From Timaviella obliquedivisa GSE-PSE-MK23-08B (GTDB taxonomy: Bacteria > Cyanobacteriota > Cyanobacteriia > Elainellales > Elainellaceae): a stretch of DNA of 64,000 nt. Shown piece after piece: positions 1 to 64,000 of this stretch (position 1 is its first letter; every line of letters starts with the position of its first letter). The position numbers and the translations under genes were made by a program. A model generated the notes under the pieces. That model searched no databases. It was not told the origin of the DNA and saw nothing but the letters and a program-made list of their open reading frames with translations. Location: NCBI GenBank assembly GCA_019358855.1, contig JAHHII010000001.1, positions 558,001 to 622,000 on the forward strand, read 5' to 3'.

Positions 1-197
1 CGTTTCACTTGAAGATTTAAGAGTATTCCGACAATGGCACTGGGTAGCCAAACGGCGATCGCTTGTGGCCCCAAGGCGGCGTGCATTTCCGATCCCGTAT
101 TAATCCACAAGAGCAAACCGCTAAACCCAAAACCCCACGTCTCTAGTGAAGTCAGGCTGCGGGGAAGTGCAGAAACAGAAACTTGTGGCTGACTCAT
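1..197 (-). CDS. Membrane transporter, N-terminal fragment (cut by window edge)
   Basis: The ATG is the complement of 195-197 and the frame stays open to the left edge, giving the first 65 residues. After a short polar start, two hydrophobic stretches (about residues 20-35 and 45-62) separated by a short polar loop look like the first membrane segments of a polytopic carrier. The pattern recalls APC-type amino-acid or nucleobase permeases of cyanobacteria, but only the N-terminus is visible. Membrane location is fairly safe; the substrate is not known. Confidence 0.5.
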   Translation of the reverse strand, partial: MSQPQVSVSALPRSLTSLETWGFGFSGLLLWINTGSEMHAALGPQAIAVWLPSAIVGILLNLQVK

Positions 198-322
198 ATT
201 AAAAGCAGAGAGTGGAGTGTCTTTTCCGTAAGATTCCCCAAACTCAACCTGACGCTATTAATTTCTGCACAAATTTGTCTGCGCTTGCTGCTCGTGCCTG
301 ATATCAAAAAAGTGAAATTTGA

Positions 323-366
323 CTAAAAAATTGGGGATAAGGGATCATTGCCCCTTTACCCCAATT
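323..366 (-). terminator. Rho-independent terminator of folE
   Basis: On the minus strand AATTGGGG (366-359) pairs perfectly with CCCCAATT (336-329). Partial inner pairing extends the stem, and a run of six T follows (330-325). It lies 30 nt past the folE stop, so it ends the SDR-folE transcript. Confidence 0.8.
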
Positions 367-397
367 TATAGCCCTCATTTGAAAAGGATGCTACACC

Positions 398-1087
398 CTA
401 AAAAGAAGGCTGATGACGAATCAGGCTCAGAAACTCTTCACGGGTTTTCGATTCTTGGAACGCCCCTAGCATTGCACTGGTTACCGTCCAAGAACCTGGT
501 TTTTGAACGCCCCGCATCACCATGCACATGTGGCTAGCTTCCATCACAACCGCAACTCCTTGAGGCTCAAGAATCACTTGAACTGCTTCGGCAATTTGGC
601 GAGTCAGGCGTTCTTGCACTTGCAAACGACGGCTATACATTTCTACAATACGCGCCAGTTTGCTCAACCCCACGACCTTTTGATTGGGAATATATGCCAC
701 ATGGACTTTGCCCATGAACGGCAGCATATGGTGTTCGCAAAGGCTAAAAGCAGTGATGTCGCGCACCAATACCATTTCGTTGTGCCCTTCATCGAAAATG
801 GCTCCGTTAACCAATTCTTCTAAAGACTGATCGTAGCCGCTGGTCAAGAATCGCATCGCTTCGGCAACGCGCTTAGGAGTTTTGAGCAGACCTTCGCGCT
901 CAGGATCTTCACCCACTCCTAGCAGCATAGTGCGGACAGATTCCATCATGTCCTCTTGCGTGACCACAGGCTGTGCCAGAGGTTCTTGTTTGTAAGAAGT
1001 GGTGCGATCGGGACGGCTCGCAATCCGCAGGGCTTCAGCCGCTGCATCTTTATTGTTATTGATGTTGTTGGAAGAGGCAATAGTCAT
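398..1087 (-). CDS. folE: GTP cyclohydrolase I (FolE)
   Basis: Converts GTP to 7,8-dihydroneopterin triphosphate, the first step of folate/pterin synthesis, in the cytoplasm. The 229-aa protein has a poorly conserved N-terminal tail of about 45 residues and then the full type I domain. The zinc/active-site segment [10 protein letters not shown] and the second zinc cysteine in [10 protein letters not shown] are intact. The start is an ATG at 1087. It follows an SDR gene on the same strand with a 41-bp gap, so the two are probably one operon ending at the hairpin 323-366. Pterin genes and SDRs often co-occur, but whether this SDR acts on a pterin is only inference. Confidence 0.95.
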
Positions 1088-1128
1088 GATAGGAATAAAA
1101 TCTCCAAAAAATTAAGTCAAATGACAAG

Positions 1129-1851
1129 TTAAAGCGCCCCAGCACTAGGTGTAACCATTAATTCTTCAATAACCGCTTGGGGTGGAAGCAAGGCGGTATG
1201 AAGAATAGACTGGGCAACTAGCTCAGGGGTCAGCATTTGGGAGCGATCGAAATCTGGCATGGTATCGGCATCCCAAATTGGGGTGTTGACTGCACCTGGA
1301 GAAACGGTGACCACTCGAATACCGTGGGCGCGTTCTTCGGCTGCCAGAATTTTAGAAAGGCAAAGGAGTCCTGCCTTGCTGACGCTATAAGCTCCCCACT
1401 CTGGAAAGGCTTGATGGGCGGCGATCGAGGCAATGTTGATGATGATGCCATTTTGCCGATCGCGCATTCCGGGTAAAACGCCCTGGATGCATTGCAAAAC
1501 GCTAGTGAGGTTGAGGTTAATTATCTGCTGCCAATCCTCTAAGGAGAGGGTTAACAACTCTCCTGTTCCACCCATTCCAGCACTGTTAACCAGAATGTCA
1601 AGGTTGCCAAAATCGGTGGCGATCGCTCCAATTTTTTCCTTCACCTGCTCCATAACAGACAAATCCAAGGGATAAACCTTGACTTCTACCCCAGTCCGCC
1701 GAACCTCCTCAGCGATCGCGTTTAATTTTTCGACAGAACGCCCCACCAGCGCCAAATCAATGCCTGCTTCAGCAAAAACTAGAGCAGTTGCTCTGCCAAT
1801 TCCACTACTCGCGCCCGTGATCAAAGCGCGATGATTGCTTTTAAAAGTCAT
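1129..1851 (-). CDS. Short-chain dehydrogenase/reductase
   Basis: A 240-aa classical SDR with an NAD(P)-binding Rossmann fold. The glycine motif TGASSGIG is near residue 13, the structural NSAGMGG motif follows in the middle, and the catalytic Tyr and Lys are in YSVSKAG with an upstream Ser in the NIAS segment. It is soluble, with the usual length for the family. The substrate cannot be told from sequence. It lies directly upstream of folE in the same direction, so co-transcription is likely. The start is the ATG at 1851. Confidence 0.9.
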   Translation of the reverse strand: MTFKSNHRALITGASSGIGRATALVFAEAGIDLALVGRSVEKLNAIAEEVRRTGVEVKVYPLDLSVMEQVKEKIGAIATDFGNLDILVNSAGMGGTGELLTLSLEDWQQIINLNLTSVLQCIQGVLPGMRDRQNGIIINIASIAAHQAFPEWGAYSVSKAGLLCLSKILAAEERAHGIRVVTVSPGAVNTPIWDADTMPDFDRSQMLTPELVAQSILHTALLPPQAVIEELMVTPSAGAL

Positions 1852-2186
1852 GAAGTGTGTAATTCTTTGCTAAGGTCAGCAGGTTTGAGAATAAAATGAC
1901 CGACAGTCTAAGCAGGCTGTTCATCAGTTCATAAAAAAATTGGCGTTGATTGGAAGAATTGGTTAAGAGAGCACCAAGACTTCATTTCGCAGAACCCGAC
2001 AGGGGCACAATTCAACCAGAAAAACAGCTTTCGTTCAAGGTAATAGACAAGCTCAATAAACTACAGAACTAAAATCAGTGTAACTAAAATGAGAACAATG
2101 TAAATAATTGTATCTTTTTTGAGTATAACATTGACAGAGTTTGGCGATCGCATCTACTCAAGCTAAGACTGTATTTATGTCTCTTC
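1852..2186. other. Intergenic region without a recognisable gene
   Basis: These 335 bp lie between the SDR start and the accA stop, both genes on the minus strand. The part next to 1851 should hold the SDR-folE promoter. I see no RNA gene, no strong hairpin and no credible ORF here. Confidence 0.5.
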
Positions 2187-3170
2187 TTAAGCAGAAACCT
2201 CTGAAAACATACCAATATTACGAAATTTCTGATAGCGTAAATCCCGGCGCTGTTGTTGCGTTAACCGATCTAGAACCTCTAAGTTTTCTAGGAGTGCTTG
2301 TTTCAAGGTTGCCGCTGTTTGCAAGGGGTCGGCATGGGCACCACCAATCGGTTCTGGCAAAATTTGATCAAGAATGCCTAGATTTTTAAGATCAATCGCC
2401 GTAATTTTCAGGGCTTCTGCGGCTTGATGAGACTTTGCCGCATCCTTCCATAAAATCGCAGCGCAAGCTTCAGGACTCGCAACAGTGTAAACAGAATGCT
2501 CAAACATCATCAAGCGATCGCCCACACCAATGCCTAAAGCCCCACCCGAACCCCCTTCGCCAATTACCGTGCAAATAATAGGTACATCCAACCGGAACAT
2601 TTCTCGCAGGTTATAAGCGATCGCCTCTCCTTGCCCCAATCGCTCTGCCTCCAAGCCTGCATAGGCTCCGGGCGTATCGATAAAGGTAATAATGGGCATT
2701 CCAAACCGATTGGCGTGATCCATTAACCGCATGGCTTTCCGATAGCCGCCGGGACAAGCCATGCCAAAATTACGAGAAACGTTATCCTTGGTATCTCGCC
2801 CTTTTTGGTGCCCCAACATGACGACCGGACGACCTTCAATTCGGGCGACCCCACCGACCATTGCCCGATCGTCAGATCCTGTGCTGCGATCGCCATGAAG
2901 CTCAATCCATTCATCGCTCACAGCTTGAATATAATCTAGGGTACTGGGACGACGCGGATGCCGAGCCACTTGCAGCCGCTGGGACGGGGTGAGACTGCCA
3001 AAAATTTCCTGACGAAGCTGCACCGCTCGTTCTTCTAGCTTCAAAATTTGGTCAGAGACATCAACATCATTTTCCTCTGCTAACTCCCGAATTTGAAAAA
3101 TTCGCCCATCTAGCTCTGCTAAAGGCTTCTCGAAATCTAAAAGGATAGTTTTTTTGTCCGAAGTAGCCAT
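2187..3170 (-). CDS. accA: Acetyl-CoA carboxylase carboxyltransferase subunit alpha
   Basis: AccA pairs with AccD to transfer the carboxyl group from carboxybiotin-BCCP to acetyl-CoA, giving malonyl-CoA for fatty-acid synthesis. The 327-aa product has the family start ([20 protein letters not shown]), the ATTP-type N-terminal helical region, and the carboxyltransferase core with [13 protein letters not shown]. An upstream in-frame ATG at 3209 would add 13 residues; the ATG at 3170 matches the usual family N-terminus and is preferred. It is divergent from the cysteine desulfurase gene; accD is not nearby. Confidence 0.95.
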
Positions 3171-3316
3171 ATTTATGCAGTCTCGACCTAACTTTGTCAG
3201 TATCTTCATCGTAAGATATTGCTGCTCATTTTTTCCTTAGGTGCCCTTCCTAATCTTTTCCTTGAGCGTTCTTATGATCTAAAGCAGGACTCGAACACTT
3301 AATGGGGATTCCTCTT

Positions 3317-4531
3317 ATGCTCTCATCTCGGATTCGCCCGATCTATCTAGATTGTCATGCTACTACCCCGGTTGACCCAAGAGTTTTGGCAACGATGCTG
3401 CCTTATTTCACTGAGCATTTTGGCAATCCGGCAAGCAGCACCCATGAGTATGGTTGGGAAGCAGAAGCCGCTGTTCAGCAGGCACGAGCCGCGATCGCCG
3501 CCAGTATCCACGCCACCCCCGAAGAAATAGTCTTTACCAGCGGTGCCACTGAGGCAAACAATCTTGCCATCAAAGGCATTGCTGAAGCTTATTTATCTAA
3601 AGGTCGTCACTTCATTACAGTTCAAACCGAACATAGTGCAGTGCTTGATCCTTGCCAATACTTAAAATCTTTGGGCTTTGAAGTAACCGTCTTAGCCGTT
3701 CAAACTGACGGCTTGCTGAATCTAGAGAAGCTTGCTCAAGCCTTTCGCCCTGATACCATTCTTGTATCTGTGATGGCGGCAAATAATGAAATTGGCGTGC
3801 TACAACCGATCGCGGCGATCGGTACCCTCTGCCGCGCTCACCAAGTTTTATTTCATACCGATGCAGCACAGGCGATCGGTAAAATTCCTCTCAATGTCCA
3901 AACCATGAACATTGATCTGATGTCTCTTACTGCCCACAAAGTCTATGGCCCTAAAGGAATTGGGGCACTCTATGTGCGTCGTCGCGATCCTAGAGTGCAA
4001 ATTGCTCCCCAGTTCCACGGTGGCGGGCAGGAGCGGGGGCGGCGAGCGGGGACGCTATATTCTCCTCAAATTGTTGGGTTTGCTGAGGCAGTTAAGCTGG
4101 GATTGGCTGAGATGGAGATGGAAACTGAGCGGGTGAAGAAATTGCGCGATCGCCTCTGGCAAGGGTTCCAGACCTTAGGCGGCGTTTATTTGAATGGGCA
4201 TGAAAGTCAAAGATTGCCAGGTAATCTGAACCTCAGCATTGAAGGCGTAGATGGACAGGCATTGGCGATCGGGCTTCAGCCTTTCGTGGCAGTGTCTTCA
4301 GGTTCTGCTTGTACGTCTGCTAAAAGTGAGCCGTCCCATGTGCTGCTGAGTTTAGGTCAATCGCCTGAGCTAGCTTTCGCCTCTATCCGGTTTGGAGTCG
4401 GGCGGTTTAATACGGCTGAGGAGATTGAGCAGGTTCTTGAAGGGGCGATCGGGGTCATTGAATCTTTGAGGAAGCAGCGTTTCTCTGTCAGCTTTCCCCC
4501 TAAAGAGTTACGTCAATCCCAATCCTCTTAA
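3317..4531 (+). CDS. Cysteine desulfurase (NifS/IscS-type)
   Basis: PLP-dependent enzyme that mobilises sulfur from cysteine for Fe-S clusters and thio-modifications. Visible landmarks are the N-terminal YLDCHATTPVDP, the PLP-binding lysine in TAHKVYGPKG, and the catalytic cysteine loop SSGSACTSAK, typical of the group I (IscS/NifS) class. The length, 404 aa, is normal. The chosen ATG at 3317 starts at MLSSRIRPIYLD; an in-frame ATG at 3302 would add five residues and cannot be excluded. Its 3' end overlaps the convergent rnc gene by 24 bp. Confidence 0.92.
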   Translation: MLSSRIRPIYLDCHATTPVDPRVLATMLPYFTEHFGNPASSTHEYGWEAEAAVQQARAAIAASIHATPEEIVFTSGATEANNLAIKGIAEAYLSKGRHFITVQTEHSAVLDPCQYLKSLGFEVTVLAVQTDGLLNLEKLAQAFRPDTILVSVMAANNEIGVLQPIAAIGTLCRAHQVLFHTDAAQAIGKIPLNVQTMNIDLMSLTAHKVYGPKGIGALYVRRRDPRVQIAPQFHGGGQERGRRAGTLYSPQIVGFAEAVKLGLAEMEMETERVKKLRDRLWQGFQTLGGVYLNGHESQRLPGNLNLSIEGVDGQALAIGLQPFVAVSSGSACTSAKSEPSHVLLSLGQSPELAFASIRFGVGRFNTAEEIEQVLEGAIGVIESLRKQRFSVSFPPKELRQSQSS

Positions 4532-5179
4532 TGCGTTTTTGGCAGCATTTTTTTCAGCATCTTGTTTCTTGCGACCTTTACCATCGCCATATTTGCTAAA
4601 TCCAATCCAGACTTCTGCCTCCCACTCCCGATCGTGGTCTGGCCCTGATTGCTGGGCGATCGTGTAGCGAGGAATCTCTCCAGTCTTTGCTAACGACCAC
4701 TCTTGAAACCGACTTTTGTAGTTATCGCTAGATGCAGAAATCACTAGCTCATCAACAACAGCGGCGAAAAAAAGCTCTATGTATTCACGAACAGGGTCAA
4801 CGTTCGAGTGTTGATCAAGAAAGTAAGCTCCAATTAGAGCTTCAAAGCCGCTGCTCATTAAATTGGCGTTTTCTCTCCCCCCATTTAACTCAGTCCCCTT
4901 CGCCATGCGCAGAAGTTGACCAATCCCTAAAAACTCGGCAAACTTCGCCAGTTGCCTTTCCTCGACTAAAGCCGCGCGCAAAGGCGTTAGTTCCCCTTCA
5001 GGCTTTTCGGGATAGCGCTTATAAAGAAATTCTCCGCTCAGGAAATTAAGGAGCGCATCGCCTAAAAATTCTAGGCGTTCGTTGTGCTCCTCGACTTGGG
5101 TATGTTCGTTGAGATAGGAGCGATGGGTAAGGGCAGTATCTCTTAATTGGCGATCGTGGAATTGAGGAAACTCAAACAT
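4508..5179 (-). CDS. rnc: Ribonuclease III
   Basis: Double-strand-specific endoribonuclease acting in rRNA and mRNA processing. The 223-aa product has the RNase III signature NERLEFLGDALLNF near residues 33-46 and a C-terminal double-stranded RNA-binding domain (from about residue 153, ending with KNAAKNALRGLG). It is convergent with the cysteine desulfurase gene, with overlapping 3' ends, so antisense pairing of the two mRNA tails is possible. The start is the ATG at 5179. Confidence 0.95.
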   Translation of the reverse strand: MFEFPQFHDRQLRDTALTHRSYLNEHTQVEEHNERLEFLGDALLNFLSGEFLYKRYPEKPEGELTPLRAALVEERQLAKFAEFLGIGQLLRMAKGTELNGGRENANLMSSGFEALIGAYFLDQHSNVDPVREYIELFFAAVVDELVISASSDNYKSRFQEWSLAKTGEIPRYTIAQQSGPDHDREWEAEVWIGFSKYGDGKGRKKQDAEKNAAKNALRGLGLT

Positions 5180-5295
5180 ACAAAATCTTGAACACTCAAA
5201 GAAATAAGATCTTCATAAAGATTTAATACTACTTTGCTTTTACATGAAGCTTTGGGAATATTAGCCTATCAAGATAAATTTTTGGTTTTAGTTTC

Positions 5296-5333
5296 AGATG
5301 AATTGTATTGTTTGGATGAACTACAACTCATCT
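5296..5333. other. Imperfect inverted repeat in the rnc upstream region
   Basis: AGATGAATTGTA (5296-5307) pairs with TACAACTCATCT (5322-5333) with one mismatch across a 14-nt loop. There is no T-run, so a terminator is unlikely. It lies between divergent genes and could be a regulator site or an RNA hairpin. Confidence 0.4.
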
Positions 5334-5458
5334 TAACGAAGCCATAACTAAGTTCTTGGGTTGAAGCCCGGACTTTATCTAACTGAGCCTGTTGATTCCT
5401 TAAGAGCAAGTATCATCCTTGCACGATAACCACCACCCCAATCCTAAGGTCAATTACA

Positions 5459-5671
5459 ATGAGAGCAAATTCCAACAGCGGTGCGTTTTGCCAAGTGTCT
5501 CCTGAGCATGTGATGCATCGGATTGTCGCATCAGGAAGAATTACAACGGTCGATAGAGACTGTCTTTTACAAGCAGCACTCAACGAGAAACCCCTCAGTG
5601 CCGAACTCACTGATCACATGACCAGATTGTTCGATCGCCTCCAGATGGGTTTGCTAAAAGTCGTTGATTAG
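5459..5671 (+). CDS. Small conserved cyanobacterial protein
   Basis: A 70-aa soluble protein. The core runs through RITTVDRDCLLQAAL, then a helical segment, and ends FDRLQMGLLKVVD. This layout is one I associate with a family of short cyanobacterial proteins of unknown function ending in LQMGLLKVVD. It has no membrane segment or signal. An overlapping minus-strand ORF (5413-5610) has no such pattern and is taken as a shadow. The ATG at 5459 is the only convenient start. Confidence 0.6.
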   Translation: MRANSNSGAFCQVSPEHVMHRIVASGRITTVDRDCLLQAALNEKPLSAELTDHMTRLFDRLQMGLLKVVD

Positions 5672-5702
5672 TATCGGCTGCCAACAAGCAGACGACCTAA
5701 TC

Positions 5703-6227
5703 CTACTTCTTGTCTAAAATTCTCACGCCCACCACAGGTGAACTAAACCGATAGGTTAATCCTTCCAACTCCATCGGCGTACCGACCTTAATCTTGCTAT
5801 TTCCCAGAACAGCGCCATCATCGGTAATTTGAGCATCGCCACCCAGCGTAATCATCATATCTACGGTGTATTGCAACTCGGGTCGAGGATCAGGGAAAGG
5901 TTTGACGCTGCCATCGGGCTGAGGCACAGCAACAGTGCGAGGAAGATTTTCTACTTTCAGCACATTCACTTCGCCATAGGGCTGGTTGCGAATAATAATT
6001 TTGGTCTTCTTTTGCTCTGTCAAAGATTTAACCAGTGCCTGTGGATCGCGGGCGGTTAAGCCCCGCACAATGACATCAACTTCGATAGGCTGTATGGTGC
6101 TACTAACCTGAGCCACTGAGTTGCCAAATAGCAGCCCTGCGACTGCCATCAAAATAATGATCCCTGCGCCAATGTCTAAGACGCTGACTTTGCCAAACAG
6201 GCGACCTTTAGAATCTAAAATAGCCAT
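5703..6227 (-). CDS. DUF4330 membrane-anchored protein
   Basis: A 174-aa protein with a short cytoplasmic start (MAILDSKGRLFGKVSVLDI), one membrane segment at about residues 19-42 (GAGIIILMAVAGLLFGNS) and a beta-rich extracytoplasmic domain. The N-terminal LFGKVSVLD pattern and length fit the cyanobacterial DUF4330 family, whose function is unknown. The start is the ATG at 6227. It is divergent from the M48 protease gene across 284 bp. Confidence 0.8.
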   Translation of the reverse strand: MAILDSKGRLFGKVSVLDIGAGIIILMAVAGLLFGNSVAQVSSTIQPIEVDVIVRGLTARDPQALVKSLTEQKKTKIIIRNQPYGEVNVLKVENLPRTVAVPQPDGSVKPFPDPRPELQYTVDMMITLGGDAQITDDGAVLGNSKIKVGTPMELEGLTYRFSSPVVGVRILDKK

Positions 6228-6511
6228 TGCAAAAGCGTTCCAGTTTGTAAGAAAAGTCTTGGCTCACGACCTTAAGTAGCTCGTGACCTTTGTAAGAGTA
6301 CCACGAGGCAAGCTCCTAAATCTTGGCTTAATCGCTTGCCCGATCGCCTTCATGATTCCTCTCACCATTCCCATCCCAACCTTTTGCAAAAGTTCTAAAA
6401 TTTGGATAAATGGGAACTAAAGCGATCGCTCCTTCGTCTTTACAACTAAATGGTGAGGCTAGTCCTTATCTCCATAGCTCTGTTCATTAACCTGTCTTCA
6501 TCATTCTGATT

Positions 6512-7360
6512 ATGTTTTACCGCTTCTCCAACCTCTATAAGCAATTGCGTCGGCGTTGGTTTTATGGCTTTCTGTCAACCCTTGTGGCAGTGGGGCTAAT
6601 TGTTAGTACGCCTCAATCGGCTCCAGCTATTCCTTGGGGTGAGTTGATCTTGCGTGGCATCCAAGTGGTGCAACTCTCTAGCATTTCAGATCAGCAGGAA
6701 GTTTCTTTAGGCGGCAAGATTAATGAGCAATTGATTGGTCGGAATGACGTGAAGCTGTATGCCAACAGTAGCGTTAAGCAATACATCAACTCTATCGGTC
6801 AGCGGTTGGTACCCGAGAGCGATCGCCCCAACATTCCCTACACATTCCAAGTCGTCGAAGACAGCGCCCTTAACGCCTTTGCAACAATGGGCGGCTATGT
6901 GTATGTTACCACTGGGTTGATTAAGGCTGCGGACAATGAAGCACAGCTTGCTAGTGTTATAGGGCATGAAATTGGGCATATTGCGGCAAAGCACGCCCTC
7001 AAACAAATGCGAGAGGCGGCTCTGACTCAAGGCGCTTTGAGTGCTGCGGGTCTCAACACTAACACTGCGGTCGGCATTGGAGTTGAACTGGCGCTTAATC
7101 GTCCTAACAGTCGGCAAGATGAGTACGAAGCAGATGAATTAGGACTCGCTACTTTGACCCGTGCCAGCTATGCTCCGGGGGCAGTAGTGGCATTTATGGA
7201 AAAGCTATTGAATCAAAGGTCGGTGCCGACTTTCCTCAGCACTCATCCAGCAACGGGCGATCGCATTACTCGTTTAGAAGAGGCGATCGATCCGGCAACA
7301 GAAAATAATGGTGATGGCTTAGACCGGACAGCTTACCGCAAAAAAATCAGTCCGTTATAG
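6512..7360 (+). CDS. M48-family metalloprotease (secreted/periplasmic)
   Basis: A 282-aa zinc endopeptidase related to BepA/LoiP-type M48 proteins. An N-terminal signal or anchor (about residues 15-40, ending SAPAIPW) leads to the protease domain. The HExxH motif is HEIGH at 152-156, and the third zinc-ligand region is YEADELG near residue 205. The TPR tail of BepA is absent; it ends just after the catalytic domain. A role in envelope protein quality control is inferred from the family. The start is the ATG at 6512, with no strong Shine-Dalgarno. Confidence 0.88.
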   Translation: MFYRFSNLYKQLRRRWFYGFLSTLVAVGLIVSTPQSAPAIPWGELILRGIQVVQLSSISDQQEVSLGGKINEQLIGRNDVKLYANSSVKQYINSIGQRLVPESDRPNIPYTFQVVEDSALNAFATMGGYVYVTTGLIKAADNEAQLASVIGHEIGHIAAKHALKQMREAALTQGALSAAGLNTNTAVGIGVELALNRPNSRQDEYEADELGLATLTRASYAPGAVVAFMEKLLNQRSVPTFLSTHPATGDRITRLEEAIDPATENNGDGLDRTAYRKKISPL

Positions 7361-7378
7361 CTAAGTCAGGACGGTATT

Positions 7379-7439
7379 AGTAAACAGAGTTATGGCGATC
7401 TGAAGGAGTGTCATATTCTCAGCCTTAACTCTGTTTGCT
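7379..7439 (+). terminator. Long hairpin after the M48 protease gene
   Basis: AGTAAACAGAGTTA (7379-7392) pairs with TAACTCTGTTTGCT (7426-7439), with one mismatch and a 33-nt loop. A T/C-rich tract (CTCTTCTTCTT) follows. The position 19 nt past the stop fits a terminator, but the loop is long and there is no pure T-run. Confidence 0.45.
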
Positions 7440-7471
7440 AAGCTCTTCTTCTTAGCTATTGCTATGACTGT

Positions 7472-7511
7472 AGATTGACTACGAGTAAAGAAGATTGACT
7501 ATGAGTGAAGA
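7472..7511. repeat. 20-bp tandem duplication at the 3' end of the phosphatase gene
   Basis: AGATTGACTACGAGTAAAGA (7472-7491) is repeated directly at 7492-7511 with two differences. The second copy supplies the stop codon and last codons of the minus-strand phosphatase. Confidence 0.7.
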
Positions 7512-8254
7512 ACCTGTCGCCGCCGAGCCAGGATTTGCTCGGGTAGAACAAGCGTTATAGCATCTGCTAGGGGTAAAGTGCGAGAGCGCCGCTGAAAAAC
7601 ATTAACTTGGTGAACCATTTGATTGGTGAAGTCAAACCCTGTCAGCCAGCCGCTTTTTGGATGGTACGCCCCGGTATCAATATCTAGCCAGCCTTGCCCC
7701 TGGGCTAGCATTCCGGGTCGGATTCCTGGAAGGGTAAAAGTAATCGTGTGCCCTGTAATAATCAGCTTGTCTGGAAAGTATGGCTTGGGAATACTGTGGA
7801 ACTCTTCACGAATCCAGCAGTATTCTTGAGACGTTTGTTCAGCAAGGGGTAGGTGAGGATGTAAGCCCGCATGAACTAACCAAACATCTCCTAAATCCAA
7901 ATAGGTCGGTAAGGTTTGGAACCAGTCAAGATGCTTCAATAAACCGGCTGCATCGCTGAAGCTATTGACTGTATTTTGCCCGCCACTATGGAGCCAAGCG
8001 CCTAAACCAGGGGTAAAGGATCTGCCTTCGGGAAAAGCTTCCAAGAGTAGCTGCTCATGGTTGCCCAGAACACACGGATAATTGTGGTTTTGAACAAATT
8101 GAATCACTTGGGCGCTTTTAGGACCGCGATCGATCAAATCGCCTACAAAGTAAACCTGATCATCTTGACCAGGGGCGATCGCTTCCATTAGCTTCATCAA
8201 GCCATCAAAATGACCATGGACATCTCCGATGAAAATGCGACGACATCCAGACAC
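7499..8254 (-). CDS. PP2A/diadenosine-tetraphosphatase-like metallophosphatase
   Basis: A 251-aa soluble phosphoesterase of the calcineurin-like superfamily, close to bacterial PrpA-type serine/threonine phosphatases. The three metal-binding blocks are present near the N-terminus: GDVHGH, GDLIDRGP and GNHE, and the later metal histidines are in VHAGLHP and ITGHT. The start is a GTG at 8254, just before GCRRIFIGDVHGH, with AGGAG about 10 nt upstream on the minus strand. Function as a protein phosphatase or as a nucleotide hydrolase cannot be separated from sequence. Confidence 0.85.
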   Translation of the reverse strand: MSGCRRIFIGDVHGHFDGLMKLMEAIAPGQDDQVYFVGDLIDRGPKSAQVIQFVQNHNYPCVLGNHEQLLLEAFPEGRSFTPGLGAWLHSGGQNTVNSFSDAAGLLKHLDWFQTLPTYLDLGDVWLVHAGLHPHLPLAEQTSQEYCWIREEFHSIPKPYFPDKLIITGHTITFTLPGIRPGMLAQGQGWLDIDTGAYHPKSGWLTGFDFTNQMVHQVNVFQRRSRTLPLADAITLVLPEQILARRRQVLHS

Positions 8255-8391
8255 GCTCTCTAGGCTCCTATCAAGGTAATCAGTACAACAAACGTTCTTT
8301 TAGTTTGCCCAAGAAACCGTTTACTAATCTGATGAAAGTATAAAGATCCCTTAAAGGTTTGATAGAGTCTAGCCGCAAGAGCAGCTCACAA

Positions 8392-9102
8392 TCACTGGCT
8401 GAGCGCCCGAAGGAACTGTTGTAGTGATGCTAATATTCCTTTTTTAGAAGGTTTAGGAGTATCGGGTGATGTGCCTGCTGCCTCTGCCAAAATTTGGTCA
8501 AGGACTTCGCCAACGGGCTTTTGAGGTTGTTCTGCTACTAGTTCGTAGCCTTCTTCTTTTTCAACCCAAACTTGCCAGGGGTATGGGTAAGCCCGCAGAA
8601 TGGCTGCACCTTCAAGCGATCGCAAGTAATAGCAAGACTCGAAGGTACTCAAAAATCGCTCTCGTAACCTTCGTCCAGCATAGCCAATCCCAATAATTGC
8701 AATATCTTCCATGCGAGGATTAAGCAGCACAACAGGACGATCCGTTGCCTGTTCGCAAAGCTTTTCAACCTGCTCTACTTCTACTGAAGAAGGCTCAATG
8801 AAAATAAACAGTTCCTCTTCAGACTGAATCTCTGCTTTAACGTCGTTGATGCCCCGAATCGGGTAAGGCTTTTCGCCCCAGTCACGGCGGGCAAGTGCAG
8901 CCGAACCTGGATCAGGAAAATAGACCCGCAGCTTATTACCTAAATGCTCGAAAGCCGGAAGAAACTGTGCTGCAATGGGCATGATTTTAAGTTCTGGAAA
9001 AACCAACTCGACCTGAAGACGCGGATACCCAGCGGCGATCGCGGCTAGGGTTGCTTCACGGGCTTGAACGACTGCTTCGTCTAAATTATTGGGAAGAGGC
9101 AT
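8392..9102 (-). CDS. DUF1995 family protein (LPA3-like)
   Basis: A 236-aa soluble protein of the DUF1995 family found in cyanobacteria and plastids; plant LPA3 is a member linked to photosystem II assembly. The family start (PLPNNLDEAVVQAREATLAA) and the central VVLLNPRMED segment are clear. The open frame extends to a TTG at 9135, inside the upstream gene, but the ATG at 9102 fits the family N-terminus. It follows the 173-aa gene by 13 bp, so they form an operon. A photosystem role is inferred from the plant homologue only. Confidence 0.8.
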   Translation of the reverse strand: MPLPNNLDEAVVQAREATLAAIAAGYPRLQVELVFPELKIMPIAAQFLPAFEHLGNKLRVYFPDPGSAALARRDWGEKPYPIRGINDVKAEIQSEEELFIFIEPSSVEVEQVEKLCEQATDRPVVLLNPRMEDIAIIGIGYAGRRLRERFLSTFESCYYLRSLEGAAILRAYPYPWQVWVEKEEGYELVAEQPQKPVGEVLDQILAEAAGTSPDTPKPSKKGILASLQQFLRALSQ

Positions 9103-9115
9103 AGGTAAATAGAGT

Positions 9116-9637
9116 CTATACTCGGGTCGGGTCAACGTAACCCTGAATGCTTTCGGGCTGGAATTGGCGTAGAATACGGGTTGCCTTGTTGGTTAGGTTT
9201 GCAGCCCCTTTGACCACAACCAGATATTTACCTTCGCTGAGGCGGTTGCGATAAGGCAGAGCATCGCCACCGCCGCTGGTAAGTCCAACGCTGCCGCCCA
9301 CAAAGAAGCTCCCCATTGCTCCACCGATCGCGCCAAAAATGCCGCCAATGATATGGTTTCCTATCATGCCTGCCCAGTGGAACAGGTCGTACTGAGTGGC
9401 AACGCTAAAGCCGAAGCCTGCCAAAAAACCAAAAGGTACCAGCCAGTACGACATCAAAGTTGCTTGGCGACGGGCGGGCTGTTTAGGGTCAATAAAGCCA
9501 AATTCGTCAGCGGTTTTATAGCCTTTGCCAAGAATAGTGACTTGGCTGACGGGCACTTTCTCTTTCTCAAGGGCAACATAGGCTGCTTCGGCTTGGATGC
9601 GATCGGACAGGACTGCAATAACGTAATTATCCATCAT
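9116..9637 (-). CDS. Conserved protein with Gly-rich membrane hairpin
   Basis: A 173-aa protein. The N-terminal 55 residues resemble the small alpha/beta domain of stress-type permease proteins (YVIAVLSDRIQAEAAYVAL). A hydrophobic segment near residues 64-82 and a glycine-zipper-like segment near 95-120 (GGIFGAIGGAMGSFFVGG) follow, then a soluble C-terminus. Membrane association is likely; no function is known to me. Two ATGs lie in tandem at 9637 and 9634. It is the first gene of a two-gene operon with the DUF1995 gene. Confidence 0.7.
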   Translation of the reverse strand: MMDNYVIAVLSDRIQAEAAYVALEKEKVPVSQVTILGKGYKTADEFGFIDPKQPARRQATLMSYWLVPFGFLAGFGFSVATQYDLFHWAGMIGNHIIGGIFGAIGGAMGSFFVGGSVGLTSGGGDALPYRNRLSEGKYLVVVKGAANLTNKATRILRQFQPESIQGYVDPTRV

Positions 9638-9712
9638 AAGATGTAATCGAGGAGGGCTGAATCCTTGAAATACACACCTTACACCATAGCAGGATTGATG
9701 CGCTGGGAGCTT

Positions 9713-10417
9713 CTAGCTAACTGTTTCCAGGTTAGGAAATTGACTAAGAACGACCTCAACGGCTTCCTCTAGGTGATCCACAATCCAATCAGGGTGGTGC
9801 TGCTGAAGTTGAGTCCGATCGCGAATGCCCGAGAGTACGCCAATCGCGGGGATACCATTAGCTTGTGCCGAGAGAATATCCGCTTCAGTATCACCAATCA
9901 TCCAGGTTGGGGCAGGTGCCAGTTCTGAAAGCGCCTGGGTCATCAGTTGAGTTTTGTCGGCGATGTCATTAGTTTTGACGTAGTCGTTGCTGAGGCAATA
10001 GCGGCGATCGGGGGCAAAAAACTTGCCTAAGTCGTACCGAGTTAGGGCATTGTCTAGCTCGTCAACTCGGCGCATCGTCATTGTAACAAGTTCGATCGAG
10101 TCCAATTGGTGTAAGCGTTCAAGAGTGGCGATCGCGCCAATTACAGGTACGTCATAAACCAGGTACGGTTGAGTGTGGACAGTTTGCCGCCGGATACGAG
10201 CAAATTCTAGAGCCTGCGTTTCGTCTAAGCCAGAAAGCTGACCAATTTGACGTTCAGGGACTTGCGATCGCTTGAGATGCCAAAACTCGTCTTTGCTAAG
10301 GGTTGTAGTGGCTTGCTCAGGCAGAGTCACGCAGCTTAAACAAAACAAGTAAGTTTGGTAATACCGCTCAGAAACGTCCATGATAGGTCCATCGAAGTCG
10401 GTAATAATTCTCAGCAT
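9713..10417 (-). CDS. HAD-superfamily hydrolase
   Basis: A 234-aa phosphatase-like protein. HAD motif I is DFDGPIMD near residue 6, with Asp nucleophile and Asp acid/base. Motif II is around LVTMTMRR, and motif IV is GDTEADILSAQANG near residue 185. The layout recalls Gph/phosphoglycolate-phosphatase-like HADs. The frame can extend to a TTG at 10429, but the ATG at 10417 is the better start. The substrate is unknown. Confidence 0.82.
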   Translation of the reverse strand: MLRIITDFDGPIMDVSERYYQTYLFCLSCVTLPEQATTTLSKDEFWHLKRSQVPERQIGQLSGLDETQALEFARIRRQTVHTQPYLVYDVPVIGAIATLERLHQLDSIELVTMTMRRVDELDNALTRYDLGKFFAPDRRYCLSNDYVKTNDIADKTQLMTQALSELAPAPTWMIGDTEADILSAQANGIPAIGVLSGIRDRTQLQQHHPDWIVDHLEEAVEVVLSQFPNLETVS

Positions 10418-10598
10418 TTTAAGAAGCAAGTTTAATGAAATTATTAACTTTCATTAAACACTTTTTTGACGGATGGTCACAAGAAAGAGATTCTGTAATC
10501 TATGAAAAATTTTGGACGGAATATTTAGGTTTCTGCTCAGTTCATTCTGCTATCTCTAGGTGCTGATTCTCTAGCTTAAGTTTTCTCCATGAGCAAAA

Positions 10599-10934
10599 TT
10601 ACGAAACAGCGTATTGAGAATACTGCCTGAGTGAGGGATGGTGAAACCCAACCACTATCTCTTGCCTTGAGATTCCCATCTCTTCTAGCTCATCCCCGAT
10701 GTCAATATCTGTATTATTTTCCTGAAGCCAGATTTTTTCCTCTTTAATATCAAAGTGAAAGATGCAGGAGTGAACTCGCCGTTTTTGCTCCCACCCTGTC
10801 CGCAGCAAAAGATAATGGTCGTGCTCCTGATCAAATACTACCTGGGTTTCCATACTTGGTTCCCCTAACCTATGACTAGCATAGTCAGTGAGGAACTTAC
10901 GCAAGCATTGACGATAGTAATTTAGCTTATCCAT
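10599..10934 (-). CDS. xisI: XisI family protein
   Basis: A 111-aa protein of the XisI family, named after the fdxN-element excision controlling factor of Anabaena. Diagnostic features are the start MDKLNYYRQCLRKFLTDYA, the central HYLLLRTGWE, the WLQENNTD strand, and the end VVGFHHPSLRQYSQYAV. The gene is intact and overlaps the reconstructed 3' end of the damaged xisH by 13 bp. Most XisI copies in cyanobacteria are not beside an fdxN element, so a role in excision is not implied. Confidence 0.88.
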   Translation of the reverse strand: MDKLNYYRQCLRKFLTDYASHRLGEPSMETQVVFDQEHDHYLLLRTGWEQKRRVHSCIFHFDIKEEKIWLQENNTDIDIGDELEEMGISRQEIVVGFHHPSLRQYSQYAVS

Positions 10935-11336
10935 AACTGAATCTCCTCAATATCAGAATTGTAGACAATGAGTTTGATGGGATAGCACTGTAAGACTTTC
11001 TGAATTAGTACTTCTCTAAATAAAGACTCGTAGGTTAAGTCCGGAACTGCCATATAGTGTACGGTCTGGATCTTTTTCATTGAGAGCAACCTGATAGGCT
11101 AAGTACTGCCCTAATGCACTATAGAAATCTGTGATTTTCGAGGCTCTGAGGAAACTCTTGACTTCAACTGCAATTTTTCTGTTGTCTTTCTCAGCGGCGA
11201 TTAATTGTTCAGCAGCTAAGTCGATTTGAAGGTTCAAATTACCAATACTTAAGTACAAAGGGTCGTGAGAGATTATCCACCCATCTTGATTAAGAGCATT
11301 TTTGACTAAATCATGGAAGATATCTTTTCTAGACAT
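10922..11336 (-). pseudogene. xisH: xisH with frameshift
   Basis: Reading from the ATG at 11336 (MSRKDIFHDLVKNAL) the family pattern holds through a PD-(D/E)xK-like core, with Asp in QIDLAAE and Glu-x-Lys in VEVKSF, up to DRTLY. Here the frame fails (about 11052) and the ORF runs on to a spurious stop at 11016. From about 11053 another frame carries the missing C-terminus (AVPDLTYESLFREVLIQKVL, ending in IQLWIS) with its stop at 10922. A two-base loss or one-base gain explains it. The frame carrying the C-terminus ends inside xisI, as in the intact pair at 22.4 kb. A sequencing error cannot be excluded. Confidence 0.8.
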
Positions 11337-11386
11337 AGTTTCATCCTTAGTCAGTTCCAAGGACGATCGCTGACCTCTAAAAAGTT

Positions 11387-12574
11387 CTAAAGCGCGATCG
11401 CCCCCTGCACCCTTTTCTCAGCCGCTGCTAAGACTTCGCCTCTCGCCCATTGATCGGCTTCTATGATGTCTTCTAAAGTGGGACTGGCTTGATTGTGAGG
11501 ATGATGGCGATCGCACACTGCCTCGATCACCTTGGGAATATCTAAAAACTGAATCTTTTCTTCTAAAAATAATGCGACTGCCTGCTCATTCGCTGCGTTC
11601 AGAACCGCAGGCATAGAGCCACCTGCCCGACCCGCCGCATACGCGAGTTGCATACAAGGATATTTTTGATGATCGGGTTCGCGGAAGGTCAAATCGCCTG
11701 CCTTAACCAGATCAAGGCTCTGCCAGTCGGTGTAAATTCGCTCTGGGTAGGACAGGGCATAGAGCAACGGTAGCCGCATATCGGGCCAGCCCAACTGCGC
11801 TAAAACCGATGTGTCTTGAAGCTCAATCAGCGAGTGAATAATGCTTTGGGGATGAATGACGATATCAATATGGTCATAATCAACGCCGAACAGGTAGTGC
11901 GCCTCAATCACTTCCAATCCTTTGTTCATCAATGTGGCAGAGTCGATCGTAATTTTCTGCCCCATTGACCAGTTAGGATGCTTGAGCGCGTCTGCTACTT
12001 TGACGGTTGCAAGTTTCTCTACAGGCAAATCTCGGAAAGCGCCACCGGATGCTGTCAGAATAATGCGCCGTAAGCCATTTTTGGGTACGCCCTGGAGGCA
12101 TTGAAAAATTGCTGAATGCTCGGAGTCGGCAGGAAGAAGCTTGACTCCGTATTCTTTGACGAGGGGCAAAACGACTGGGCCACCAGCGATCAAGGTTTCT
12201 TTATTAGCAAGGGCGATGTCTTTGCCTGCTTTGATGGCGGCTAGAGTGGGCAACAGTCCGGCACAACCCACAATGCCTGTAACGACGGCTTCTGAGTCGC
12301 CGTAGCGAGCCACTTCGACGATCCCCTCTTCGCCGCTTAGGAGAATCGGCTGAGGAGAAAGGTCAGCGATCGCCGCTTTCACGATTTCTAGCTGCTCAGG
12401 ATCGCAAATTGCCGCAATTTCTGGGCGAAATTGTCGAATTTGTGCTGCCAGCAAGGCTCCATTGCGCCCTGATGCTAGACCCACCACCCGGAATTGATCG
12501 GGGTTTTGCTGAACAATATCTAAGGTTTGAGTGCCGATGGAGCCGGTCGAGCCGAGCAAAGTAATGGCTTTCAC
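11387..12574 (-). CDS. dxr: 1-deoxy-D-xylulose 5-phosphate reductoisomerase
   Basis: Second enzyme of the MEP isoprenoid pathway; makes 2-C-methyl-D-erythritol 4-phosphate with NADPH. The 395-aa protein starts at a GTG (12574) with the NADPH motif [14 protein letters not shown]. The substrate/metal-binding segments [21 protein letters not shown] and [20 protein letters not shown] are all present. An ATG start is not available in frame near the N-terminus, and the GTG fits the family length. Confidence 0.96.
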
Positions 12575-12805
12575 AGTTTTTTCATGATTAGCAGCTCTTC
12601 AACTATAAAGTGCCAGGGGGACAGGAGGATGGAGTGACTTTAAAGGAAAGCTAGATTTCGATCGCTCTAGATCAGCCACGGCTCTTAGCCCTACTTCTTA
12701 GCCCTACTGAAGAAGGTTGCTGTAATCTTGCTGAAATCCCACTGAGGAGTGAGGCTAGAATCTTAACTATTGGCAACCTTCCACCTCTTCCTACCCTTAA
12801 AATCT

Positions 12806-14068
12806 ATGCCTGTGCGCCCCCCTCACAATGCTTCTCGCTCTGCTGATGCTCTAGCCATGGCAATGCAATCTGTCACGCTGGGCAATCCTGTTCTAACCGC
12901 CGATACGGAAGATGATGGAGCCAACTTAGACGACTTTTTCTACGACGTACCCGGCAGTATGCCCGGAACGCTGAGCATTGAGAGCGATGCTCACCCCCCG
13001 ACTATTTTTTTGATCGACTACAACAGTGAGGCGGCTACGCGCATTAAGTTAAATACGCCCGAGGAATGCATCCCCTATCTAGATTCTCACTCTGTCTCTT
13101 GGGTTGACCTGCAAGGACTGGGAGATGAGGATGTGCTGCGTCGCTTGGGCGGAGTGTTTGGGCTGCATCCCCTAGTGCTGGAAGATGTGGTGAACGTCCC
13201 GCAACGCCCCAAGGTGGAAGAATACGACGAGCAGCTTTTGCTGATTGCCCGGATGATTATGTTGAAGAAGAGCGGCAAAGGGTTTATTAGTGAGCAGGTC
13301 AGCTTTATTTTGGGGCGGCATTACCTACTGACTGTGCAGGAAGAACCTGTTAATGATTCTTTTGACCCGGTGAGAGAACGGATTCGCAACAATAAAGGCT
13401 GTATTCGGCGAACAGAGTCTGATTACTTAATGTATGCTCTGCTGGATTCAGTAATAGACGGGTTTTTTCCGGTGTTAGAAGGTTATGGCGAGGCGATCGA
13501 AGATTTAGAAGATGAAGTGGTGGATAATCCCACGCGCCAAACCCTTGAGAAAATCCATAAGCTGAAGCGAGATTTATTAATGCTGCGGCGAGCAATTTGG
13601 CCTCAAAGAGATGCCATTAATGCTTTGATTCGGGATGGCAGCGATTTAATTAGCGATGATGTGCGGGTCTATCTGCGAGATTGTTACGACCATGCGGTGC
13701 AGGTGCTAGATATGGTAGAAACTTACCGGGAACTAGCTTCCAGCTTAATGGATGTGTATTTATCTTCCATTAATAACAGAATGAATGAGGTAATGAAGCT
13801 GCTAACGGTAATTTCAACTATTTTTATTCCGTTAACCTTTATAGCAGGGGTGTACGGCATGAACTTTGACACCGAAAAGTCGCCGTGGAATATGCCGGAG
13901 TTAAATTGGTATTGGGGTTATCCTCTATGCTGGGGAGTGATGGTAGCGATCGGCTTATCTTTGGTCTACTATTTCTACCGCAAAGGATGGTTCGAGAACC
14001 TCTCTGATATTAAGCCAGACAGCAAGCCAAGCAGCAAGCCAGATATGAAGCCGGGTCTGAAGGAGTGA
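12806..14068 (+). CDS. corA: CorA-type magnesium/cobalt transporter
   Basis: A 420-aa inner-membrane divalent cation channel. A long cytoplasmic N-terminal domain with coiled-coil-forming helices (residues about 200-340) precedes two C-terminal membrane segments. The signature GMN is in GVYGMNFDT at the end of the first one, and the second (YPLCWGVMVAIGLSLVYYF) precedes a basic, Lys/Ser/Pro-rich tail. The open frame reaches back to a TTG at 12770, but the ATG at 12806 is preferred. It is 40 bp upstream of apt, which may be co-transcribed. Confidence 0.93.
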   Translation: MPVRPPHNASRSADALAMAMQSVTLGNPVLTADTEDDGANLDDFFYDVPGSMPGTLSIESDAHPPTIFLIDYNSEAATRIKLNTPEECIPYLDSHSVSWVDLQGLGDEDVLRRLGGVFGLHPLVLEDVVNVPQRPKVEEYDEQLLLIARMIMLKKSGKGFISEQVSFILGRHYLLTVQEEPVNDSFDPVRERIRNNKGCIRRTESDYLMYALLDSVIDGFFPVLEGYGEAIEDLEDEVVDNPTRQTLEKIHKLKRDLLMLRRAIWPQRDAINALIRDGSDLISDDVRVYLRDCYDHAVQVLDMVETYRELASSLMDVYLSSINNRMNEVMKLLTVISTIFIPLTFIAGVYGMNFDTEKSPWNMPELNWYWGYPLCWGVMVAIGLSLVYYFYRKGWFENLSDIKPDSKPSSKPDMKPGLKE

Positions 14069-14108
14069 TAGGATTCTACGGAACCTTCTTATATAACGAG
14101 TTCTGGCT

Positions 14109-14621
14109 ATGGATCTAAAGTCTCTGATTCGAGATGTTCCTGACTTTCCCAAACCGGGCATTGTGTTCAAGGACATTACCACGCTGCTCAATCACGCTGA
14201 AGGCTTCCGCTACTGCATTGATTCTATGGCGGAAAAGGTGACTGACCTCAACGTCGATTACATTGTGGGAATGGAATCACGAGGCTTTATTTTTGGAACG
14301 CCGTTGGCATACAAAATGGGCGTGGGCTTTGTGCCTGTGCGGAAGCCTGGGAAGCTACCCGCTGCTGTTCATGCAGTAGAATACGCGCTGGAATATGGAA
14401 GCGATCGCCTAGAAATTCACCAGGATGCTTTCCACCCCGGCAGCCGCGTGTTAGTTGTTGATGACTTAATTGCCACTGGAGGAACTGCCGCTGCAACCGC
14501 CCAACTGATTGAGCAAACGGGCAGCTTGCTTGTAGGATTTGGTTTCGTCATTGAATTAACTTTTCTAGAAGGGCGCAAGAATTTACCCAACGTGCCGATC
14601 GTCTCCCTCCTCGAATATTAG
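14109..14621 (+). CDS. apt: Adenine phosphoribosyltransferase
   Basis: Salvages adenine to AMP with PRPP. The 170-aa protein is full length, with the substrate-loop region [10 protein letters not shown] and the PRPP-binding motif [16 protein letters not shown]. The start is the ATG at 14109. It lies between corA and an ABC permease, all on the plus strand with short gaps. Confidence 0.95.
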
Positions 14622-14675
14622 AATTGAAGCTTAGAATTGAAGCCTAGAAACTATGAGCCTTACCCTGAGCCTCAA

Positions 14676-15722
14676 ATGACTGCCAAATCTTCCCTCCTTC
14701 AGCCTCTGCTGCAAAACGTTATTGGCTTCTTGCAAAGCGAGACGCTGGTGTATATTTTGCGGCGGCTGCTGCAAGCCTTTTTAACAATATTGTTAGCTTC
14801 CGCTCTGAGCTTCTTCATTATTCAACTGGCTCCGGGGGATTATTTGGATGCACTCCGGCAGAACCCTCAGATTTCGGAAGAGACGATTAAAGGATTGCAG
14901 CAGCGGTTTGGGTTGGACAAGCCGATCGTCGAGCAATATTTTCTGTGGCTGAGACAAATTGTGACCCAGGGCGATTTTGGCATTAGCTTTGCCTATCAGC
15001 GTCCGGTGGTAGCTTTGCTCTGGGAGCGGGTGCCAGCGACACTGCTGATTGCACTGGCATCGCTGGTGGTGACTTGGGCGATCGCCATTCCCCTAGGAGT
15101 CCTGGGTGCAGTGCAGCAGAATCATTGGAGCGATCGTGTCATCCGCACCATCAGCTACATTGGGCAAGGCTTCCCAACCCTGATTACAGGCTTACTGCTC
15201 CTCTTCTTCGCCCAACTTACTTCTCCCCTTTTCCCAGTGGGCGGCATGACCAGCATTGAACACGAAGACCTCACCGCCTTTGGTAAAGTTCTAGACATCG
15301 CCTGGCACATGGTTCTACCCACGATCGCCCTCAGCATTACCAGTTTCGCTGGACTACAACGCATTGTGCGGGGCGAGTTGTTAGATGTGCTGCGCCAAGA
15401 TTATGTCCGTACTGCCCGCGCTAAGGGCTTGCCTGAGAACCGAGTGATTTATGTTCACGCACTGCGCAATGCTGTTAATCCGCTGATTACTCTTCTTGGC
15501 TTTGAGTTTGCCGGACTGCTGGGCGGAGCCTTTATTACTGAAACCTATTTCAACTGGCCTGGTCTAGGACGATTGACGCTGCAAGCCGTGCAGAATCAAG
15601 ATATTTATCTGCTGATGGCAAGCCTGATGATGGGCGCAGTACTGCTGATTATCGGAAATTTGCTGGCAGATTTGCTGCTAACGGCGATCGATCCCAGGAT
15701 CAAATTATCAGATATGCAATAG
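14676..15722 (+). CDS. ABC transporter permease, dipeptide/oligopeptide/nickel (DppB) type
   Basis: A 348-aa inner-membrane protein. The N-terminal DppB-type segment (LRRLLQAFLTILLASALSFF) is followed by the binding-protein-dependent permease domain with about six membrane segments, and the EAA loop near GLPENRVIYVHALRNAVNP. The frame extends to a TTG at 14637, but the ATG at 14676 is better. No DppC, ATPase or binding protein lies beside it, so its partners must be encoded elsewhere. Substrate class is assigned by family only. Confidence 0.88.
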   Translation: MTAKSSLLQPLLQNVIGFLQSETLVYILRRLLQAFLTILLASALSFFIIQLAPGDYLDALRQNPQISEETIKGLQQRFGLDKPIVEQYFLWLRQIVTQGDFGISFAYQRPVVALLWERVPATLLIALASLVVTWAIAIPLGVLGAVQQNHWSDRVIRTISYIGQGFPTLITGLLLLFFAQLTSPLFPVGGMTSIEHEDLTAFGKVLDIAWHMVLPTIALSITSFAGLQRIVRGELLDVLRQDYVRTARAKGLPENRVIYVHALRNAVNPLITLLGFEFAGLLGGAFITETYFNWPGLGRLTLQAVQNQDIYLLMASLMMGAVLLIIGNLLADLLLTAIDPRIKLSDMQ

Positions 15723-15774
15723 GCAGATAATCCTTCCTCTCAATCTCGTCCCCCTTTCAGATAAGATTGGAGAT

Positions 15775-15812
15775 GCTTAAATTTGCGATCGTCCGCGTTC
15801 TCAGATTTAAGC
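15775..15812. promoter_or_regulatory. Palindromic hairpin upstream of acpP
   Basis: GCTTAAAT (15775-15782) and ATTTAAGC (15805-15812) form an 8-bp stem over a 22-nt loop containing half of a HIP1 site. It lies about 70 nt before the acpP start, so an operator or leader hairpin is possible; no T-run follows. Confidence 0.4.
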
Positions 15813-15883
15813 AAATTGTTTGATTAAATTTAACGGCAGCCGCAATCCGGCGCGCTGCATCTAGGTAGGGAAGAAAACCTGGT

Positions 15884-16129
15884 ATGAGCAAAGAGGCTAT
15901 TTACGACAAGGTCAAGAAAATTGTGGTAGATCAACTCAGCGTTGACGCTGATGCTGTGAAGCCCGAAGCTAGCTTTGCCAACGATCTCGGCGCAGATTCT
16001 TTGGATGTCGTCGAACTCGTGATGGCTTTAGAAGAAGAATTTGACATCGAAATTCCTGACGAAGCAGCAGAAAGCATCGCTACAGTTCAGGCTGCGGTGG
16101 ACTATATCGACAGTAAAGCTGCTGTGTAA
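15884..16129 (+). CDS. acpP: Acyl carrier protein
   Basis: The 81-aa acidic carrier of fatty-acid synthesis. The phosphopantetheine attachment serine is in [10 protein letters not shown], about residue 39. Length and acidity are typical. It is followed by fabF on the same strand, the standard acpP-fabF arrangement. A purine-rich stretch (GGGAAGAAAA) precedes the ATG. Confidence 0.97.
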
Positions 16130-16243
16130 GAAGACCCAAAAACTGCTTGGAATGAGGGTAAGTCTGGTCTTAAATCTGCCTTACTTCTCATTCTTCAAAA
16201 AATGTTACACGTTCCGGGTGTCGAAGCCCTCGAAACTGCCGTC

Positions 16244-17503
16244 ATGACAAGTTATGAATTGAAGCGAGTTGTGGTTACGGGCTTGGGTGCCATAACCCCC
16301 CTGGGTAACACTCTGGCTGAGTACTGGGAAGGACTATTAAGCGGTCGTAATGGCATTGCGCCCATTACACTGTTTGATGCATCGAAGCACGGTTGCCGCA
16401 TTGCCGGGGAGGTCAAAGGGTTTGATCCTCATATTTACCTCGATCGCAAAGAAGCAAAACGAATGGATCGTTTCGCTCAGTTTGCGGTTTGCACTAGCAA
16501 GCAGGCAGTAGCAGATGCTGGACTAGAAATTAATGACCTGAACGCGGATCAAATTGGGGTGGTCATTGGTACGGGCATTGGCGGTTTAAAGGTCATGGAA
16601 GAGCAGCAGGAAATCTATCTCAATCGAGGCCCCGATCGCTGTAGCCCCTTCATGATTCCGATGATGATCGGCAATATGGCAGCGGGTCTAACTGCTATTC
16701 AGCTAGGGGCGAAAGGACCTAACTCTTGTCCAGTCACCGCCTGCGCATCGGGGTCTAATGCTGTAGGTGATGCTTTCCGCTTGGTGCAGAGAGGCTATGC
16801 TCAAGCCATGATTTGCGGTGGCACAGAGGCAACAGTAACGCCGTTGACGGTGGCAGGGTTTGTGGCTTGCCGCGCTATGACCAGCCGCAACGACGACCCT
16901 GCCCATGCCAGCCGACCGTTTGACCGCGATCGCGATGGCTTTGTTCTGGGCGAAGGCTCCGGCATCCTGATTTTAGAGGAGTTAGACCATGCTCTCAGCC
17001 GAGGCGCAAAAATCTACGCTGAAGTCGTGGGCTACGGCATGACCTGTGATGCCTACCACATAACCTCTATCGTTCCGGGTGGAGAAGGCGCAGCCCGTGC
17101 CATTCGGCTGGCGATGAAAGACGGCGGTTTAGCCCCTGAAGACATTAGCTACATCAATGCCCACGGCACCAGCACGCCTGTCAATGATCCGACAGAAACA
17201 GCGGCAATTAAAACGGTCTTGGGCAAACATGCTTACAAGGTTGCCATTAGCTCTACCAAATCTATGACGGGGCATCTTTTGGGTGGTTCGGGCGGCATTG
17301 AAGCCGTTGCTGCTGTGATGGCGGTGGCAAACGATCGCATTCCTCCTACGATTAATCTGGAGAACCCTGACCCTGAGTGCGACCTAGACTACGTGCCTAA
17401 CAAAAGTCGATCGCAGCCTGTAGAAGTTGTGCTTTCCAATTCCTTTGGGTTTGGTGGACATAACGTCACGTTGGCGTTTCGCAAGTTTAAGCCCTCAGTT
17501 TAA
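16244..17503 (+). CDS. fabF: 3-oxoacyl-[acyl-carrier-protein] synthase II
   Basis: Elongating condensing enzyme of fatty-acid synthesis using malonyl-ACP. The 419-aa protein begins MTSYELKRVVVTGLGAITPL. The catalytic Cys is in VTACASGSNAVGDA, and the two histidines are in NAHGTSTPVND and SMTGHLLGGSGG. An in-frame ATG at 16202 would add 14 residues unlike the family N-terminus, so 16244 is chosen. It sits 115 bp after acpP and is likely co-transcribed. Confidence 0.95.
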   Translation: MTSYELKRVVVTGLGAITPLGNTLAEYWEGLLSGRNGIAPITLFDASKHGCRIAGEVKGFDPHIYLDRKEAKRMDRFAQFAVCTSKQAVADAGLEINDLNADQIGVVIGTGIGGLKVMEEQQEIYLNRGPDRCSPFMIPMMIGNMAAGLTAIQLGAKGPNSCPVTACASGSNAVGDAFRLVQRGYAQAMICGGTEATVTPLTVAGFVACRAMTSRNDDPAHASRPFDRDRDGFVLGEGSGILILEELDHALSRGAKIYAEVVGYGMTCDAYHITSIVPGGEGAARAIRLAMKDGGLAPEDISYINAHGTSTPVNDPTETAAIKTVLGKHAYKVAISSTKSMTGHLLGGSGGIEAVAAVMAVANDRIPPTINLENPDPECDLDYVPNKSRSQPVEVVLSNSFGFGGHNVTLAFRKFKPSV

Positions 17504-17566
17504 TCTGGGTTAAACCCTCCCATCAGCAAGGCTCTTCTGTTTCTGCTAACAAACAGTCCTAGATCA

Positions 17567-17595
17567 TTGACCCTTTACGATATACACTTTAAAGA
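17567..17595 (+). promoter_or_regulatory. Candidate sigma70-type promoter of tkt
   Basis: TTGACC (17567-17572) and TAAAGA (17590-17595) are separated by exactly 17 bp, about 100 nt before the tkt start. The -35 match is good, the -10 moderate. No other good pair is obvious in the fabF-tkt gap. Confidence 0.45.
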
Positions 17596-17697
17596 ACAAC
17601 GAATAGGTATACTTGCCTACCGTTTTTAGGTAATTATCGCCTTCTTCCCTGCCTCACTTGCCCGAAGCTCCTAACCCGTCGTTGAGTAAAAGACATT

Positions 17698-19710
17698 ATG
17701 GCTGTTGCAACCCAATCCCTCGAAGAACTCTGTATTAATTCCATTCGCTTTTTGGCAGTTGATGCTGTTGAAAAAGCAAAGTCTGGACACCCCGGACTGC
17801 CGATGGGCGCAGCGCCAATGGCGTTTGTCCTATGGGATCAGTTCATGCAGTTTAATCCTAAGAACCCCAAGTGGTTCAACCGCGATCGCTTTGTCCTGTC
17901 AGCAGGACATGGTTCCATGCTGCACTATGCTCTTCTGCACCTGACGGGTTACGACAGTGTTTCCATCGAAGACATTAAACAGTTCCGCCAATGGAAATCG
18001 AGAACCCCGGGACACCCCGAAAACTTTGAGACGGCTGGCGTTGAAGTGACCACAGGTCCCTTGGGTCAAGGCATCGCTAACGGCGTTGGTTTGGCATTGG
18101 CAGAAGCTCACTTAGCAGCAAAGTTCAACAAGCCCGATTGCACTCTAGTGGATCATTACACCTACGTCATCCTAGGCGATGGGTGCAACATGGAGGGTGT
18201 TTCTGGTGAAGCCTGTTCCATTGCTGGACACTGGGGCTTGGGCAAGTTGATCGCGCTGTATGACGACAACCACATTTCCATCGACGGTTCTACCGACGTT
18301 GCTTTCACTGAAGATGTGAGCAAGCGCTTTGAGGCGTATGGCTGGCACGTGCTGCACGTAGAAGATGGCAATAATGACTTAGATGCTATTGCTAAGGCGA
18401 TCGCCGAAGCCAAAAAAGTCACCGACAAGCCGACGATGATCAAAGTCACCACCACCATCGGCTACGGTGCACCCAACAAGCAAAACACGGCTGGCATTCA
18501 CGGGGCAATGCTAGGCACCGATGAGGTCAAACTCACCCGCGAAAACCTCGATTGGAACTACGAACCCTTCGAGCTACCCGCTGACGCTGTGACACACATG
18601 CGTAAAGCGGTTGAGCGCGGTGCCACCTCTGAAGCCGAATGGGAAAAGACTTGGGCAGAGTACAAATCCAAGTATGCTACCGAAGCGGCTGAGTTCGATC
18701 GCATGATCAGCGGCAAGCTGCCTGATGGTTGGGACAGCGTTCTACCCACCTACACCGCTGAAGACAAAGGTTTGCCTTCCCGCAAATACTCTGAAATCTG
18801 CCTCAACAAACTGGCTCCGATTCTTCCTGAACTGATCGGCGGTTCGGCTGACTTGACCCACTCCAACTTGACGGAACTCAAAGGCTTCGGCGATTTCCAG
18901 AAGGGGCACTACGAAAATCGCAACGTCCACTTCGGCGTTCGTGAACATGCCATGGGCGCAATTTGCAACGGTATGGCGCTGCACGGCTCTGGCTTGATTC
19001 CCTATGGCGCGACCTTTCTGATCTTCACTGACTATATGCGGGCAGCGATTCGTCTGTCGGCACTGTCTCAAGCCGGATCGATTTGGGTGATGACCCACGA
19101 CTCCATTGGTCAAGGTGAAGACGGCCCCACGCACCAACCCATCGAAACCCTCGCGTCTCTAAGAGCCATTCCTAACTTGACCGTGATTCGTCCGGCAGAT
19201 GGGAATGAGTCGTCTGGAGCTTACAAAGTGGCGATCGAAAATTCTAAGCAACATAAGCCGACGCTGATGGCGTTCTCTCGCCAAAACTTGCCTAGCTTGG
19301 CGGGTAGTTCCATGGAAGGCGTTGCCAAAGGTGGCTATGCGGTAATTGATTGTGAAGGCACACCCGACATTATCTTGATCGGCACGGGTTCGGAAGTGGG
19401 CTTATGCGTCACCGCTGCTGAAAAGCTGGCGGCTGAAGGCAAGAAAGTCCGCGTTGTATCCATGCCTTCGACCGATTTGTTTGATGCTCAAGATGCGGCG
19501 TACAGAGAGTCCGTCCTCCCTAAAGCTGTGACCAAGCGTTTAGTTGTGGAAGCCGGAACTAGCTTTGGCTGGCACAAGTATATTGGCACTGAAGGCGATG
19601 CTGTGTGTATCGATCGCTTTGGCGCTTCGGCTCCGGGTGGGGTTTGTCTGGAGAAGTTTGGCTTCTCGGCAGATAACGTGTTCGACAAAGCAAAAGCATT
19701 GTTGGGCTAA
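17698..19710 (+). CDS. tkt: Transketolase
   Basis: Thiamine-diphosphate enzyme of the Calvin cycle and pentose phosphate pathway. The 670-aa length is standard. The N-terminal [12 protein letters not shown], the ThDP motif starting [13 protein letters not shown], and the glutamate of the pyrimidine domain in [10 protein letters not shown] are all present. The gene has its own upstream region with a candidate promoter and a strong terminator 40 nt downstream, so it is probably monocistronic. Confidence 0.97.
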
Positions 19711-19751
19711 TTGAATGGGTTGACTAAATTTGATTGAGTTAGCTCAATTGT

Positions 19752-19795
19752 AAAGAGTCCCGGCATTTTTAACGTGCCGGGACTCTTTGTGTTTT
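19752..19795 (+). terminator. Strong rho-independent terminator of tkt
   Basis: AAAGAGTCCCGGCA (19752-19765) pairs perfectly with TGCCGGGACTCTTT (19775-19788) over a 9-nt loop. A T-rich tail (GTGTTTT) follows. Confidence 0.92.
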
Positions 19796-19896
19796 AGGAT
19801 GCTTCAAAAGCCATGACAGAGAAATTAGAGCCGCGATCGCTGAGTATCAAATGAGCGAAGATAAGGGCGATCGGTGGCGAGTAAAGTAGCAGAAAT

Positions 19897-20043
19897 CATT
19901 CTTGGAGTAGCAATGATCATTCTGAAAACAGCAAAAATTATTCCAAGAGCAGCAAAGACCATTCCAGAAGTAAAAACCATCATTCTGGAAGTAATGAAGA
20001 TCATTTCAGGAGTAGCCATGATCATTTCAAAAGTAACAACGAT
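19897..20043. repeat. Seven-unit degenerate 21-bp tandem repeat
   Basis: Seven consecutive 21-bp units follow the pattern CATTCnnGnAGTAnnnAnGA with variation at most positions but no length change. Since 21 bp is seven codons, both strands translate as heptads: on the plus strand Ile-Ile-x-x-(Val/Ala)-x-(Lys/Met/Thr). Constant unit length with diverged sequence suggests an old expansion kept in frame. Confidence 0.8.
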
Positions 20044-20195
20044 CGCGATCAAAGCAACAAATCACGTAACAAAGGTTAGAGCGACCCTTGCGGTATCTGC
20101 AAAGCAGCGCGCGCCAACACAAGCTCATGCTTTATTAATCCTGCCCAAGTGCTCGAACTTGTGGATAATTAACGCAGACACATCCAAATCTGCCC

Positions 20196-22346
20196 ATGCC
20201 TGACTCTTCGCGAAACCAGGGAATTGATCAAACGACGCTGCACGATAGCGCGATCCAGCAGACGCAAGCCGGACAGGATGCCCTGAGTTTTCAAAATTCG
20301 CCCCATGCGATCGTCACGATTAATCATGTAGTGCAAACGCTGTTTCCGCCGCAGCCCCAGCTTCAGGTCGATTGGCAATGGGCAACGCAGATTTTGAAAC
20401 AACGACAGCAGCCAGAGATTCGGGGAAGATTGAAGGACGCGTTAATTCAGCAGCAGCAGTTGTGGGTAGAAGTGGAAGAGCAACCGCACCAGGTGGGACG
20501 GAATCCGTTGGAGACAGTACGACAGTTGCAAGTTGCAGACAAAACTCCAGAAACCCTAGAACCAGGGCAACTGATGGTTGAGGTGTTGGGGCGCGATGAT
20601 ATTCAGGGTCGGCTGTTGATTTTGGGTGTGCCGGGGGCTGGAAAAACGACGGTTCTCCTGCGTTTGGCAGAACAGTTGGTGATAGGAGCGCTGCAAAACC
20701 CCGAAACGGTGATTCCGATTATTTTTGAATTGTCGGCTTGGAAGGACGATCGCCAGGGGCTAGAAGCCTGGTTGATTGAGCAGCTTTACGATAATTTTGG
20801 GGGCAACCGTAAGACTTACAAGCAGTGGCTAGATCGGCGAGTATTGCTGCCGCTATTGGATGGGCTGGATGAGTTGGGCATGGAGCGGCAACGGAAATGT
20901 TCGGCAAAAATTAATGAGTTTGCACTGCATTATCCGCAGCTAGTGGTTTGCTGCCGCCTGAAGGAGTATGAAGAAGCGGGGGTGCGGCTGGATGGATTGC
21001 AGGGGGCAGTGTGTTTGCAGCCGTTAAGCAATGGGCAGATTCAAAACTATTTGGCGAAGATCGATCGCCTGGAACTATGGCAAGCAGTACAGGCATCGGA
21101 TGAAATGCAGCGGTTACTAGAGCCGGACGCAGAGGGCGAAGTAGGGTTGTTGCGGGTGCCGTTGTTTGTGGCGATGGCGGCGGCGGTGTATGAGCCTTCG
21201 CAGCGGTTTGGCAGTAAGGCGGAGTTGCTGGAGAAGTATTGGGAGCGACAGTTGGCGCGGGATACGCGGGAGAGCGATCGACGGCAGAAGGTGGGCGATC
21301 GGCAGTGGGCTTATAAGACAGTGGAGTTGGAACCCGATCGGCGGGATACGCGGCAGTATTTAGAGTGGTTGGCAAGAACGTTGAAAAAGAACAATCAGAC
21401 CGAGCTATTGCTTGAGAAAATGCAGCCGAGGTGGTTGGATACGCAGTGGCAAAAGTGGCACTATCGAATAATGGCTGGGTTAATTACTAACCTCATTTAT
21501 GGACTGATTTTTGGGTTATTTCTTGCCGCATTGATAGGGCTGTTAATTTACCTTGGACAGAGTCCAGACATTTCGCTTGATGAACCAGTTGCAATCGTTG
21601 CCGCAATTCTTGCCTGTTTATTTCTGGGCTTAATAGTTGGACTAGCTTTTGGATTAATCTTCGGACTAATTGGTAAATTTTTTTTCAAGTTGGATAATAT
21701 TCAACCTGTAGAATCCTTTCAGATTTCACTAACACTTGCAGTAAGACGTAAAGTTTTACAGAGCGTGATTTTTGGGTCAGTTATTGGGCTAATTTTTGGT
21801 TTGCTTGAGGGTTTGCCCCAGGGATTAGCTGTAATGCTAAAGCGTGCGTTATTCTATGCTTTGTTTTACGCAGCGTTTTATGGAGTTCCTTATGGATTAA
21901 TTAGCGGATTGAAAGAGGAATTAAAAGTGCGATCGCGCCCCAACCAAGGTACTTGGAATTCCCTACGAAGCATGATATTTACGGCTGCCTTAAGCTACCC
22001 GCTTAGTCTTCTTTCGGTGGCATTCTATCTGCCTGCCCAAACCTTAAATGGTGCAACCGAAGAAACGAAAGCAATAATTTTGTCTCCTCTCCCGTTTCTA
22101 AGCTTAGGCACAGGACTCTCGATCTTCATCGGCTTTTGGTTTGGTGGCGGATACTCCTTCCTTAAACACTTCGCTCTCCGCTTCATCCTTGCCTGCCACC
22201 ACTTCACTCCCTGGCGTTACGTCCGCTTCCTCAACTACTGCACCGAGCGCCGCTTGCTGCAACGGGTCGGTGGGCGCTATCGGTTTATTCACCGCGAGTT
22301 GTTAGAACACTTGGCACAGGGCGAGTACGGCAGCAACATAGAATAG
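20196..22346 (+). CDS. NACHT-domain NTPase with multi-span membrane C-terminus
   Basis: A 716-aa STAND-type NTPase. Residues 1-135 are an unassigned N-terminal region; Walker A is GVPGAGKTT at about 144-152, and Walker B is LLPLLDGLDELG at about 217-228, typical of NACHT. From about residue 430 there are several Gly-rich hydrophobic segments, consistent with five to seven membrane spans. The protein ends in a conserved tail (RRLLQRVGGRYRFIHRELLE). Such proteins are abundant in cyanobacteria and some NACHT proteins act in antiphage defence; a defence role here is inference. The xisHI pair starts 21 nt after its stop. Its last 100 bp recur in degraded form at 23132-23247 and 23911-23958. Confidence 0.85.
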   Translation: MPDSSRNQGIDQTTLHDSAIQQTQAGQDALSFQNSPHAIVTINHVVQTLFPPQPQLQVDWQWATQILKQRQQPEIRGRLKDALIQQQQLWVEVEEQPHQVGRNPLETVRQLQVADKTPETLEPGQLMVEVLGRDDIQGRLLILGVPGAGKTTVLLRLAEQLVIGALQNPETVIPIIFELSAWKDDRQGLEAWLIEQLYDNFGGNRKTYKQWLDRRVLLPLLDGLDELGMERQRKCSAKINEFALHYPQLVVCCRLKEYEEAGVRLDGLQGAVCLQPLSNGQIQNYLAKIDRLELWQAVQASDEMQRLLEPDAEGEVGLLRVPLFVAMAAAVYEPSQRFGSKAELLEKYWERQLARDTRESDRRQKVGDRQWAYKTVELEPDRRDTRQYLEWLARTLKKNNQTELLLEKMQPRWLDTQWQKWHYRIMAGLITNLIYGLIFGLFLAALIGLLIYLGQSPDISLDEPVAIVAAILACLFLGLIVGLAFGLIFGLIGKFFFKLDNIQPVESFQISLTLAVRRKVLQSVIFGSVIGLIFGLLEGLPQGLAVMLKRALFYALFYAAFYGVPYGLISGLKEELKVRSRPNQGTWNSLRSMIFTAALSYPLSLLSVAFYLPAQTLNGATEETKAIILSPLPFLSLGTGLSIFIGFWFGGGYSFLKHFALRFILACHHFTPWRYVRFLNYCTERRLLQRVGGRYRFIHRELLEHLAQGEYGSNIE
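22216..22317 (+). repeat. Direct repeat A: 3' end of the NACHT gene
   Basis: This segment encodes the conserved C-terminal tail. It matches 23132-23231 at a constant offset of 916 bp with about ten differences over 100 bp. The two copies bracket the xisHI pair. Confidence 0.85.
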
Positions 22347-22367
22347 CTCTTGTTTTATACTGAGGCT

Positions 22368-22781
22368 ATGCCTAGGTTAGACATCATTCACGACGCTGTA
22401 AAAACAGCCCTAATCAAAGACGGTTGGACGATTACCGATCCTTACGTGATTCAGTATCAAAAAACAAAGCTTTACGCCGACCTAGGAGCAGAACGCCCGA
22501 TCGCAGCTGAACGGGAAGGGCAAAAGCTCGTCATCGAAGTCAAAAGCTTCATTGGTGCATCAAAAATCCAAGACCTCAAAGAAGCACTGGGTCAGTATGA
22601 TATCTACCGCTATCTTTTAGAAGCAACTGCCCCAGACCGCAAGCTTTATGTCGCAGTCAGCACGATCGCCTACAATACCTTCTTTAATCAAGATGTGATT
22701 CAGCTAATCCTTAACAGACACCAACTGCCGCTGATCGTAGTCAACATAGAAATAGAGGAGATTACACAATGGATAAATTAA
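22368..22781 (+). CDS. xisH: XisH family protein (PD-(D/E)xK nuclease-like), intact
   Basis: A 137-aa protein starting at the ATG 22368 (MPRLDIIHDAVKTALIKDGW). The core has Asp in LYADLGAE and Glu-x-Lys in IEVKSFIGAS, the layout of PD-(D/E)xK nucleases; catalysis is not proven. The end IEEITQWIN is the usual XisH C-terminus. It overlaps xisI by 13 bp, so translation is coupled. The open frame can be extended to a TTG at 22350, but the ATG fits the family. It is the intact counterpart of the frameshifted copy at 11 kb. Confidence 0.88.
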   Translation: MPRLDIIHDAVKTALIKDGWTITDPYVIQYQKTKLYADLGAERPIAAEREGQKLVIEVKSFIGASKIQDLKEALGQYDIYRYLLEATAPDRKLYVAVSTIAYNTFFNQDVIQLILNRHQLPLIVVNIEIEEITQWIN

Positions 22782-23113
22782 CTGAATATCCGACACTGAT
22801 CAAACAAATCCTCACAGAGTACATTGAACTATGTAACCGCGCTCCTCAGCCGGGGATTGAAACCTTTTTAGTAGTTGATGAGCTAAAAGGTCACTATATC
22901 TGGATGAATCTGGGTTGGCAGAATGGGGAGCGGCTGGCTGGCATGACAGTTTACGTTCGTCTCTACGCGGGGCAATTTTGGATCGAGGAGGACTGGACTG
23001 AAGAAGGAATCGCTACGGAGCTAGTCCGGGCTGGAGTTCCGAAAGAAGATATTGTTCTAGCTTTTCATGAGCCTAAAATGCGGCAATATACCGACTTTGC
23101 AGTTGCTTCTTAG
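22769..23113 (+). CDS. xisI: XisI family protein
   Basis: A 114-aa XisI protein, with start MDKLTEYPTLIKQILTEYIE and end VLAFHEPKMRQYTDFAVAS. It starts inside the last codons of xisH. The strict pairing and overlapping order in both loci of this window suggest XisH and XisI work as a complex, as toxin-antitoxin pairs do; this is inference. Excision of an element is unlikely to be its job here. Confidence 0.88.
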   Translation: MDKLTEYPTLIKQILTEYIELCNRAPQPGIETFLVVDELKGHYIWMNLGWQNGERLAGMTVYVRLYAGQFWIEEDWTEEGIATELVRAGVPKEDIVLAFHEPKMRQYTDFAVAS

Positions 23114-23131
23114 CCTATTGCACTTCTTGAC

Positions 23132-23247
23132 GCTACGTCCGCTTCCTCAACTCCTGCACCGATCGCCGCCTGCTGCAACGGGTCGGCGGGCGCTATCGGT
23201 TTATTCACCGCGAGTTGTTAGAGCATTTGGCGCGGAGCGCGGAGTGA
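23132..23247 (+). pseudogene. Remnant of a NACHT-gene 3' end (repeat B)
   Basis: Translation in frame gives the same tail as the NACHT protein (RRLLQRVGGRYRFIHRELLE), then a stop at 23245-23247. There is no NTPase domain upstream, only the end of xisI. Either the xisHI cassette inserted next to or within a NACHT gene array, or a second NACHT gene was lost except for its end. Confidence 0.75.
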
Positions 23248-23293
23248 AGTACCATGATCAGCATGAGGCGATTAGATTTGGGAACCACTAATC

Positions 23294-23518
23294 ATGAATA
23301 ACAAAGTCTTAAATCTCACCTACGAAGTTGAACTTCAAGCAGGCGAAAAACTCTCCTTGCCTGATAGTTTGCTAAACAACATCGGTGCAGGACGCTGGGT
23401 GGTTACCGTTCAACCGATACCTCCTGAAGACTCTGTAGCAATGCTTGATCACACTGCTTTCCTAAACGGCTACGCTCCCGAAGACGAAGGGCTTTACGAT
23501 GACTATCTAACCCGGTGA
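23294..23518 (+). CDS. Putative antitoxin of a MazEF/PemIK-like pair
   Basis: A 74-aa acidic protein: a beta-rich N-terminus (VLNLTYEVELQAGEKLSLPD) followed by an acidic C-terminal tail (PEDEGLYDDYLTR). It overlaps by 20 nt the frame of a MazF-like protein, the usual antitoxin-toxin layout. I assign it from position and shape, not from a recognised DNA-binding motif. The start is the ATG at 23294. Confidence 0.6.
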   Translation: MNNKVLNLTYEVELQAGEKLSLPDSLLNNIGAGRWVVTVQPIPPEDSVAMLDHTAFLNGYAPEDEGLYDDYLTR

Positions 23519-23825
23519 ACTTTGGGTTGCCGATATTGCTTTTACAAACGGTATCGCTTCAAAAAAACGCCCTGTTTTGGTTCTCTGGTTAGATGACAAT
23601 GATGCCGTGGTCGCAGTAGTCACTTCAGCCTTACCCCGAAACCCAACCGATTTTTGCCTCAATGACTGGGAACCTAGCGGTCTACGTGTGGCTTCCACGG
23701 TGCGCCTGTCTCGGTTGGTTTGCCTGACCCAATCGTTGCTTTTGGGTAAAATTGGACTTATCTCTCCAACGGACGCAGCTCAAGCAAAAGAAATTTGGCA
23801 ACTTTATATCAAGCCTCAGTTTTAG
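23499..23825 (+). pseudogene. MazF/PemK-like toxin with stop at codon 4
   Basis: In frame from the ATG at 23499 the codons are Met-Thr-Ile-stop (TAA 23508-23510). Then an uninterrupted MazF-like frame follows: GELWVADIAFTNGIASKKRP, VLVLWLDD, and a C-terminus ending LYIKPQF at 23825. GELWVADIAFTNG...KKRPVLVL is the typical N-terminal block of MazF/PemK ribonucleases. No standard start codon lies between the stop and this block; a TTG at 23577 would remove it. The toxin is therefore probably inactive or made from an atypical start. A single substitution at codon 4 explains it. Confidence 0.7.
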
Positions 23826-23910
23826 ATGACATCAGCCTAAAAGATCTCACTTGCTACCTCCCGCACCTTGCTTAGAGCAGATTGGCGTGCTCTTCGATAT
23901 ACCCGCAAGG

Positions 23911-23958
23911 GGTCGCCATAGATTTAATTTTCACGAGTTGCTAGAGCATTTAGCAAGA
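23911..23958 (+). pseudogene. Second short remnant of a NACHT-gene tail
   Basis: One frame reads HRFNFHELLEHLARI, matching the YRFIHRELLEHLAQ tail of the NACHT protein at 20-22 kb. It is not preceded by an open frame. The surrounding 23826-24105 has no gene. Confidence 0.6.
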
Positions 23959-24105
23959 ATTCACATTTCTAGAATTGCCACCTTACGTATCAGCAGCAGG
24001 CAAAATCTGTACGCCCTCTGACAGAATTTGCTGAGATTCAATAGATAATAAGGGTTCTGCATCGGGTCAGGCAACTATCGATCGCATCAATAAGGAGAAT
24101 CTGGA

Positions 24106-25347
24106 ATGAAAGCTACGGAATTAAAAGGTAAAACGATCGCATTTGCAGGTTCTGGTGGTTTGGATAGCTGTACGATCGCTCGGTGGTTGACTGATTTAGG
24201 GGTACAGGTCATTTGTTTTACTGCTGATTTGGGTCAGCCCGATGAAGACGACACCGATGCAATTCGTCAGCGAATGTTGAAAGCGGGAGCCGCTGATTTC
24301 GTGTTGTTGCCTGTGCAAGAAGCGATCGCCGAAATTGGACTACAGGTCATTCACGCCCAAGCCTGTTACGAAGGACGCTACTGGAATACTACTGGCATTG
24401 CCCGCTGCGTGTTGACCCAGGCAATGATTCAAGAAATGCAGAAGCGCGGACTCACCATCTTCAGCCACGGCGCTACTGGGCGCGGCAACGATCAGGTACG
24501 GTTCCAACTGATCACCAATATGCTTGCCCCCGACTTTGAAGTGTACGCACCTTGGCGAGACGACAACTTTTTAGCACGCTTCCCCGGTCGCAGCGAAATG
24601 ATCGACTTCTGCCAGGAAAAAGGCTTATCTGTCACTGCCACCAAGGAAAAATCTTACTCAACCGATGCAAACCTGTTGGGTCTAACCCACGAATCGGGAA
24701 TGTTGGAGGCGCTGACTACACCCGCCCATTTTGTCAAACCTGTCATGGGCTGCTATGCGGTTGACGCGCCCGATGCTGCTGAAGAGTTTACCGTTCATTT
24801 TGAACAAGGGCGACCTGTAAAGGTGAATGGTCAGGAGGTCGGTTTAGTTGAAGCGTTTAAGCAAGCCAATGCGATCGGGGGAAAACACGGAGTTGGCATT
24901 GGTACACACCTGGTTGAAAATCGCTTTGTCGGCATTAAATCACGTGGCGTTTATGAAAGCCCTGGGGTAGAAATTTTAGGAACCTGTTACGGTCTACTGC
25001 TGCAACTAGTGCTCGATCGCCGCGCCCGCGAATTTTATGAGCAACTTTCTCTTCTGATTGCCAAGCAAATTTATCAGGGCTATTGGTACGACCTCGCTAC
25101 TCAAATGGCGCTGCAAGCCCTCCAGCCTACCGTTAACCTTGCCACCGGAACCATTTCTGTTTCCCTTTATAAAGGCAATATTTCCTTTACCGCCGCTAAC
25201 CACGCGCCTCACTCCCTCTACTCCGAAGAAGATGCTTCAATGGAAGGGATTGGCAGTTACAACCACGCTGACTCGGAAGGATTGCTGCGGGTATATGGCG
25301 TAAGTGCGCGGGCGATCGCCACCAGTGGACAAGTTAAAAAGCTGTAG
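24106..25347 (+). CDS. argG: Argininosuccinate synthase, E. coli-type
   Basis: Joins citrulline and aspartate with ATP in arginine synthesis. The N-type ATP pyrophosphatase motif is present as AGSGGLDSC (usually FSGGLDTS). Further blocks LGQPDEDD, GNDQVRF, KSYSTDANLLG, ENRFVGIKSRGVYESPG match the E. coli branch of ArgG rather than the shorter form usual in cyanobacteria. Length, 413 aa, is slightly short for that branch. A good Shine-Dalgarno (AAGGAG) precedes the ATG. It may be a second, horizontally acquired copy or a related ligase with changed substrate; the altered P-loop makes this worth testing. Confidence 0.8.
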   Translation: MKATELKGKTIAFAGSGGLDSCTIARWLTDLGVQVICFTADLGQPDEDDTDAIRQRMLKAGAADFVLLPVQEAIAEIGLQVIHAQACYEGRYWNTTGIARCVLTQAMIQEMQKRGLTIFSHGATGRGNDQVRFQLITNMLAPDFEVYAPWRDDNFLARFPGRSEMIDFCQEKGLSVTATKEKSYSTDANLLGLTHESGMLEALTTPAHFVKPVMGCYAVDAPDAAEEFTVHFEQGRPVKVNGQEVGLVEAFKQANAIGGKHGVGIGTHLVENRFVGIKSRGVYESPGVEILGTCYGLLLQLVLDRRAREFYEQLSLLIAKQIYQGYWYDLATQMALQALQPTVNLATGTISVSLYKGNISFTAANHAPHSLYSEEDASMEGIGSYNHADSEGLLRVYGVSARAIATSGQVKKL

Positions 25348-25362
25348 AGGGAAGAAAACCCA

Positions 25363-26007
25363 ATGAGCGATCGCTCTATTAATCGCCAATACGCCCCTGC
25401 CACCGAGCGCAACCGAGAACCCATCCTTAAGGTTTTGCTAGAAGTCTTGCCACAAGAGGGGACAATTCTAGAAGTCTCTAGCGGCACAGGAGAACATGCC
25501 ATCTATTTTGCGCCTCGGTTACATCCTCGCCGCTGGATACCGTCCGACCCTAACCCAGTCGCGCGAAACAGCATTGCAGCATGGCGACAAGACTCAACAG
25601 GTAATTTGTATCCACCGATCGCCCTGGATGCAAGTGAAGCTCGGTGGCTCGTCGAAATGCCGGAAGCCTTGAAGAATTTCGATTTAAAGGATCACCCAAT
25701 TAGGGCGATCGTCAACATTAACATGATCCATATTGCCCCTTGGTCAGCTTGCCTGGGGCTAATGGCGGGTGCAGGAAGAATTTTGCCGACAGGTGGCATT
25801 CTCTATCTTTATGGGCCGTTCAAACAAGAGGGTCAGCATACTGCACCTAGCAATGCTGCCTTTGATGAAAGCCTGCAAATGCGCAATCCTGAGTGGGGCG
25901 TGCGTGATTTAGAGGCAGTAATTGCTGCTGCACAGACAGAAAATTTGTTGCTCACACAGATTTATCCCATGCCTGCAAATAATCTTTCGGTTGTTTTTCA
26001 AGCTTAG
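25363..26007 (+). CDS. DUF938 SAM-dependent methyltransferase-like protein
   Basis: A 214-aa protein of the DUF938 family. Family landmarks are QYAPATERNREPILKVL at the start, the SAM-binding loop EVSSGTGEHAIYFA, and NMIHIAPWSACLGL and YGPFKQEGQHT in the second half. It starts 15 bp after argG, so both probably form one transcript. No substrate is known. Confidence 0.88.
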   Translation: MSDRSINRQYAPATERNREPILKVLLEVLPQEGTILEVSSGTGEHAIYFAPRLHPRRWIPSDPNPVARNSIAAWRQDSTGNLYPPIALDASEARWLVEMPEALKNFDLKDHPIRAIVNINMIHIAPWSACLGLMAGAGRILPTGGILYLYGPFKQEGQHTAPSNAAFDESLQMRNPEWGVRDLEAVIAAAQTENLLLTQIYPMPANNLSVVFQA

Positions 26008-26224
26008 AAGAATATCATTCGATCCCTCACGACCCCTCATACCCCGTTATTCTTGAACGTAGTACCTAAAGGGATTGACGGAAGAATAAGGACTTCAGAT
26101 CTTTTCTCCCGTCAATTCCATCATTTTCTCCCGTCAACCCCATCAATAGATCAACTCTGCCAAGAGACAAGGGGATCTCTAAGTCTAAGCCTTCACCATC
26201 AAGGGTTTAGAACACGTCCTAGCC

Positions 26225-26932
26225 TTAGCCCAAATAAGCTTGCCGAATGCGTTCATCGGTCAGCAAGTCTGCGGCATTGCGGGTGAAGCTGACTTGTCCG
26301 GCTTCTAAAACATAGGCGCGATCGGCAGTTTGAAGTGCCAGCTTAGCGTTTTGTTCTACCAGTAAAATCGTCACGCCCTGCTGATGCAGTTGCCGAATCA
26401 CCGCGAAAATTCCTAACATGACTTGCGGTGCCAACCCCAGGCTAGGTTCATCCAGCAGCAGCAGTTTAGGACGGCTCATCACCGCACGAGCGATCGCCAG
26501 CATTTGTTGCTCTCCTCCGCTCAATGTTCCGGCTAGCTGGTGCCGCCGCTCTCTTAAACGCGGAAAGGTGAGAAACTGCCGCTCAATGTCTGCCCTAACG
26601 CCTAACCGATCCGAGCGAATGTAAGCCCCCAGTTCCAAGTTTCTCAGCACCGTCTGCCGTGCCAAAATCCGCCTTCCCTCTGGGCTGTGGGCAATTCCTA
26701 ACTTCACCATTTGATCGGGCGATCGCTGCGCAATATCCTGCCCTTCATAAAAAATCTTGCCCTCTACAGGAGTCAGCAACCGCGAAATTGCCTTCAACAG
26801 TGTGCTTTTTCCGGCTCCATTGGCTCCAATCAGGGTGACAATTTCTCCGGCATTCACGACCAAATCAATCTGCCGGAGCGCTTGAATTGCCCCATAATTA
26901 ACCGACAACCCCCGAATTTCTAGCAGCGTCAT
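26225..26932 (-). CDS. livF: ABC transporter ATPase, branched-chain/neutral amino acid (LivF-type)
   Basis: A 235-aa ATPase: Walker A GANGAGKST, signature LSGGEQQMLAIARA, Walker B LLLLDEPSLGLAP, and the H-loop region as TILLVEQNAK. This is the LivF subtype. It overlaps the upstream permease-ATPase fusion by four bases (ATGA), so translation is coupled. It is the last gene of a four-gene operon resembling the Nat neutral amino-acid system of Anabaena. Confidence 0.92.
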   Translation of the reverse strand: MTLLEIRGLSVNYGAIQALRQIDLVVNAGEIVTLIGANGAGKSTLLKAISRLLTPVEGKIFYEGQDIAQRSPDQMVKLGIAHSPEGRRILARQTVLRNLELGAYIRSDRLGVRADIERQFLTFPRLRERRHQLAGTLSGGEQQMLAIARAVMSRPKLLLLDEPSLGLAPQVMLGIFAVIRQLHQQGVTILLVEQNAKLALQTADRAYVLEAGQVSFTRNAADLLTDERIRQAYLG

Positions 26933-28752
26933 TTTTCAGCCCCCAAATAGGCAGCAATGACTGCCGGATCTTGGCGCACTGCCTCTGGAGTATCAAGGGC
27001 AATTAATTGCCCAAAGTTGAGAACCGCAATGCGATCGCACAACCCCATCACCAGCGGCACATGATGCTCAATTAAAATGACCGTCAAGCCAAACCGTTGC
27101 CGAATTTCTCGAATCAATTGACTCAATGCCGCCTTCTCGTTAGGATTCATCCCAGCCGCAGGTTCATCTAACAGCAACAGCCTTGGCTCTAGTGCCAGCG
27201 CCCGCGCCAGTTCTAGCCGCCGCTGATCGCCATAGGCAAGGTTGCGGGCAGTTTGCTCGGCTTTTTCTGCCAAACCCACCAGTTCCAATAACTCTAGTGC
27301 CTTTAGCTTCGTCTGTCGCTCTTCTTTCAGGGCTGAAGCCTGACCGAGAATGCCTTGAATTAAGCCTGTGCGCTGATGGATGTGTCGGGCGATCGCCACA
27401 TTTTCAAGCACCGACAAATTATTAAACAAGCGCAAATTTTGAAACGTCCGGGCAATTCCCTGAGCGGCAATTTGGTGGGGTCTTAGCTTGCTAATACTGC
27501 GCTGCTGATAAATTAACTGACCGTTTGAGGGCGGAATGAGTCCCGTAATAATATTAAATAGCGTTGTTTTGCCTGCCCCATTCGGACCAATGAGTCCAAA
27601 AATCTGGCCCTGTTCTACCCCAAACGAAACCTTGTTAACTGCCACTAATCCACTAAAGCGACGGGTAACTTGGCGAATCTCTAACGTCAGAACGGCTAGC
27701 TGATTATTAGTCTGCTCCTCAACCTGAGAATCTGTAGAATCTTTGGTGGCGACGGATTCAGGTTCAACAAAAAGTTCTAGTTCTTTAAAAAGTTCGGTAG
27801 TTGCATGGGGCTTAGGCTGACGAGTAGGCCGCCATCGTTTCAAAAGATCTGGGGTAATAATCCCTTGCGGATAAAAGCGGCTACCGACGACAATCAGCAA
27901 CCCAAAGACAATTAAACGCATGGCTTGGAGAAATTCTGATAGCCACAGCGGTAAGCCATTGATTCCCGCGATCGCCCTTAACACTTCTGGCAACGCTGTC
28001 AGAACAATCCCTCCCACCACAGGGCCCACAAACGTCCGTGAGCCTCCACCCAGTACAAATGCTAAGTAGATAATGCTGTTATCGAACGTGCCTTGCTTAG
28101 CATTCCAAGTGTTGAGGAAATGAGCGCTAATTGCCCCCGCCATTCCTGCCAAAACTGCGCCCAGTGCAAACGATAGCACCTTGTAATAGGTCGGATCAAT
28201 CCCCATCGTATCAGCAGCTAACTCATCTTCTCGGATTGCCTGCATTACTCGCCCTGCCTGAATCCGCTCTAGTCGGTATAAAAACGCCATACTTCCTAGC
28301 AGCAAAGGCAGGACTATCCATAAATAGCCAATTTGTGAATCAAAGGGTTGAGGGATTCCAAAAATTCCGATCGCCCCTCCCGTGATTTCTAAGTTAAGGG
28401 CAAGCACCCGTAAGATTTCGACAAACGCAATGGTGGCGATCGCTAAATAAATCCCTTTCAGTCGCAGTACTGGAACGCCCAGGAGAATGGCAAGTAACCC
28501 AGAAGCGATCCCTGCTAGCACCATTTCTAGCAACAATAAAGGCAACGGAAACGTGCCCGCCTGCTTAGGAAACAGGAGAGGAAAAGCTTGGGTAGACAAA
28601 ATTGCTGCAATATATCCGCCCAAAGCATAAAACCCTGGCGAAGCCAAAGATAACTGCCCCGCCATTAACGGCAAATAGACCGACAGTCCTAGCAATGCCC
28701 CAAACAGCATGGAAACAATGAGAAAGCCGTAAGCCTCAAAAAACTCAACCAT
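26929..28752 (-). CDS. Fused ABC permease-ATPase (LivM-LivG)
   Basis: One 607-aa chain does two jobs. Residues 1-300 are a LivM-type permease with about eight membrane segments, 300-350 is a hydrophilic acidic linker, and 355-607 is a LivG-type ATPase (Walker A GPNGAGKTT at about 389, signature YGDQRRLELARALA, Walker B LLLLDEPAAGMNP). The two are normally separate genes; the frame is continuous with no internal stop. It lies 5 bp after livH and overlaps livF. Amino acids are the probable substrate by family. Confidence 0.92.
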   Translation of the reverse strand: MVEFFEAYGFLIVSMLFGALLGLSVYLPLMAGQLSLASPGFYALGGYIAAILSTQAFPLLFPKQAGTFPLPLLLLEMVLAGIASGLLAILLGVPVLRLKGIYLAIATIAFVEILRVLALNLEITGGAIGIFGIPQPFDSQIGYLWIVLPLLLGSMAFLYRLERIQAGRVMQAIREDELAADTMGIDPTYYKVLSFALGAVLAGMAGAISAHFLNTWNAKQGTFDNSIIYLAFVLGGGSRTFVGPVVGGIVLTALPEVLRAIAGINGLPLWLSEFLQAMRLIVFGLLIVVGSRFYPQGIITPDLLKRWRPTRQPKPHATTELFKELELFVEPESVATKDSTDSQVEEQTNNQLAVLTLEIRQVTRRFSGLVAVNKVSFGVEQGQIFGLIGPNGAGKTTLFNIITGLIPPSNGQLIYQQRSISKLRPHQIAAQGIARTFQNLRLFNNLSVLENVAIARHIHQRTGLIQGILGQASALKEERQTKLKALELLELVGLAEKAEQTARNLAYGDQRRLELARALALEPRLLLLDEPAAGMNPNEKAALSQLIREIRQRFGLTVILIEHHVPLVMGLCDRIAVLNFGQLIALDTPEAVRQDPAVIAAYLGAEK

Positions 28753-28757
28753 GAACC

Positions 28758-29711
28758 CTACACTTTTTGAATAACCGCTCGACCTAATAACCCTTGAGGA
28801 CGCACCAATAGCATGACGAAGAGTAAAGTAAAGGCGATCGCCTCCTTGTACCCCGAATAATCGGCAGGCACGAACGCCTCTGCTAACCCAATTAACAACC
28901 CCCCGATAACAGAGCCTGGAATGTTCCCTAGCCCTCCCAGTACAATCACTCCCAAGCCCTTCAACCCATAGGCAATTCCAAAGTAAGGGCCCGCCGCAAT
29001 GCTCACACTAGAACCCACCAACGCCCCCGCCATACCGCCCAAAAACCCGCTCACAAAAAACGTCAGTGTAATTAACTGCTCTGTATTAATGCCCAGCAAA
29101 CTCGCCGTTGTCGCATCTTCCGCTACTGCTTGCAACGCCTTTCCCAGCTTGGTGTAGCGCATGAAGCAGGTCAAAATTGCCACCATCACTGCCGACACCC
29201 CAAAAATTACAATCTGCACCGTCCGCATCATAATCGGTCGAGCTGTCGAACCGAAGTTAATGGCGGTCGGCAAATTACCGTACGTATTATCTGGAAAGGT
29301 ATAGATTTCTGCCCCTACCAAATACTGAATCACATTGACAATGACCAACGCTGCCCCCAGGCTAGAAACCAGGGTTAGCAATGGATCAGCCCCCTGCCTC
29401 CGGAGCGGACGGAACGCCAGATGTTCAACTGCGATCGCGGTTAACCCGGCTAGAACGCTGCCCAGAAAAAGGGCGATCGCAAAGGGCAACTGAAACGGTA
29501 GCGCCCAGTTTGCCAATAGTCCATTTGCTCCAACGGCACCTCCTGTCAGCAGATACGTAAAATAAGCACCCAGCGTAAACACCGCCCCATGCGCAAAGTT
29601 GATAATGCCCAAAATAGAAAATACCAACGTATAACCCAAGGCAAAAATAGCGTAAACGCTCCCGATCGATAACCCATTGAGAAACTGCTGAAGAAAATTT
29701 GCAAAATCCAT
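28758..29711 (-). CDS. livH: ABC transporter permease, LivH-type
   Basis: A 317-aa inner-membrane permease with about eight membrane segments. The N-terminal LNGLSIGSVYAIFALGYTLV and IINFAHGAVFTLGAY are the LivH hallmark. It forms the channel with the LivM part of the next gene. A palindrome (29770-29827) separates it from the binding protein, which may lower its expression relative to that gene. Confidence 0.93.
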   Translation of the reverse strand: MDFANFLQQFLNGLSIGSVYAIFALGYTLVFSILGIINFAHGAVFTLGAYFTYLLTGGAVGANGLLANWALPFQLPFAIALFLGSVLAGLTAIAVEHLAFRPLRRQGADPLLTLVSSLGAALVIVNVIQYLVGAEIYTFPDNTYGNLPTAINFGSTARPIMMRTVQIVIFGVSAVMVAILTCFMRYTKLGKALQAVAEDATTASLLGINTEQLITLTFFVSGFLGGMAGALVGSSVSIAAGPYFGIAYGLKGLGVIVLGGLGNIPGSVIGGLLIGLAEAFVPADYSGYKEAIAFTLLFVMLLVRPQGLLGRAVIQKV

Positions 29712-29769
29712 ACGTTCAAGTTAATTCGGGTTAGTTCAAGTTAGGAGATTTCCGAATCAGAATATACCT

Positions 29770-29827
29770 GTGGGGCAGGCATCTTGCCCGCATACTGCTT
29801 TCAATGCAGGCAAGATGCCTGCCTCAC
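29770..29827. repeat. 19-bp inverted repeat between the binding protein and permease genes
   Basis: GTGGGGCAGGCATCTTGCC (29770-29788) pairs with GGCAAGATGCCTGCCTCAC (29809-29827), with one G-T wobble and a 20-nt loop. The GGCAGGCATCTTGCC core is a type of dispersed palindrome seen in filamentous cyanobacteria. It is flanked on both sides by repeats of the AGTTCAAGTT type (29715-29745 and 29860-29880). It may act as an mRNA stabiliser or partial terminator after the binding-protein gene. Confidence 0.75.
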
Positions 29828-29875
29828 CAAGGGATTCTAATTGATGGAAATCTCTTGAGTTCAAGTTAGTTCAAG

Positions 29876-31102
29876 TTAGTTCAGAAACTCAAACCGACCG
29901 TTGTTACCATCCTGATCCATTTTGATCTGAGCGACATAAAACTGGGTTTGGTTAACCTCTCCCTCTGGCGTAAAAGAAATTGCGCCCAATGGTGTGTCAT
30001 ATTTACCCGCTAAAATCTGCTGGTTTAATGCAGTCCGCAGAGGCGCGATCGCCAGTGTATTCAACTTCGTTTGACTATCCACTGCTCTCAACGCTTCGAC
30101 AAATACCTGAACCCCCGTAAAAGCCTGCGCACTAAACTGGGGCGGCTCCTTTTTATTCTGAGCTTTGTAGGCATCTCGGAACGCCTTATTAATCTCACTG
30201 GGCAACTCAGGGCTATACGCTTGAGCAATCAACACTCCATCACAGTGCTGCTTACAAACCGAAAAAACATTAGAAGTATTAAGCCCATTGCCTCCGATAA
30301 TTGAACCTTTGTAACCCAGTTCCCGCAGTTGCTTTACCAAGTTTCCACCATCAGCCGCCAACCCCGAAATAATAATTAGATCTGGCTTCAAATTCATGGC
30401 ATTCGTCGCCTGCGTCTGAAAATCTGTATCCGTCGTTTGGAACTTCTGCACCGTCAACAAATTTAAATTCTGATCCTTCACTGTTTGCTGAAATGTTTCT
30501 GTTTCAGATTTACTAAATGCATCATTCTGTGCAAAAAATACTGCGACATTTTTAATCTTTGGATCAAGCTTCAGCGCAGTCTTCACTGCATTAGGAGCAA
30601 CAACCGCCACCGGAGCCGAGACTCGGGCAACATAATCGCCAATCTGAGGAATGCCCTTTGCCGTGTTAGAAGGAGCCAGCACCGGAACCTTAGCGCGATC
30701 GGCGATCGGGTCTGCTCCAAAAGCTTGCTGCGAAAGGGTTGGGCCAACAATTCCCACAACCTGATCTTTTGTGATTAGCGTATTAAATGCATTGATAGCG
30801 CCCTGTTCATCTCCAGCGGTGTCTTGAATCATCAGCTTGATCGGCGTACCATTCACGCCCCCTTGCTGATTAAAATATGTCTCAGCAATTTTTGCACCAA
30901 TCACTTGCTCTTGCCCCAACAACGCCACGTTACTGGTTTGAGCTACAGCAATGCCAATGGAAATTGCAGTCCCAGGAGATGCTCCTGTTGAAGCAGCAGG
31001 GCTATTAGAAGTAACAGAATTGTTAGATTGTGTACAAGCCACCACTAACGCAAACGTACACAGCGAGATTAAAACTTGAGTCACGCTTTTTTTGGGGAAC
31101 AT
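29876..31102 (-). CDS. ABC transporter substrate-binding lipoprotein, LivK-type
   Basis: A 408-aa periplasmic binding protein of the type I amino-acid fold. The start at the ATG 31102 has GGAG about 10 nt upstream; an ATG at 31120 and a TTG at 31141 lie further out. The signal peptide ends in a lipobox (LVVAC), so it is probably a lipoprotein. A Ser/Thr/Ala-rich linker leads to the domain (SIGIAVAQTSNVALLGQEQV). It is the first gene of the operon and should determine specificity, which I cannot read. Confidence 0.9.
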   Translation of the reverse strand: MFPKKSVTQVLISLCTFALVVACTQSNNSVTSNSPAASTGASPGTAISIGIAVAQTSNVALLGQEQVIGAKIAETYFNQQGGVNGTPIKLMIQDTAGDEQGAINAFNTLITKDQVVGIVGPTLSQQAFGADPIADRAKVPVLAPSNTAKGIPQIGDYVARVSAPVAVVAPNAVKTALKLDPKIKNVAVFFAQNDAFSKSETETFQQTVKDQNLNLLTVQKFQTTDTDFQTQATNAMNLKPDLIIISGLAADGGNLVKQLRELGYKGSIIGGNGLNTSNVFSVCKQHCDGVLIAQAYSPELPSEINKAFRDAYKAQNKKEPPQFSAQAFTGVQVFVEALRAVDSQTKLNTLAIAPLRTALNQQILAGKYDTPLGAISFTPEGEVNQTQFYVAQIKMDQDGNNGRFEFLN

Positions 31103-31259
31103 GTTAAAAAATCTCCACATTTTGTATAAAAACTTAAGCAAGTAAAAACTAAATGTTAGCTAAGAAGAACATTATTATAGAGCACAGAAATTACGCGAAA
31201 TCAGGAGTTAATGGCTTGTAAAATGAGCGGGTATTATCCGTCCAGCCGCGCCTTTGCCC

Positions 31260-32534
31260 ATGCAATCTTTCTTCAAAGTTTTCCAAAGCCGCAAAATGGC
31301 TGCCCTCCTTATGTTGGGTTTCGCCTCCGGTTTACCGCTATACCTCACCGACAAAACGCTTCAGGCTTGGTTGACTGTAGAAGGCGTAGATCTCAAGTCG
31401 ATCGGACTGTTTAGCCTGGTTGCCCTTCCCTATTCTCTTAAGTTTCTGTGGTCGCCCTTCCTCGATCGCTTCATTCCTCCTTTTTTAGGACGAAGACGAG
31501 GTTGGCTGGTGATTGCTCAAGTTCTGCTGGTGATCGCGATCGCGGCTATGGCGTTCCAAAACCCGCAGCAGGGACTACGGGCGATCGCTATTAATGCGAT
31601 CGTCATTGCCTTCTTCAGCGCCACCCAAGACATTGCTGCTGATGCTTATCGCACCGACGTGTTAGACAAACCCGAACTGGGAGCCGGAGCCGCTGTTTTT
31701 GTCTTGGGCTACCGCATTGCTCTCCTGCTGACGGGGGCTTTAGCGCTCAGGCTAGCCGACCAAATGCCCTGGAACTCGGTTTATCTCATTCTTGCAGGCA
31801 TCATGTCCATTAGCGTTCTTTACTCCATCTTTGCCCCAGAACCCGTTCTTCGGGAACCGCCACCCACAACCCTGCAAGAAATTTTCATCGATCCCTTTCG
31901 CGAGTTTTTTCAGCGATCGGGACTGGTGCGTGGCGCAATGATTCTTCTATTTATTGTGCTGTACAAGCTGGGCGACGTTCTCGTCAGCAAAATGTCTACA
32001 ACGTTCTTGCTCAAAACTGGGTTTAGCCAAACCACTATTGGCGATATTCAGGGCGGCATGGGCTTAATCGCGACCATTGTCGGGACGCTAGTCGGTGGAG
32101 CTTTACTCAGTCGCTGGGGCATCAACCGATCGCTCTGGGTCTTTGGCGGGCTGCAAGCCATCAGCAATCTGGCGTATTACATCTTGGCGCAACTGGGGCA
32201 AAACTATCCTGTCCTTGTCCTTGCCGTCAACATCGAAAACTTTTGCGGCGGACTGGGCACAGCCGCTTTCCTGGGCTTTCTCATGAGTCTGTGCAACCAG
32301 CGCTTTTCCGCCACCCAGTTTGCCTTACTCTCCAGTCTACTTGCTGTCAGCCGCGACATCTTAGGAGCCTCAGCAGGACAAATTGCTGAAGCGACCGGAG
32401 CCGAAACAACAGGCTGGAGTCCGTTCTTCCTTATTAGCATTCTTGCCGCTATTCCGGGTCTCCTCCTCCTCCCCATCTTCGCTCCCTGGAACGATCCCCC
32501 AGATCCTTTACCACGCCCTGGAATGGATTCATAA
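31260..32534 (+). CDS. AmpG-like MFS transporter
   Basis: A 424-aa protein with about 12 membrane segments. The start block MLGFASGLPLYLTDKTLQAW and SLKFLWSPFLDRF match the AmpG/PAT family, which carries anhydromuropeptides or acetyl-CoA-type solutes. The ATG at 31260 is preferred over a TTG at 31254. AmpG function in peptidoglycan recycling is known for the enterobacterial member; the cyanobacterial substrate is not known. Confidence 0.85.
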   Translation: MQSFFKVFQSRKMAALLMLGFASGLPLYLTDKTLQAWLTVEGVDLKSIGLFSLVALPYSLKFLWSPFLDRFIPPFLGRRRGWLVIAQVLLVIAIAAMAFQNPQQGLRAIAINAIVIAFFSATQDIAADAYRTDVLDKPELGAGAAVFVLGYRIALLLTGALALRLADQMPWNSVYLILAGIMSISVLYSIFAPEPVLREPPPTTLQEIFIDPFREFFQRSGLVRGAMILLFIVLYKLGDVLVSKMSTTFLLKTGFSQTTIGDIQGGMGLIATIVGTLVGGALLSRWGINRSLWVFGGLQAISNLAYYILAQLGQNYPVLVLAVNIENFCGGLGTAAFLGFLMSLCNQRFSATQFALLSSLLAVSRDILGASAGQIAEATGAETTGWSPFFLISILAAIPGLLLLPIFAPWNDPPDPLPRPGMDS

Positions 32535-32647
32535 TCTCTGCTCAAATCCAACCTTTGAGTGAGCCAGAATCAGGGGAAAACCATGTAGGATATAAAAACA
32601 AGCTTTACAAAACTTGAACGAAACTACTTATCCTCTCATAAATTCCC

Positions 32648-32878
32648 ATGGCGATTTTCCGTCAGTATATTGCTCCCCTCATTGTCGTTTTGGTATTTTT
32701 GGTCGCCCTGTTAGCTGTTAGTGCCCGAATTTTTCTCCCTAATGATATGGCTGCCCCTGCGCCTATCGAGGAAGTTGGCTTTGTGATCAACGCCCTCAGC
32801 GATGAAGTAGCAGGCATTCCTTCCAGCCTCGAAACTTTAGTGAGAGGCTTACCTGTTGATCCAGCCGCACAGCTCTAA
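32648..32878 (+). CDS. Small membrane-anchored protein
   Basis: A 76-aa protein with an N-terminal membrane segment (residues 9-30, IAPLIVVLVFLVALLAVSAR) and a short acidic outer part ending in LPVDPAAQL. I do not recognise a family with confidence. It lies 18 bp before the GNAT gene and may be co-transcribed. Confidence 0.55.
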   Translation: MAIFRQYIAPLIVVLVFLVALLAVSARIFLPNDMAAPAPIEEVGFVINALSDEVAGIPSSLETLVRGLPVDPAAQL

Positions 32879-32896
32879 TAATTCTGAGTTAAGTTT

Positions 32897-33349
32897 GTGA
32901 CGGCATTGATTCCAGGCTATTCCCTTCGGATAGGTTCAGGGCTCGATCGCGCCTTGCTCCTAAAGTTTATGCAGCGAACTTATCAGGAACTTTACCCCGC
33001 TCACAGTTTTGCCCATCTTTCACAGACAATTGAGCAATATTTGTCAACTGAAACGCCGCTGCTATGGGTAGAGCAAACGCAGCAGCCAGTAGGGTGTTTG
33101 TGGATGGGCAACGCGACCGATCAGGTTCAAGGCGATCGCCACACTTACATTTTTTTGCTGTACGTCAATCCTGTGCACCGACGACAAGGCATTGGTGCAG
33201 CTTTAATTCAACAGGCAGAGAATTTAGCGAGGCAAAGGGGCGATCGGCAAATTGGGCTACAGGTCTTCCAACAAAACCAACCTGCCCTCAACCTCTATAA
33301 AAAGCTAGGCTATGAAGTCCAATCGCTATGGATGACTAAACCCCTTTAA
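32897..33349 (+). CDS. GNAT-family N-acetyltransferase
   Basis: A 150-aa acetyltransferase. The acetyl-CoA-binding motif A is YVNPVHRRQGIGAALIQQAE (about residues 90-110), and the C-terminal NLYKKLGYE is typical. The start is a GTG at 32897, the only plausible one. The acceptor is unknown. Confidence 0.85.
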   Translation: MTALIPGYSLRIGSGLDRALLLKFMQRTYQELYPAHSFAHLSQTIEQYLSTETPLLWVEQTQQPVGCLWMGNATDQVQGDRHTYIFLLYVNPVHRRQGIGAALIQQAENLARQRGDRQIGLQVFQQNQPALNLYKKLGYEVQSLWMTKPL

Positions 33350-33389
33350 TAACTAGGCACGGACTAGCCCGTCATCAGCCACATTAGCT

Positions 33390-33938
33390 TTAGGATTTAG
33401 ACTCCTCTAGAGTATTCACCCGCCGCAATCGCGAACCTGTTACCCGGCGATCGTTCTGTGTAGAAACCCGCTTTGACTTCGAGCCCAACTCCGGCTTCGC
33501 TTGGGGGGTTTGCATTCGATATCGAATTAGCTTCAAATATTCCCACCCTCGCTGCCGATTAATTGGACGACCCAGTTGTTGGCTCATCCAGCTTGCGACC
33601 TTCGTGCCATTCCAGCGCCCCCCTTCCTCGGGCGGAGACTGGACAACTTGGTGCAAAAGCTGCTGTTGCTCCTCATTTAAGAGTGGTTCAGCACCCGGAA
33701 GATCGTGCCGTTTGTCGCCCAACGTTTCGGGCCCAACGCGGTTGTAGCCCCAGACCAGTTCGTAGATCCAGCTACGGCTATAACCTGTAATGGAAGCAAC
33801 TTCTTCGCTAGGTCTACCTTGAGCCAGCAGCCAAATAATTTGATAGTGGCTGCGTTCCACAGAGTCTTTTGCCCGACGATAACGAGCCTCTAATTCTTCA
33901 AGGGTAAGATGTGGTTCGATAATAATACGTTTGGGCAT
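33390..33938 (-). CDS. Orphan helix-turn-helix protein, IS630-like N-terminal part
   Basis: A 182-aa protein. Residues 5-60 form an HTH region (HYQIIWLLAQGRPSEEVASI, SRSWIYELVWGYN), and a second winged-helix region ends near LIRYRMQTP. This matches the DNA-binding N-terminus of IS630/Tc1-type transposases. The basic tail carries no DDE domain, and no downstream frame supplies one. It may be a domesticated regulator or a truncated transposase. The ATG at 33938 is preferred; one at 33974 adds 12 residues. Confidence 0.65.
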   Translation of the reverse strand: MPKRIIIEPHLTLEELEARYRRAKDSVERSHYQIIWLLAQGRPSEEVASITGYSRSWIYELVWGYNRVGPETLGDKRHDLPGAEPLLNEEQQQLLHQVVQSPPEEGGRWNGTKVASWMSQQLGRPINRQRGWEYLKLIRYRMQTPQAKPELGSKSKRVSTQNDRRVTGSRLRRVNTLEESKS

Positions 33939-34091
33939 GGTAAAACACTGAGAGCATAGATTCTGTTTATACATAAACTTAATAAAAGATCTACAAATTT
34001 TTTACATCTATCTTCAGGATGTAATGGGTTTAAACCTGTCCATATTTGCCCTACTATTTGAGGATTCCTGTCCTATCTTTTTCATTTACCC

Positions 34092-34406
34092 ATGTCCTCA
34101 GCGCCAGATATATCTAAAGTTCAGCAGTCTAGCAAAGATCAACAGCATCCTCAGTGGGGAAGCGATCGCCAGTCTGTTAGTAGCCTTCTCACTGGCGAAC
34201 CCACCGACTATAACCTGGCAGAACTTGCCCGCCTCCGCATTCGCTACAATGGCTTTCCTGGCGCACGCGACATTCAATCTGACCTAGATAAAATTCTGAA
34301 GCTTTGGAGTTTTACCGAGTCTGAACTCTTCGCCAGAACTCGTAAAATTCACGAAGCTGCCGAAGTTTACAAAGGGCGGGGAGGCAAGCGCGAAGATTGG
34401 AGCTAA
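34092..34406 (+). CDS. DUF3288 family protein
   Basis: A 104-aa soluble protein. KDQQHPQ near residue 16, EPTDYNLAELARLRIRY and GFPGARDIQSDLDKILK, and the end KREDWS are the DUF3288 pattern of cyanobacteria. Function is unknown. It is followed by the MgtC-like gene after 4 bp, suggesting an operon. Confidence 0.85.
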   Translation: MSSAPDISKVQQSSKDQQHPQWGSDRQSVSSLLTGEPTDYNLAELARLRIRYNGFPGARDIQSDLDKILKLWSFTESELFARTRKIHEAAEVYKGRGGKREDWS

Positions 34407-34410
34407 CCCG

Positions 34411-34869
34411 ATGACTGTTTTACAAGCCGACTGGCTAACCATCCTGATTCGCCTCAGCCTCGCCATTTTGGCTGGCGCGCTCATTGGCTTGGAGCGGGAG
34501 CTTGACGATAAGCCTGCCGGACTCCGCACCCATATGCTAGTGAGCCTCGGAGCCGCTGTTTTTGTTCTAGTCGGTATTCAAATTGGCACAGTGGAAGCAA
34601 GCGCTGATTCGATTAGTCGGATTATCCAAGGCATTACCGCAGGCATTGGTTTTCTAGGTGCTGGCGAAATTATTAACCAAGTGAAGCAGTCGGGCGAGGT
34701 TAAGGTGCAGGGGCTAACCTCGGCGGCGGCAATTTGGGTTTCTGCTTCATTAGGGGTTGCGGCAGGCTGCGGGCTCTGGGCGATCGCGTTATTTGGAGCG
34801 ATCGCGACTCTCATCATTCTTCGCGTTGCTAAAAAGCTGGAAGGAAAGATTAAGTGCGATCGAAAGTAA
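34411..34869 (+). CDS. MgtC/SapB family membrane protein
   Basis: A 152-aa protein with four to five membrane segments. The family block RLSLAILAGALIGLERE, then KPAGLRTHMLVSLGAA and GAGEIINQ, is clear. MgtC proteins are linked to growth at low magnesium and ATP-synthase control in other bacteria. GGAG lies 8 nt before the ATG. No C-terminal ACT domain is present. Confidence 0.88.
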   Translation: MTVLQADWLTILIRLSLAILAGALIGLERELDDKPAGLRTHMLVSLGAAVFVLVGIQIGTVEASADSISRIIQGITAGIGFLGAGEIINQVKQSGEVKVQGLTSAAAIWVSASLGVAAGCGLWAIALFGAIATLIILRVAKKLEGKIKCDRK

Positions 34870-34883
34870 TCGTCTATCTAGGC

Positions 34884-34919
34884 TTTAGGCTGTTAGGTCT
34901 TTAGGCTGTTAGGTCTTTA
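34884..34919. repeat. 16-bp tandem duplication
   Basis: TTTAGGCTGTTAGGTC occurs twice in tandem (34884-34899, 34900-34915), followed by TTTA. It spans the end of the minus-strand RMD1-like gene and the intergenic space. Confidence 0.7.
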
Positions 34920-35706
34920 AAAACAATTCATACAACGACAGCATAATCTCTACCACAATCAAAATCACGACGTACCACTCTACCCGCAGCCCCGTGTTGT
35001 GTTGCAGCAAATTCAACGCTGTTTCTGCCGTCCGCGAAATCAAATCCAGCTTTCGTTCCAGCGCCACTTGCCGCTCTCGAATCTCATACTCATCTTCTAG
35101 CCGTAGATAGATGCGCTCCAAATCTGGCACGTCCCACAGTAACTCCGGCTTATCAATAATTTCTACCCGACCCACAATTTTGTGCTGAATTGCCAACGCC
35201 CGACCCAACTGGCGTAGCAACTCCTTGCCCCATCGTTCATCGCGGGTTGTGCGTTGCAGCCCTTCTGCAAAAGGTTCAATCTGATCAAAAATGCGGGCAG
35301 TGCCCATCTCGTAATGCGCTAAAACGACGCTTTTCGCCAACACATCTGCCACAATTTGAAACTGATCAATAGCAAACTCTCGCAGCCCAATCACGCCATT
35401 CTCCACTTTTCCGGCAGCAGCGTCCAACATCAGTACCGCCGCTTCGGTTTCTGGAGTGGCAAAAGGCTCTGACACTAAAGGCGTGAGATAGCTCAGAAAA
35501 GAAACTTCCTCCACTTCATTTAAACCAAACAGCACCGCCGCCCCATACCGAAACAACACTGCACAGCCCCGATCGCCCGCACTTACCACTAGCGGCAGCG
35601 TTGCCAAATGACTGGTTCTTTCAAGAGACTTGAGATCTAGACTACCTCCCAAAAAAAGCGCGCGCACGCTCACACTGTCTTGATGTGTAAATAGAATTTT
35701 CTGCAT
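34909..35706 (-). CDS. RMD1/DUF155 family protein
   Basis: A 265-aa protein. A soluble N-terminal domain (VLFRYGAAVLFGLNEVEEVSF), a central helical part (LAKSVVLAHYE), and a coiled-coil C-terminus end in one membrane segment (YVVILIVVEIMLSLYELF). This layout is typical of the RMD1/YagE (DUF155) family, which has eukaryotic mitochondrial members. Function in bacteria is unknown. Confidence 0.8.
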   Translation of the reverse strand: MQKILFTHQDSVSVRALFLGGSLDLKSLERTSHLATLPLVVSAGDRGCAVLFRYGAAVLFGLNEVEEVSFLSYLTPLVSEPFATPETEAAVLMLDAAAGKVENGVIGLREFAIDQFQIVADVLAKSVVLAHYEMGTARIFDQIEPFAEGLQRTTRDERWGKELLRQLGRALAIQHKIVGRVEIIDKPELLWDVPDLERIYLRLEDEYEIRERQVALERKLDLISRTAETALNLLQHNTGLRVEWYVVILIVVEIMLSLYELFLKT

Positions 35707-35783
35707 AACCGTCGTTCATATTGTCTGTTTAGTTTAACTGTTCATTTTCCAGCACCAGAAATCTGTAGATCCGGAGTCTCGCT

Positions 35784-36176
35784 ATGCTGCTAGATCCTGC
35801 TATTCGATCGCCCATCGCTATTAGTTTAGGCGCAATTGCTGGGGCACTCAGTCGCTACTACATCACCCAGTGGTCGATCCACCAATTCGGCACCCACTTT
35901 CCTTACGGCACCTTTTTGATCAACCTCACAGGCTGTCTGGGCATGGGCTTTTTTATCACATTGGCGATCGAAAAATCTCTTCCCTCGGATCTGCGTCTTC
36001 TAGTCAGCACAGGGTTTCTGGGTGCATACACCACCTTTTCCACCTATGGACTTGACACAATCGCTCTTCTCAATAGTGGCAAAGTCAGTCTGGCTGGATT
36101 GTACGGGACAAGTAGTGCTGTCTTGGGGATTTTGTGCGTTCAGTTAGGGGTCATGCTGGCAAACCTTGGCAAATAA
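35784..36176 (+). CDS. crcB: CrcB/Fluc fluoride channel
   Basis: A 130-aa protein with four membrane segments. GAIAGALSRYYI, FPYGTFLINLTGCLGMG and GFLGAYTTFSTYG carry the family residues lining the fluoride pore. A single gene suggests a homodimer. GGAG lies 8 nt before the ATG. I looked for a fluoride riboswitch upstream and saw none. Confidence 0.92.
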   Translation: MLLDPAIRSPIAISLGAIAGALSRYYITQWSIHQFGTHFPYGTFLINLTGCLGMGFFITLAIEKSLPSDLRLLVSTGFLGAYTTFSTYGLDTIALLNSGKVSLAGLYGTSSAVLGILCVQLGVMLANLGK

Positions 36177-36188
36177 AACTGCCATCAG

Positions 36189-36416
36189 TTAGTCCTTCGT
36201 CCTATCCAAATACTGGCTTTCCATTAAAAATATCCCCCTAGAAAACTTCACGCCCCAATATCCGCCCGGACGACGATCCATGACAACACCGCTCTCTCCT
36301 AGAGTCAGCACATTGGGAGGACGCAACATTGGCATCGGATCGGCAGTTTTGACGTAAGGCGGCAGAGAAATGAGAATAACGCGATCGCCCACTGAAAATT
36401 CTTTGACTTCAGACAT
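36189..36416 (-). CDS. sipA: SipA, NblS-interacting protein (DUF3148)
   Basis: A 75-aa SH3-like protein. FSVGDRVILISLPPYVKTAD, PMPMLRPPNVL and RPGGYWGVKFSRG match SipA, which binds the sensor kinase NblS and modulates its signalling in light and nutrient stress. It is a good marker of the cyanobacterial origin. nblS is not nearby. It is convergent with crcB with a 12-bp gap. Confidence 0.88.
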   Translation of the reverse strand: MSEVKEFSVGDRVILISLPPYVKTADPMPMLRPPNVLTLGESGVVMDRRPGGYWGVKFSRGIFLMESQYLDRTKD

Positions 36417-36448
36417 AATGCTGCTCTGTAAGGCTGCTTTTAATCTAT

Positions 36449-36922
36449 CTAATCAACTAGATCCCACGGATCGCACCGAATTTCAACCAAAAACCCATCT
36501 GGGTCATAAAAATAAACTCCTCGTCCTGTTGGGCGGCTCACAGGCCCATGATCAATAGGAATCTGATTTTGACGAATCACCTCTACCGCTTGTTCAAACA
36601 TCTGTGGCTCAATATCAAATGCTAAATGCCCGGCGCGCGTGAACTCTCGCCCCGGATCAGCATCAGGCGGCAGTAAATCTGGCTTCCAAAACAAATCCAA
36701 AATCGTTCCATCAGGCGTGATGAAATTCGCCACTTTTCCCGACTCAAATAACAGCTTCAGCGTTGAAGGGACTTCTTCTGCCGTCAGTTCCCGCAACCCC
36801 AAAACCACTCCATAAAAATGACGCGAAGCATCCATGTCCTTCACATGCAGCGCTACATGGTGAACTCGCCGCAGCATTCCCGGCATCAACACTTGAGCAG
36901 TTTGATTATCACCAGAAATCAT
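36449..36922 (-). CDS. VOC/glyoxalase-fold protein
   Basis: A 157-aa protein with paired beta-alpha-beta modules. RVHHVALHVKDMDASRHFY begins the first, HLAFDIEPQMFEQ and GVYFYDPDGFLVEIR form the second. The candidate metal ligands His, His and Glu are kept. The ATG at 36922 has TGGAG 7 nt upstream and is preferred to the GTG at 36925. The substrate is unknown. Confidence 0.85.
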   Translation of the reverse strand: MISGDNQTAQVLMPGMLRRVHHVALHVKDMDASRHFYGVVLGLRELTAEEVPSTLKLLFESGKVANFITPDGTILDLFWKPDLLPPDADPGREFTRAGHLAFDIEPQMFEQAVEVIRQNQIPIDHGPVSRPTGRGVYFYDPDGFLVEIRCDPWDLVD

Positions 36923-36994
36923 CACAAATCTCCAGGATTCAGAAGCAGAAAACCTTCTCTCACCATACCCCAGAGATGACCAACCCAGACACTT

Positions 36995-37987
36995 TTACTC
37001 TCTAATCCTGCCGTCTGGCATCATTGTTCTCAGAAAAATCGTCCCTGCTAAATTGGCGCTACTCATCTCTGCCCGAATCAAGCTAGCATGGGTCAAGTCT
37101 GCATCCATCAAATTTGCCCTTGCCAAGTAAGCATCTGTTAGGTTTGCCTCTTGCAAAATTGCCTCCCACAAATTTGCTCGGCTCAAATCTGCCCGCACCA
37201 AACTGCACGCCGTCAAATCTGCCCGGACTAAATGCGCCTTGCCCAGCTTTGCATCCGGCAACATTGCCCCCCGTAGATTTGCCGCCGTCAGGTCTGCCTC
37301 CACCAAGTTCGCCCGTTCAAACTTAGTGTTCGTCAAATTTGCTCCGCGCAACCTGGCATGGGTCAAATTCGCTTCTGTTAAGAACGCCCCCTTCAAGTTA
37401 GCCTCACTCAAATCTGCGCCTCGCAAATCTGCGCCTCGTAGCGTTGCTTCACTTAAGTTGGCTCCTCGTAAGTCTACCTTTGCCAAATCTGCCCCAGTCA
37501 GGTTTGCCCCGCGTAGATCTGCCTTGCGCAACGTTGCCCCGCGCAAATTAACGCTGTACCCCTGGTTTTCCTCTCGCAGGTTTGCACCTCGTAAGCAGGC
37601 TCCTGTGAGGTTTGCGCCTGCCAGGTTGGTATTGCGCAAGTCTGCCTCAATCAAATTAGCATCCAACAAATTTGCTAGGGTCAAGTTAGCACTCCGTAAA
37701 TCTGCGCCCTGAAACGTTGTCCCATGCAGATCTGCATCTTGCAAATTGGCACCCACTAAGTCTGCCTGACTAAAGTTTGCGCCGCTCAATTTAGCGGTTG
37801 CCAAGTTGGCTTTGCCCAGCTTTGCCCGATTGAGATAAGCCCAGATTAAATTGGCGCTGTGCAAATCTGCGTTTGCTAAATTAATACCAATTAAGTCAGC
37901 CCTCGACAGGTTTACCCCTGTTAATTTTTCTCCCCTAAAGTCGGTCTTGCCTGCTCTGTAAAGGTTCAGAATTTCTTGTGCTTGCAT
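36995..37987 (-). CDS. Pentapeptide-repeat protein
   Basis: A 330-aa protein made almost wholly of A(D/N)LxxAxL-type pentapeptide repeats from residue 22 to 315, predicted to fold as a right-handed quadrilateral beta-helix. There is no signal peptide or membrane segment. The only break is an insert near residue 135 (REENQGYSVNLRG). Such proteins are numerous in cyanobacteria; function is unknown. Confidence 0.92.
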   Translation of the reverse strand: MQAQEILNLYRAGKTDFRGEKLTGVNLSRADLIGINLANADLHSANLIWAYLNRAKLGKANLATAKLSGANFSQADLVGANLQDADLHGTTFQGADLRSANLTLANLLDANLIEADLRNTNLAGANLTGACLRGANLREENQGYSVNLRGATLRKADLRGANLTGADLAKVDLRGANLSEATLRGADLRGADLSEANLKGAFLTEANLTHARLRGANLTNTKFERANLVEADLTAANLRGAMLPDAKLGKAHLVRADLTACSLVRADLSRANLWEAILQEANLTDAYLARANLMDADLTHASLIRAEMSSANLAGTIFLRTMMPDGRIRE

Positions 37988-38031
37988 GACAATTACCGTT
38001 TTTGATGAGCGAGAACTTAGTTAGAGATTGA

Positions 38032-39234
38032 TTAGTTAGAGATTGAATTGGTGAGGACGATCGCCCCTTCAGCACTTTCATCGTCGCCATCTGTTCTGGG
38101 TGCAGTTGGGTTAGCCGCGATCGCTTGACTTCCTATGAATGCTGTTGCGTCCTCTAAAACTTTTGCCGCCTTTACCACGGTTGCCCAACTGCTCGGTAGA
38201 TGAGCATAGAACGGCTTAACAGCCCGCAGAATTACATGAGCAGCTTGCACACAGTCCTCAGCGTCTTCCATATTTCTCGCTACTGCTAGCAGTTGCACCT
38301 GCACCTCCGACAGCTTATAGGTCTCAAGCATCGCTCGCAGCAAGTCATCTAGGGTTTGGATTTTAACCATCGACTCTTGTTCGGCAGAATGAGAGAAAGG
38401 TTGGTGCAGTAAGGAAAACAGCACAATCTTTGCCCGATAGGGATTGGTGTATCGCATAATTTCCAATCTCAGGTCGAACAAATTGGAGAGGTCTGCGGCT
38501 TGAGATGGAACAGACTGACTGGTTTCCTGAGTTTCGGCAACAGCAGGTAGAGAAGTTGCCCCTCTCTCAGGCAAGGTTGTTCTAATCTCAGTCATAGCCT
38601 CAGGGTAAAGCGGCTGAAAAGCAGTGCTAATTTCGTTAGAGGCAAGGGCGTACTCAGCCCGCTTGCTCAGGGTATTAACCAGACTTTCTAAAACAGCCTG
38701 AAGCGTGATTAAGCTAGGAGTTAGCCCATGTAAATCTCGAACCAGATCGGCTAGATTAACTTGAGCCAGTTGGGCTGGATCAGTGACCCAATTGCCCTTA
38801 CAAGCTAGAAATAGAAGCTTTTTGATTCGATCGCTCCTCACATTTTGTTCTAACCGTTGGGCGATCGCTCTATACATAGTTTCGCTTGCCAATCCTGGCT
38901 GCGTTCCCATATTGGGATAAAGCCGACCAACACGGCTGATGATAACGTTCGACACGAGGGTATATTCTGCTGCCTTACTCAAGCTATGAACCGCAAAGTC
39001 TAACCGCGATTGAAGCTGTTCAACAGTGGGGGCGATCGCTCGTAAGTCTTGCAGCAAATTGAGTAGGCTAACTTGATCAAGGCGCTGGCGATCGCTCTCC
39101 CAAACCTGAGTGCAGCTGTAAATAAGAAGTTTTTTGATCCGAACCAGATTTTGCTCCTGTGCCAAATCTTGCGCAACTTCATTAAAAGGGAGCGGCATTA
39201 CAAGCAATTCTACAGAAGAAGCACCAGGAATCAT
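38032..39234 (-). CDS. Unrecognised protein with three internal repeats
   Basis: A 400-aa protein of a family I do not recognise. Three copies of a helical module of about 75 residues are visible: 33-106 (IKKLLIYSCTQVW...LYP), 137-210 (IKKLLFLACKGNW...LYP) and a more diverged one at 268-343 (AKIVLFSLLHQPF...KPFY). A polar linker rich in Ser, Gln and Glu separates the second and third. It has no membrane segments. The start could be 39234 or the ATG at 39198. It lies 44 bp before the pentapeptide-repeat gene on the same strand. Confidence 0.65.
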   Translation of the reverse strand: MIPGASSVELLVMPLPFNEVAQDLAQEQNLVRIKKLLIYSCTQVWESDRQRLDQVSLLNLLQDLRAIAPTVEQLQSRLDFAVHSLSKAAEYTLVSNVIISRVGRLYPNMGTQPGLASETMYRAIAQRLEQNVRSDRIKKLLFLACKGNWVTDPAQLAQVNLADLVRDLHGLTPSLITLQAVLESLVNTLSKRAEYALASNEISTAFQPLYPEAMTEIRTTLPERGATSLPAVAETQETSQSVPSQAADLSNLFDLRLEIMRYTNPYRAKIVLFSLLHQPFSHSAEQESMVKIQTLDDLLRAMLETYKLSEVQVQLLAVARNMEDAEDCVQAAHVILRAVKPFYAHLPSSWATVVKAAKVLEDATAFIGSQAIAANPTAPRTDGDDESAEGAIVLTNSISN

Positions 39235-39398
39235 GGGGTTTTGAGAACAGATAGCTTTGCAGCTAGAGTTCCCAATTCAATAGAAGTCATTCTTAAAAGC
39301 TAGAAAAACATTCAATGAAGACAATTTTTAGGCAAAATTGCTCTATTCGCCCATAAACCTTCCCCTCAAGCGTCACGCTGCTTCTCTCTACAACATCC

Positions 39399-40742
39399 CT
39401 ACCGCAAACGAGATGCAACATACCTCTGCAAAGAGAAAATCCGATGCGATTCTACATCATCTCTCAGGTACTGAGGTTCGCTTGAGCCTTGCATATTAAC
39501 CAAACTGTACTCAACATTCTCTGAGTAAATAGTTGAAATAATTGTAAAAAGTTCTAAAAATTGAATTACCCATACACAATCTTCTTCCTGATAGTCCTCG
39601 TAGCATCTGACGACATTAGCAATACAAACCTCTATATGAGTCTTGACGTAGCGACAAATTAAAGTGAGCTTTAGCAGCAAAATCACCAGCATTAGTGGAC
39701 TCTGCTGCAAACTCAAAAAACTAAATAAACTCGATAACTCTCCATTTCTGTCAGCGGTTAAGCTCTCAGCCAACCGTTTTACAGTCCTCAGCAACAGAGC
39801 CTCATCAATCCTCTTATCGTGATAGTTGACATAAAGAGTCTCAAGTTGGGCAGCAAGAATCCCTTTGATTCTTTTAGAGAATTCATCTAACTCAATGCCA
39901 AAAAACAAATATTCCAACAGACTTTTCTTAAATACCTCGTAGTCTAGGTCTTGTGTTTGCTGCAAAAAAATCTTAGCCAGGTTGGGATAACTATAAGTTC
40001 CACGCTTAATCACAACTGTTTTAATTAGTCGTAAAACCTCATCGCCCAAAGATGTTGGATTTTTGAGTCCTTTAAGTTTGACCCGACCCGATTCAGACCG
40101 AGCAGTATACATTGCCAACTCAAATTTAAATTGGTCTTTTAACTGCCGAGAGACTTTTTGGGCAAACTGACGTTGCTCCAAAGGGTTATTCAAATTAGCA
40201 TACTGCGATGCCAAAAGATAAGGCGTGTAGCGCTGACTCCAATGCCAAGTTCTCCCATCTTCACAGCGCGTAGTTACCAGCTTAAGCGTCTCAAAATCTG
40301 AGCTAGCGATAAAACTTCTAATCCAATTTCTCAGCCGCCCTAAAATTAAAGCGTCCGTCTTTTCATAAAGACTAGACTCATCAAATAGGTGAATTAAACG
40401 AGAAATGTAGCTATGGTTCCTAGAGATATTCCAGTTATTGATTAAGATATAGCAACATCTTCTTAAAAGATTATCAAATTCTGACTTTTGATTTTTTAGA
40501 ATAATTTCTGTCAAGCACTCTAGCGCAAATTCATCTGCGTCAGCCTGTCGTATAAATAGCTCCTGGAATTCAGATAGAACTGCTTCGGGTGACCATGTTT
40601 TGACAATGAAGATTAAAAACTCGCAAATAGCTTCTTGCGGTGAGACGATTCCTTGCGGGTATCTTGAAGATACAATCCACTTCTGTTTGGTCGAGAGGTT
40701 GGGAAGATGCCCAGAGGTTAATCTATTGTCGATCATAGTCAT
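39399..40742 (-). CDS. Unrecognised large helical protein
   Basis: A 447-aa, Leu/Arg/Lys-rich, mostly helical protein without signal peptide. One hydrophobic stretch (about 345-365, PLMLVILLLKLTLICRYV) could be buried or membrane-associated. I know no motif in it. Codon use and the long open frame support a real gene. The start is the ATG at 40742. Confidence 0.65.
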   Translation of the reverse strand: MTMIDNRLTSGHLPNLSTKQKWIVSSRYPQGIVSPQEAICEFLIFIVKTWSPEAVLSEFQELFIRQADADEFALECLTEIILKNQKSEFDNLLRRCCYILINNWNISRNHSYISRLIHLFDESSLYEKTDALILGRLRNWIRSFIASSDFETLKLVTTRCEDGRTWHWSQRYTPYLLASQYANLNNPLEQRQFAQKVSRQLKDQFKFELAMYTARSESGRVKLKGLKNPTSLGDEVLRLIKTVVIKRGTYSYPNLAKIFLQQTQDLDYEVFKKSLLEYLFFGIELDEFSKRIKGILAAQLETLYVNYHDKRIDEALLLRTVKRLAESLTADRNGELSSLFSFLSLQQSPLMLVILLLKLTLICRYVKTHIEVCIANVVRCYEDYQEEDCVWVIQFLELFTIISTIYSENVEYSLVNMQGSSEPQYLRDDVESHRIFSLQRYVASRLR

Positions 40743-41065
40743 GTTCCCCGTACTTTTTAACCTAGGAGTTTTCAGGATGAACTCAGTAGTAGTCCTAAGT
40801 AAATCGTAGCTAAGAGTAAGATTTTATACGTATACGACACAGGATCTTTATCATTTTATGGACGAAAACTTTATAGTACTGACCATACAGGCTGATATTG
40901 AAGCAGAGAGACATAAATCTTCATGCCCTTGCAGTTAACAACTTGCAGGTATTTACACGTTAGTTCTAAAAAACTTGTAGATATGTTTCTTAAAAGTAGT
41001 CCTTTGCAACAGGTCTACAAGTGCGGTATCGCAAGGCGATCGCCCCCTCAAAGTAGCAGGGTAGG
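40743..41065. other. Intergenic region without a recognisable gene
   Basis: These 323 bp upstream of the 447-aa gene are AT-rich at 40800-40900 and should contain its promoter. I see no RNA gene or strong terminator; a short frame (40923-41186) overlaps the Uma2 gene and is a shadow. Confidence 0.45.
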
Positions 41066-41623
41066 CTACTCTTCATCCACTTCATCAAACTCTGGTGACC
41101 ACAAATCATCCACTCGAACTTCCCAACCTGGTAAGAGGTCAGGGATAGACAGCACATCCCCATCCTGTAATGTGACAGGGTCTTGACCCATGCGGCGGAT
41201 CTCAATCCAGCGTTGCTCCGGGTGAATCAAAATCCCAACTGTTGTCCCTTGAGATAGGAAGCTATCAATTTTCTCACGTAGTTTCTTAAGGCTGTCAGTT
41301 GGAGACTTCACCTCAAACATTAAATCAGGAGCGAGTTCGGCAAAACCCCGTGGGCTTGTTCGCAGTCGTTGCGCCAAAACAAACGAAACATCAGGGGCAC
41401 GCACATCAGAATTCGGAAGGATAAAACCCGCATTAGAACCTGTTACTCTTCCTAAACGGTTCTTATCAACGTGCTCAAATAGCTTGCTAGAAATGCGAGT
41501 TGTTATTTCTTCTGACTCGTAGCCAGATGGACTCATGACAATCACTTCCCCATCGACTAATTCCATTCGATAGTCAGGGCTTAGCTCTTGCAGTTTCTCT
41601 AAGTCTTTGACAGTGAGTTGCAT
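41066..41623 (-). CDS. Uma2 family endonuclease-like protein
   Basis: A 185-aa protein of the Uma2 (DUF820) family, abundant in cyanobacteria, with a PD-(D/E)xK-like fold. YRMELVDGEVIVMSPSG, then DVRAPDVSFV and PDLMFEVKSPTDS carry the Asp and Glu-x-Lys residues. The physiological role is unknown. It is the last host gene before the integrated element; its start is 28 bp from the attachment site. Confidence 0.88.
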   Translation of the reverse strand: MQLTVKDLEKLQELSPDYRMELVDGEVIVMSPSGYESEEITTRISSKLFEHVDKNRLGRVTGSNAGFILPNSDVRAPDVSFVLAQRLRTSPRGFAELAPDLMFEVKSPTDSLKKLREKIDSFLSQGTTVGILIHPEQRWIEIRRMGQDPVTLQDGDVLSIPDLLPGWEVRVDDLWSPEFDEVDEE

Positions 41624-41652
41624 AGAACCTCCACAGCTATCCTTTCCCCTAA

Positions 41653-41708
41653 TGGGGGCGGAGAGACTCGAACTCTCACGACCTTGCGGTCAACGGATTT
41701 TAAGTCCC
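41653..41708 (-). other. 3' half of tRNA-Leu(UAA): attachment site at the left end
   Basis: On the minus strand, the anticodon loop CTTAAAA (41704-41698), a long variable arm (GACC...GGTC), the T arm GAGAG-TTCGAGT-CTCTC and the acceptor strand CGCCCCC-A are intact; CCA is not encoded. The 5' side is not a tRNA: the anticodon stem is already mismatched and no D arm follows. This is the remnant left when an element integrates in the 3' part of a tRNA gene. The intact gene should lie at the far right end. Confidence 0.85.
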
Positions 41709-41826
41709 TAGACCGCCGTTCTGAAAAGCTTGCTAGATATGCCTTTCAGGACTAACCCATCGGTAATTGCCTAAATTCTAGCCTAAAAACTGGGTTAGAT
41801 CCCCTCAATGAGGGCAAAATTCTGGC

Positions 41827-42531
41827 TTAAAATCCATAGTCCCATCTTGCTTCGTAGCCCCGTGCATCAAGATGGGTAAAAACAGATGAACTAGCCAGCC
41901 CGCCTCGATCGCCCCACCAAGGGCTTAACCTATCATAAATGTCATAAGGGCTGACCCCATCTATCACAAAATCAACGGCATCCCCCCACATGTGGCGAGA
42001 CTGGGAAGCCCCCCCTACCGATGCATTAGTTCTAGGATCTCTGTACCAAGAATTAATTTTTATGGGAGCATTGCCTAACTTTTCTCTCACAAGTTCTAGA
42101 GATTTGGCGATCCGAATGATGCCCTCAATGACTGCCACGTCTTGGACTTGCCTAGTCCCCCCGTGTGTCGCTTCTCCCCATGTGAAATTCCCACCGGGAA
42201 GGATTGATTGATTCCCATAGAATTTAGACCTGTTACCAGGGAGAACGATAATAGCTCCCCTTGCCTTCGCAGTTGGATTCTTATCACTGGGTTTATTGCC
42301 AGGTTCTAACCCTTCCATTTTTATGTCAGGTGAATAGACTAACCAGGTATTTCTCCCCTTAAACATGCGATCGAAAGTAACTTGAATAAATAGACCCACA
42401 TTAGGTTTATAGGCTTTAACTCCAACCATTAACGCTTTCGGAACAGTGCAGAAATAATCCTCTGTCAGATCACTAATAGCTTTAGGCTGGAGCCGAAGGA
42501 AGGAACTTTTGACAAATTGGATTGTGATCAT
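41827..42531 (-). CDS. Peptidase M15-type endolysin
   Basis: A 234-aa protein. The C-terminal half is a Peptidase_M15 (D,D-carboxypeptidase/endopeptidase) domain: SRHMWGDAVDF gives zinc ligands His180 and Asp187, and FTHLD gives His220. The N-terminal 120 residues are an unassigned beta-rich region and may bind cell wall. There is no signal peptide, as expected for an endolysin released by a holin. It is the last gene of the leftward virion-like operon, 15 bp after a one-TM protein, which fits a lysis cassette. Confidence 0.85.
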   Translation of the reverse strand: MITIQFVKSSFLRLQPKAISDLTEDYFCTVPKALMVGVKAYKPNVGLFIQVTFDRMFKGRNTWLVYSPDIKMEGLEPGNKPSDKNPTAKARGAIIVLPGNRSKFYGNQSILPGGNFTWGEATHGGTRQVQDVAVIEGIIRIAKSLELVREKLGNAPIKINSWYRDPRTNASVGGASQSRHMWGDAVDFVIDGVSPYDIYDRLSPWWGDRGGLASSSVFTHLDARGYEARWDYGF

Positions 42532-42546
42532 AAGTCAGGTTCAGTC

Positions 42547-42855
42547 CTATTCCCTAGTCTCGTAAGAAGTCGTTTTAGATAGGTAATGATCAATGTGCTT
42601 AACCTGCTTTTCAATTGATACGACTTCTGTTCTAATTCGTTCACTGAAATGAGAGAATTTTTCTTTGAAACCGTTATGGGATAGGCTTTGCACATCTTGC
42701 AAGTTTGAGATCTGAAGGTCTTTTTTCTCAAGGTCATGTCGTAGCAATAGCATTTCACTATTGACCTTGATGAGAATTACCCGCCATAAAATAGTGCCAA
42801 CTGTGACAGAGCAACCGATCGCCCCAAAAATGAAGCCCGTTATATCACTGTTCAT
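42547..42855 (-). CDS. One-TM coiled-coil protein (holin/spanin-like)
   Basis: A 102-aa protein. A short N-terminus, one membrane segment (residues 7-30, GFIFGAIGCSVTVGTILWRV) and a charged coiled coil with heptads (LLLRHDLEKKDLQISNLQDV) to the end. Size, topology and position just before the endolysin fit a holin-like or spanin-like protein; this is inference from context. Its ATG overlaps the previous stop (ATGA). Confidence 0.65.
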   Translation of the reverse strand: MNSDITGFIFGAIGCSVTVGTILWRVILIKVNSEMLLLRHDLEKKDLQISNLQDVQSLSHNGFKEKFSHFSERIRTEVVSIEKQVKHIDHYLSKTTSYETRE

Positions 42856-43151
42856 ACATCTAGCGCCCCTTCCATTTCTGGAATAGACTTAGCCTCTAGA
42901 TAGCCCAAACTGCGGATCGTTACCAAAATTTTCACCTTGGCATCGTCCGGCACCTCCGGATCAATCTCCACAAGGTAGGGAAGATTTTTGATCGGTTCCT
43001 TGCCCTCCTGGAAGGCTTGTTGAGATGCATACCCATTGAGAGCCAACCTCACTGAAAGAGGTTCATTGATGCTCCAATGTAATTCGCTCAACCTCCAGTA
43101 ACCCTTCTCACTGGTTAACCCATGAATCTCTATCGGTGCTTGTAATCCCAT
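42852..43151 (-). CDS. Small virion-operon protein of unknown function
   Basis: A 99-aa soluble beta-rich protein (MGLQAPIEIHGLTSEKGYWR). Its ATG at 43151 overlaps the stop of the fibre-like gene in a TAATG, and its own stop overlaps the next start, so it is translationally coupled on both sides. A longer start at 43187 lies inside the upstream gene and is not preferred. It may be a fibre chaperone or assembly factor, by position only. Confidence 0.7.
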   Translation of the reverse strand: MGLQAPIEIHGLTSEKGYWRLSELHWSINEPLSVRLALNGYASQQAFQEGKEPIKNLPYLVEIDPEVPDDAKVKILVTIRSLGYLEAKSIPEMEGALDV

Positions 43152-44026
43152 TACCAAACCTCCGTTAATTGCACTGAGGCTACCCATTTGATGGTTTTCC
43201 CAGCATCCCCTTTAACCTGAATTTTCAGCCCTCCGTTCACCGTGTCAGCCGTTACGGTCGGTGTCCAGTTCGTGCCATTGCCCAGCGACGATCGCCGGGT
43301 TCCCGTGGCAGTTTGTAAAACAGTGCTTGCCGCTGCCGCCCCTCGGTAGAGTGCCCCTGAACCAAGCCAGTAAATAAATTCAGGCGTTGCCGCTGTGCTG
43401 TGACCTACCAAGGAAATTTCATAGCCTGCTGACGAATTGGCATGAATTAGAACCCTCTGAGGGGTAACTATCTCCGTTAATGTGGCATCAGTGGTTTGAG
43501 CCGTTAGGGTGATCCGGTTGGCATTAGCAGCAAGCGCCGTCATCAATGCTGCGGTTGTCACCTTGTCAGCCAGCGCCGCTGTTAAATCTGAGGTCTTCAC
43601 TCTGTCAGCCAGCGCCACCAGCAATTCTGTAGAGTCTACATACTGGCTATGCGCTGTTAGGTCAGCCTCATGATCATCAATTGCTAGCGATAGCAATGTT
43701 GGTTCATTAGTCGGATCTACCGCTTCAAAAACGTCGATGGCTACAGTCCATGAAGTTGTAGAAAACGTGTTCAGTTTGAGAGCAAGCCGACGATAACCAA
43801 TAAGTTCATCAGGGCAAACGAAATCAATCAAATCATGCTGATTCTTAGGATTGATCCGGCGTGTATCTAACAGCTCGAAAGTCTCATTTAAGAACCCTTG
43901 ACTAACTAGACCTCTAGATTCTGGGTCAGATGTTAAATGCCGAAAACGGAACAACCGTCCTGCTAGTGGCGCGGTATATTGCCAGTTTTGAGTCAACGTA
44001 AATTCAGCAATCTGGTTCCAAGTCAT
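43151..44026 (-). CDS. Tail-fibre/receptor-binding-like protein
   Basis: A 291-aa protein in three parts. The N-terminus (1-115) is beta-rich (WNQIAEFTLTQNWQY). Residues 130-170 are an Ala-rich helical stalk with near repeats (LLVALADRVKTSDLTAALAD). The C-terminal beta domain ends GGLKIQVKGDAGKTIKWVAS, a pattern typical of the distal domains of phage tail fibres and spike-like virion proteins. The likely role is host binding. It overlaps the next gene upstream by four bases. Confidence 0.75.
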   Translation of the reverse strand: MTWNQIAEFTLTQNWQYTAPLAGRLFRFRHLTSDPESRGLVSQGFLNETFELLDTRRINPKNQHDLIDFVCPDELIGYRRLALKLNTFSTTSWTVAIDVFEAVDPTNEPTLLSLAIDDHEADLTAHSQYVDSTELLVALADRVKTSDLTAALADKVTTAALMTALAANANRITLTAQTTDATLTEIVTPQRVLIHANSSAGYEISLVGHSTAATPEFIYWLGSGALYRGAAAASTVLQTATGTRRSSLGNGTNWTPTVTADTVNGGLKIQVKGDAGKTIKWVASVQLTEVW

Positions 44027-44484
44027 AGCAAGCTATTCACCTTACCCTCAAGGCGTTGTAAGTCTTCCCTAATGAATTCAAGAGTTTCGGTGTCAGATGC
44101 CTCTGTACCGCTGTACTCCCAAATCGTGACCCGCATAGTTCGATGCCATTTGGGAACCTCAACCCGCAAACGGTATAGGGTTGAAAGCTTTGGAAACCTC
44201 ACCAATAGACCGCGATTGATGGGAATTGAGATTTGATTGGTATCAATCTGAACAAAATCAGTACTTGGTGCATCAATGATCATTTGCACCCGTACACCTA
44301 ACCGCCAATGTGCTAGAGCCTCTGACGAGTCAGTGGCAATCAGAAGCGTGTGAGAAGGAAAGAGCCGACTGATCACAAACGGGGGAATAGGGGTGTACCT
44401 GGTAGGTGTGATAGCTGAACCTTGGTAGCTCTGGTCATAGACCTTTTCCCAGTTGGCAGCATCTTGTAGTTGAAACTCTGGCAT
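44023..44484 (-). CDS. Virion-operon structural-like protein
   Basis: A 153-aa beta-rich protein with a short C-terminal coiled coil (IREDLQRLEGKVNSLL). No family recognised. Its stop overlaps the fibre-like gene's start (ATGA), so the two are probably made together and may form one complex, with the coiled coil as an oligomerisation point. Confidence 0.7.
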   Translation of the reverse strand: MPEFQLQDAANWEKVYDQSYQGSAITPTRYTPIPPFVISRLFPSHTLLIATDSSEALAHWRLGVRVQMIIDAPSTDFVQIDTNQISIPINRGLLVRFPKLSTLYRLRVEVPKWHRTMRVTIWEYSGTEASDTETLEFIREDLQRLEGKVNSLL

Positions 44485-44497
44485 TTTTCCCTATTCC

Positions 44498-44725
44498 CTA
44501 CTCTTCACCTTCCCAATCTTCATCCATATCCTCTAGTCGTTCGTCGTACTCGCCCCCCTCAAGGTAGTCTTGCAAATCGCCAGGTGAGGCAGGACGCATC
44601 ACGCCGCTACCAGGCTCTGCGATAAATGCAAACGTGTCATGCTTCACAGCCACGTCACGCCAATTCGGGGGAACTGCCGTCGAAAGCGTCAGGTCAAATA
44701 AAGGATTACCGGGAAGGATCAGCAT
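44498..44725 (-). CDS. Small acidic virion-operon protein
   Basis: A 75-aa protein, hydrophobic at the start (MLILPGNPLFDLTLSTAVPP) and strongly acidic at the end (DERLEDMDEDWEGEE). It starts in a TAATG overlap with the stop of the two-repeat protein. Function unknown; an acidic tail is common in small chaperones and DNA mimics. Confidence 0.7.
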   Translation of the reverse strand: MLILPGNPLFDLTLSTAVPPNWRDVAVKHDTFAFIAEPGSGVMRPASPGDLQDYLEGGEYDERLEDMDEDWEGEE

Positions 44726-45300
44726 TAGAGATCGGGAATCAAATTGTACTTATCAGAAACTGTCCACCCCGCCGCCGCCGCGGCGTTTGCAACTGCGGTG
44801 GTAGGTTTCATGAAAGTTGACTCAGATCCAGTTAAAGTCCTACGGGTTGCACGTGGTGGTTTAGGAGTCGAACCCCACACCATGTTAGGAGTCGAACCAA
44901 CAGCCAGTTCAAACCCTAAATCAGCCGCCAAGTCCACATCATCGACCGTGATATTCCAGGCATAGTTATAGGTTCCCATGTCAATGAAAACCGTACGAAC
45001 TCGACCGGAACGCTTGAGACCACGACGGATGCCAGACTGAGTTACAGTCCAACCCGTAGTTTTCAGCGTGGCAATTTTGCTGTCATCGCAGAAGCTGCCT
45101 ACAATTGTGGTTGTAAACTCTTTAGTAGCCCTAGCAGGTTTGGGCGCATTGGCACCAAAAAACACACCCGCTTGCGCTACAAACGGTGTGTGTCCCAACT
45201 CAGCCGCATAAGTTGAAGATGTAGAACTGGCTTGAAATCCATACTTTAGGGTTCCAATCGTAACAAAGACTGGGGAACGCGCCCCGCGTGCTCGTGGCAT
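44725..45300 (-). CDS. Two-repeat basic protein; candidate abundant structural protein
   Basis: A 191-aa protein built of two related units of about 85 residues. Residues 11-91 and 104-187 share VF(V/I)xxGTxxY, AA(E/D)LG, then xPKPxRATxxx, and GWTV near the end. The N-terminus is basic (MPRARGARSP). It is preceded by 153 bp without genes, a candidate promoter (45338-45366) and a strong Shine-Dalgarno (AGGAG, 9 nt from the ATG), unlike the coupled genes around it. Strong independent expression suggests a major particle component or nucleoid protein. I recognise no family. Confidence 0.75.
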   Translation of the reverse strand: MPRARGARSPVFVTIGTLKYGFQASSTSSTYAAELGHTPFVAQAGVFFGANAPKPARATKEFTTTIVGSFCDDSKIATLKTTGWTVTQSGIRRGLKRSGRVRTVFIDMGTYNYAWNITVDDVDLAADLGFELAVGSTPNMVWGSTPKPPRATRRTLTGSESTFMKPTTAVANAAAAAGWTVSDKYNLIPDL

Positions 45301-45337
45301 TGATCAAACTCCTGAATAGGTAACCGATTTGATTCCT

Positions 45338-45366
45338 ACGCTATGAAGCCTAACAACGCCCGTCAA
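45338..45366 (-). promoter_or_regulatory. Candidate promoter of the two-repeat protein gene
   Basis: On the minus strand TTGACG (45366-45361) and TAGCGT (45343-45338) are spaced by 17 bp, about 40 nt before the start codon. The -35 box is close to consensus, the -10 box weak. Confidence 0.45.
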
Positions 45367-45453
45367 GGCTCGGAAAATACTGACACCTATCATGCCGCCC
45401 CCCTAGGGTAGCGCCTATGTACAGGCTAGAAGTAAGAGGCAAAATTTTTATAA

Positions 45454-45654
45454 TTAACTGCTATTTCTGAGCAAATCTTGCCTGATATCCAGAAGTTGCT
45501 GATAGACTTGCTCACGAGATTGCCCTGTTTCTTCTGAGAGCCGCTGTAACAGGTCACCCCGTGGGTTATAGGTGTATGAGCGCCCAAAGCGCGATCGCCT
45601 ACGTTTGATCGCCCGTCTGGTGTTCGTGCCCAACAGTGTCCATAAATCGCTCAT
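45454..45654 (-). CDS. Small Arg-rich protein
   Basis: A 66-aa protein with a basic segment (TRRAIKRRRSRFGRSY) and a helical C-terminus (SEETGQSREQVYQQLLDIRQ). It is coupled to the 486-aa gene by an ATGA overlap. DNA or RNA binding is likely from the Arg cluster; no family recognised. Confidence 0.7.
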   Translation of the reverse strand: MSDLWTLLGTNTRRAIKRRRSRFGRSYTYNPRGDLLQRLSEETGQSREQVYQQLLDIRQDLLRNSS

Positions 45655-47111
45655 TGTAAGGGGGAAATGCCTTCCGGCTCCGTCTCAGTCCAAAGCTCTA
45701 GCCTGATATGTTCTTGCTTAAAGTTCTGCCCTGATAGGTCATTTGTTCCGGTTAACTCAGCAGTAGAGCGCCGAATGAGTAGAGTTGCATAAGCTGGGTA
45801 CATCTGAACCGGATCTTTTTTGAGGTTCTGATGCCGATCCTTCTCTTCAGTGACCGATAGGGTCAGGATGTTAGCTGTGGAAAGAGCAAGTAACTCTCTT
45901 AACTTTGTTTCGGCTTGCCCTTCACTAGCGCCATAAACCGCCATTTGCCTCCCATTGTCTAGGTTTGCAGTCGCTCGATACTTCCCCCATGTCCAAGGGT
46001 TAGCCGCCGCTTTGATGGTTGCCCAAGATAAGCCAACCTTTGCGTCTGGGATGGTTGCCGTCACCTCTCTAACCCTTCCAGAGGGAATGATCCAAGGTGG
46101 CTCTGGTTTTGACTTGAATACAATCGTCAGTTTGCGCCGCTGTGTGCCTGCCTTCAGCCAGTCCTCAGCAGGTTGACCCACAATCTGCCCTACATCTCGG
46201 TTATAGACTAGCTTATGGGTTGCTAACGTGGTTTGAATATCTTGCTGGATCAGCTTCTGAGATCCAGTTAAAACGATGGTTTCACCTTCCACCCGTGCAT
46301 CTGGAGTAATTTTTACCGCTCGTTTCTCTCCAAATGCCCCCTCATTAGCAAGCTTGGTAGAAGAGTAGTAATCATCTAAGGCATAGGAAACCACATAACC
46401 GACCTCAATAATTGCTTCCGTTGCTGACTCAATGAAGTTACTAACAAATGCCTTAAGCTGTGGGTTGCCAATGCTTTCCACACTTTTCTCAACCTGCCCC
46501 GCGATTGTCCAGGGTTCCCGCTCGCTTGTGATTGGCGCTTGTCCAAAAAGCCTCAATCTACGCTGTGTGAGAACTTCAGTTAACACCCAATTCGACAGCA
46601 ACGATCGGCGGGCAGTGCTGAAAAGTTGGGCAAGCTGTCCCCGAATCTCTTCGCCCCCCTCTTCTGCTAGAGCTAGGGCGATTTTCCCCGCAATCACCGG
46701 GAACTTGATCGCAGCTAGGGAGGCAACCCCAAGGCTAGTCAGCCATACTAGCCCCGTTCCTGCGAGGTTCCCTAAAGCGCCAAAAATAGCGGTGTTATTT
46801 TGGCTGATTTCTGCCTTGATAGAAGCGTCTGTTTGGTTCCAGTCAAAAGTGACAATGGTAAATGTCAACTCAACTAGCGATTCCCATGCATGAGTCAGAA
46901 GCCAAGTGCCAATAGAGAACGCCGCCTGAATTAGGAAGCCTCCAAAGCGGGTCAATCCTCCGATCGCCCAATTAATCAGCCCTCCCCCTTGTCCACCGTC
47001 TCCTTCTGGCTCTGCTGATAGGGATGCGAAAACATCTATCACCCGTGATCCGACTAATGCCCTCACTTGTTGGCTCTTTAGCGCATCCCTAGAAATCGTG
47101 ATTAGGCTCAT
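45651..47111 (-). CDS. Large virion-operon protein with hydrophobic N-terminal half
   Basis: A 486-aa protein. Residues about 45-150 hold several hydrophobic, helix-like stretches (GGLINWAIGGLTRFGGFLIQ, IGTWLLTHAW, GLVWLTSLGVASLAAIKFPV). The second half is soluble and beta-rich, with a repeated-looking tail up to LELWTETEPEGISPLQ. It overlaps both neighbours by four bases. A tail-associated or membrane-penetrating role is possible. I recognise no family. Confidence 0.7.
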   Translation of the reverse strand: MSLITISRDALKSQQVRALVGSRVIDVFASLSAEPEGDGGQGGGLINWAIGGLTRFGGFLIQAAFSIGTWLLTHAWESLVELTFTIVTFDWNQTDASIKAEISQNNTAIFGALGNLAGTGLVWLTSLGVASLAAIKFPVIAGKIALALAEEGGEEIRGQLAQLFSTARRSLLSNWVLTEVLTQRRLRLFGQAPITSEREPWTIAGQVEKSVESIGNPQLKAFVSNFIESATEAIIEVGYVVSYALDDYYSSTKLANEGAFGEKRAVKITPDARVEGETIVLTGSQKLIQQDIQTTLATHKLVYNRDVGQIVGQPAEDWLKAGTQRRKLTIVFKSKPEPPWIIPSGRVREVTATIPDAKVGLSWATIKAAANPWTWGKYRATANLDNGRQMAVYGASEGQAETKLRELLALSTANILTLSVTEEKDRHQNLKKDPVQMYPAYATLLIRRSTAELTGTNDLSGQNFKQEHIRLELWTETEPEGISPLQ

Positions 47112-49309
47112 TCTGCCCCCTCATTTTGTGCCAGGTTGCGAATATCGGCTTGGGGCGCTGTCGGGTCAAGTTGGTTAGCAGGTGGGTTCTTAATCTGTGC
47201 AATGAACTCTGCCCACGCCTGATCATCCTGGTTAGAACTAGCCTCTTGAGCCGATTTAATGCGATCGCCGGGTAGTTCACTGTTTAGAATGTCCCACGGT
47301 CTAAACACAGAAGCTTTTGTCATCTCACCTGCCGTCACCAACGCTTGAAGAACTTCTTGAAGATCTTTATCCCCCGCGAATTCCCACGAGGGTATTTTTT
47401 TGGTAGATGGTTTGAGAGCGTCTTTAATTGATTTAGCGCCCGGTGAAACTGAAAGTTTTATATCTCTTTCTGATTCTCTGTGCCGATAGCCCAAATATTT
47501 AGCGTTCGCCTTGGCATAGTCTGAAGCCGTTACCGCCGCCGCCTGCCCCTTAATGGTTTCAGCAATTCCCTTAAATGCTAATTCTTGTAAAATATCGGTA
47601 TCAACATCGAGTGACATCGTTAAACCAATAAGTTCCGCTAGTGCTTCCGCTTGGTTGAGAAACTCAATGTTCTTCTCAATCCCCGCCGCATTCTTATACT
47701 TAATTTTTATCGGGTAATTTCCTGATATTGAATCGAGTTGTAGAAACAGCCATTCTTGCCATGATGCAGCATCATAGATGGTTACTGTTTCATTACTATT
47801 ACTTGTGATGTTTTTGGGTACAGTTGCCGGGAAACGATTGAAGCCAGAGCGTTGATAGTTAACTGCGGATAGATTGGTAATTATATTAATGAGGTTCAGT
47901 ACTCTAACCCCGCTGGAGGTGTTTCCATCTCCATATAGTCCCGTTCTCGCTTCGCGTATCAAGTTCTCTGGATCTATGCGCCCCTCTGGTAATCTCTGAT
48001 CATCGATCGCCCCCCAAAAAGTGCCCCCCAGAATAGCGTAAACTCTAGCTATTCTGTACCCAAGCTTTTCTAGTTGCTTAAGGACAGGTTCGAGTGCTTT
48101 TTTGATGGCTTCTAGGATCTGCTTTGTTTGATCTTTTGTTTGAGCCTCGTTCTTATCGATAGCGTTTTTTATAGCCCCAAGTATTTGAGTTGATAAGCTT
48201 TTGATTGACTCTTTCAACACTGTGAAAGCGCTATCAAACTTAGCAGCAAAATCCTTCACCTGTTGACTTAAAGCTCTGACGATAGTAGTGAGAGATGATA
48301 AGGAATCGATGACTTGCTGTTGGAACTGTCGAATCAGCGCCTTAATTTCAGCAGACTCTAGTTTGATGTGGCTAATGATTTCAGACTTAGCCACGTTAAT
48401 CGCGCTTACTGCATCATTGCCGCCGCCCTGGTTAGCGAATAGCGCAATGATTTGAGCTATAAATGACGCAAATTGCTCTAGAAAAATTGCTCTTAGAGCA
48501 TTTTGAATCTGACTTGATAAATCTCTCAGGTTAGCCAAGATGGAGTTGATAATGACCTCTAGCCCGCTGAATCTGTTATCAATGCTTTGAATCAAACTTT
48601 TCAGAGCGTTGATACCATCAATAATGAGCCGAATCTGGGCGGCAATGCCTACCAGTTCTGCCAATGAACCAGACAGCCTTTGCACGAGAGAGAGTAGATT
48701 CTCTAATGCAGTCATGATTTGGGCTTGGGCTTGGCGAACCAGTCCCTTAGTTTCAGCCGCTTCTAGCTTGACATGACTGATGATTTCAGACTTTGCTACA
48801 TTGATCGCGCTCACCGCTTCACTGTTGGCACTGCCGCCAATAAACAGAGCAACCATCTGAATTAATTGGGCGATCGCCTGAGCAATTGGGGATATGAGTT
48901 CAATAACTACATTCCTAATTTCAGATGTAATTGCTTGAATTGGAGCCAGTAGCTCATCCCGGACTGTTCTAATTGCTGCTATTAGGTCTGGTGAAAGCTG
49001 CCGAATAGCCATCAGAACATCGCTAACTATCCCTCTAAACCTTGATTCAACTCCTGAGAGGACGCTCGATAGGGTAGATATGATGGTGTTTTCGGTGGCT
49101 TGAATCTGCCCACTCAGTCCTGAAACTTGTGACCGGATTTGACTGAGCTGGCTAAGGACACTTGATAAATCAACTGAACCGCGATCTTGTGACATTTCTT
49201 GCACCAATGCTTCTAATCTGGCAATTCTAGGCAGTACACCCGCTAACCCCTCACTCTCACTCCGTAAGGCTCTAACCTGGGCTAGAAGCTCTTCACAACA
49301 ATCGCTCAT
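47108..49309 (-). CDS. Tape-measure-like coiled-coil protein
   Basis: The largest gene of the element, 733 aa. Residues 1-430 are almost entirely helical, with coiled-coil heptads and hydrophobic stretches (near 135-157 and 275-292). Inside is a duplicated block: AVSAINVAKSEIISHVKLEA (from 164) and AVSAINVAKSEIISHIKLES (from 300). The remainder (440-733) is a globular, unassigned region. Length, helical content, hydrophobic stretches and place in the operon recall tape-measure proteins; that is an analogy. Overlaps both neighbours (ATGA). Confidence 0.7.
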   Translation of the reverse strand: MSDCCEELLAQVRALRSESEGLAGVLPRIARLEALVQEMSQDRGSVDLSSVLSQLSQIRSQVSGLSGQIQATENTIISTLSSVLSGVESRFRGIVSDVLMAIRQLSPDLIAAIRTVRDELLAPIQAITSEIRNVVIELISPIAQAIAQLIQMVALFIGGSANSEAVSAINVAKSEIISHVKLEAAETKGLVRQAQAQIMTALENLLSLVQRLSGSLAELVGIAAQIRLIIDGINALKSLIQSIDNRFSGLEVIINSILANLRDLSSQIQNALRAIFLEQFASFIAQIIALFANQGGGNDAVSAINVAKSEIISHIKLESAEIKALIRQFQQQVIDSLSSLTTIVRALSQQVKDFAAKFDSAFTVLKESIKSLSTQILGAIKNAIDKNEAQTKDQTKQILEAIKKALEPVLKQLEKLGYRIARVYAILGGTFWGAIDDQRLPEGRIDPENLIREARTGLYGDGNTSSGVRVLNLINIITNLSAVNYQRSGFNRFPATVPKNITSNSNETVTIYDAASWQEWLFLQLDSISGNYPIKIKYKNAAGIEKNIEFLNQAEALAELIGLTMSLDVDTDILQELAFKGIAETIKGQAAAVTASDYAKANAKYLGYRHRESERDIKLSVSPGAKSIKDALKPSTKKIPSWEFAGDKDLQEVLQALVTAGEMTKASVFRPWDILNSELPGDRIKSAQEASSNQDDQAWAEFIAQIKNPPANQLDPTAPQADIRNLAQNEGAE

Positions 49310-49995
49310 AACCGCCTCATTGCTTGCCTAATAGCTTCTAAATTTTCCGTTAAGTCGCTACAGTCAACGCAACAGCCGCCAATTCTAGCTCCACCTGGTA
49401 GACACGTGCCCTCACAGGTCACGGTTGTCGAGGGACACACAGATTCAGTGCGATCGTAAATGTAGCCCGTGCCATCTAAGACGACAAACCGACAGGGTGG
49501 AACTGGATTAGTAAAATATCTAATTGCTTGAACTCTGATGTTATCCGGGTCTAAGAAGTGCGCATTATTTCTAGTCCCTGCAAGAATTCCGATCTCGTAA
49601 AAATCAGGAGTAAAACACCCTCCTGAGAAATAGCCGAAAGGGGCACGGCAAAATAATTCTATTTTTTGCCGAGTCCCGTTAGAGGTTGGCACATTAATGA
49701 TCCGAGCTTCCCCAATCGGTCCATAAACAGTAGCCTCTACGATGTAATCGTTAAAGAGATCCACTCGTTGCCCCAATTGCATGGGTTCAGTTCTGCTGTA
49801 TTGTCCTACAACAATTTCAAGAGTGTAGAGACGACAGTTTACATTACCACCCTCATCATTTAGCTTGATCTTACTAACGATTACACCCGGTTCGTTTGAG
49901 ACTATTACCCCGGTTGGTGAATACTCAATCCCATTATCGAGGTAGTCATAAGTAACGCGTGCAGTAACGGCTCTGGGACATTGAGCAATGGGCAT
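49306..49995 (-). CDS. Cys-rich virion-operon protein
   Basis: A 229-aa beta-rich protein with twelve cysteines, seven of them in the last 45 residues (VCPSTTVTCEGTCLPGG, GGCCVDCSDL). A zinc- or iron-binding or disulfide-linked C-terminal knob is suggested. The final helix (LEAIRQAMRRL) may contact the tape-measure-like protein, whose N-terminus is also Cys-containing (MSDCCEELL). No family recognised. Confidence 0.7.
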   Translation of the reverse strand: MPIAQCPRAVTARVTYDYLDNGIEYSPTGVIVSNEPGVIVSKIKLNDEGGNVNCRLYTLEIVVGQYSRTEPMQLGQRVDLFNDYIVEATVYGPIGEARIINVPTSNGTRQKIELFCRAPFGYFSGGCFTPDFYEIGILAGTRNNAHFLDPDNIRVQAIRYFTNPVPPCRFVVLDGTGYIYDRTESVCPSTTVTCEGTCLPGGARIGGCCVDCSDLTENLEAIRQAMRRL

Positions 49996-50002
49996 AATTA
50001 TC

Positions 50003-50332
50003 CTAAATTAAGTCAGGGTCGGGAACATTTGTGCCTGTATCTGTAACGTAGATTTGAACGTTGTAGGAATACTCTCGTTTTAGTTCATTGTTCCTGGTTA
50101 GCAAGCCTGGGTAAGGTTCTTGCACAACTACGTTAGGTAGTTGATCTGTGTTAGACACGCTGAATGCACGGGCTTTTAGGAGGATGGCAGTTAGCCACTT
50201 TTCCGCATCAGTTGTTCCCGCTGCTGTGTCCCATCCGACGTTGGAAAAGTCTGAGAACTTTATGGTTAGTTCGCCGGTGGCACTAACAGATGCATTATTT
50301 CCAAATATTTGACCTAATGAAGGCTTGGGCAT
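50003..50332 (-). CDS. First gene of the virion-like operon; beta-rich protein
   Basis: A 109-aa protein (MPKPSLGQIFGNNASVSATG), beta-rich, with no known motif. The frame can extend to a TTG at 50347 but the ATG at 50332 is better. It lies 7 bp before the Cys-rich gene. Two terminator-like hairpins stand just upstream. Confidence 0.7.
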   Translation of the reverse strand: MPKPSLGQIFGNNASVSATGELTIKFSDFSNVGWDTAAGTTDAEKWLTAILLKARAFSVSNTDQLPNVVVQEPYPGLLTRNNELKREYSYNVQIYVTDTGTNVPDPDLI

Positions 50333-50375
50333 GATGATGACTCTCAAAACATTGAGGAGAGAGTGCCCTTACCCA

Positions 50376-50404
50376 ATGAAAAACCCTACTACAGGAGCAG
50401 GGTT
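50376..50404 (-). terminator. Terminator-like hairpin T1 upstream of the virion-like operon
   Basis: On the minus strand AACCCT (50404-50399) pairs with AGGGTT (50387-50382) over an 11-nt loop, followed by a T-run. It is about 44 nt before the first virion-operon start. Confidence 0.7.
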
Positions 50405-50458
50405 AGGGCGTATGACTTCCACTCATACCTCTTACTTGGGGAGAAGATACCCTCATTC

Positions 50459-50488
50459 AATAAAAAACCCGCTCACAAGGGGCGAGTT
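50459..50488 (-). terminator. Terminator-like hairpin T2 after the RelE-type toxin gene
   Basis: On the minus strand AACTCGC pairs with GCGGGTT, with one G-T wobble, and TTTTTATT follows. It lies 9 nt past the toxin stop and is related in sequence to T1, T3 and T4. Confidence 0.75.
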
Positions 50489-50497
50489 ACTTCATTG

Positions 50498-50758
50498 CTA
50501 TCGATACGCTTCCCGGCGATGTTTGACTCTCAAAACCAAAATGAGAAGCTGTTTGTCTCGAATTTGGTAGACTACTCGGTAGTCTCGGACTCTGATACGG
50601 TAAACATCAGTCATGCCTTTGATTTTGCTGACTCCGTTGGGGCGTGGCTGGGAACTCAGTTCGTTGATGGCGGTACTGATCTGCTGTTGCAATTCCTCAT
50701 CAGACAGGGCTGCCAACTGTTTCTGCGCCTCTCTAGAAAGCTCAATGCTGTAGGGCAT
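50498..50758 (-). CDS. RelE/ParE-type toxin
   Basis: An 86-aa protein: MPYSIELSREAQKQLAALSD at the start and VYRIRVRDYRVVYQIRDKQL near the end are the classic RelE/ParE fold signature. RelE toxins cleave mRNA in the ribosome; ParE toxins poison gyrase; the two cannot be told apart here. Its ATG at 50758 shares a base with the stop of the preceding gene (TGATG), the usual antitoxin-toxin coupling. It probably stabilises the element. Confidence 0.85.
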   Translation of the reverse strand: MPYSIELSREAQKQLAALSDEELQQQISTAINELSSQPRPNGVSKIKGMTDVYRIRVRDYRVVYQIRDKQLLILVLRVKHRREAYR

Positions 50759-51009
50759 CACTTCACCCCTAATTCGGCTTTCACTTGTTCCCAGGGCACA
50801 GTCCCTTGAATTTCGATTTCTCGCAGTGCGGCTTGTGCATCTGCTAGGTCTTCGGCATCTTCGTCTGACTCCATCTCAATGTCGTAGCGTTCTTTGAGGA
50901 ACAAAATGAAGTGAAGCAATTCTCCAAAGTAGAAATCATCAGGGGTTTGCTCTAGCTCTTGAAGGATTTGGTCTTTAATGTCGGTGGATAAGAAGTTGGG
51001 ACGGGGCAT
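50758..51009 (-). CDS. Antitoxin partner of the RelE/ParE-type toxin
   Basis: An 83-aa acidic helical protein (MPRPNFLSTDIKDQILQELE, MESDEDAEDLADAQAALREI) with a C-terminus IQGTVPWEQVKAELGV, common in cyanobacterial RelB-like antitoxins. It is assigned mainly from coupling to the toxin. Confidence 0.75.
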   Translation of the reverse strand: MPRPNFLSTDIKDQILQELEQTPDDFYFGELLHFILFLKERYDIEMESDEDAEDLADAQAALREIEIQGTVPWEQVKAELGVK

Positions 51010-51108
51010 ACAATTAACTCCACTACTGTTTTTTGTAGGGGCAACCTGTTGGGGTGTGCCCCTCTCTCTATTTTGGGCTGATCTTACAACCTGGTAGCTA
51101 TGCCCTGT

Positions 51109-51154
51109 CCAATAAAAAACCCGCTCACTGAGGCGGGTTAGTGTCCATTGATGA
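51109..51154. repeat. 46-bp direct repeat, copy 1, with terminator T3
   Basis: Matches 51934-51979 with one difference. Its first part (51111-51139) is a minus-strand terminator: AACCCGC...GCGGGTT followed by TTTTTATT. The other part is GTGTCCATTGATGA. With copy 2 it brackets the gene for a four-TM protein. Confidence 0.85.
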
Positions 51155-51162
51155 ATGTAAGG

Positions 51163-51282
51163 TTATGCGACGCTTCCTTCAAGCTGGTACTCAGCAAAGT
51201 TAACCAACATGATTACGGAAAACTGGTCATTTCCACCACCACCGCCACTGCCGCCGCCGCCAACAGATACAACTATTTGTCG
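51163..51282 (-). pseudogene. Gly-rich C-terminal fragment without a start
   Basis: A 39-codon frame (RQIVVSVGGGGSGGGGGNDQ, then FSVIMLVNFAEYQLEGSVA) follows directly on an in-frame TAA at 51283-51285, and upstream of that stop the frame continues as GKICPTVAGV. It looks like the end of a structural-type protein with a Gly-linker. No ATG gives a credible product. It may be the 3' remnant of a gene whose front was replaced by the membrane-protein cassette. Confidence 0.4.
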
Positions 51283-51293
51283 TTACACCCCTG

Positions 51294-51866
51294 CTACTGT
51301 AGGACAGATTTTCCCGCGTTAGGGGCCCGCCGATCGCCTCTACCTACAGCCATGAGGCGATGTTCCACTAGATAAAAGCAGTGGTAGAGGTAAGCCGCAC
51401 AGGTTAACCAGGTCAGTGATAAAAGTCCAAAAAACTGCTCTGAGTTGCCATTAGGCAAGGGGATCTGGTAGCTAATGCTGAAAAGTGGATGAATGAGCCA
51501 ACCTATGAAGGTTGTGGTAGTAGATGCAATACCGATCGCCGCACAGCCCCAAATTCCTTCCCAAAAACTCATTAAGTTAGGAACTATCCCTTTGACAATG
51601 CCGATTTCAGGGGCTTGAAGCTTAGGGACGTAGCGACTCAATACTAAATGAATAAGGTGGTGAACAATAGCGATCGCCAAAATTGGAGACAGCAAGGTGA
51701 AGCAAATGACTGGGATGAACTGATCAGGACGGTTAGCCAAGTAGGACAGCACAGCCTGAGAAATGAAGACGGACTTGATGATATAAATATTCATTGCAGC
51801 AAGTAGAAGCAGAAACAAGGCATTCAGCCACGAGCTAGGGTAAGGCAGGCACTTAGGGTACTTCAT
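51294..51866 (-). CDS. Polytopic membrane protein
   Basis: A 190-aa protein with four to five hydrophobic segments (near 10-35, 48-72, 100-125 and 145-165; for example ICFTLLSPILAIAIVHHLIH). A short basic C-terminus follows. No family recognised. It sits between two 46-bp repeats, so it may be a moron-like cassette; superinfection exclusion is one possible role, purely inferred. Confidence 0.7.
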   Translation of the reverse strand: MKYPKCLPYPSSWLNALFLLLLAAMNIYIIKSVFISQAVLSYLANRPDQFIPVICFTLLSPILAIAIVHHLIHLVLSRYVPKLQAPEIGIVKGIVPNLMSFWEGIWGCAAIGIASTTTTFIGWLIHPLFSISYQIPLPNGNSEQFFGLLSLTWLTCAAYLYHCFYLVEHRLMAVGRGDRRAPNAGKSVLQ

Positions 51867-51933
51867 TGGGCAAACTCCATATCTATCTATGTTTGACCGC
51901 CTTAGCCTCTAAGCGCGGTCTTTTCTAAAGTGC

Positions 51934-51979
51934 CCAATAAAAAACCCGCTCACTGAGGCGGGTTCGTGTCCATTGATGA
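51934..51979. repeat. 46-bp direct repeat, copy 2, with terminator T4
   Basis: Matches 51109-51154 with one difference (C for A at the join of hairpin and tail). The hairpin 51936-51964 terminates minus-strand transcription from the 37-aa gene. Confidence 0.85.
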
Positions 51980-51988
51980 GTGAATTGA

Positions 51989-52102
51989 TTAACCTACTTT
52001 CTTTAATTGATCCTTTTGTCTCAAGTGGTTCAGCCTTGCCTGTACTACAGCGGGGGACTTGATTTTCATCGACTCCATCATTCTCCTAGTAGCTTCTTTC
52101 AT
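51989..52102 (-). CDS. Small basic 37-aa protein
   Basis: Begins MKEATRRMMESMKIKSPAVV and ends QLKKVG. A near-perfect Shine-Dalgarno (AAAGGAG) lies 7 nt before the ATG and a terminator (T4) follows 25 nt after the stop, so it looks like a genuine gene. It is basic and helical; a nucleic-acid-binding regulator is possible. No family recognised. Confidence 0.65.
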   Translation of the reverse strand: MKEATRRMMESMKIKSPAVVQARLNHLRQKDQLKKVG

Positions 52103-52134
52103 GTTCAGACTCCTTTACGGTTGTAGTACACTTC

Positions 52135-52410
52135 TCAAGAGTTATCGTACAATTCTCGAACTTGGCTGTCTACTTCAGCCTCATAATATTCATCTTTTTC
52201 AAGTCGGTCGTTTAGCTCATTGTGCCAAGAATCAGGATAGTCGGCATTGTAGCAACCGCCTGTAGGGTCTCCATCTGCATCAGGGCTTGATAGGAATGGA
52301 TCGCCCCCTTCCCTTGCTGCAAGTCCCTGTTCTTGCCCACGTCTACCCCAATCTTCTTGGGTCATATCGTCTTCACCATCATTACCGCGCCATGAAGTAC
52401 CGCTAAACAT
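52135..52410 (-). CDS. Small acidic protein
   Basis: A 91-aa hydrophilic, acidic protein (MFSGTSWRGNDGEDDMTQED, ending VDSQVRELYDNS), without membrane segment. No family recognised. GGAG is 13 nt upstream. It may share a transcript with the 37-aa gene 32 bp downstream. Confidence 0.5.
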   Translation of the reverse strand: MFSGTSWRGNDGEDDMTQEDWGRRGQEQGLAAREGGDPFLSSPDADGDPTGGCYNADYPDSWHNELNDRLEKDEYYEAEVDSQVRELYDNS

Positions 52411-52565
52411 AGAATTAAATTAGCTCCGTGTGGGGTTGCCAGGGGTCGAGGGTCTCAAGCTATCCCCCTGGCTTTTACATTGCCGTCTTTCCGGGCTGTC
52501 ACCCCTGATGATTCATCAGTGGGAAAAGGAAGGGGCGGGAATGATCCGCCCTGGTGCCGACCTTC

Positions 52566-52904
52566 CTACTCTCCTGCCCAAGTGCGATAACCGATCGCCT
52601 CACTTCCAGCAAACTCAATGGCAACCCATCCAAGAGTGCCTGCCACTTTGTAATAGTCCAACCTCGCATCCATGCACTTGGGTGAGCCGAAGCGGTTTCT
52701 CATATCGGCAGAGGTTTGAGGGAAAGCAAGGTAGGAGAGATCCTCTACATCTCCTTGTGATAGCTCCCCATCAAGTCCGTAGGGGTTAGCGGCGCAGTAA
52801 TCATCGACTATTGAGGCGTTGCTTGGGGGCAAGTGGACAGAACTTGCAATCATCAGTAGTGACCCTACCAACGGTAGGGATACTGGAATCATCGAACGTC
52901 GCAT
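52566..52904 (-). CDS. Secreted small protein, BamE/SmpA-like pattern
   Basis: A 112-aa protein starting at the ATG 52904 with a signal peptide (MRRSMIPVSLPLVGSLLMIA, cleavage near SNASIVDD). The mature part reads TSADMRNRFGSPKCMDARLD, then YYKVAGTLGWVAIEF, the order of elements of the SmpA/OmlA (BamE-like) fold. GGAG lies 11 nt upstream. A longer frame to 53078 overlaps the XRE gene and is rejected. An exported protein in a mobile element may alter the host surface; inference. Confidence 0.65.
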   Translation of the reverse strand: MRRSMIPVSLPLVGSLLMIASSVHLPPSNASIVDDYCAANPYGLDGELSQGDVEDLSYLAFPQTSADMRNRFGSPKCMDARLDYYKVAGTLGWVAIEFAGSEAIGYRTWAGE

Positions 52905-52946
52905 AATTGATAAAGCTCCATAGTTGTTTGTGAACTTGGGGTCATG

Positions 52947-52973
52947 CCAGTGGGTAATGCAACTACCCACTGG
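52947..52973 (-). terminator. Hairpin after the XRE regulator gene
   Basis: CCAGTGGGTA and TACCCACTGG form a perfect 10-bp stem over a 7-nt loop, 65 nt past the regulator stop and just before the secreted-protein gene. There is no T-run on the minus strand; it could be an attenuator or RNA-stability element. Confidence 0.55.
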
Positions 52974-53037
52974 CTCTTGTTTGTCGCCACAGCGACAGAG
53001 GAAGGGGAGGGGACGATCCTCCCAAGTGCCAACCTTC

Positions 53038-53286
53038 CTAATTAATTGCGTCACCTTCAGGAATATCAGCCCGTCCAAATTGCCGTGGAATGTCGTGAAC
53101 AGAGCAGTCCAGCAAAGTGCATAGGGCTTGAACCTGAGTAATGGTTAACCGAGGTTCTCGTTGACCTGATACCCAGTAATAGACGGCTCTAAGTGACACA
53201 TCAAGAGCTTCTGCAACTTGTTCAGGGGTTTTGTTCTTAGCTTCCAGGAGACTCATGAACTGTGAGGGGTGTTGATTTTTATTCAT
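53038..53286 (-). CDS. XRE-family repressor-like regulator
   Basis: An 82-aa Cro/C1-type HTH protein. The HTH is KTPEQVAEALDVSLRAVYYW with the recognition helix followed by VSGQREPRLT. It lacks a C-terminal protease or dimerisation domain. It is divergent from the replication-integration module, and the gap holds repeated TGAACA/TGTTCA palindromes, so it is likely to control both sides as a lysogeny-type switch and itself. Confidence 0.85.
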   Translation of the reverse strand: MNKNQHPSQFMSLLEAKNKTPEQVAEALDVSLRAVYYWVSGQREPRLTITQVQALCTLLDCSVHDIPRQFGRADIPEGDAIN

Positions 53287-53293
53287 CTTACAC

Positions 53294-53354
53294 TGAACTA
53301 CTGTTCATGAACAGCCGTTCACTGTAGAATGCTCTAAGAGTGAACAACTGTTCA
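53294..53354. promoter_or_regulatory. Operator cluster between the regulator and replication module
   Basis: Three palindromes share the half-site TGAACA: TGAACTACTGTTCA (53294-53307), CTGTTCATGAACAG (53301-53314, perfect) and TGAACAACTGTTCA (53341-53354). A candidate plus-strand -10 box, TAGAAT (53325-53330), sits between the second and third sites. This is the classic layout of a phage-like repressor-operator region. Confidence 0.8.
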
Positions 53355-53411
53355 TTTTGGTTGTGCGGGACGGGGTTGATTTCGAGGTCTCACCCGTGCT
53401 GCATCCCATCA

Positions 53412-53506
53412 GTTTCTCAGACCTTATGAGAAACAAGGCGATCGCACCTCTTCGGGGGGCGATCGCCAATAAAAAAGCGCCCTGGTAGGGACGCTTGATT
53501 TTCGCT
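53412..53506 (+). promoter_or_regulatory. Structured leader before the primase module
   Basis: Three hairpins follow one another: GTTTCTCA/TGAGAAAC (53412-53434, 7-nt loop), two facing HIP1 sites GGCGATCGC...GCGATCGCC (53438-53467), and AGCGCCCTGG...AGGGACGCT at about 53476-53496. The last is preceded by AATAAAAAA and so is also a minus-strand terminator. The 200-nt leader may control copy number or expression. Confidence 0.5.
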
Positions 53507-53536
53507 TTGTCAATCTAAACAAACAGTGAATTATTT

Positions 53537-53806
53537 ATGAATACGCAAACCTCCGGATTTATTCAGCAACATTTCAACGAATTAGAAGACGAGGTTAGAA
53601 CCCTCGCTGTGAAACATAACTACTTAGTAGAGTCCATCAGCCTGCTCTGGTCAGAGATCCAGCGAACCACCACCGACCCGCTAACCAGACAGCGCTGTGA
53701 AAGACGAATAGGAGAGCTAAACCTCCTACTGCATGACATTGAACCGAAACCAGAAAACCTAACCCCAACCAGTGGGCAAGTTTCACCGGACGGTATCCCC
53801 TTTTAG
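53537..53806 (+). CDS. Small coiled-coil protein
   Basis: An 89-aa protein: helical, coiled-coil N-terminal two thirds (FIQQHFNELEDEVRTLAVKH) and a Pro-rich tail (PTSGQVSPDGIPF). It is the first gene of the rightward module, before the primase. No family recognised; an accessory replication factor is possible. Confidence 0.6.
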   Translation: MNTQTSGFIQQHFNELEDEVRTLAVKHNYLVESISLLWSEIQRTTTDPLTRQRCERRIGELNLLLHDIEPKPENLTPTSGQVSPDGIPF

Positions 53807-53810
53807 AGCT

Positions 53811-53828
53811 AAGGAGGGCGCACTCCTT
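53811..53828 (+). other. Short hairpin between the coiled-coil and primase genes
   Basis: AAGGAG and CTCCTT pair perfectly over GGCGCA, 5 nt after the stop. The AAGGAG resembles a Shine-Dalgarno but no ORF follows at the right distance. Confidence 0.4.
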
Positions 53829-53917
53829 ACCTCTAACTCGTAAACTTTACCCATCACTAATCGTATGTTATCAGCATCTATTGAGGTGTCAATTGGCACA
53901 CAGACAGGGGCGGGAAG

Positions 53918-55507
53918 ATGGTAGCTTCTCCCTTTGCCTCAGTTCAGCACAAATTCCGGTTCGTTCCAGAGTGGGATGACTTCCTAGAGCTATTCCCTCA
54001 CCGTGGCTCATACCTCTGGGCAGAACATCCAGGGGCAGGCGATCGCCCGGATTGGCAAACCGAGACGCGCCACTTGTTAAGCGATCGATTAGTCCAGCAA
54101 GGGGCTTACCTGTATGGAGTCAGGTTCGGGCAAAACACCCATTACCTGATGATTGATATCGATCGCGGTTCCCGGTTGCACCCAGCCCATGATCCATTCG
54201 CCATTGGTCGAGTCATCGATGCATTAGAGCCGCTGGGATTGGTTTCATGTGTGCCAATTCGCAGTTCCTACTCTGATGGGATTCATCTTTACTTCCCGTT
54301 TTCCCATGGGCAGAAAAGCTGGGCGATCGCCCAGGCAGCTGAGTCATTGATTCAGAGTGCTGGATTTAAGCTCGACAAAGGGCAGGTAGAACTATTTCCC
54401 AACCCGCGCCGCTGTACAGGTCGAGATTACAATGGGCACCGCCTGCCACTGCAACAAGGGTCTTACCTGCTCGATCGAGATATGGAACCCGTCCTCTCAT
54501 CCCGTGCCGAGTTCGTCCGGCGCTGGAGACTAGCCGAAGGTCGAAACACCCTCACAGAAGAGACTCTTACCCTCACCCTGAAGCAATTCAGCCGCCAAGC
54601 CCCCAAAAAACTGAGGTTCTCAGCCCAAAAGTTTCTCAATGATCTGAATGCAGATGTAGAAGGCGGCTGGACAGGCTCCGGACAAACCAACTACATCCTA
54701 GGGCGCATTGCTCAACGAGAGTACGTGTTTTTCCATGCCCTCTACGGTGGATCACCCCTAAGCGGTGAACGGCTTGCCGCTCGGATCTGCGAGGTTGCAG
54801 AAGACTTACCAGGCTACAAACAGTACTGCCATCATCAATACGAGATGTTTGACCGATGCATGGAGTTTGCGCGGTCGATCGAACATAGCGGCTATTACCC
54901 GTACGGGGGGGATGTGGTGCTTAGGGTAGTTCGCAGTGACCCAAAAGCGAACTCATGGAACAAGCAACAAGCCAGTGAAGCCCGTCAAAGGATTGAATCT
55001 GCCCTAAGTGACATGACCCAGAAAGGCACGTTACCCAGTGGGATTAGAAACCTGCTCTATGCGATTAAAAGCTATGGGGTATCAGCGGGCAGTTTCTACA
55101 AAAATAGGGACTTATGGGAGGGTAAAAATCAACTGAAACCCGCTCCTGGAGCCATGATCCGACCTACTTTAGAGGAAATAGAAGAACCTGAAAACCTGAA
55201 ACCCGCTCCTGGAGCCATGATCCGACCTACTGATCCAATAAGCTTGTACACTGCTGATCCGGATGACCCCCCCAAAGGGGTCAAGCCGGATTCTGCTTTA
55301 AGGGCTGTTGGGGGGCGCGGGGGGTTATCCACAAGTACAAATGAACCGCCGCCAGAACCGCCGCCCGTGGGAATCGAGTTCATCCGCCACACCCTCAACC
55401 AAATTAAGCAACGCCGCCGGCAGCCGCAGCCGCCATCGTCAGCCAGTTCCCTACCGCCGCCTGACGAAAGTTGGTTCAACCAATGGCGAACGGAGGGCAC
55501 TGCATGA
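53918..55507 (+). CDS. AEP-superfamily primase / replication protein
   Basis: A 529-aa protein. The archaeo-eukaryotic primase core is recognisable: Asp80 and Asp82 in YLMIDIDRGS, His123 in SYSDGIHLYF and Glu158 in VELFPNPRR, as in TOTE/PrimPol-like primases. A helical domain (210-390) follows. The C-terminal 130 residues are a Pro-rich, low-complexity linker with a duplicated LKPAPGAMIRPT (about 407 and 427) and a short helix ending NQWRTEGTA. No helicase domain is visible. It probably primes or starts replication of the excised element. Confidence 0.75.
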   Translation: MVASPFASVQHKFRFVPEWDDFLELFPHRGSYLWAEHPGAGDRPDWQTETRHLLSDRLVQQGAYLYGVRFGQNTHYLMIDIDRGSRLHPAHDPFAIGRVIDALEPLGLVSCVPIRSSYSDGIHLYFPFSHGQKSWAIAQAAESLIQSAGFKLDKGQVELFPNPRRCTGRDYNGHRLPLQQGSYLLDRDMEPVLSSRAEFVRRWRLAEGRNTLTEETLTLTLKQFSRQAPKKLRFSAQKFLNDLNADVEGGWTGSGQTNYILGRIAQREYVFFHALYGGSPLSGERLAARICEVAEDLPGYKQYCHHQYEMFDRCMEFARSIEHSGYYPYGGDVVLRVVRSDPKANSWNKQQASEARQRIESALSDMTQKGTLPSGIRNLLYAIKSYGVSAGSFYKNRDLWEGKNQLKPAPGAMIRPTLEEIEEPENLKPAPGAMIRPTDPISLYTADPDDPPKGVKPDSALRAVGGRGGLSTSTNEPPPEPPPVGIEFIRHTLNQIKQRRRQPQPPSSASSLPPPDESWFNQWRTEGTA

Positions 55508-55815
55508 CCCTTGCCACTCAAAAAACCTTTGTCGATGTGCTAGTGAGCATTGAGATGAAGCTAGTCAAGCTGGGATGGGTAACGATTTCCCGCAGCGGGG
55601 AACGCCGTACCGCCAATGTCACAGAACCTCGCGTGCTGAAATGGGCGATCGCAGTCTGCATCAAGTCAGGCATATCTAGCGAATTTATCAACACAGTGCT
55701 AGAAAAAACGCCGCCTGAGAGACATTGGCATCGCATTAGGGCACATCTACCCGAATCTGCCTTCTACGTCCTAGAGGGAAAACTAGACGGCTTTCTCCTG
55801 AGTGATGAACATTGA
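55504..55815 (+). CDS. Small protein coupled to primase and integrase
   Basis: A 103-aa protein from the ATG 55504 (MTLATQKTFVDVLVSIEMKL). It overlaps the primase stop (ATGA), and its own stop overlaps the integrase start (TGATG). Mixed alpha/beta, basic. No family recognised. Position suggests a directionality factor or a replication accessory. Confidence 0.6.
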   Translation: MTLATQKTFVDVLVSIEMKLVKLGWVTISRSGERRTANVTEPRVLKWAIAVCIKSGISSEFINTVLEKTPPERHWHRIRAHLPESAFYVLEGKLDGFLLSDEH

Positions 55816-56936
55816 TGAACATTGACGGACGCATCGCCCAAGCCAACGGGCGATTAAAAGCCGCTCGTGTGGGTGTGGCGATCGAGCGAACTGGGGGCAA
55901 GTTGCGGCTACGTGCCACACTGCCCCCGCGCCCTGGTGCGGTTCAGTCAGTCCCACATCAGCAACGAATCACCCTTGGCATTGCTGCCAGCATCGATGGC
56001 GTGAAGTTGGCAGAAGCCAAAGCGCGAGAAATTGGGGCAATGCTCACCCAAAATAAATTTGATTGGAGTCTGTACGCCAAAAATGACGTACAGATTCAGC
56101 CCCAAAACTGTGGGCAATGGGTTGAGCAGTTCGAGCAAGATTACTTCCAGAAGCGCAAACGAACTTACAAAACTGAGACCACCTGGAACGGTGACTATGC
56201 AGAAGTGTTTAAATTTCTGCCCAAAGGTCAGCCCCTCACATCGAGGCTCATGGATCAACTCATTAAGGCAACTGAACCAGACACCAAAAAACGGCAGCGC
56301 TATTGCATGGCAATGAAGGCGATCGCCAAATTTGCCGCGGTTGATTACGACCCCTCACCACTTGCCGGGAACTACTCACCCGCAAGCGCGGCTCATCGTG
56401 ACCTCCCAGATGACCAAACCATCATTGAGTGTTTCCATAAAATTCCCCATTCGGGTTGGCGCTGGGTCTACGGGATGATGGCAACCTACGGGCTGAGGAA
56501 TCATGAAGCCTTCAAGATTGACTTTGAGCAATTGCGATCGGGTGATCCAATTCTCTCGGTTCTGGATGACACCAAAACTAACGCCCGTGAAATCTGGGCT
56601 TGCTACCCCGAATGGGTTGAGCAATTCGACTTGTGCAATGTCCAACTGCCACCCGTTAACCTCGACCGCCCCAATAAAGCGATCGGCGGGTCGGTCTCCA
56701 AAGCATTCGCCCGGTATGAACTGCCCTTTACCCCATACGACTTAAGGCACTGTTGGGCAGTTCGGACGCTGTTGTTTGGCATGGACTACGGCATGGCAGC
56801 GCTACAGATGGGGCATTCTGTCGCAGTTCACAAAGCTACCTACCACCGCTGGATCACCCGTGATCATCTACGCAGTGCCTACAGTCGCGTCATGTTGCAC
56901 CCCGATCGCCCCAAGCCACCCAAGCCACTTGCCTAA
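55815..56936 (+). CDS. Tyrosine recombinase (integrase)
   Basis: A 373-aa integrase. A SAM-like DNA-binding N-terminal half is followed by the catalytic domain: Arg228 in YGLRNHEAF, Arg311 in YDLRHCWAVR, His334 in MGHS and the nucleophile Tyr343 in KATYHRW. The first residue of the HxxR box is Tyr308 rather than His. It lies 91 bp from the attachment site, as expected. The ATG at 55815 is preferred to a TTG at 55812. Confidence 0.9.
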   Translation: MNIDGRIAQANGRLKAARVGVAIERTGGKLRLRATLPPRPGAVQSVPHQQRITLGIAASIDGVKLAEAKAREIGAMLTQNKFDWSLYAKNDVQIQPQNCGQWVEQFEQDYFQKRKRTYKTETTWNGDYAEVFKFLPKGQPLTSRLMDQLIKATEPDTKKRQRYCMAMKAIAKFAAVDYDPSPLAGNYSPASAAHRDLPDDQTIIECFHKIPHSGWRWVYGMMATYGLRNHEAFKIDFEQLRSGDPILSVLDDTKTNAREIWACYPEWVEQFDLCNVQLPPVNLDRPNKAIGGSVSKAFARYELPFTPYDLRHCWAVRTLLFGMDYGMAALQMGHSVAVHKATYHRWITRDHLRSAYSRVMLHPDRPKPPKPLA

Positions 56937-57026
56937 ATTTTGCCTAAAAATGGGCGTTGATTCTAAAGCCTTTCTGGGCAAGGGTTACAGCGGTACTGCT
57001 ACACCCTAAAACCCTCAATTGACCAA

Positions 57027-57082
57027 TGGGGGCGGAGAGACTCGAACTCTCACGACCTTGCGGTCAACGGATTTTAAGTCCC
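57027..57082 (-). other. 3' half of tRNA-Leu(UAA): hybrid attachment site between the two copies
   Basis: Identical to 41653-41708. It lies 91 bp after the integrase stop of copy 1, so it is both the right attachment site of copy 1 and the left one of copy 2. Recombination between it and 41653 would release copy 1 as a circle. Confidence 0.85.
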
Positions 57083-57200
57083 TAGACCGCCGTTCTGAAA
57101 AGCTTGCTAGATATGCCTTTCAGGACTAACCCATCGGTAATTGCCTAAATTCTAGCCTAAAAACTGGGTTAGATCCCCTCAATGAGGGCAAAATTCTGGC

Positions 57201-57905
57201 TTAAAATCCATAGTCCCATCTTGCTTCGTAGCCCCGTGCATCAAGATGGGTAAAAACAGATGAACTAGCCAGCCCGCCTCGATCGCCCCACCAAGGGCTT
57301 AACCTATCATAAATGTCATAAGGGCTGACCCCATCTATCACAAAATCAACGGCATCCCCCCACATGTGGCGAGACTGGGAAGCCCCCCCTACCGATGCAT
57401 TAGTTCTAGGATCTCTGTACCAAGAATTAATTTTTATGGGAGCATTGCCTAACTTTTCTCTCACAAGTTCTAGAGATTTGGCGATCCGAATGATGCCCTC
57501 AATGACTGCCACGTCTTGGACTTGCCTAGTCCCCCCGTGTGTCGCTTCTCCCCATGTGAAATTCCCACCGGGAAGGATTGATTGATTCCCATAGAATTTA
57601 GACCTGTTACCAGGGAGAACGATAATAGCTCCCCTTGCCTTCGCAGTTGGATTCTTATCACTGGGTTTATTGCCAGGTTCTAACCCTTCCATTTTTATGT
57701 CAGGTGAATAGACTAACCAGGTATTTCTCCCCTTAAACATGCGATCGAAAGTAACTTGAATAAATAGACCCACATTAGGTTTATAGGCTTTAACTCCAAC
57801 CATTAACGCTTTCGGAACAGTGCAGAAATAATCCTCTGTCAGATCACTAATAGCTTTAGGCTGGAGCCGAAGGAAGGAACTTTTGACAAATTGGATTGTG
57901 ATCAT
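57201..57905 (-). CDS. Peptidase M15-type endolysin (copy 2)
   Basis: Protein identical to that at 41827-42531 (234 aa; zinc ligands His180, Asp187, His220). Terminal gene of the second copy's lysis cassette. Confidence 0.85.
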   Translation of the reverse strand: MITIQFVKSSFLRLQPKAISDLTEDYFCTVPKALMVGVKAYKPNVGLFIQVTFDRMFKGRNTWLVYSPDIKMEGLEPGNKPSDKNPTAKARGAIIVLPGNRSKFYGNQSILPGGNFTWGEATHGGTRQVQDVAVIEGIIRIAKSLELVREKLGNAPIKINSWYRDPRTNASVGGASQSRHMWGDAVDFVIDGVSPYDIYDRLSPWWGDRGGLASSSVFTHLDARGYEARWDYGF

Positions 57906-57920
57906 AAGTCAGGTTCAGTC

Positions 57921-58229
57921 CTATTCCCTAGTCTCGTAAGAAGTCGTTTTAGATAGGTAATGATCAATGTGCTTAACCTGCTTTTCAATTGATACGACTT
58001 CTGTTCTAATTCGTTCACTGAAATGAGAGAATTTTTCTTTGAAACCGTTATGGGATAGGCTTTGCACATCTTGCAAGTTTGAGATCTGAAGGTCTTTTTT
58101 CTCAAGGTCATGTCGTAGCAATAGCATTTCACTATTGACCTTGATGAGAATTACCCGCCATAAAATAGTGCCAACTGTGACAGAGCAACCGATCGCCCCA
58201 AAAATGAAGCCCGTTATATCACTGTTCAT
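57921..58229 (-). CDS. One-TM coiled-coil protein, holin/spanin-like (copy 2)
   Basis: Protein identical to that at 42547-42855: N-terminal membrane segment, then coiled coil. The same 15-bp gap separates it from the endolysin. Confidence 0.65.
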   Translation of the reverse strand: MNSDITGFIFGAIGCSVTVGTILWRVILIKVNSEMLLLRHDLEKKDLQISNLQDVQSLSHNGFKEKFSHFSERIRTEVVSIEKQVKHIDHYLSKTTSYETRE

Positions 58230-58525
58230 ACATCTAGCGCCCCTTCCATTTCTGGAATAGACTTAGCCTCTAGATAGCCCAAACTGCGGATCGTTACCAA
58301 AATTTTCACCTTGGCATCGTCCGGCACCTCCGGATCAATCTCCACAAGGTAGGGAAGATTTTTGATCGGTTCCTTGCCCTCCTGGAAGGCTTGTTGAGAT
58401 GCATACCCATTGAGAGCCAACCTCACTGAAAGAGGTTCATTGATGCTCCAATGTAATTCGCTCAACCTCCAGTAACCCTTCTCACTGGTTAACCCATGAA
58501 TCTCTATCGGTGCTTGTAATCCCAT
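58226..58525 (-). CDS. Small virion-operon protein (copy 2)
   Basis: Identical to 42852-43151, including the TAATG and ATGA overlaps with its neighbours. Confidence 0.7.
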   Translation of the reverse strand: MGLQAPIEIHGLTSEKGYWRLSELHWSINEPLSVRLALNGYASQQAFQEGKEPIKNLPYLVEIDPEVPDDAKVKILVTIRSLGYLEAKSIPEMEGALDV

Positions 58526-59400
58526 TACCAAACCTCCGTTAATTGCACTGAGGCTACCCATTTGATGGTTTTCCCAGCATCCCCTTTAACCTGAATTTTC
58601 AGCCCTCCGTTCACCGTGTCAGCCGTTACGGTCGGTGTCCAGTTCGTGCCATTGCCCAGCGACGATCGCCGGGTTCCCGTGGCAGTTTGTAAAACAGTGC
58701 TTGCCGCTGCCGCCCCTCGGTAGAGTGCCCCTGAACCAAGCCAGTAAATAAATTCAGGCGTTGCCGCTGTGCTGTGACCTACCAAGGAAATTTCATAGCC
58801 TGCTGACGAATTGGCATGAATTAGAACCCTCTGAGGGGTAACTATCTCCGTTAATGTGGCATCAGTGGTTTGAGCCGTTAGGGTGATCCGGTTGGCATTA
58901 GCAGCAAGCGCCGTCATCAATGCTGCGGTTGTCACCTTGTCAGCCAGCGCCGCTGTTAAATCTGAGGTCTTCACTCTGTCAGCCAGCGCCACCAGCAATT
59001 CTGTAGAGTCTACATACTGGCTATGCGCTGTTAGGTCAGCCTCATGATCATCAATTGCTAGCGATAGCAATGTTGGTTCATTAGTCGGATCTACCGCTTC
59101 AAAAACGTCGATGGCTACAGTCCATGAAGTTGTAGAAAACGTGTTCAGTTTGAGAGCAAGCCGACGATAACCAATAAGTTCATCAGGGCAAACGAAATCA
59201 ATCAAATCATGCTGATTCTTAGGATTGATCCGGCGTGTATCTAACAGCTCGAAAGTCTCATTTAAGAACCCTTGACTAACTAGACCTCTAGATTCTGGGT
59301 CAGATGTTAAATGCCGAAAACGGAACAACCGTCCTGCTAGTGGCGCGGTATATTGCCAGTTTTGAGTCAACGTAAATTCAGCAATCTGGTTCCAAGTCAT
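58525..59400 (-). CDS. Tail-fibre/receptor-binding-like protein (copy 2)
   Basis: Identical to 43151-44026. Fibre genes usually diverge fast, so identity between copies argues for a very recent duplication or continuing recombination. Confidence 0.75.
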   Translation of the reverse strand: MTWNQIAEFTLTQNWQYTAPLAGRLFRFRHLTSDPESRGLVSQGFLNETFELLDTRRINPKNQHDLIDFVCPDELIGYRRLALKLNTFSTTSWTVAIDVFEAVDPTNEPTLLSLAIDDHEADLTAHSQYVDSTELLVALADRVKTSDLTAALADKVTTAALMTALAANANRITLTAQTTDATLTEIVTPQRVLIHANSSAGYEISLVGHSTAATPEFIYWLGSGALYRGAAAASTVLQTATGTRRSSLGNGTNWTPTVTADTVNGGLKIQVKGDAGKTIKWVASVQLTEVW

Positions 59401-59858
59401 AGCAAGCTATTCACCTTACCCTCAAGGCGTTGTAAGTCTTCCCTAATGAATTCAAGAGTTTCGGTGTCAGATGCCTCTGTACCGCTGTACTCCCAAATCG
59501 TGACCCGCATAGTTCGATGCCATTTGGGAACCTCAACCCGCAAACGGTATAGGGTTGAAAGCTTTGGAAACCTCACCAATAGACCGCGATTGATGGGAAT
59601 TGAGATTTGATTGGTATCAATCTGAACAAAATCAGTACTTGGTGCATCAATGATCATTTGCACCCGTACACCTAACCGCCAATGTGCTAGAGCCTCTGAC
59701 GAGTCAGTGGCAATCAGAAGCGTGTGAGAAGGAAAGAGCCGACTGATCACAAACGGGGGAATAGGGGTGTACCTGGTAGGTGTGATAGCTGAACCTTGGT
59801 AGCTCTGGTCATAGACCTTTTCCCAGTTGGCAGCATCTTGTAGTTGAAACTCTGGCAT
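59397..59858 (-). CDS. Virion-operon structural-like protein (copy 2)
   Basis: Identical to 44023-44484; beta-rich with a C-terminal coiled coil. Confidence 0.7.
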   Translation of the reverse strand: MPEFQLQDAANWEKVYDQSYQGSAITPTRYTPIPPFVISRLFPSHTLLIATDSSEALAHWRLGVRVQMIIDAPSTDFVQIDTNQISIPINRGLLVRFPKLSTLYRLRVEVPKWHRTMRVTIWEYSGTEASDTETLEFIREDLQRLEGKVNSLL

Positions 59859-59871
59859 TTTTCCCTATTCC

Positions 59872-60099
59872 CTACTCTTCACCTTCCCAATCTTCATCCA
59901 TATCCTCTAGTCGTTCGTCGTACTCGCCCCCCTCAAGGTAGTCTTGCAAATCGCCAGGTGAGGCAGGACGCATCACGCCGCTACCAGGCTCTGCGATAAA
60001 TGCAAACGTGTCATGCTTCACAGCCACGTCACGCCAATTCGGGGGAACTGCCGTCGAAAGCGTCAGGTCAAATAAAGGATTACCGGGAAGGATCAGCAT
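59872..60099 (-). CDS. Small acidic virion-operon protein (copy 2)
   Basis: Identical to 44498-44725, with the acidic C-terminus. Confidence 0.7.
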   Translation of the reverse strand: MLILPGNPLFDLTLSTAVPPNWRDVAVKHDTFAFIAEPGSGVMRPASPGDLQDYLEGGEYDERLEDMDEDWEGEE

Positions 60100-60674
60100 T
60101 AGAGATCGGGAATCAAATTGTACTTATCAGAAACTGTCCACCCCGCCGCCGCCGCGGCGTTTGCAACTGCGGTGGTAGGTTTCATGAAAGTTGACTCAGA
60201 TCCAGTTAAAGTCCTACGGGTTGCACGTGGTGGTTTAGGAGTCGAACCCCACACCATGTTAGGAGTCGAACCAACAGCCAGTTCAAACCCTAAATCAGCC
60301 GCCAAGTCCACATCATCGACCGTGATATTCCAGGCATAGTTATAGGTTCCCATGTCAATGAAAACCGTACGAACTCGACCGGAACGCTTGAGACCACGAC
60401 GGATGCCAGACTGAGTTACAGTCCAACCCGTAGTTTTCAGCGTGGCAATTTTGCTGTCATCGCAGAAGCTGCCTACAATTGTGGTTGTAAACTCTTTAGT
60501 AGCCCTAGCAGGTTTGGGCGCATTGGCACCAAAAAACACACCCGCTTGCGCTACAAACGGTGTGTGTCCCAACTCAGCCGCATAAGTTGAAGATGTAGAA
60601 CTGGCTTGAAATCCATACTTTAGGGTTCCAATCGTAACAAAGACTGGGGAACGCGCCCCGCGTGCTCGTGGCAT
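60099..60674 (-). CDS. Two-repeat basic protein (copy 2)
   Basis: Identical to 44725-45300, with the same Shine-Dalgarno and upstream gap; the candidate promoter boxes recur at 60712-60717 and 60735-60740. Confidence 0.75.
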   Translation of the reverse strand: MPRARGARSPVFVTIGTLKYGFQASSTSSTYAAELGHTPFVAQAGVFFGANAPKPARATKEFTTTIVGSFCDDSKIATLKTTGWTVTQSGIRRGLKRSGRVRTVFIDMGTYNYAWNITVDDVDLAADLGFELAVGSTPNMVWGSTPKPPRATRRTLTGSESTFMKPTTAVANAAAAAGWTVSDKYNLIPDL

Positions 60675-60827
60675 TGATCAAACTCCTGAATAGGTAACCG
60701 ATTTGATTCCTACGCTATGAAGCCTAACAACGCCCGTCAAGGCTCGGAAAATACTGACACCTATCATGCCGCCCCCCTAGGGTAGCGCCTATGTACAGGC
60801 TAGAAGTAAGAGGCAAAATTTTTATAA

Positions 60828-61028
60828 TTAACTGCTATTTCTGAGCAAATCTTGCCTGATATCCAGAAGTTGCTGATAGACTTGCTCACGAGATTGCCCT
60901 GTTTCTTCTGAGAGCCGCTGTAACAGGTCACCCCGTGGGTTATAGGTGTATGAGCGCCCAAAGCGCGATCGCCTACGTTTGATCGCCCGTCTGGTGTTCG
61001 TGCCCAACAGTGTCCATAAATCGCTCAT
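60828..61028 (-). CDS. Small Arg-rich protein (copy 2)
   Basis: Identical to 45454-45654. Confidence 0.7.
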   Translation of the reverse strand: MSDLWTLLGTNTRRAIKRRRSRFGRSYTYNPRGDLLQRLSEETGQSREQVYQQLLDIRQDLLRNSS

Positions 61029-62485
61029 TGTAAGGGGGAAATGCCTTCCGGCTCCGTCTCAGTCCAAAGCTCTAGCCTGATATGTTCTTGCTTAAAGTTC
61101 TGCCCTGATAGGTCATTTGTTCCGGTTAACTCAGCAGTAGAGCGCCGAATGAGTAGAGTTGCATAAGCTGGGTACATCTGAACCGGATCTTTTTTGAGGT
61201 TCTGATGCCGATCCTTCTCTTCAGTGACCGATAGGGTCAGGATGTTAGCTGTGGAAAGAGCAAGTAACTCTCTTAACTTTGTTTCGGCTTGCCCTTCACT
61301 AGCGCCATAAACCGCCATTTGCCTCCCATTGTCTAGGTTTGCAGTCGCTCGATACTTCCCCCATGTCCAAGGGTTAGCCGCCGCTTTGATGGTTGCCCAA
61401 GATAAGCCAACCTTTGCGTCTGGGATGGTTGCCGTCACCTCTCTAACCCTTCCAGAGGGAATGATCCAAGGTGGCTCTGGTTTTGACTTGAATACAATCG
61501 TCAGTTTGCGCCGCTGTGTGCCTGCCTTCAGCCAGTCCTCAGCAGGTTGACCCACAATCTGCCCTACATCTCGGTTATAGACTAGCTTATGGGTTGCTAA
61601 CGTGGTTTGAATATCTTGCTGGATCAGCTTCTGAGATCCAGTTAAAACGATGGTTTCACCTTCCACCCGTGCATCTGGAGTAATTTTTACCGCTCGTTTC
61701 TCTCCAAATGCCCCCTCATTAGCAAGCTTGGTAGAAGAGTAGTAATCATCTAAGGCATAGGAAACCACATAACCGACCTCAATAATTGCTTCCGTTGCTG
61801 ACTCAATGAAGTTACTAACAAATGCCTTAAGCTGTGGGTTGCCAATGCTTTCCACACTTTTCTCAACCTGCCCCGCGATTGTCCAGGGTTCCCGCTCGCT
61901 TGTGATTGGCGCTTGTCCAAAAAGCCTCAATCTACGCTGTGTGAGAACTTCAGTTAACACCCAATTCGACAGCAACGATCGGCGGGCAGTGCTGAAAAGT
62001 TGGGCAAGCTGTCCCCGAATCTCTTCGCCCCCCTCTTCTGCTAGAGCTAGGGCGATTTTCCCCGCAATCACCGGGAACTTGATCGCAGCTAGGGAGGCAA
62101 CCCCAAGGCTAGTCAGCCATACTAGCCCCGTTCCTGCGAGGTTCCCTAAAGCGCCAAAAATAGCGGTGTTATTTTGGCTGATTTCTGCCTTGATAGAAGC
62201 GTCTGTTTGGTTCCAGTCAAAAGTGACAATGGTAAATGTCAACTCAACTAGCGATTCCCATGCATGAGTCAGAAGCCAAGTGCCAATAGAGAACGCCGCC
62301 TGAATTAGGAAGCCTCCAAAGCGGGTCAATCCTCCGATCGCCCAATTAATCAGCCCTCCCCCTTGTCCACCGTCTCCTTCTGGCTCTGCTGATAGGGATG
62401 CGAAAACATCTATCACCCGTGATCCGACTAATGCCCTCACTTGTTGGCTCTTTAGCGCATCCCTAGAAATCGTGATTAGGCTCAT
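61025..62485 (-). CDS. Large virion-operon protein with hydrophobic N-terminal half (copy 2)
   Basis: Identical to 45651-47111 (486 aa). Confidence 0.7.
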   Translation of the reverse strand: MSLITISRDALKSQQVRALVGSRVIDVFASLSAEPEGDGGQGGGLINWAIGGLTRFGGFLIQAAFSIGTWLLTHAWESLVELTFTIVTFDWNQTDASIKAEISQNNTAIFGALGNLAGTGLVWLTSLGVASLAAIKFPVIAGKIALALAEEGGEEIRGQLAQLFSTARRSLLSNWVLTEVLTQRRLRLFGQAPITSEREPWTIAGQVEKSVESIGNPQLKAFVSNFIESATEAIIEVGYVVSYALDDYYSSTKLANEGAFGEKRAVKITPDARVEGETIVLTGSQKLIQQDIQTTLATHKLVYNRDVGQIVGQPAEDWLKAGTQRRKLTIVFKSKPEPPWIIPSGRVREVTATIPDAKVGLSWATIKAAANPWTWGKYRATANLDNGRQMAVYGASEGQAETKLRELLALSTANILTLSVTEEKDRHQNLKKDPVQMYPAYATLLIRRSTAELTGTNDLSGQNFKQEHIRLELWTETEPEGISPLQ

Positions 62486-64000
62486 TCTGCCCCCTCATTT
62501 TGTGCCAGGTTGCGAATATCGGCTTGGGGCGCTGTCGGGTCAAGTTGGTTAGCAGGTGGGTTCTTAATCTGTGCAATGAACTCTGCCCACGCCTGATCAT
62601 CCTGGTTAGAACTAGCCTCTTGAGCCGATTTAATGCGATCGCCGGGTAGTTCACTGTTTAGAATGTCCCACGGTCTAAACACAGAAGCTTTTGTCATCTC
62701 ACCTGCCGTCACCAACGCTTGAAGAACTTCTTGAAGATCTTTATCCCCCGCGAATTCCCACGAGGGTATTTTTTTGGTAGATGGTTTGAGAGCGTCTTTA
62801 ATTGATTTAGCGCCCGGTGAAACTGAAAGTTTTATATCTCTTTCTGATTCTCTGTGCCGATAGCCCAAATATTTAGCGTTCGCCTTGGCATAGTCTGAAG
62901 CCGTTACCGCCGCCGCCTGCCCCTTAATGGTTTCAGCAATTCCCTTAAATGCTAATTCTTGTAAAATATCGGTATCAACATCGAGTGACATCGTTAAACC
63001 AATAAGTTCCGCTAGTGCTTCCGCTTGGTTGAGAAACTCAATGTTCTTCTCAATCCCCGCCGCATTCTTATACTTAATTTTTATCGGGTAATTTCCTGAT
63101 ATTGAATCGAGTTGTAGAAACAGCCATTCTTGCCATGATGCAGCATCATAGATGGTTACTGTTTCATTACTATTACTTGTGATGTTTTTGGGTACAGTTG
63201 CCGGGAAACGATTGAAGCCAGAGCGTTGATAGTTAACTGCGGATAGATTGGTAATTATATTAATGAGGTTCAGTACTCTAACCCCGCTGGAGGTGTTTCC
63301 ATCTCCATATAGTCCCGTTCTCGCTTCGCGTATCAAGTTCTCTGGATCTATGCGCCCCTCTGGTAATCTCTGATCATCGATCGCCCCCCAAAAAGTGCCC
63401 CCCAGAATAGCGTAAACTCTAGCTATTCTGTACCCAAGCTTTTCTAGTTGCTTAAGGACAGGTTCGAGTGCTTTTTTGATGGCTTCTAGGATCTGCTTTG
63501 TTTGATCTTTTGTTTGAGCCTCGTTCTTATCGATAGCGTTTTTTATAGCCCCAAGTATTTGAGTTGATAAGCTTTTGATTGACTCTTTCAACACTGTGAA
63601 AGCGCTATCAAACTTAGCAGCAAAATCCTTCACCTGTTGACTTAAAGCTCTGACGATAGTAGTGAGAGATGATAAGGAATCGATGACTTGCTGTTGGAAC
63701 TGTCGAATCAGCGCCTTAATTTCAGCAGACTCTAGTTTGATGTGGCTAATGATTTCAGACTTAGCCACGTTAATCGCGCTTACTGCATCATTGCCGCCGC
63801 CCTGGTTAGCGAATAGCGCAATGATTTGAGCTATAAATGACGCAAATTGCTCTAGAAAAATTGCTCTTAGAGCATTTTGAATCTGACTTGATAAATCTCT
63901 CAGGTTAGCCAAGATGGAGTTGATAATGACCTCTAGCCCGCTGAATCTGTTATCAATGCTTTGAATCAAACTTTTCAGAGCGTTGATACCATCAATAATG
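62482..64000 (-). CDS. Tape-measure-like protein (copy 2), N-terminus beyond the window
   Basis: Identical to the C-terminal part of the 733-aa protein of copy 1. The frame is open to the right edge, so the truncation is due to the window; the Met at 63969 is internal and not the start. About 506 codons, including the stop, are visible. Confidence 0.75.
   Translation of the reverse strand, partial: IIDGINALKSLIQSIDNRFSGLEVIINSILANLRDLSSQIQNALRAIFLEQFASFIAQIIALFANQGGGNDAVSAINVAKSEIISHIKLESAEIKALIRQFQQQVIDSLSSLTTIVRALSQQVKDFAAKFDSAFTVLKESIKSLSTQILGAIKNAIDKNEAQTKDQTKQILEAIKKALEPVLKQLEKLGYRIARVYAILGGTFWGAIDDQRLPEGRIDPENLIREARTGLYGDGNTSSGVRVLNLINIITNLSAVNYQRSGFNRFPATVPKNITSNSNETVTIYDAASWQEWLFLQLDSISGNYPIKIKYKNAAGIEKNIEFLNQAEALAELIGLTMSLDVDTDILQELAFKGIAETIKGQAAAVTASDYAKANAKYLGYRHRESERDIKLSVSPGAKSIKDALKPSTKKIPSWEFAGDKDLQEVLQALVTAGEMTKASVFRPWDILNSELPGDRIKSAQEASSNQDDQAWAEFIAQIKNPPANQLDPTAPQADIRNLAQNEGAE

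Follow-up and report, generated by a model that had tools for sequence, protein, structure and literature searches.

A tandem integrated element of a cyanobacterium as a possible member of an undescribed family of tailless virus-like elements

PM2 (Corticoviridae), a tailless phage with a circular dsDNA genome of modest size, is one of several described systems to which the element reported here can be compared. Viruses of the Simuloviridae or sphaerolipovirus type, whose hosts are halophilic archaea, are temperate, have circular dsDNA genomes of 16-19 kb, occur as extrachromosomal proviruses and possess two single jelly-roll capsid proteins (PMC12642351). FLiP and PhiCjT23 are temperate lipid-containing ssDNA phages with a 7.6-kb genome and a double jelly-roll capsid protein, for which exchanges of spike architecture among related capsids have been discussed (PMC9719478). 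Known satellites (P4-like, PICI, cfPICI, PICMI and tycheposons) borrow particles or at least tails (PMC11389934). Group G8, a satellite phage-plasmid group from cryoconite viromes, comprises circular scaffolds of 14-16 kb that carry integrase, primase and Cro/CI genes; it was reported without structural genes, one member having terminase and tail genes (PMC4490671). No described cyanobacterial family of elements like the one analysed here was found in the open-access literature.

The window, a 64-kb stretch of the genome of Timaviella obliquedivisa, contains an element unit of 15,374 bp that is the first copy of an exact tandem dimer, the second copy extending past the window (Table 1). A third exact copy of the 57-bp att repeat lies at 72399, and an intact tRNA-Leu(UAA) gene is present there, outside the window, at about 72400-72482. 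This leucine tRNA gene is the target of integration, and the same site is unoccupied in a sister species (G033). The preliminary description had placed a single element at 41651-56936; its size of 15.4 kb holds, but the end lies at 57024 and the unit is present twice. Each gene named there was found as an intact open reading frame, and the assignments of a tyrosine recombinase, an XRE repressor with an operator cluster, an M15 peptidase and a one-transmembrane (TM) protein were all borne out. The AEP primase also stands: the motifs D80-x-D82, S116-S117...H123 and E158 are invariant across the window protein, which itself has no curated family match, and two homologues, one of which matches Pfam Prim-Pol at a level weaker than the curated cut-off (E 0.02). 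Replication modules vary among relatives (AEP; VapE-like with DUF3854; AAA_25) while the conserved module is retained. Lysis genes vary as well, the M15 family (PHROG endolysin, E 4.9e-22; PDB 1lbu, E 8e-7) being present in only two of 51 loci. The 102-aa protein next to it may be holin- or spanin-like. As for the fibre-like 291-aa protein, the gene is intact, its C-terminal half is conserved in a same-genus relative (L122), and fibre-like genes occupy the matching region of other relatives, some of which have fibre-type domains, but its own family match is weak.

Table 1. Features of the element and its flanks (positions in the window; strand given where applicable)
Feature	Position	Strand	Evidence or remark
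Element copy 1	41651..57024	.	Matches copy 2 at 100% identity across 15,431 bp
Att repeat, left end, 3' part of tRNA-Leu(UAA)	41651..41707	-	57 bp
M15 peptidase, likely endolysin (234 aa)	41827..42531	-	Pfam Peptidase_M15_3, E 5.5e-16
102-aa protein, N-terminal TM helix and coiled coil	42547..42855	-	Hydropathy; family in 10/51 loci
111-aa protein	42852..43187	-	Also in same-genus relative L122
291-aa fibre-like protein	43151..44026	-	Weak PHROG match, phrog_2106 minor tail, E 0.14
153-aa module protein	44023..44484	-	Family in 22/51 loci
75-aa acidic module protein	44498..44725	-	Family in 18/51 loci
191-aa module protein, two-fold alpha/beta repeat	44725..45300	-	Family in 30/51 loci
66-aa basic module protein	45454..45654	-	Family in 19/51 loci
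486-aa hallmark protein	45651..47111	-	Hydrophobic segment 121-142; alignments A1, A5
733-aa protein	47108..49309	-	Alignment A8; in all 48 non-duplicate loci
229-aa Cys-rich protein	49306..49995	-	No homologue by sequence
109/114-aa module protein	50003..50347	-	Homologue in L049
ParE-type toxin (50498-50761) and putative antitoxin (50758-51009)	50498..51009	-	Pfam ParE_toxin, E 2.6e-16
190-aa membrane protein, recurrent in family	51294..51866	-	10/51 loci; two TM segments
XRE repressor	53038..53286	-	HTH_3, E 3.9e-7
Operator-like palindromes TGAAC...GTTCA	53287..53355	.	Repeats seen in sequence
AEP-type primase (529 aa)	53918..55507	+	Invariant motifs in alignment A9; homologue matches Prim-Pol, E 0.02
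Tyrosine recombinase (integrase, 374 aa)	55812..56936	+	phrog_1, E 6.5e-12
Att repeat, junction between the two copies	57025..57081	-	57 bp
Element copy 2, left part	57025..64000	.	Runs on to 72398, past the window (G000:C1:615025-630398)

Searches with Pfam, PHROGs and NCBIfam recognised no terminase, portal, HK97 capsid or FtsK/Zot ATPase in the element, in agreement with the preliminary description. None of its main proteins matched an HK97-fold major capsid family, in a sequence search of a kind that can miss a very divergent capsid. No protein matched a large terminase ATPase family, and every called element protein lacked a Walker A motif such as a terminase, an FtsK/HerA-type packaging ATPase or a Zot/pI-type ATPase (Inoviridae) would have. 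No portal family matched the element except for a coiled-coil match of the 733-aa protein (E 0.046). Two complete relatives (L045 and L077) have no ATPase either. As a positive control, the same library recognised a tailed prophage on contig C2 of this genome, with matches to a major head protein, a portal and a baseplate.

The search for the same gene order in other cyanobacterial genomes that the preliminary description had proposed was productive: the adjacent pair of genes for the 733- and 486-aa proteins, with those for the 191-, 75- and 153-aa proteins, recurs across many genomes, including 35 named cyanobacterial contigs, and the same core is found in many cyanobacterial families. The 486 gene is carried by 56 of the 390 sampled genomes of the class. 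At least eight relatives were delimited independently by att repeats, a closed circle, plasmids or a tandem dimer: four complete elements flanked by direct repeats of 26-55 bp (13,827, 13,871, 12,576 and 12,258 bp), a circular contig of 12,548 bp, a tandem dimer of 18,006 bp and two plasmids of 20,757 and 20,803 bp. The tailed-phage genes that the window element lacks are missing from these relatives (12.3-20.8 kb) too, so that the refuting condition named in the preliminary description, homologues with those genes at the corresponding place, does not hold. The conserved module is under purifying selection, with dN/dS of the 486 gene well below 1 in relatives (e.g., dN 0.076 and dS 1.1 at 88% identity).

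In 38 of the 48 non-duplicate loci, the genes for the 733- and 486-aa proteins are neighbours with the same orientation. Conservation of the 733-aa protein among the aligned relatives is confined to its C-terminal ~250 aa, and the coiled-coil N-terminal half occurs in the window copy alone. The tape-measure function proposed in the preliminary description is not supported: the matches are weak, of coiled-coil type and limited to the window protein, resting on this N-terminal half, and the conserved C-terminal part does not match. Hydrophobic, membrane-type segments are predicted by hydropathy in the 486 family. The 191-aa protein is a candidate coat protein, and the 75-aa family always lies next to the 191 family in the gene maps. 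Structure prediction, which had been suggested as a check on several of these proteins, yielded a confident AF2 model for it (pLDDT 90.9) with no fold match; the fold search gave one PDB row at Z 2.0 and a best BFVD hit at E 0.18, equivalent to no match, which does not prove that the predicted fold is new. No similarity was detected by hhalign between k10 and the 191 family, though their positions match, and profiles of the 191, c3, 486, c4 and 733 families had no meaningful match among PDB sequences. The 109-aa protein weakly resembles the c4 family of the relatives. The 229-aa protein has no similarity to c3; judged by eye from its CCxxC ending, it is possibly a split-off N-terminal domain of 733 homologues. 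An inovirus-like coat was considered for a ~60-aa open reading frame that separates c3 from the 733 homologue in relatives and rejected, since it has no TM segment.

Most relatives encode a jelly-roll protein (c3) adjoining the 733 homologue, often with a domain like the spike P1 of phage PM2 (spike structure PDB 2vve/2w0c); Tolypothrix PCC 7601, with its 20.8-kb plasmid, is one example of a c3 carrier. The C-terminal domain of the c3 model aligns with PM2 P1 at Z 10.1 (rmsd 2.6, 87 residues aligned), and PM2-P1-like domains are also found in tailed-phage proteins. Its N-terminal domain aligns with viral jelly rolls at Z 7.4-8.6, values that near 7-8 can reflect a common arrangement, and was matched by Foldseek to 1w39 (TYMV) with probability 1.00. 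This protein is a candidate vertex or capsid protein of the relatives, and the family need not be capsid-less, because most of its members carry such a gene. The sister clade of the window copy (L043/L044/L064) keeps the jelly-roll domain. In the window copy, no jelly-roll gene was detected by sequence, and its position is taken by a different set comprising the toxin-antitoxin pair and the 109- and 229-aa genes, so that vertex proteins would have been exchanged here, or one lost. An exchange of this kind fits the spike swapping discussed for FLiP and PhiCjT23; unlike those phages, the family described here has no identified double jelly-roll capsid protein. The joining of a jelly roll with a P1-matching domain recalls PM2 and the tailless jelly-roll dsDNA phages, and the 20.8-kb plasmid relatives recall Simuloviridae; however, no capsid pair homologous to theirs and no ATPase was recognised here.

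With a probability of about one half (0.52), we consider that the element is an intact representative of a family of temperate, tailless virus-like elements of Cyanobacteria, 12-21 kb in size, that has not been described before. The gene content suggests that members of this family may form particles, and the conserved module provides candidate virion proteins. It is possible, though doubtful, that the family constitutes a new cyanobacterial virus family or higher rank, with a particle of proteins that have no known relatives (the 191 fold, the C-terminal part of 733, and 486), an exchangeable jelly-roll/PM2-P1 vertex and DNA enclosed without a dedicated packaging ATPase. The interpretation in the preliminary description thus survives in part: the element is intact, mobile and virus-like, has no recognisable packaging or head gene, and belongs to a family without relatives in IMG/VR and INPHARED as searched, but neither the tape measure nor the implied tail-without-head design is supported, the latter because fibre-like genes do not require a tail.

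A non-viral, plasmid-like integrative element, the module of which builds for example a surface adhesin or a transfer apparatus, is unlikely. Plasmid relatives, the toxin-antitoxin pair and the hydrophobic segments of the 486 family agree with it, as does the absence of the module from the virome and phage records searched: IMG/VR, queried with 486, 229, c3 and 191, returned no relative (one 486-related stretch was reported without a locus), and INPHARED phages, queried with 486, 191, c3 and the primase, gave none. No CRISPR spacer match to 42600-50347 was seen in the 390 genomes; a 35-bp candidate at 89% identity was discarded, there being no CRISPR array at that place. Nevertheless, the layout of XRE, AEP, integrase and endolysin genes is phage-like, the jelly-roll and PM2-P1-like protein and the fibre-type domains are typical of virions, and no relaxase or type IV secretion genes were recognised in the proteins scanned. 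Improbable is a satellite with its own adsorption and lysis proteins, which would have its DNA packaged into the heads of a helper phage such as the C2 prophage. The element resembles known satellites in its size of 12-21 kb, tRNA integration and reliance, as in P4, on a primase for replication; it has no packaging genes or ATPase, and the resident prophage has capsid, portal and baseplate genes. Yet the conserved virion-like module exceeds by far what satellites usually retain, its core is shared by many cyanobacterial families, no capsid-remodelling or terminase-redirecting (packaging-hijack) gene was recognised, and the jelly-roll/P1-like protein of the relatives would be superfluous for a head thief. 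Group G8, similar in size and in its integrase, primase and Cro/CI genes, differs in its reported lack of structural genes. There is little to recommend a capsid-less membrane particle, similar to pleolipoviruses or plasmaviruses, in which the 733- and 486-aa proteins serve as envelope spike and membrane proteins: the absent jelly-roll gene of the window copy, the membrane-type segments of 486 and the variable N-terminus and conserved C-terminus of 733 would suit it, but an endolysin is odd for a budding particle and most relatives have the jelly-roll gene. Decay of an ordinary tailed prophage with loss of the head and packaging genes, to which fibre-like and lysis genes without head genes might point, can largely be dismissed given the exact att repeats, the intact reading frames, the purifying selection on the module and the absence of the same genes from similar-sized relatives delimited independently.

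For the tailless virus-like element favoured here, the XRE switch would control excision to a circle, which the AEP primase and host enzymes would replicate. The module 733C-486-66-191-75-153, together with variable fibre-like proteins, would build the particle; in most relatives the jelly-roll/PM2-P1-like protein would form its vertex or shell. DNA would enter either with no dedicated packaging ATPase or by means of one that the host or a helper provides, and the M15 enzyme and the one-TM protein would release the particle.

Of the species genomes sampled in the class, about one in seven carries a member of the family. Even so, the queries used here brought up no relative in the searched virus collections, a gap that probably arises because virus finders rely on terminase, portal and capsid genes. 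Should the module not make particles, the family would be a new kind of integrative element that has surface proteins of its own. Should it make them, a common group of viruses of cyanobacteria would have escaped notice, and packaging that uses no recognisable motor could be tested in hosts that grow in culture.

The virus-like element is present in the host genome as a single head-to-tail pair. As assembled, positions 41651-57081 and 57025-72455 align with zero mismatches, giving an exact repeat of a 15,374-bp unit, an exactness that may partly be an assembly effect; a genome search found only these two copies. The ends are defined by a 57-bp repeat in three copies, which corresponds to the 3' portion of a tRNA-Leu(UAA) gene, and an intact tRNA gene is restored at the right end. 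Both flanks join around the tRNA in a same-genus genome (85% and 90% identity), and the tRNA-Leu site is therefore empty there. The insertion of the two copies is textbook integration.

All open reading frames listed in the preliminary description were recovered intact, and its claim that no recognizable head, portal, terminase or packaging genes are present was borne out. Searches of the element proteins against Pfam, PHROGs and NCBIfam recognized an M15 endolysin, an integrase, a repressor and a ParE toxin, but no gene for a head, a portal, a terminase or any packaging function, and none of the called proteins of the element carries a Walker A motif. The same PHROGs search, applied to a tailed prophage of the same genome, did pick out its major head protein, portal and baseplate, which makes the negative result informative for genes of ordinary divergence. 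This prophage is a possible helper of the element. In two complete relatives (ten proteins each), PHROGs likewise revealed no head or packaging genes.

Coordinates and sizes of the element, its relatives and associated features
Feature	Position or size	Setting
Element, window copy	41651-57024	
Identical second copy of the whole element (L003)	57025-64000, on to 72398	Directly adjoins the first
57-bp repeat, three copies	41651, 57025, 72399	Element ends
ParE-type toxin and antitoxin	50498-51009	Inside the element; this place is occupied by the jelly-roll gene in the sister clade
Separate tailed prophage (L120, L121)	G000:C2, about 301000-338000	Host genome; major head protein, portal, baseplate and endolysin genes
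Partial family member (L122)	G033:C288:1-3760	Same-genus genome; c4, 191-, 75-, 291- and 111-aa proteins; 110-aa protein in the 153-aa position
Relative	13,827 bp between direct repeats	tRNA-Glu
Relative	13,871 bp between direct repeats	tRNA-Phe
Relative	12,576 bp between direct repeats	tRNA-Met
Relative	12,258 bp between direct repeats	
Compact complete member (L078)	12,675-bp contig, 127-bp terminal overlap	Closed 12,548-bp circle
Goleter apudmare (L086/L087)	Period 18,006 bp	Tandem dimer
Two plasmid relatives	20.8 kb each	Tolypothrix, Allocoleopsis

The direct repeats bracketing four of the relatives measure 26-55 bp. Among the genomes searched, 12 of the 36 from the order and 56 of the 390 from the class carry homologues of the 486-aa protein, and matches of its profile among 386 genomes drawn from the phylum were confined to the same class. 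A scan of ~85,000 species genomes, limited by its motif patterns, returned 35 loci, every one cyanobacterial. The gene order, whose recurrence in other cyanobacteria had been proposed as a check, does recur: the C-terminal domain of the 733-aa protein is found in all 48 non-duplicate loci, in 38 of which its gene adjoins that of the 486-aa protein on one strand, often followed by the 191-aa protein (or its positional counterpart, family k10), a 75-83-aa protein and the 153-aa protein. In Nostocales-type and some other loci (L063, L090-L095, L097, L098), two genes (~300 and 246 aa), sometimes apart, take the place of the single gene for the 486-aa protein. The same-genus genome holds a partial member despite its empty tRNA-Leu site and a negative search for the 486-aa protein. 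Replication genes vary among relatives (AEP primase; VapE-like helicase with DUF3854; AAA_25 helicase), and a fixed module with swappable replication genes parallels a pattern known from virus lineages. For the best pairs of the 486-, 191- and 153-aa proteins and c3, a protein family of the relatives, dS is from several times to over ten times as high as dN. The element is not a degraded remnant.

Most relatives (35 of 51 loci) encode c3 (~270 aa) upstream of their 733-aa homologue. The structural model of c3 reached a pLDDT of 84.4 and a pTM of 0.54, the latter leaving the placement of its domains unsure. The modelled C-terminal domain resembles the P1 spike of phage PM2 (Z 10.1, rmsd 2.6 over 87 residues). 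For the N-terminal domain, the matches are jelly rolls from several viruses (Z 7.4-8.6; turnip yellow mosaic virus in Foldseek, probability 1.00). These models suggest that c3 is likely a vertex or shell protein; the assignment falls short of proof, because P1-like domains are found in tailed-phage proteins too and jelly rolls exist outside capsids. No c3 is detectable in the window copy. Its sisters in the tree of the 486-aa protein (L043, L044 and L064; support 92/97) keep the jelly-roll domain, full-length in the first two and broken up in L064. Between its 190-aa membrane protein and the 733-aa protein, the window copy has the toxin-antitoxin pair and proteins of 109 and 229 aa; this copy has either swapped its vertex set for another or lost a part. 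The C-terminal end of the 229-aa protein (a CCxxC motif and a helix) resembles, by eye and without statistical support, the N-terminal part of 733-aa homologues, of which it may be a split-off front.

The tape-measure-like role initially ascribed to the 733-aa protein was not supported. Conservation is limited to the last ~250 aa and the Cys- and Pro-rich N-terminal regions of relatives are unrelated to that of the window copy, so its coiled coil is a local feature. A variable outer part on a constant base would be easier to reconcile with a surface-exposed protein than with a length ruler. The model of the 191-aa protein is confident (pLDDT 90.9) and comprises two similar alpha/beta units, with no fold match in PDB or BFVD.

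IMG/VR returned no relative for the queries used (486- and 229-aa proteins, c3, 191-aa protein), nor did INPHARED (486- and 191-aa proteins, c3, primase), and no description of such a family was found in the open-access literature searched. In concept, the family comes closest to tailless jelly-roll phages such as PM2 and Simuloviridae (PMC12642351), to the exchange of spikes in PhiCjT23-type phages (PMC9719478) and to phage satellites (PMC11389934). Where they could be judged from sequence, the defining features of each were lacking, and the family is therefore regarded as a new variety of virus-like integrative element; the probability that it represents a new virus lineage is about one in three. 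The element sits at tRNA-Leu in two copies, mobility is family-wide, and relatives occur in circular form. In the life cycle proposed here, excision would be under XRE control and replication would be led by the primase, after which the module proteins and variable adsorption proteins would form a particle released through the M15 enzyme.
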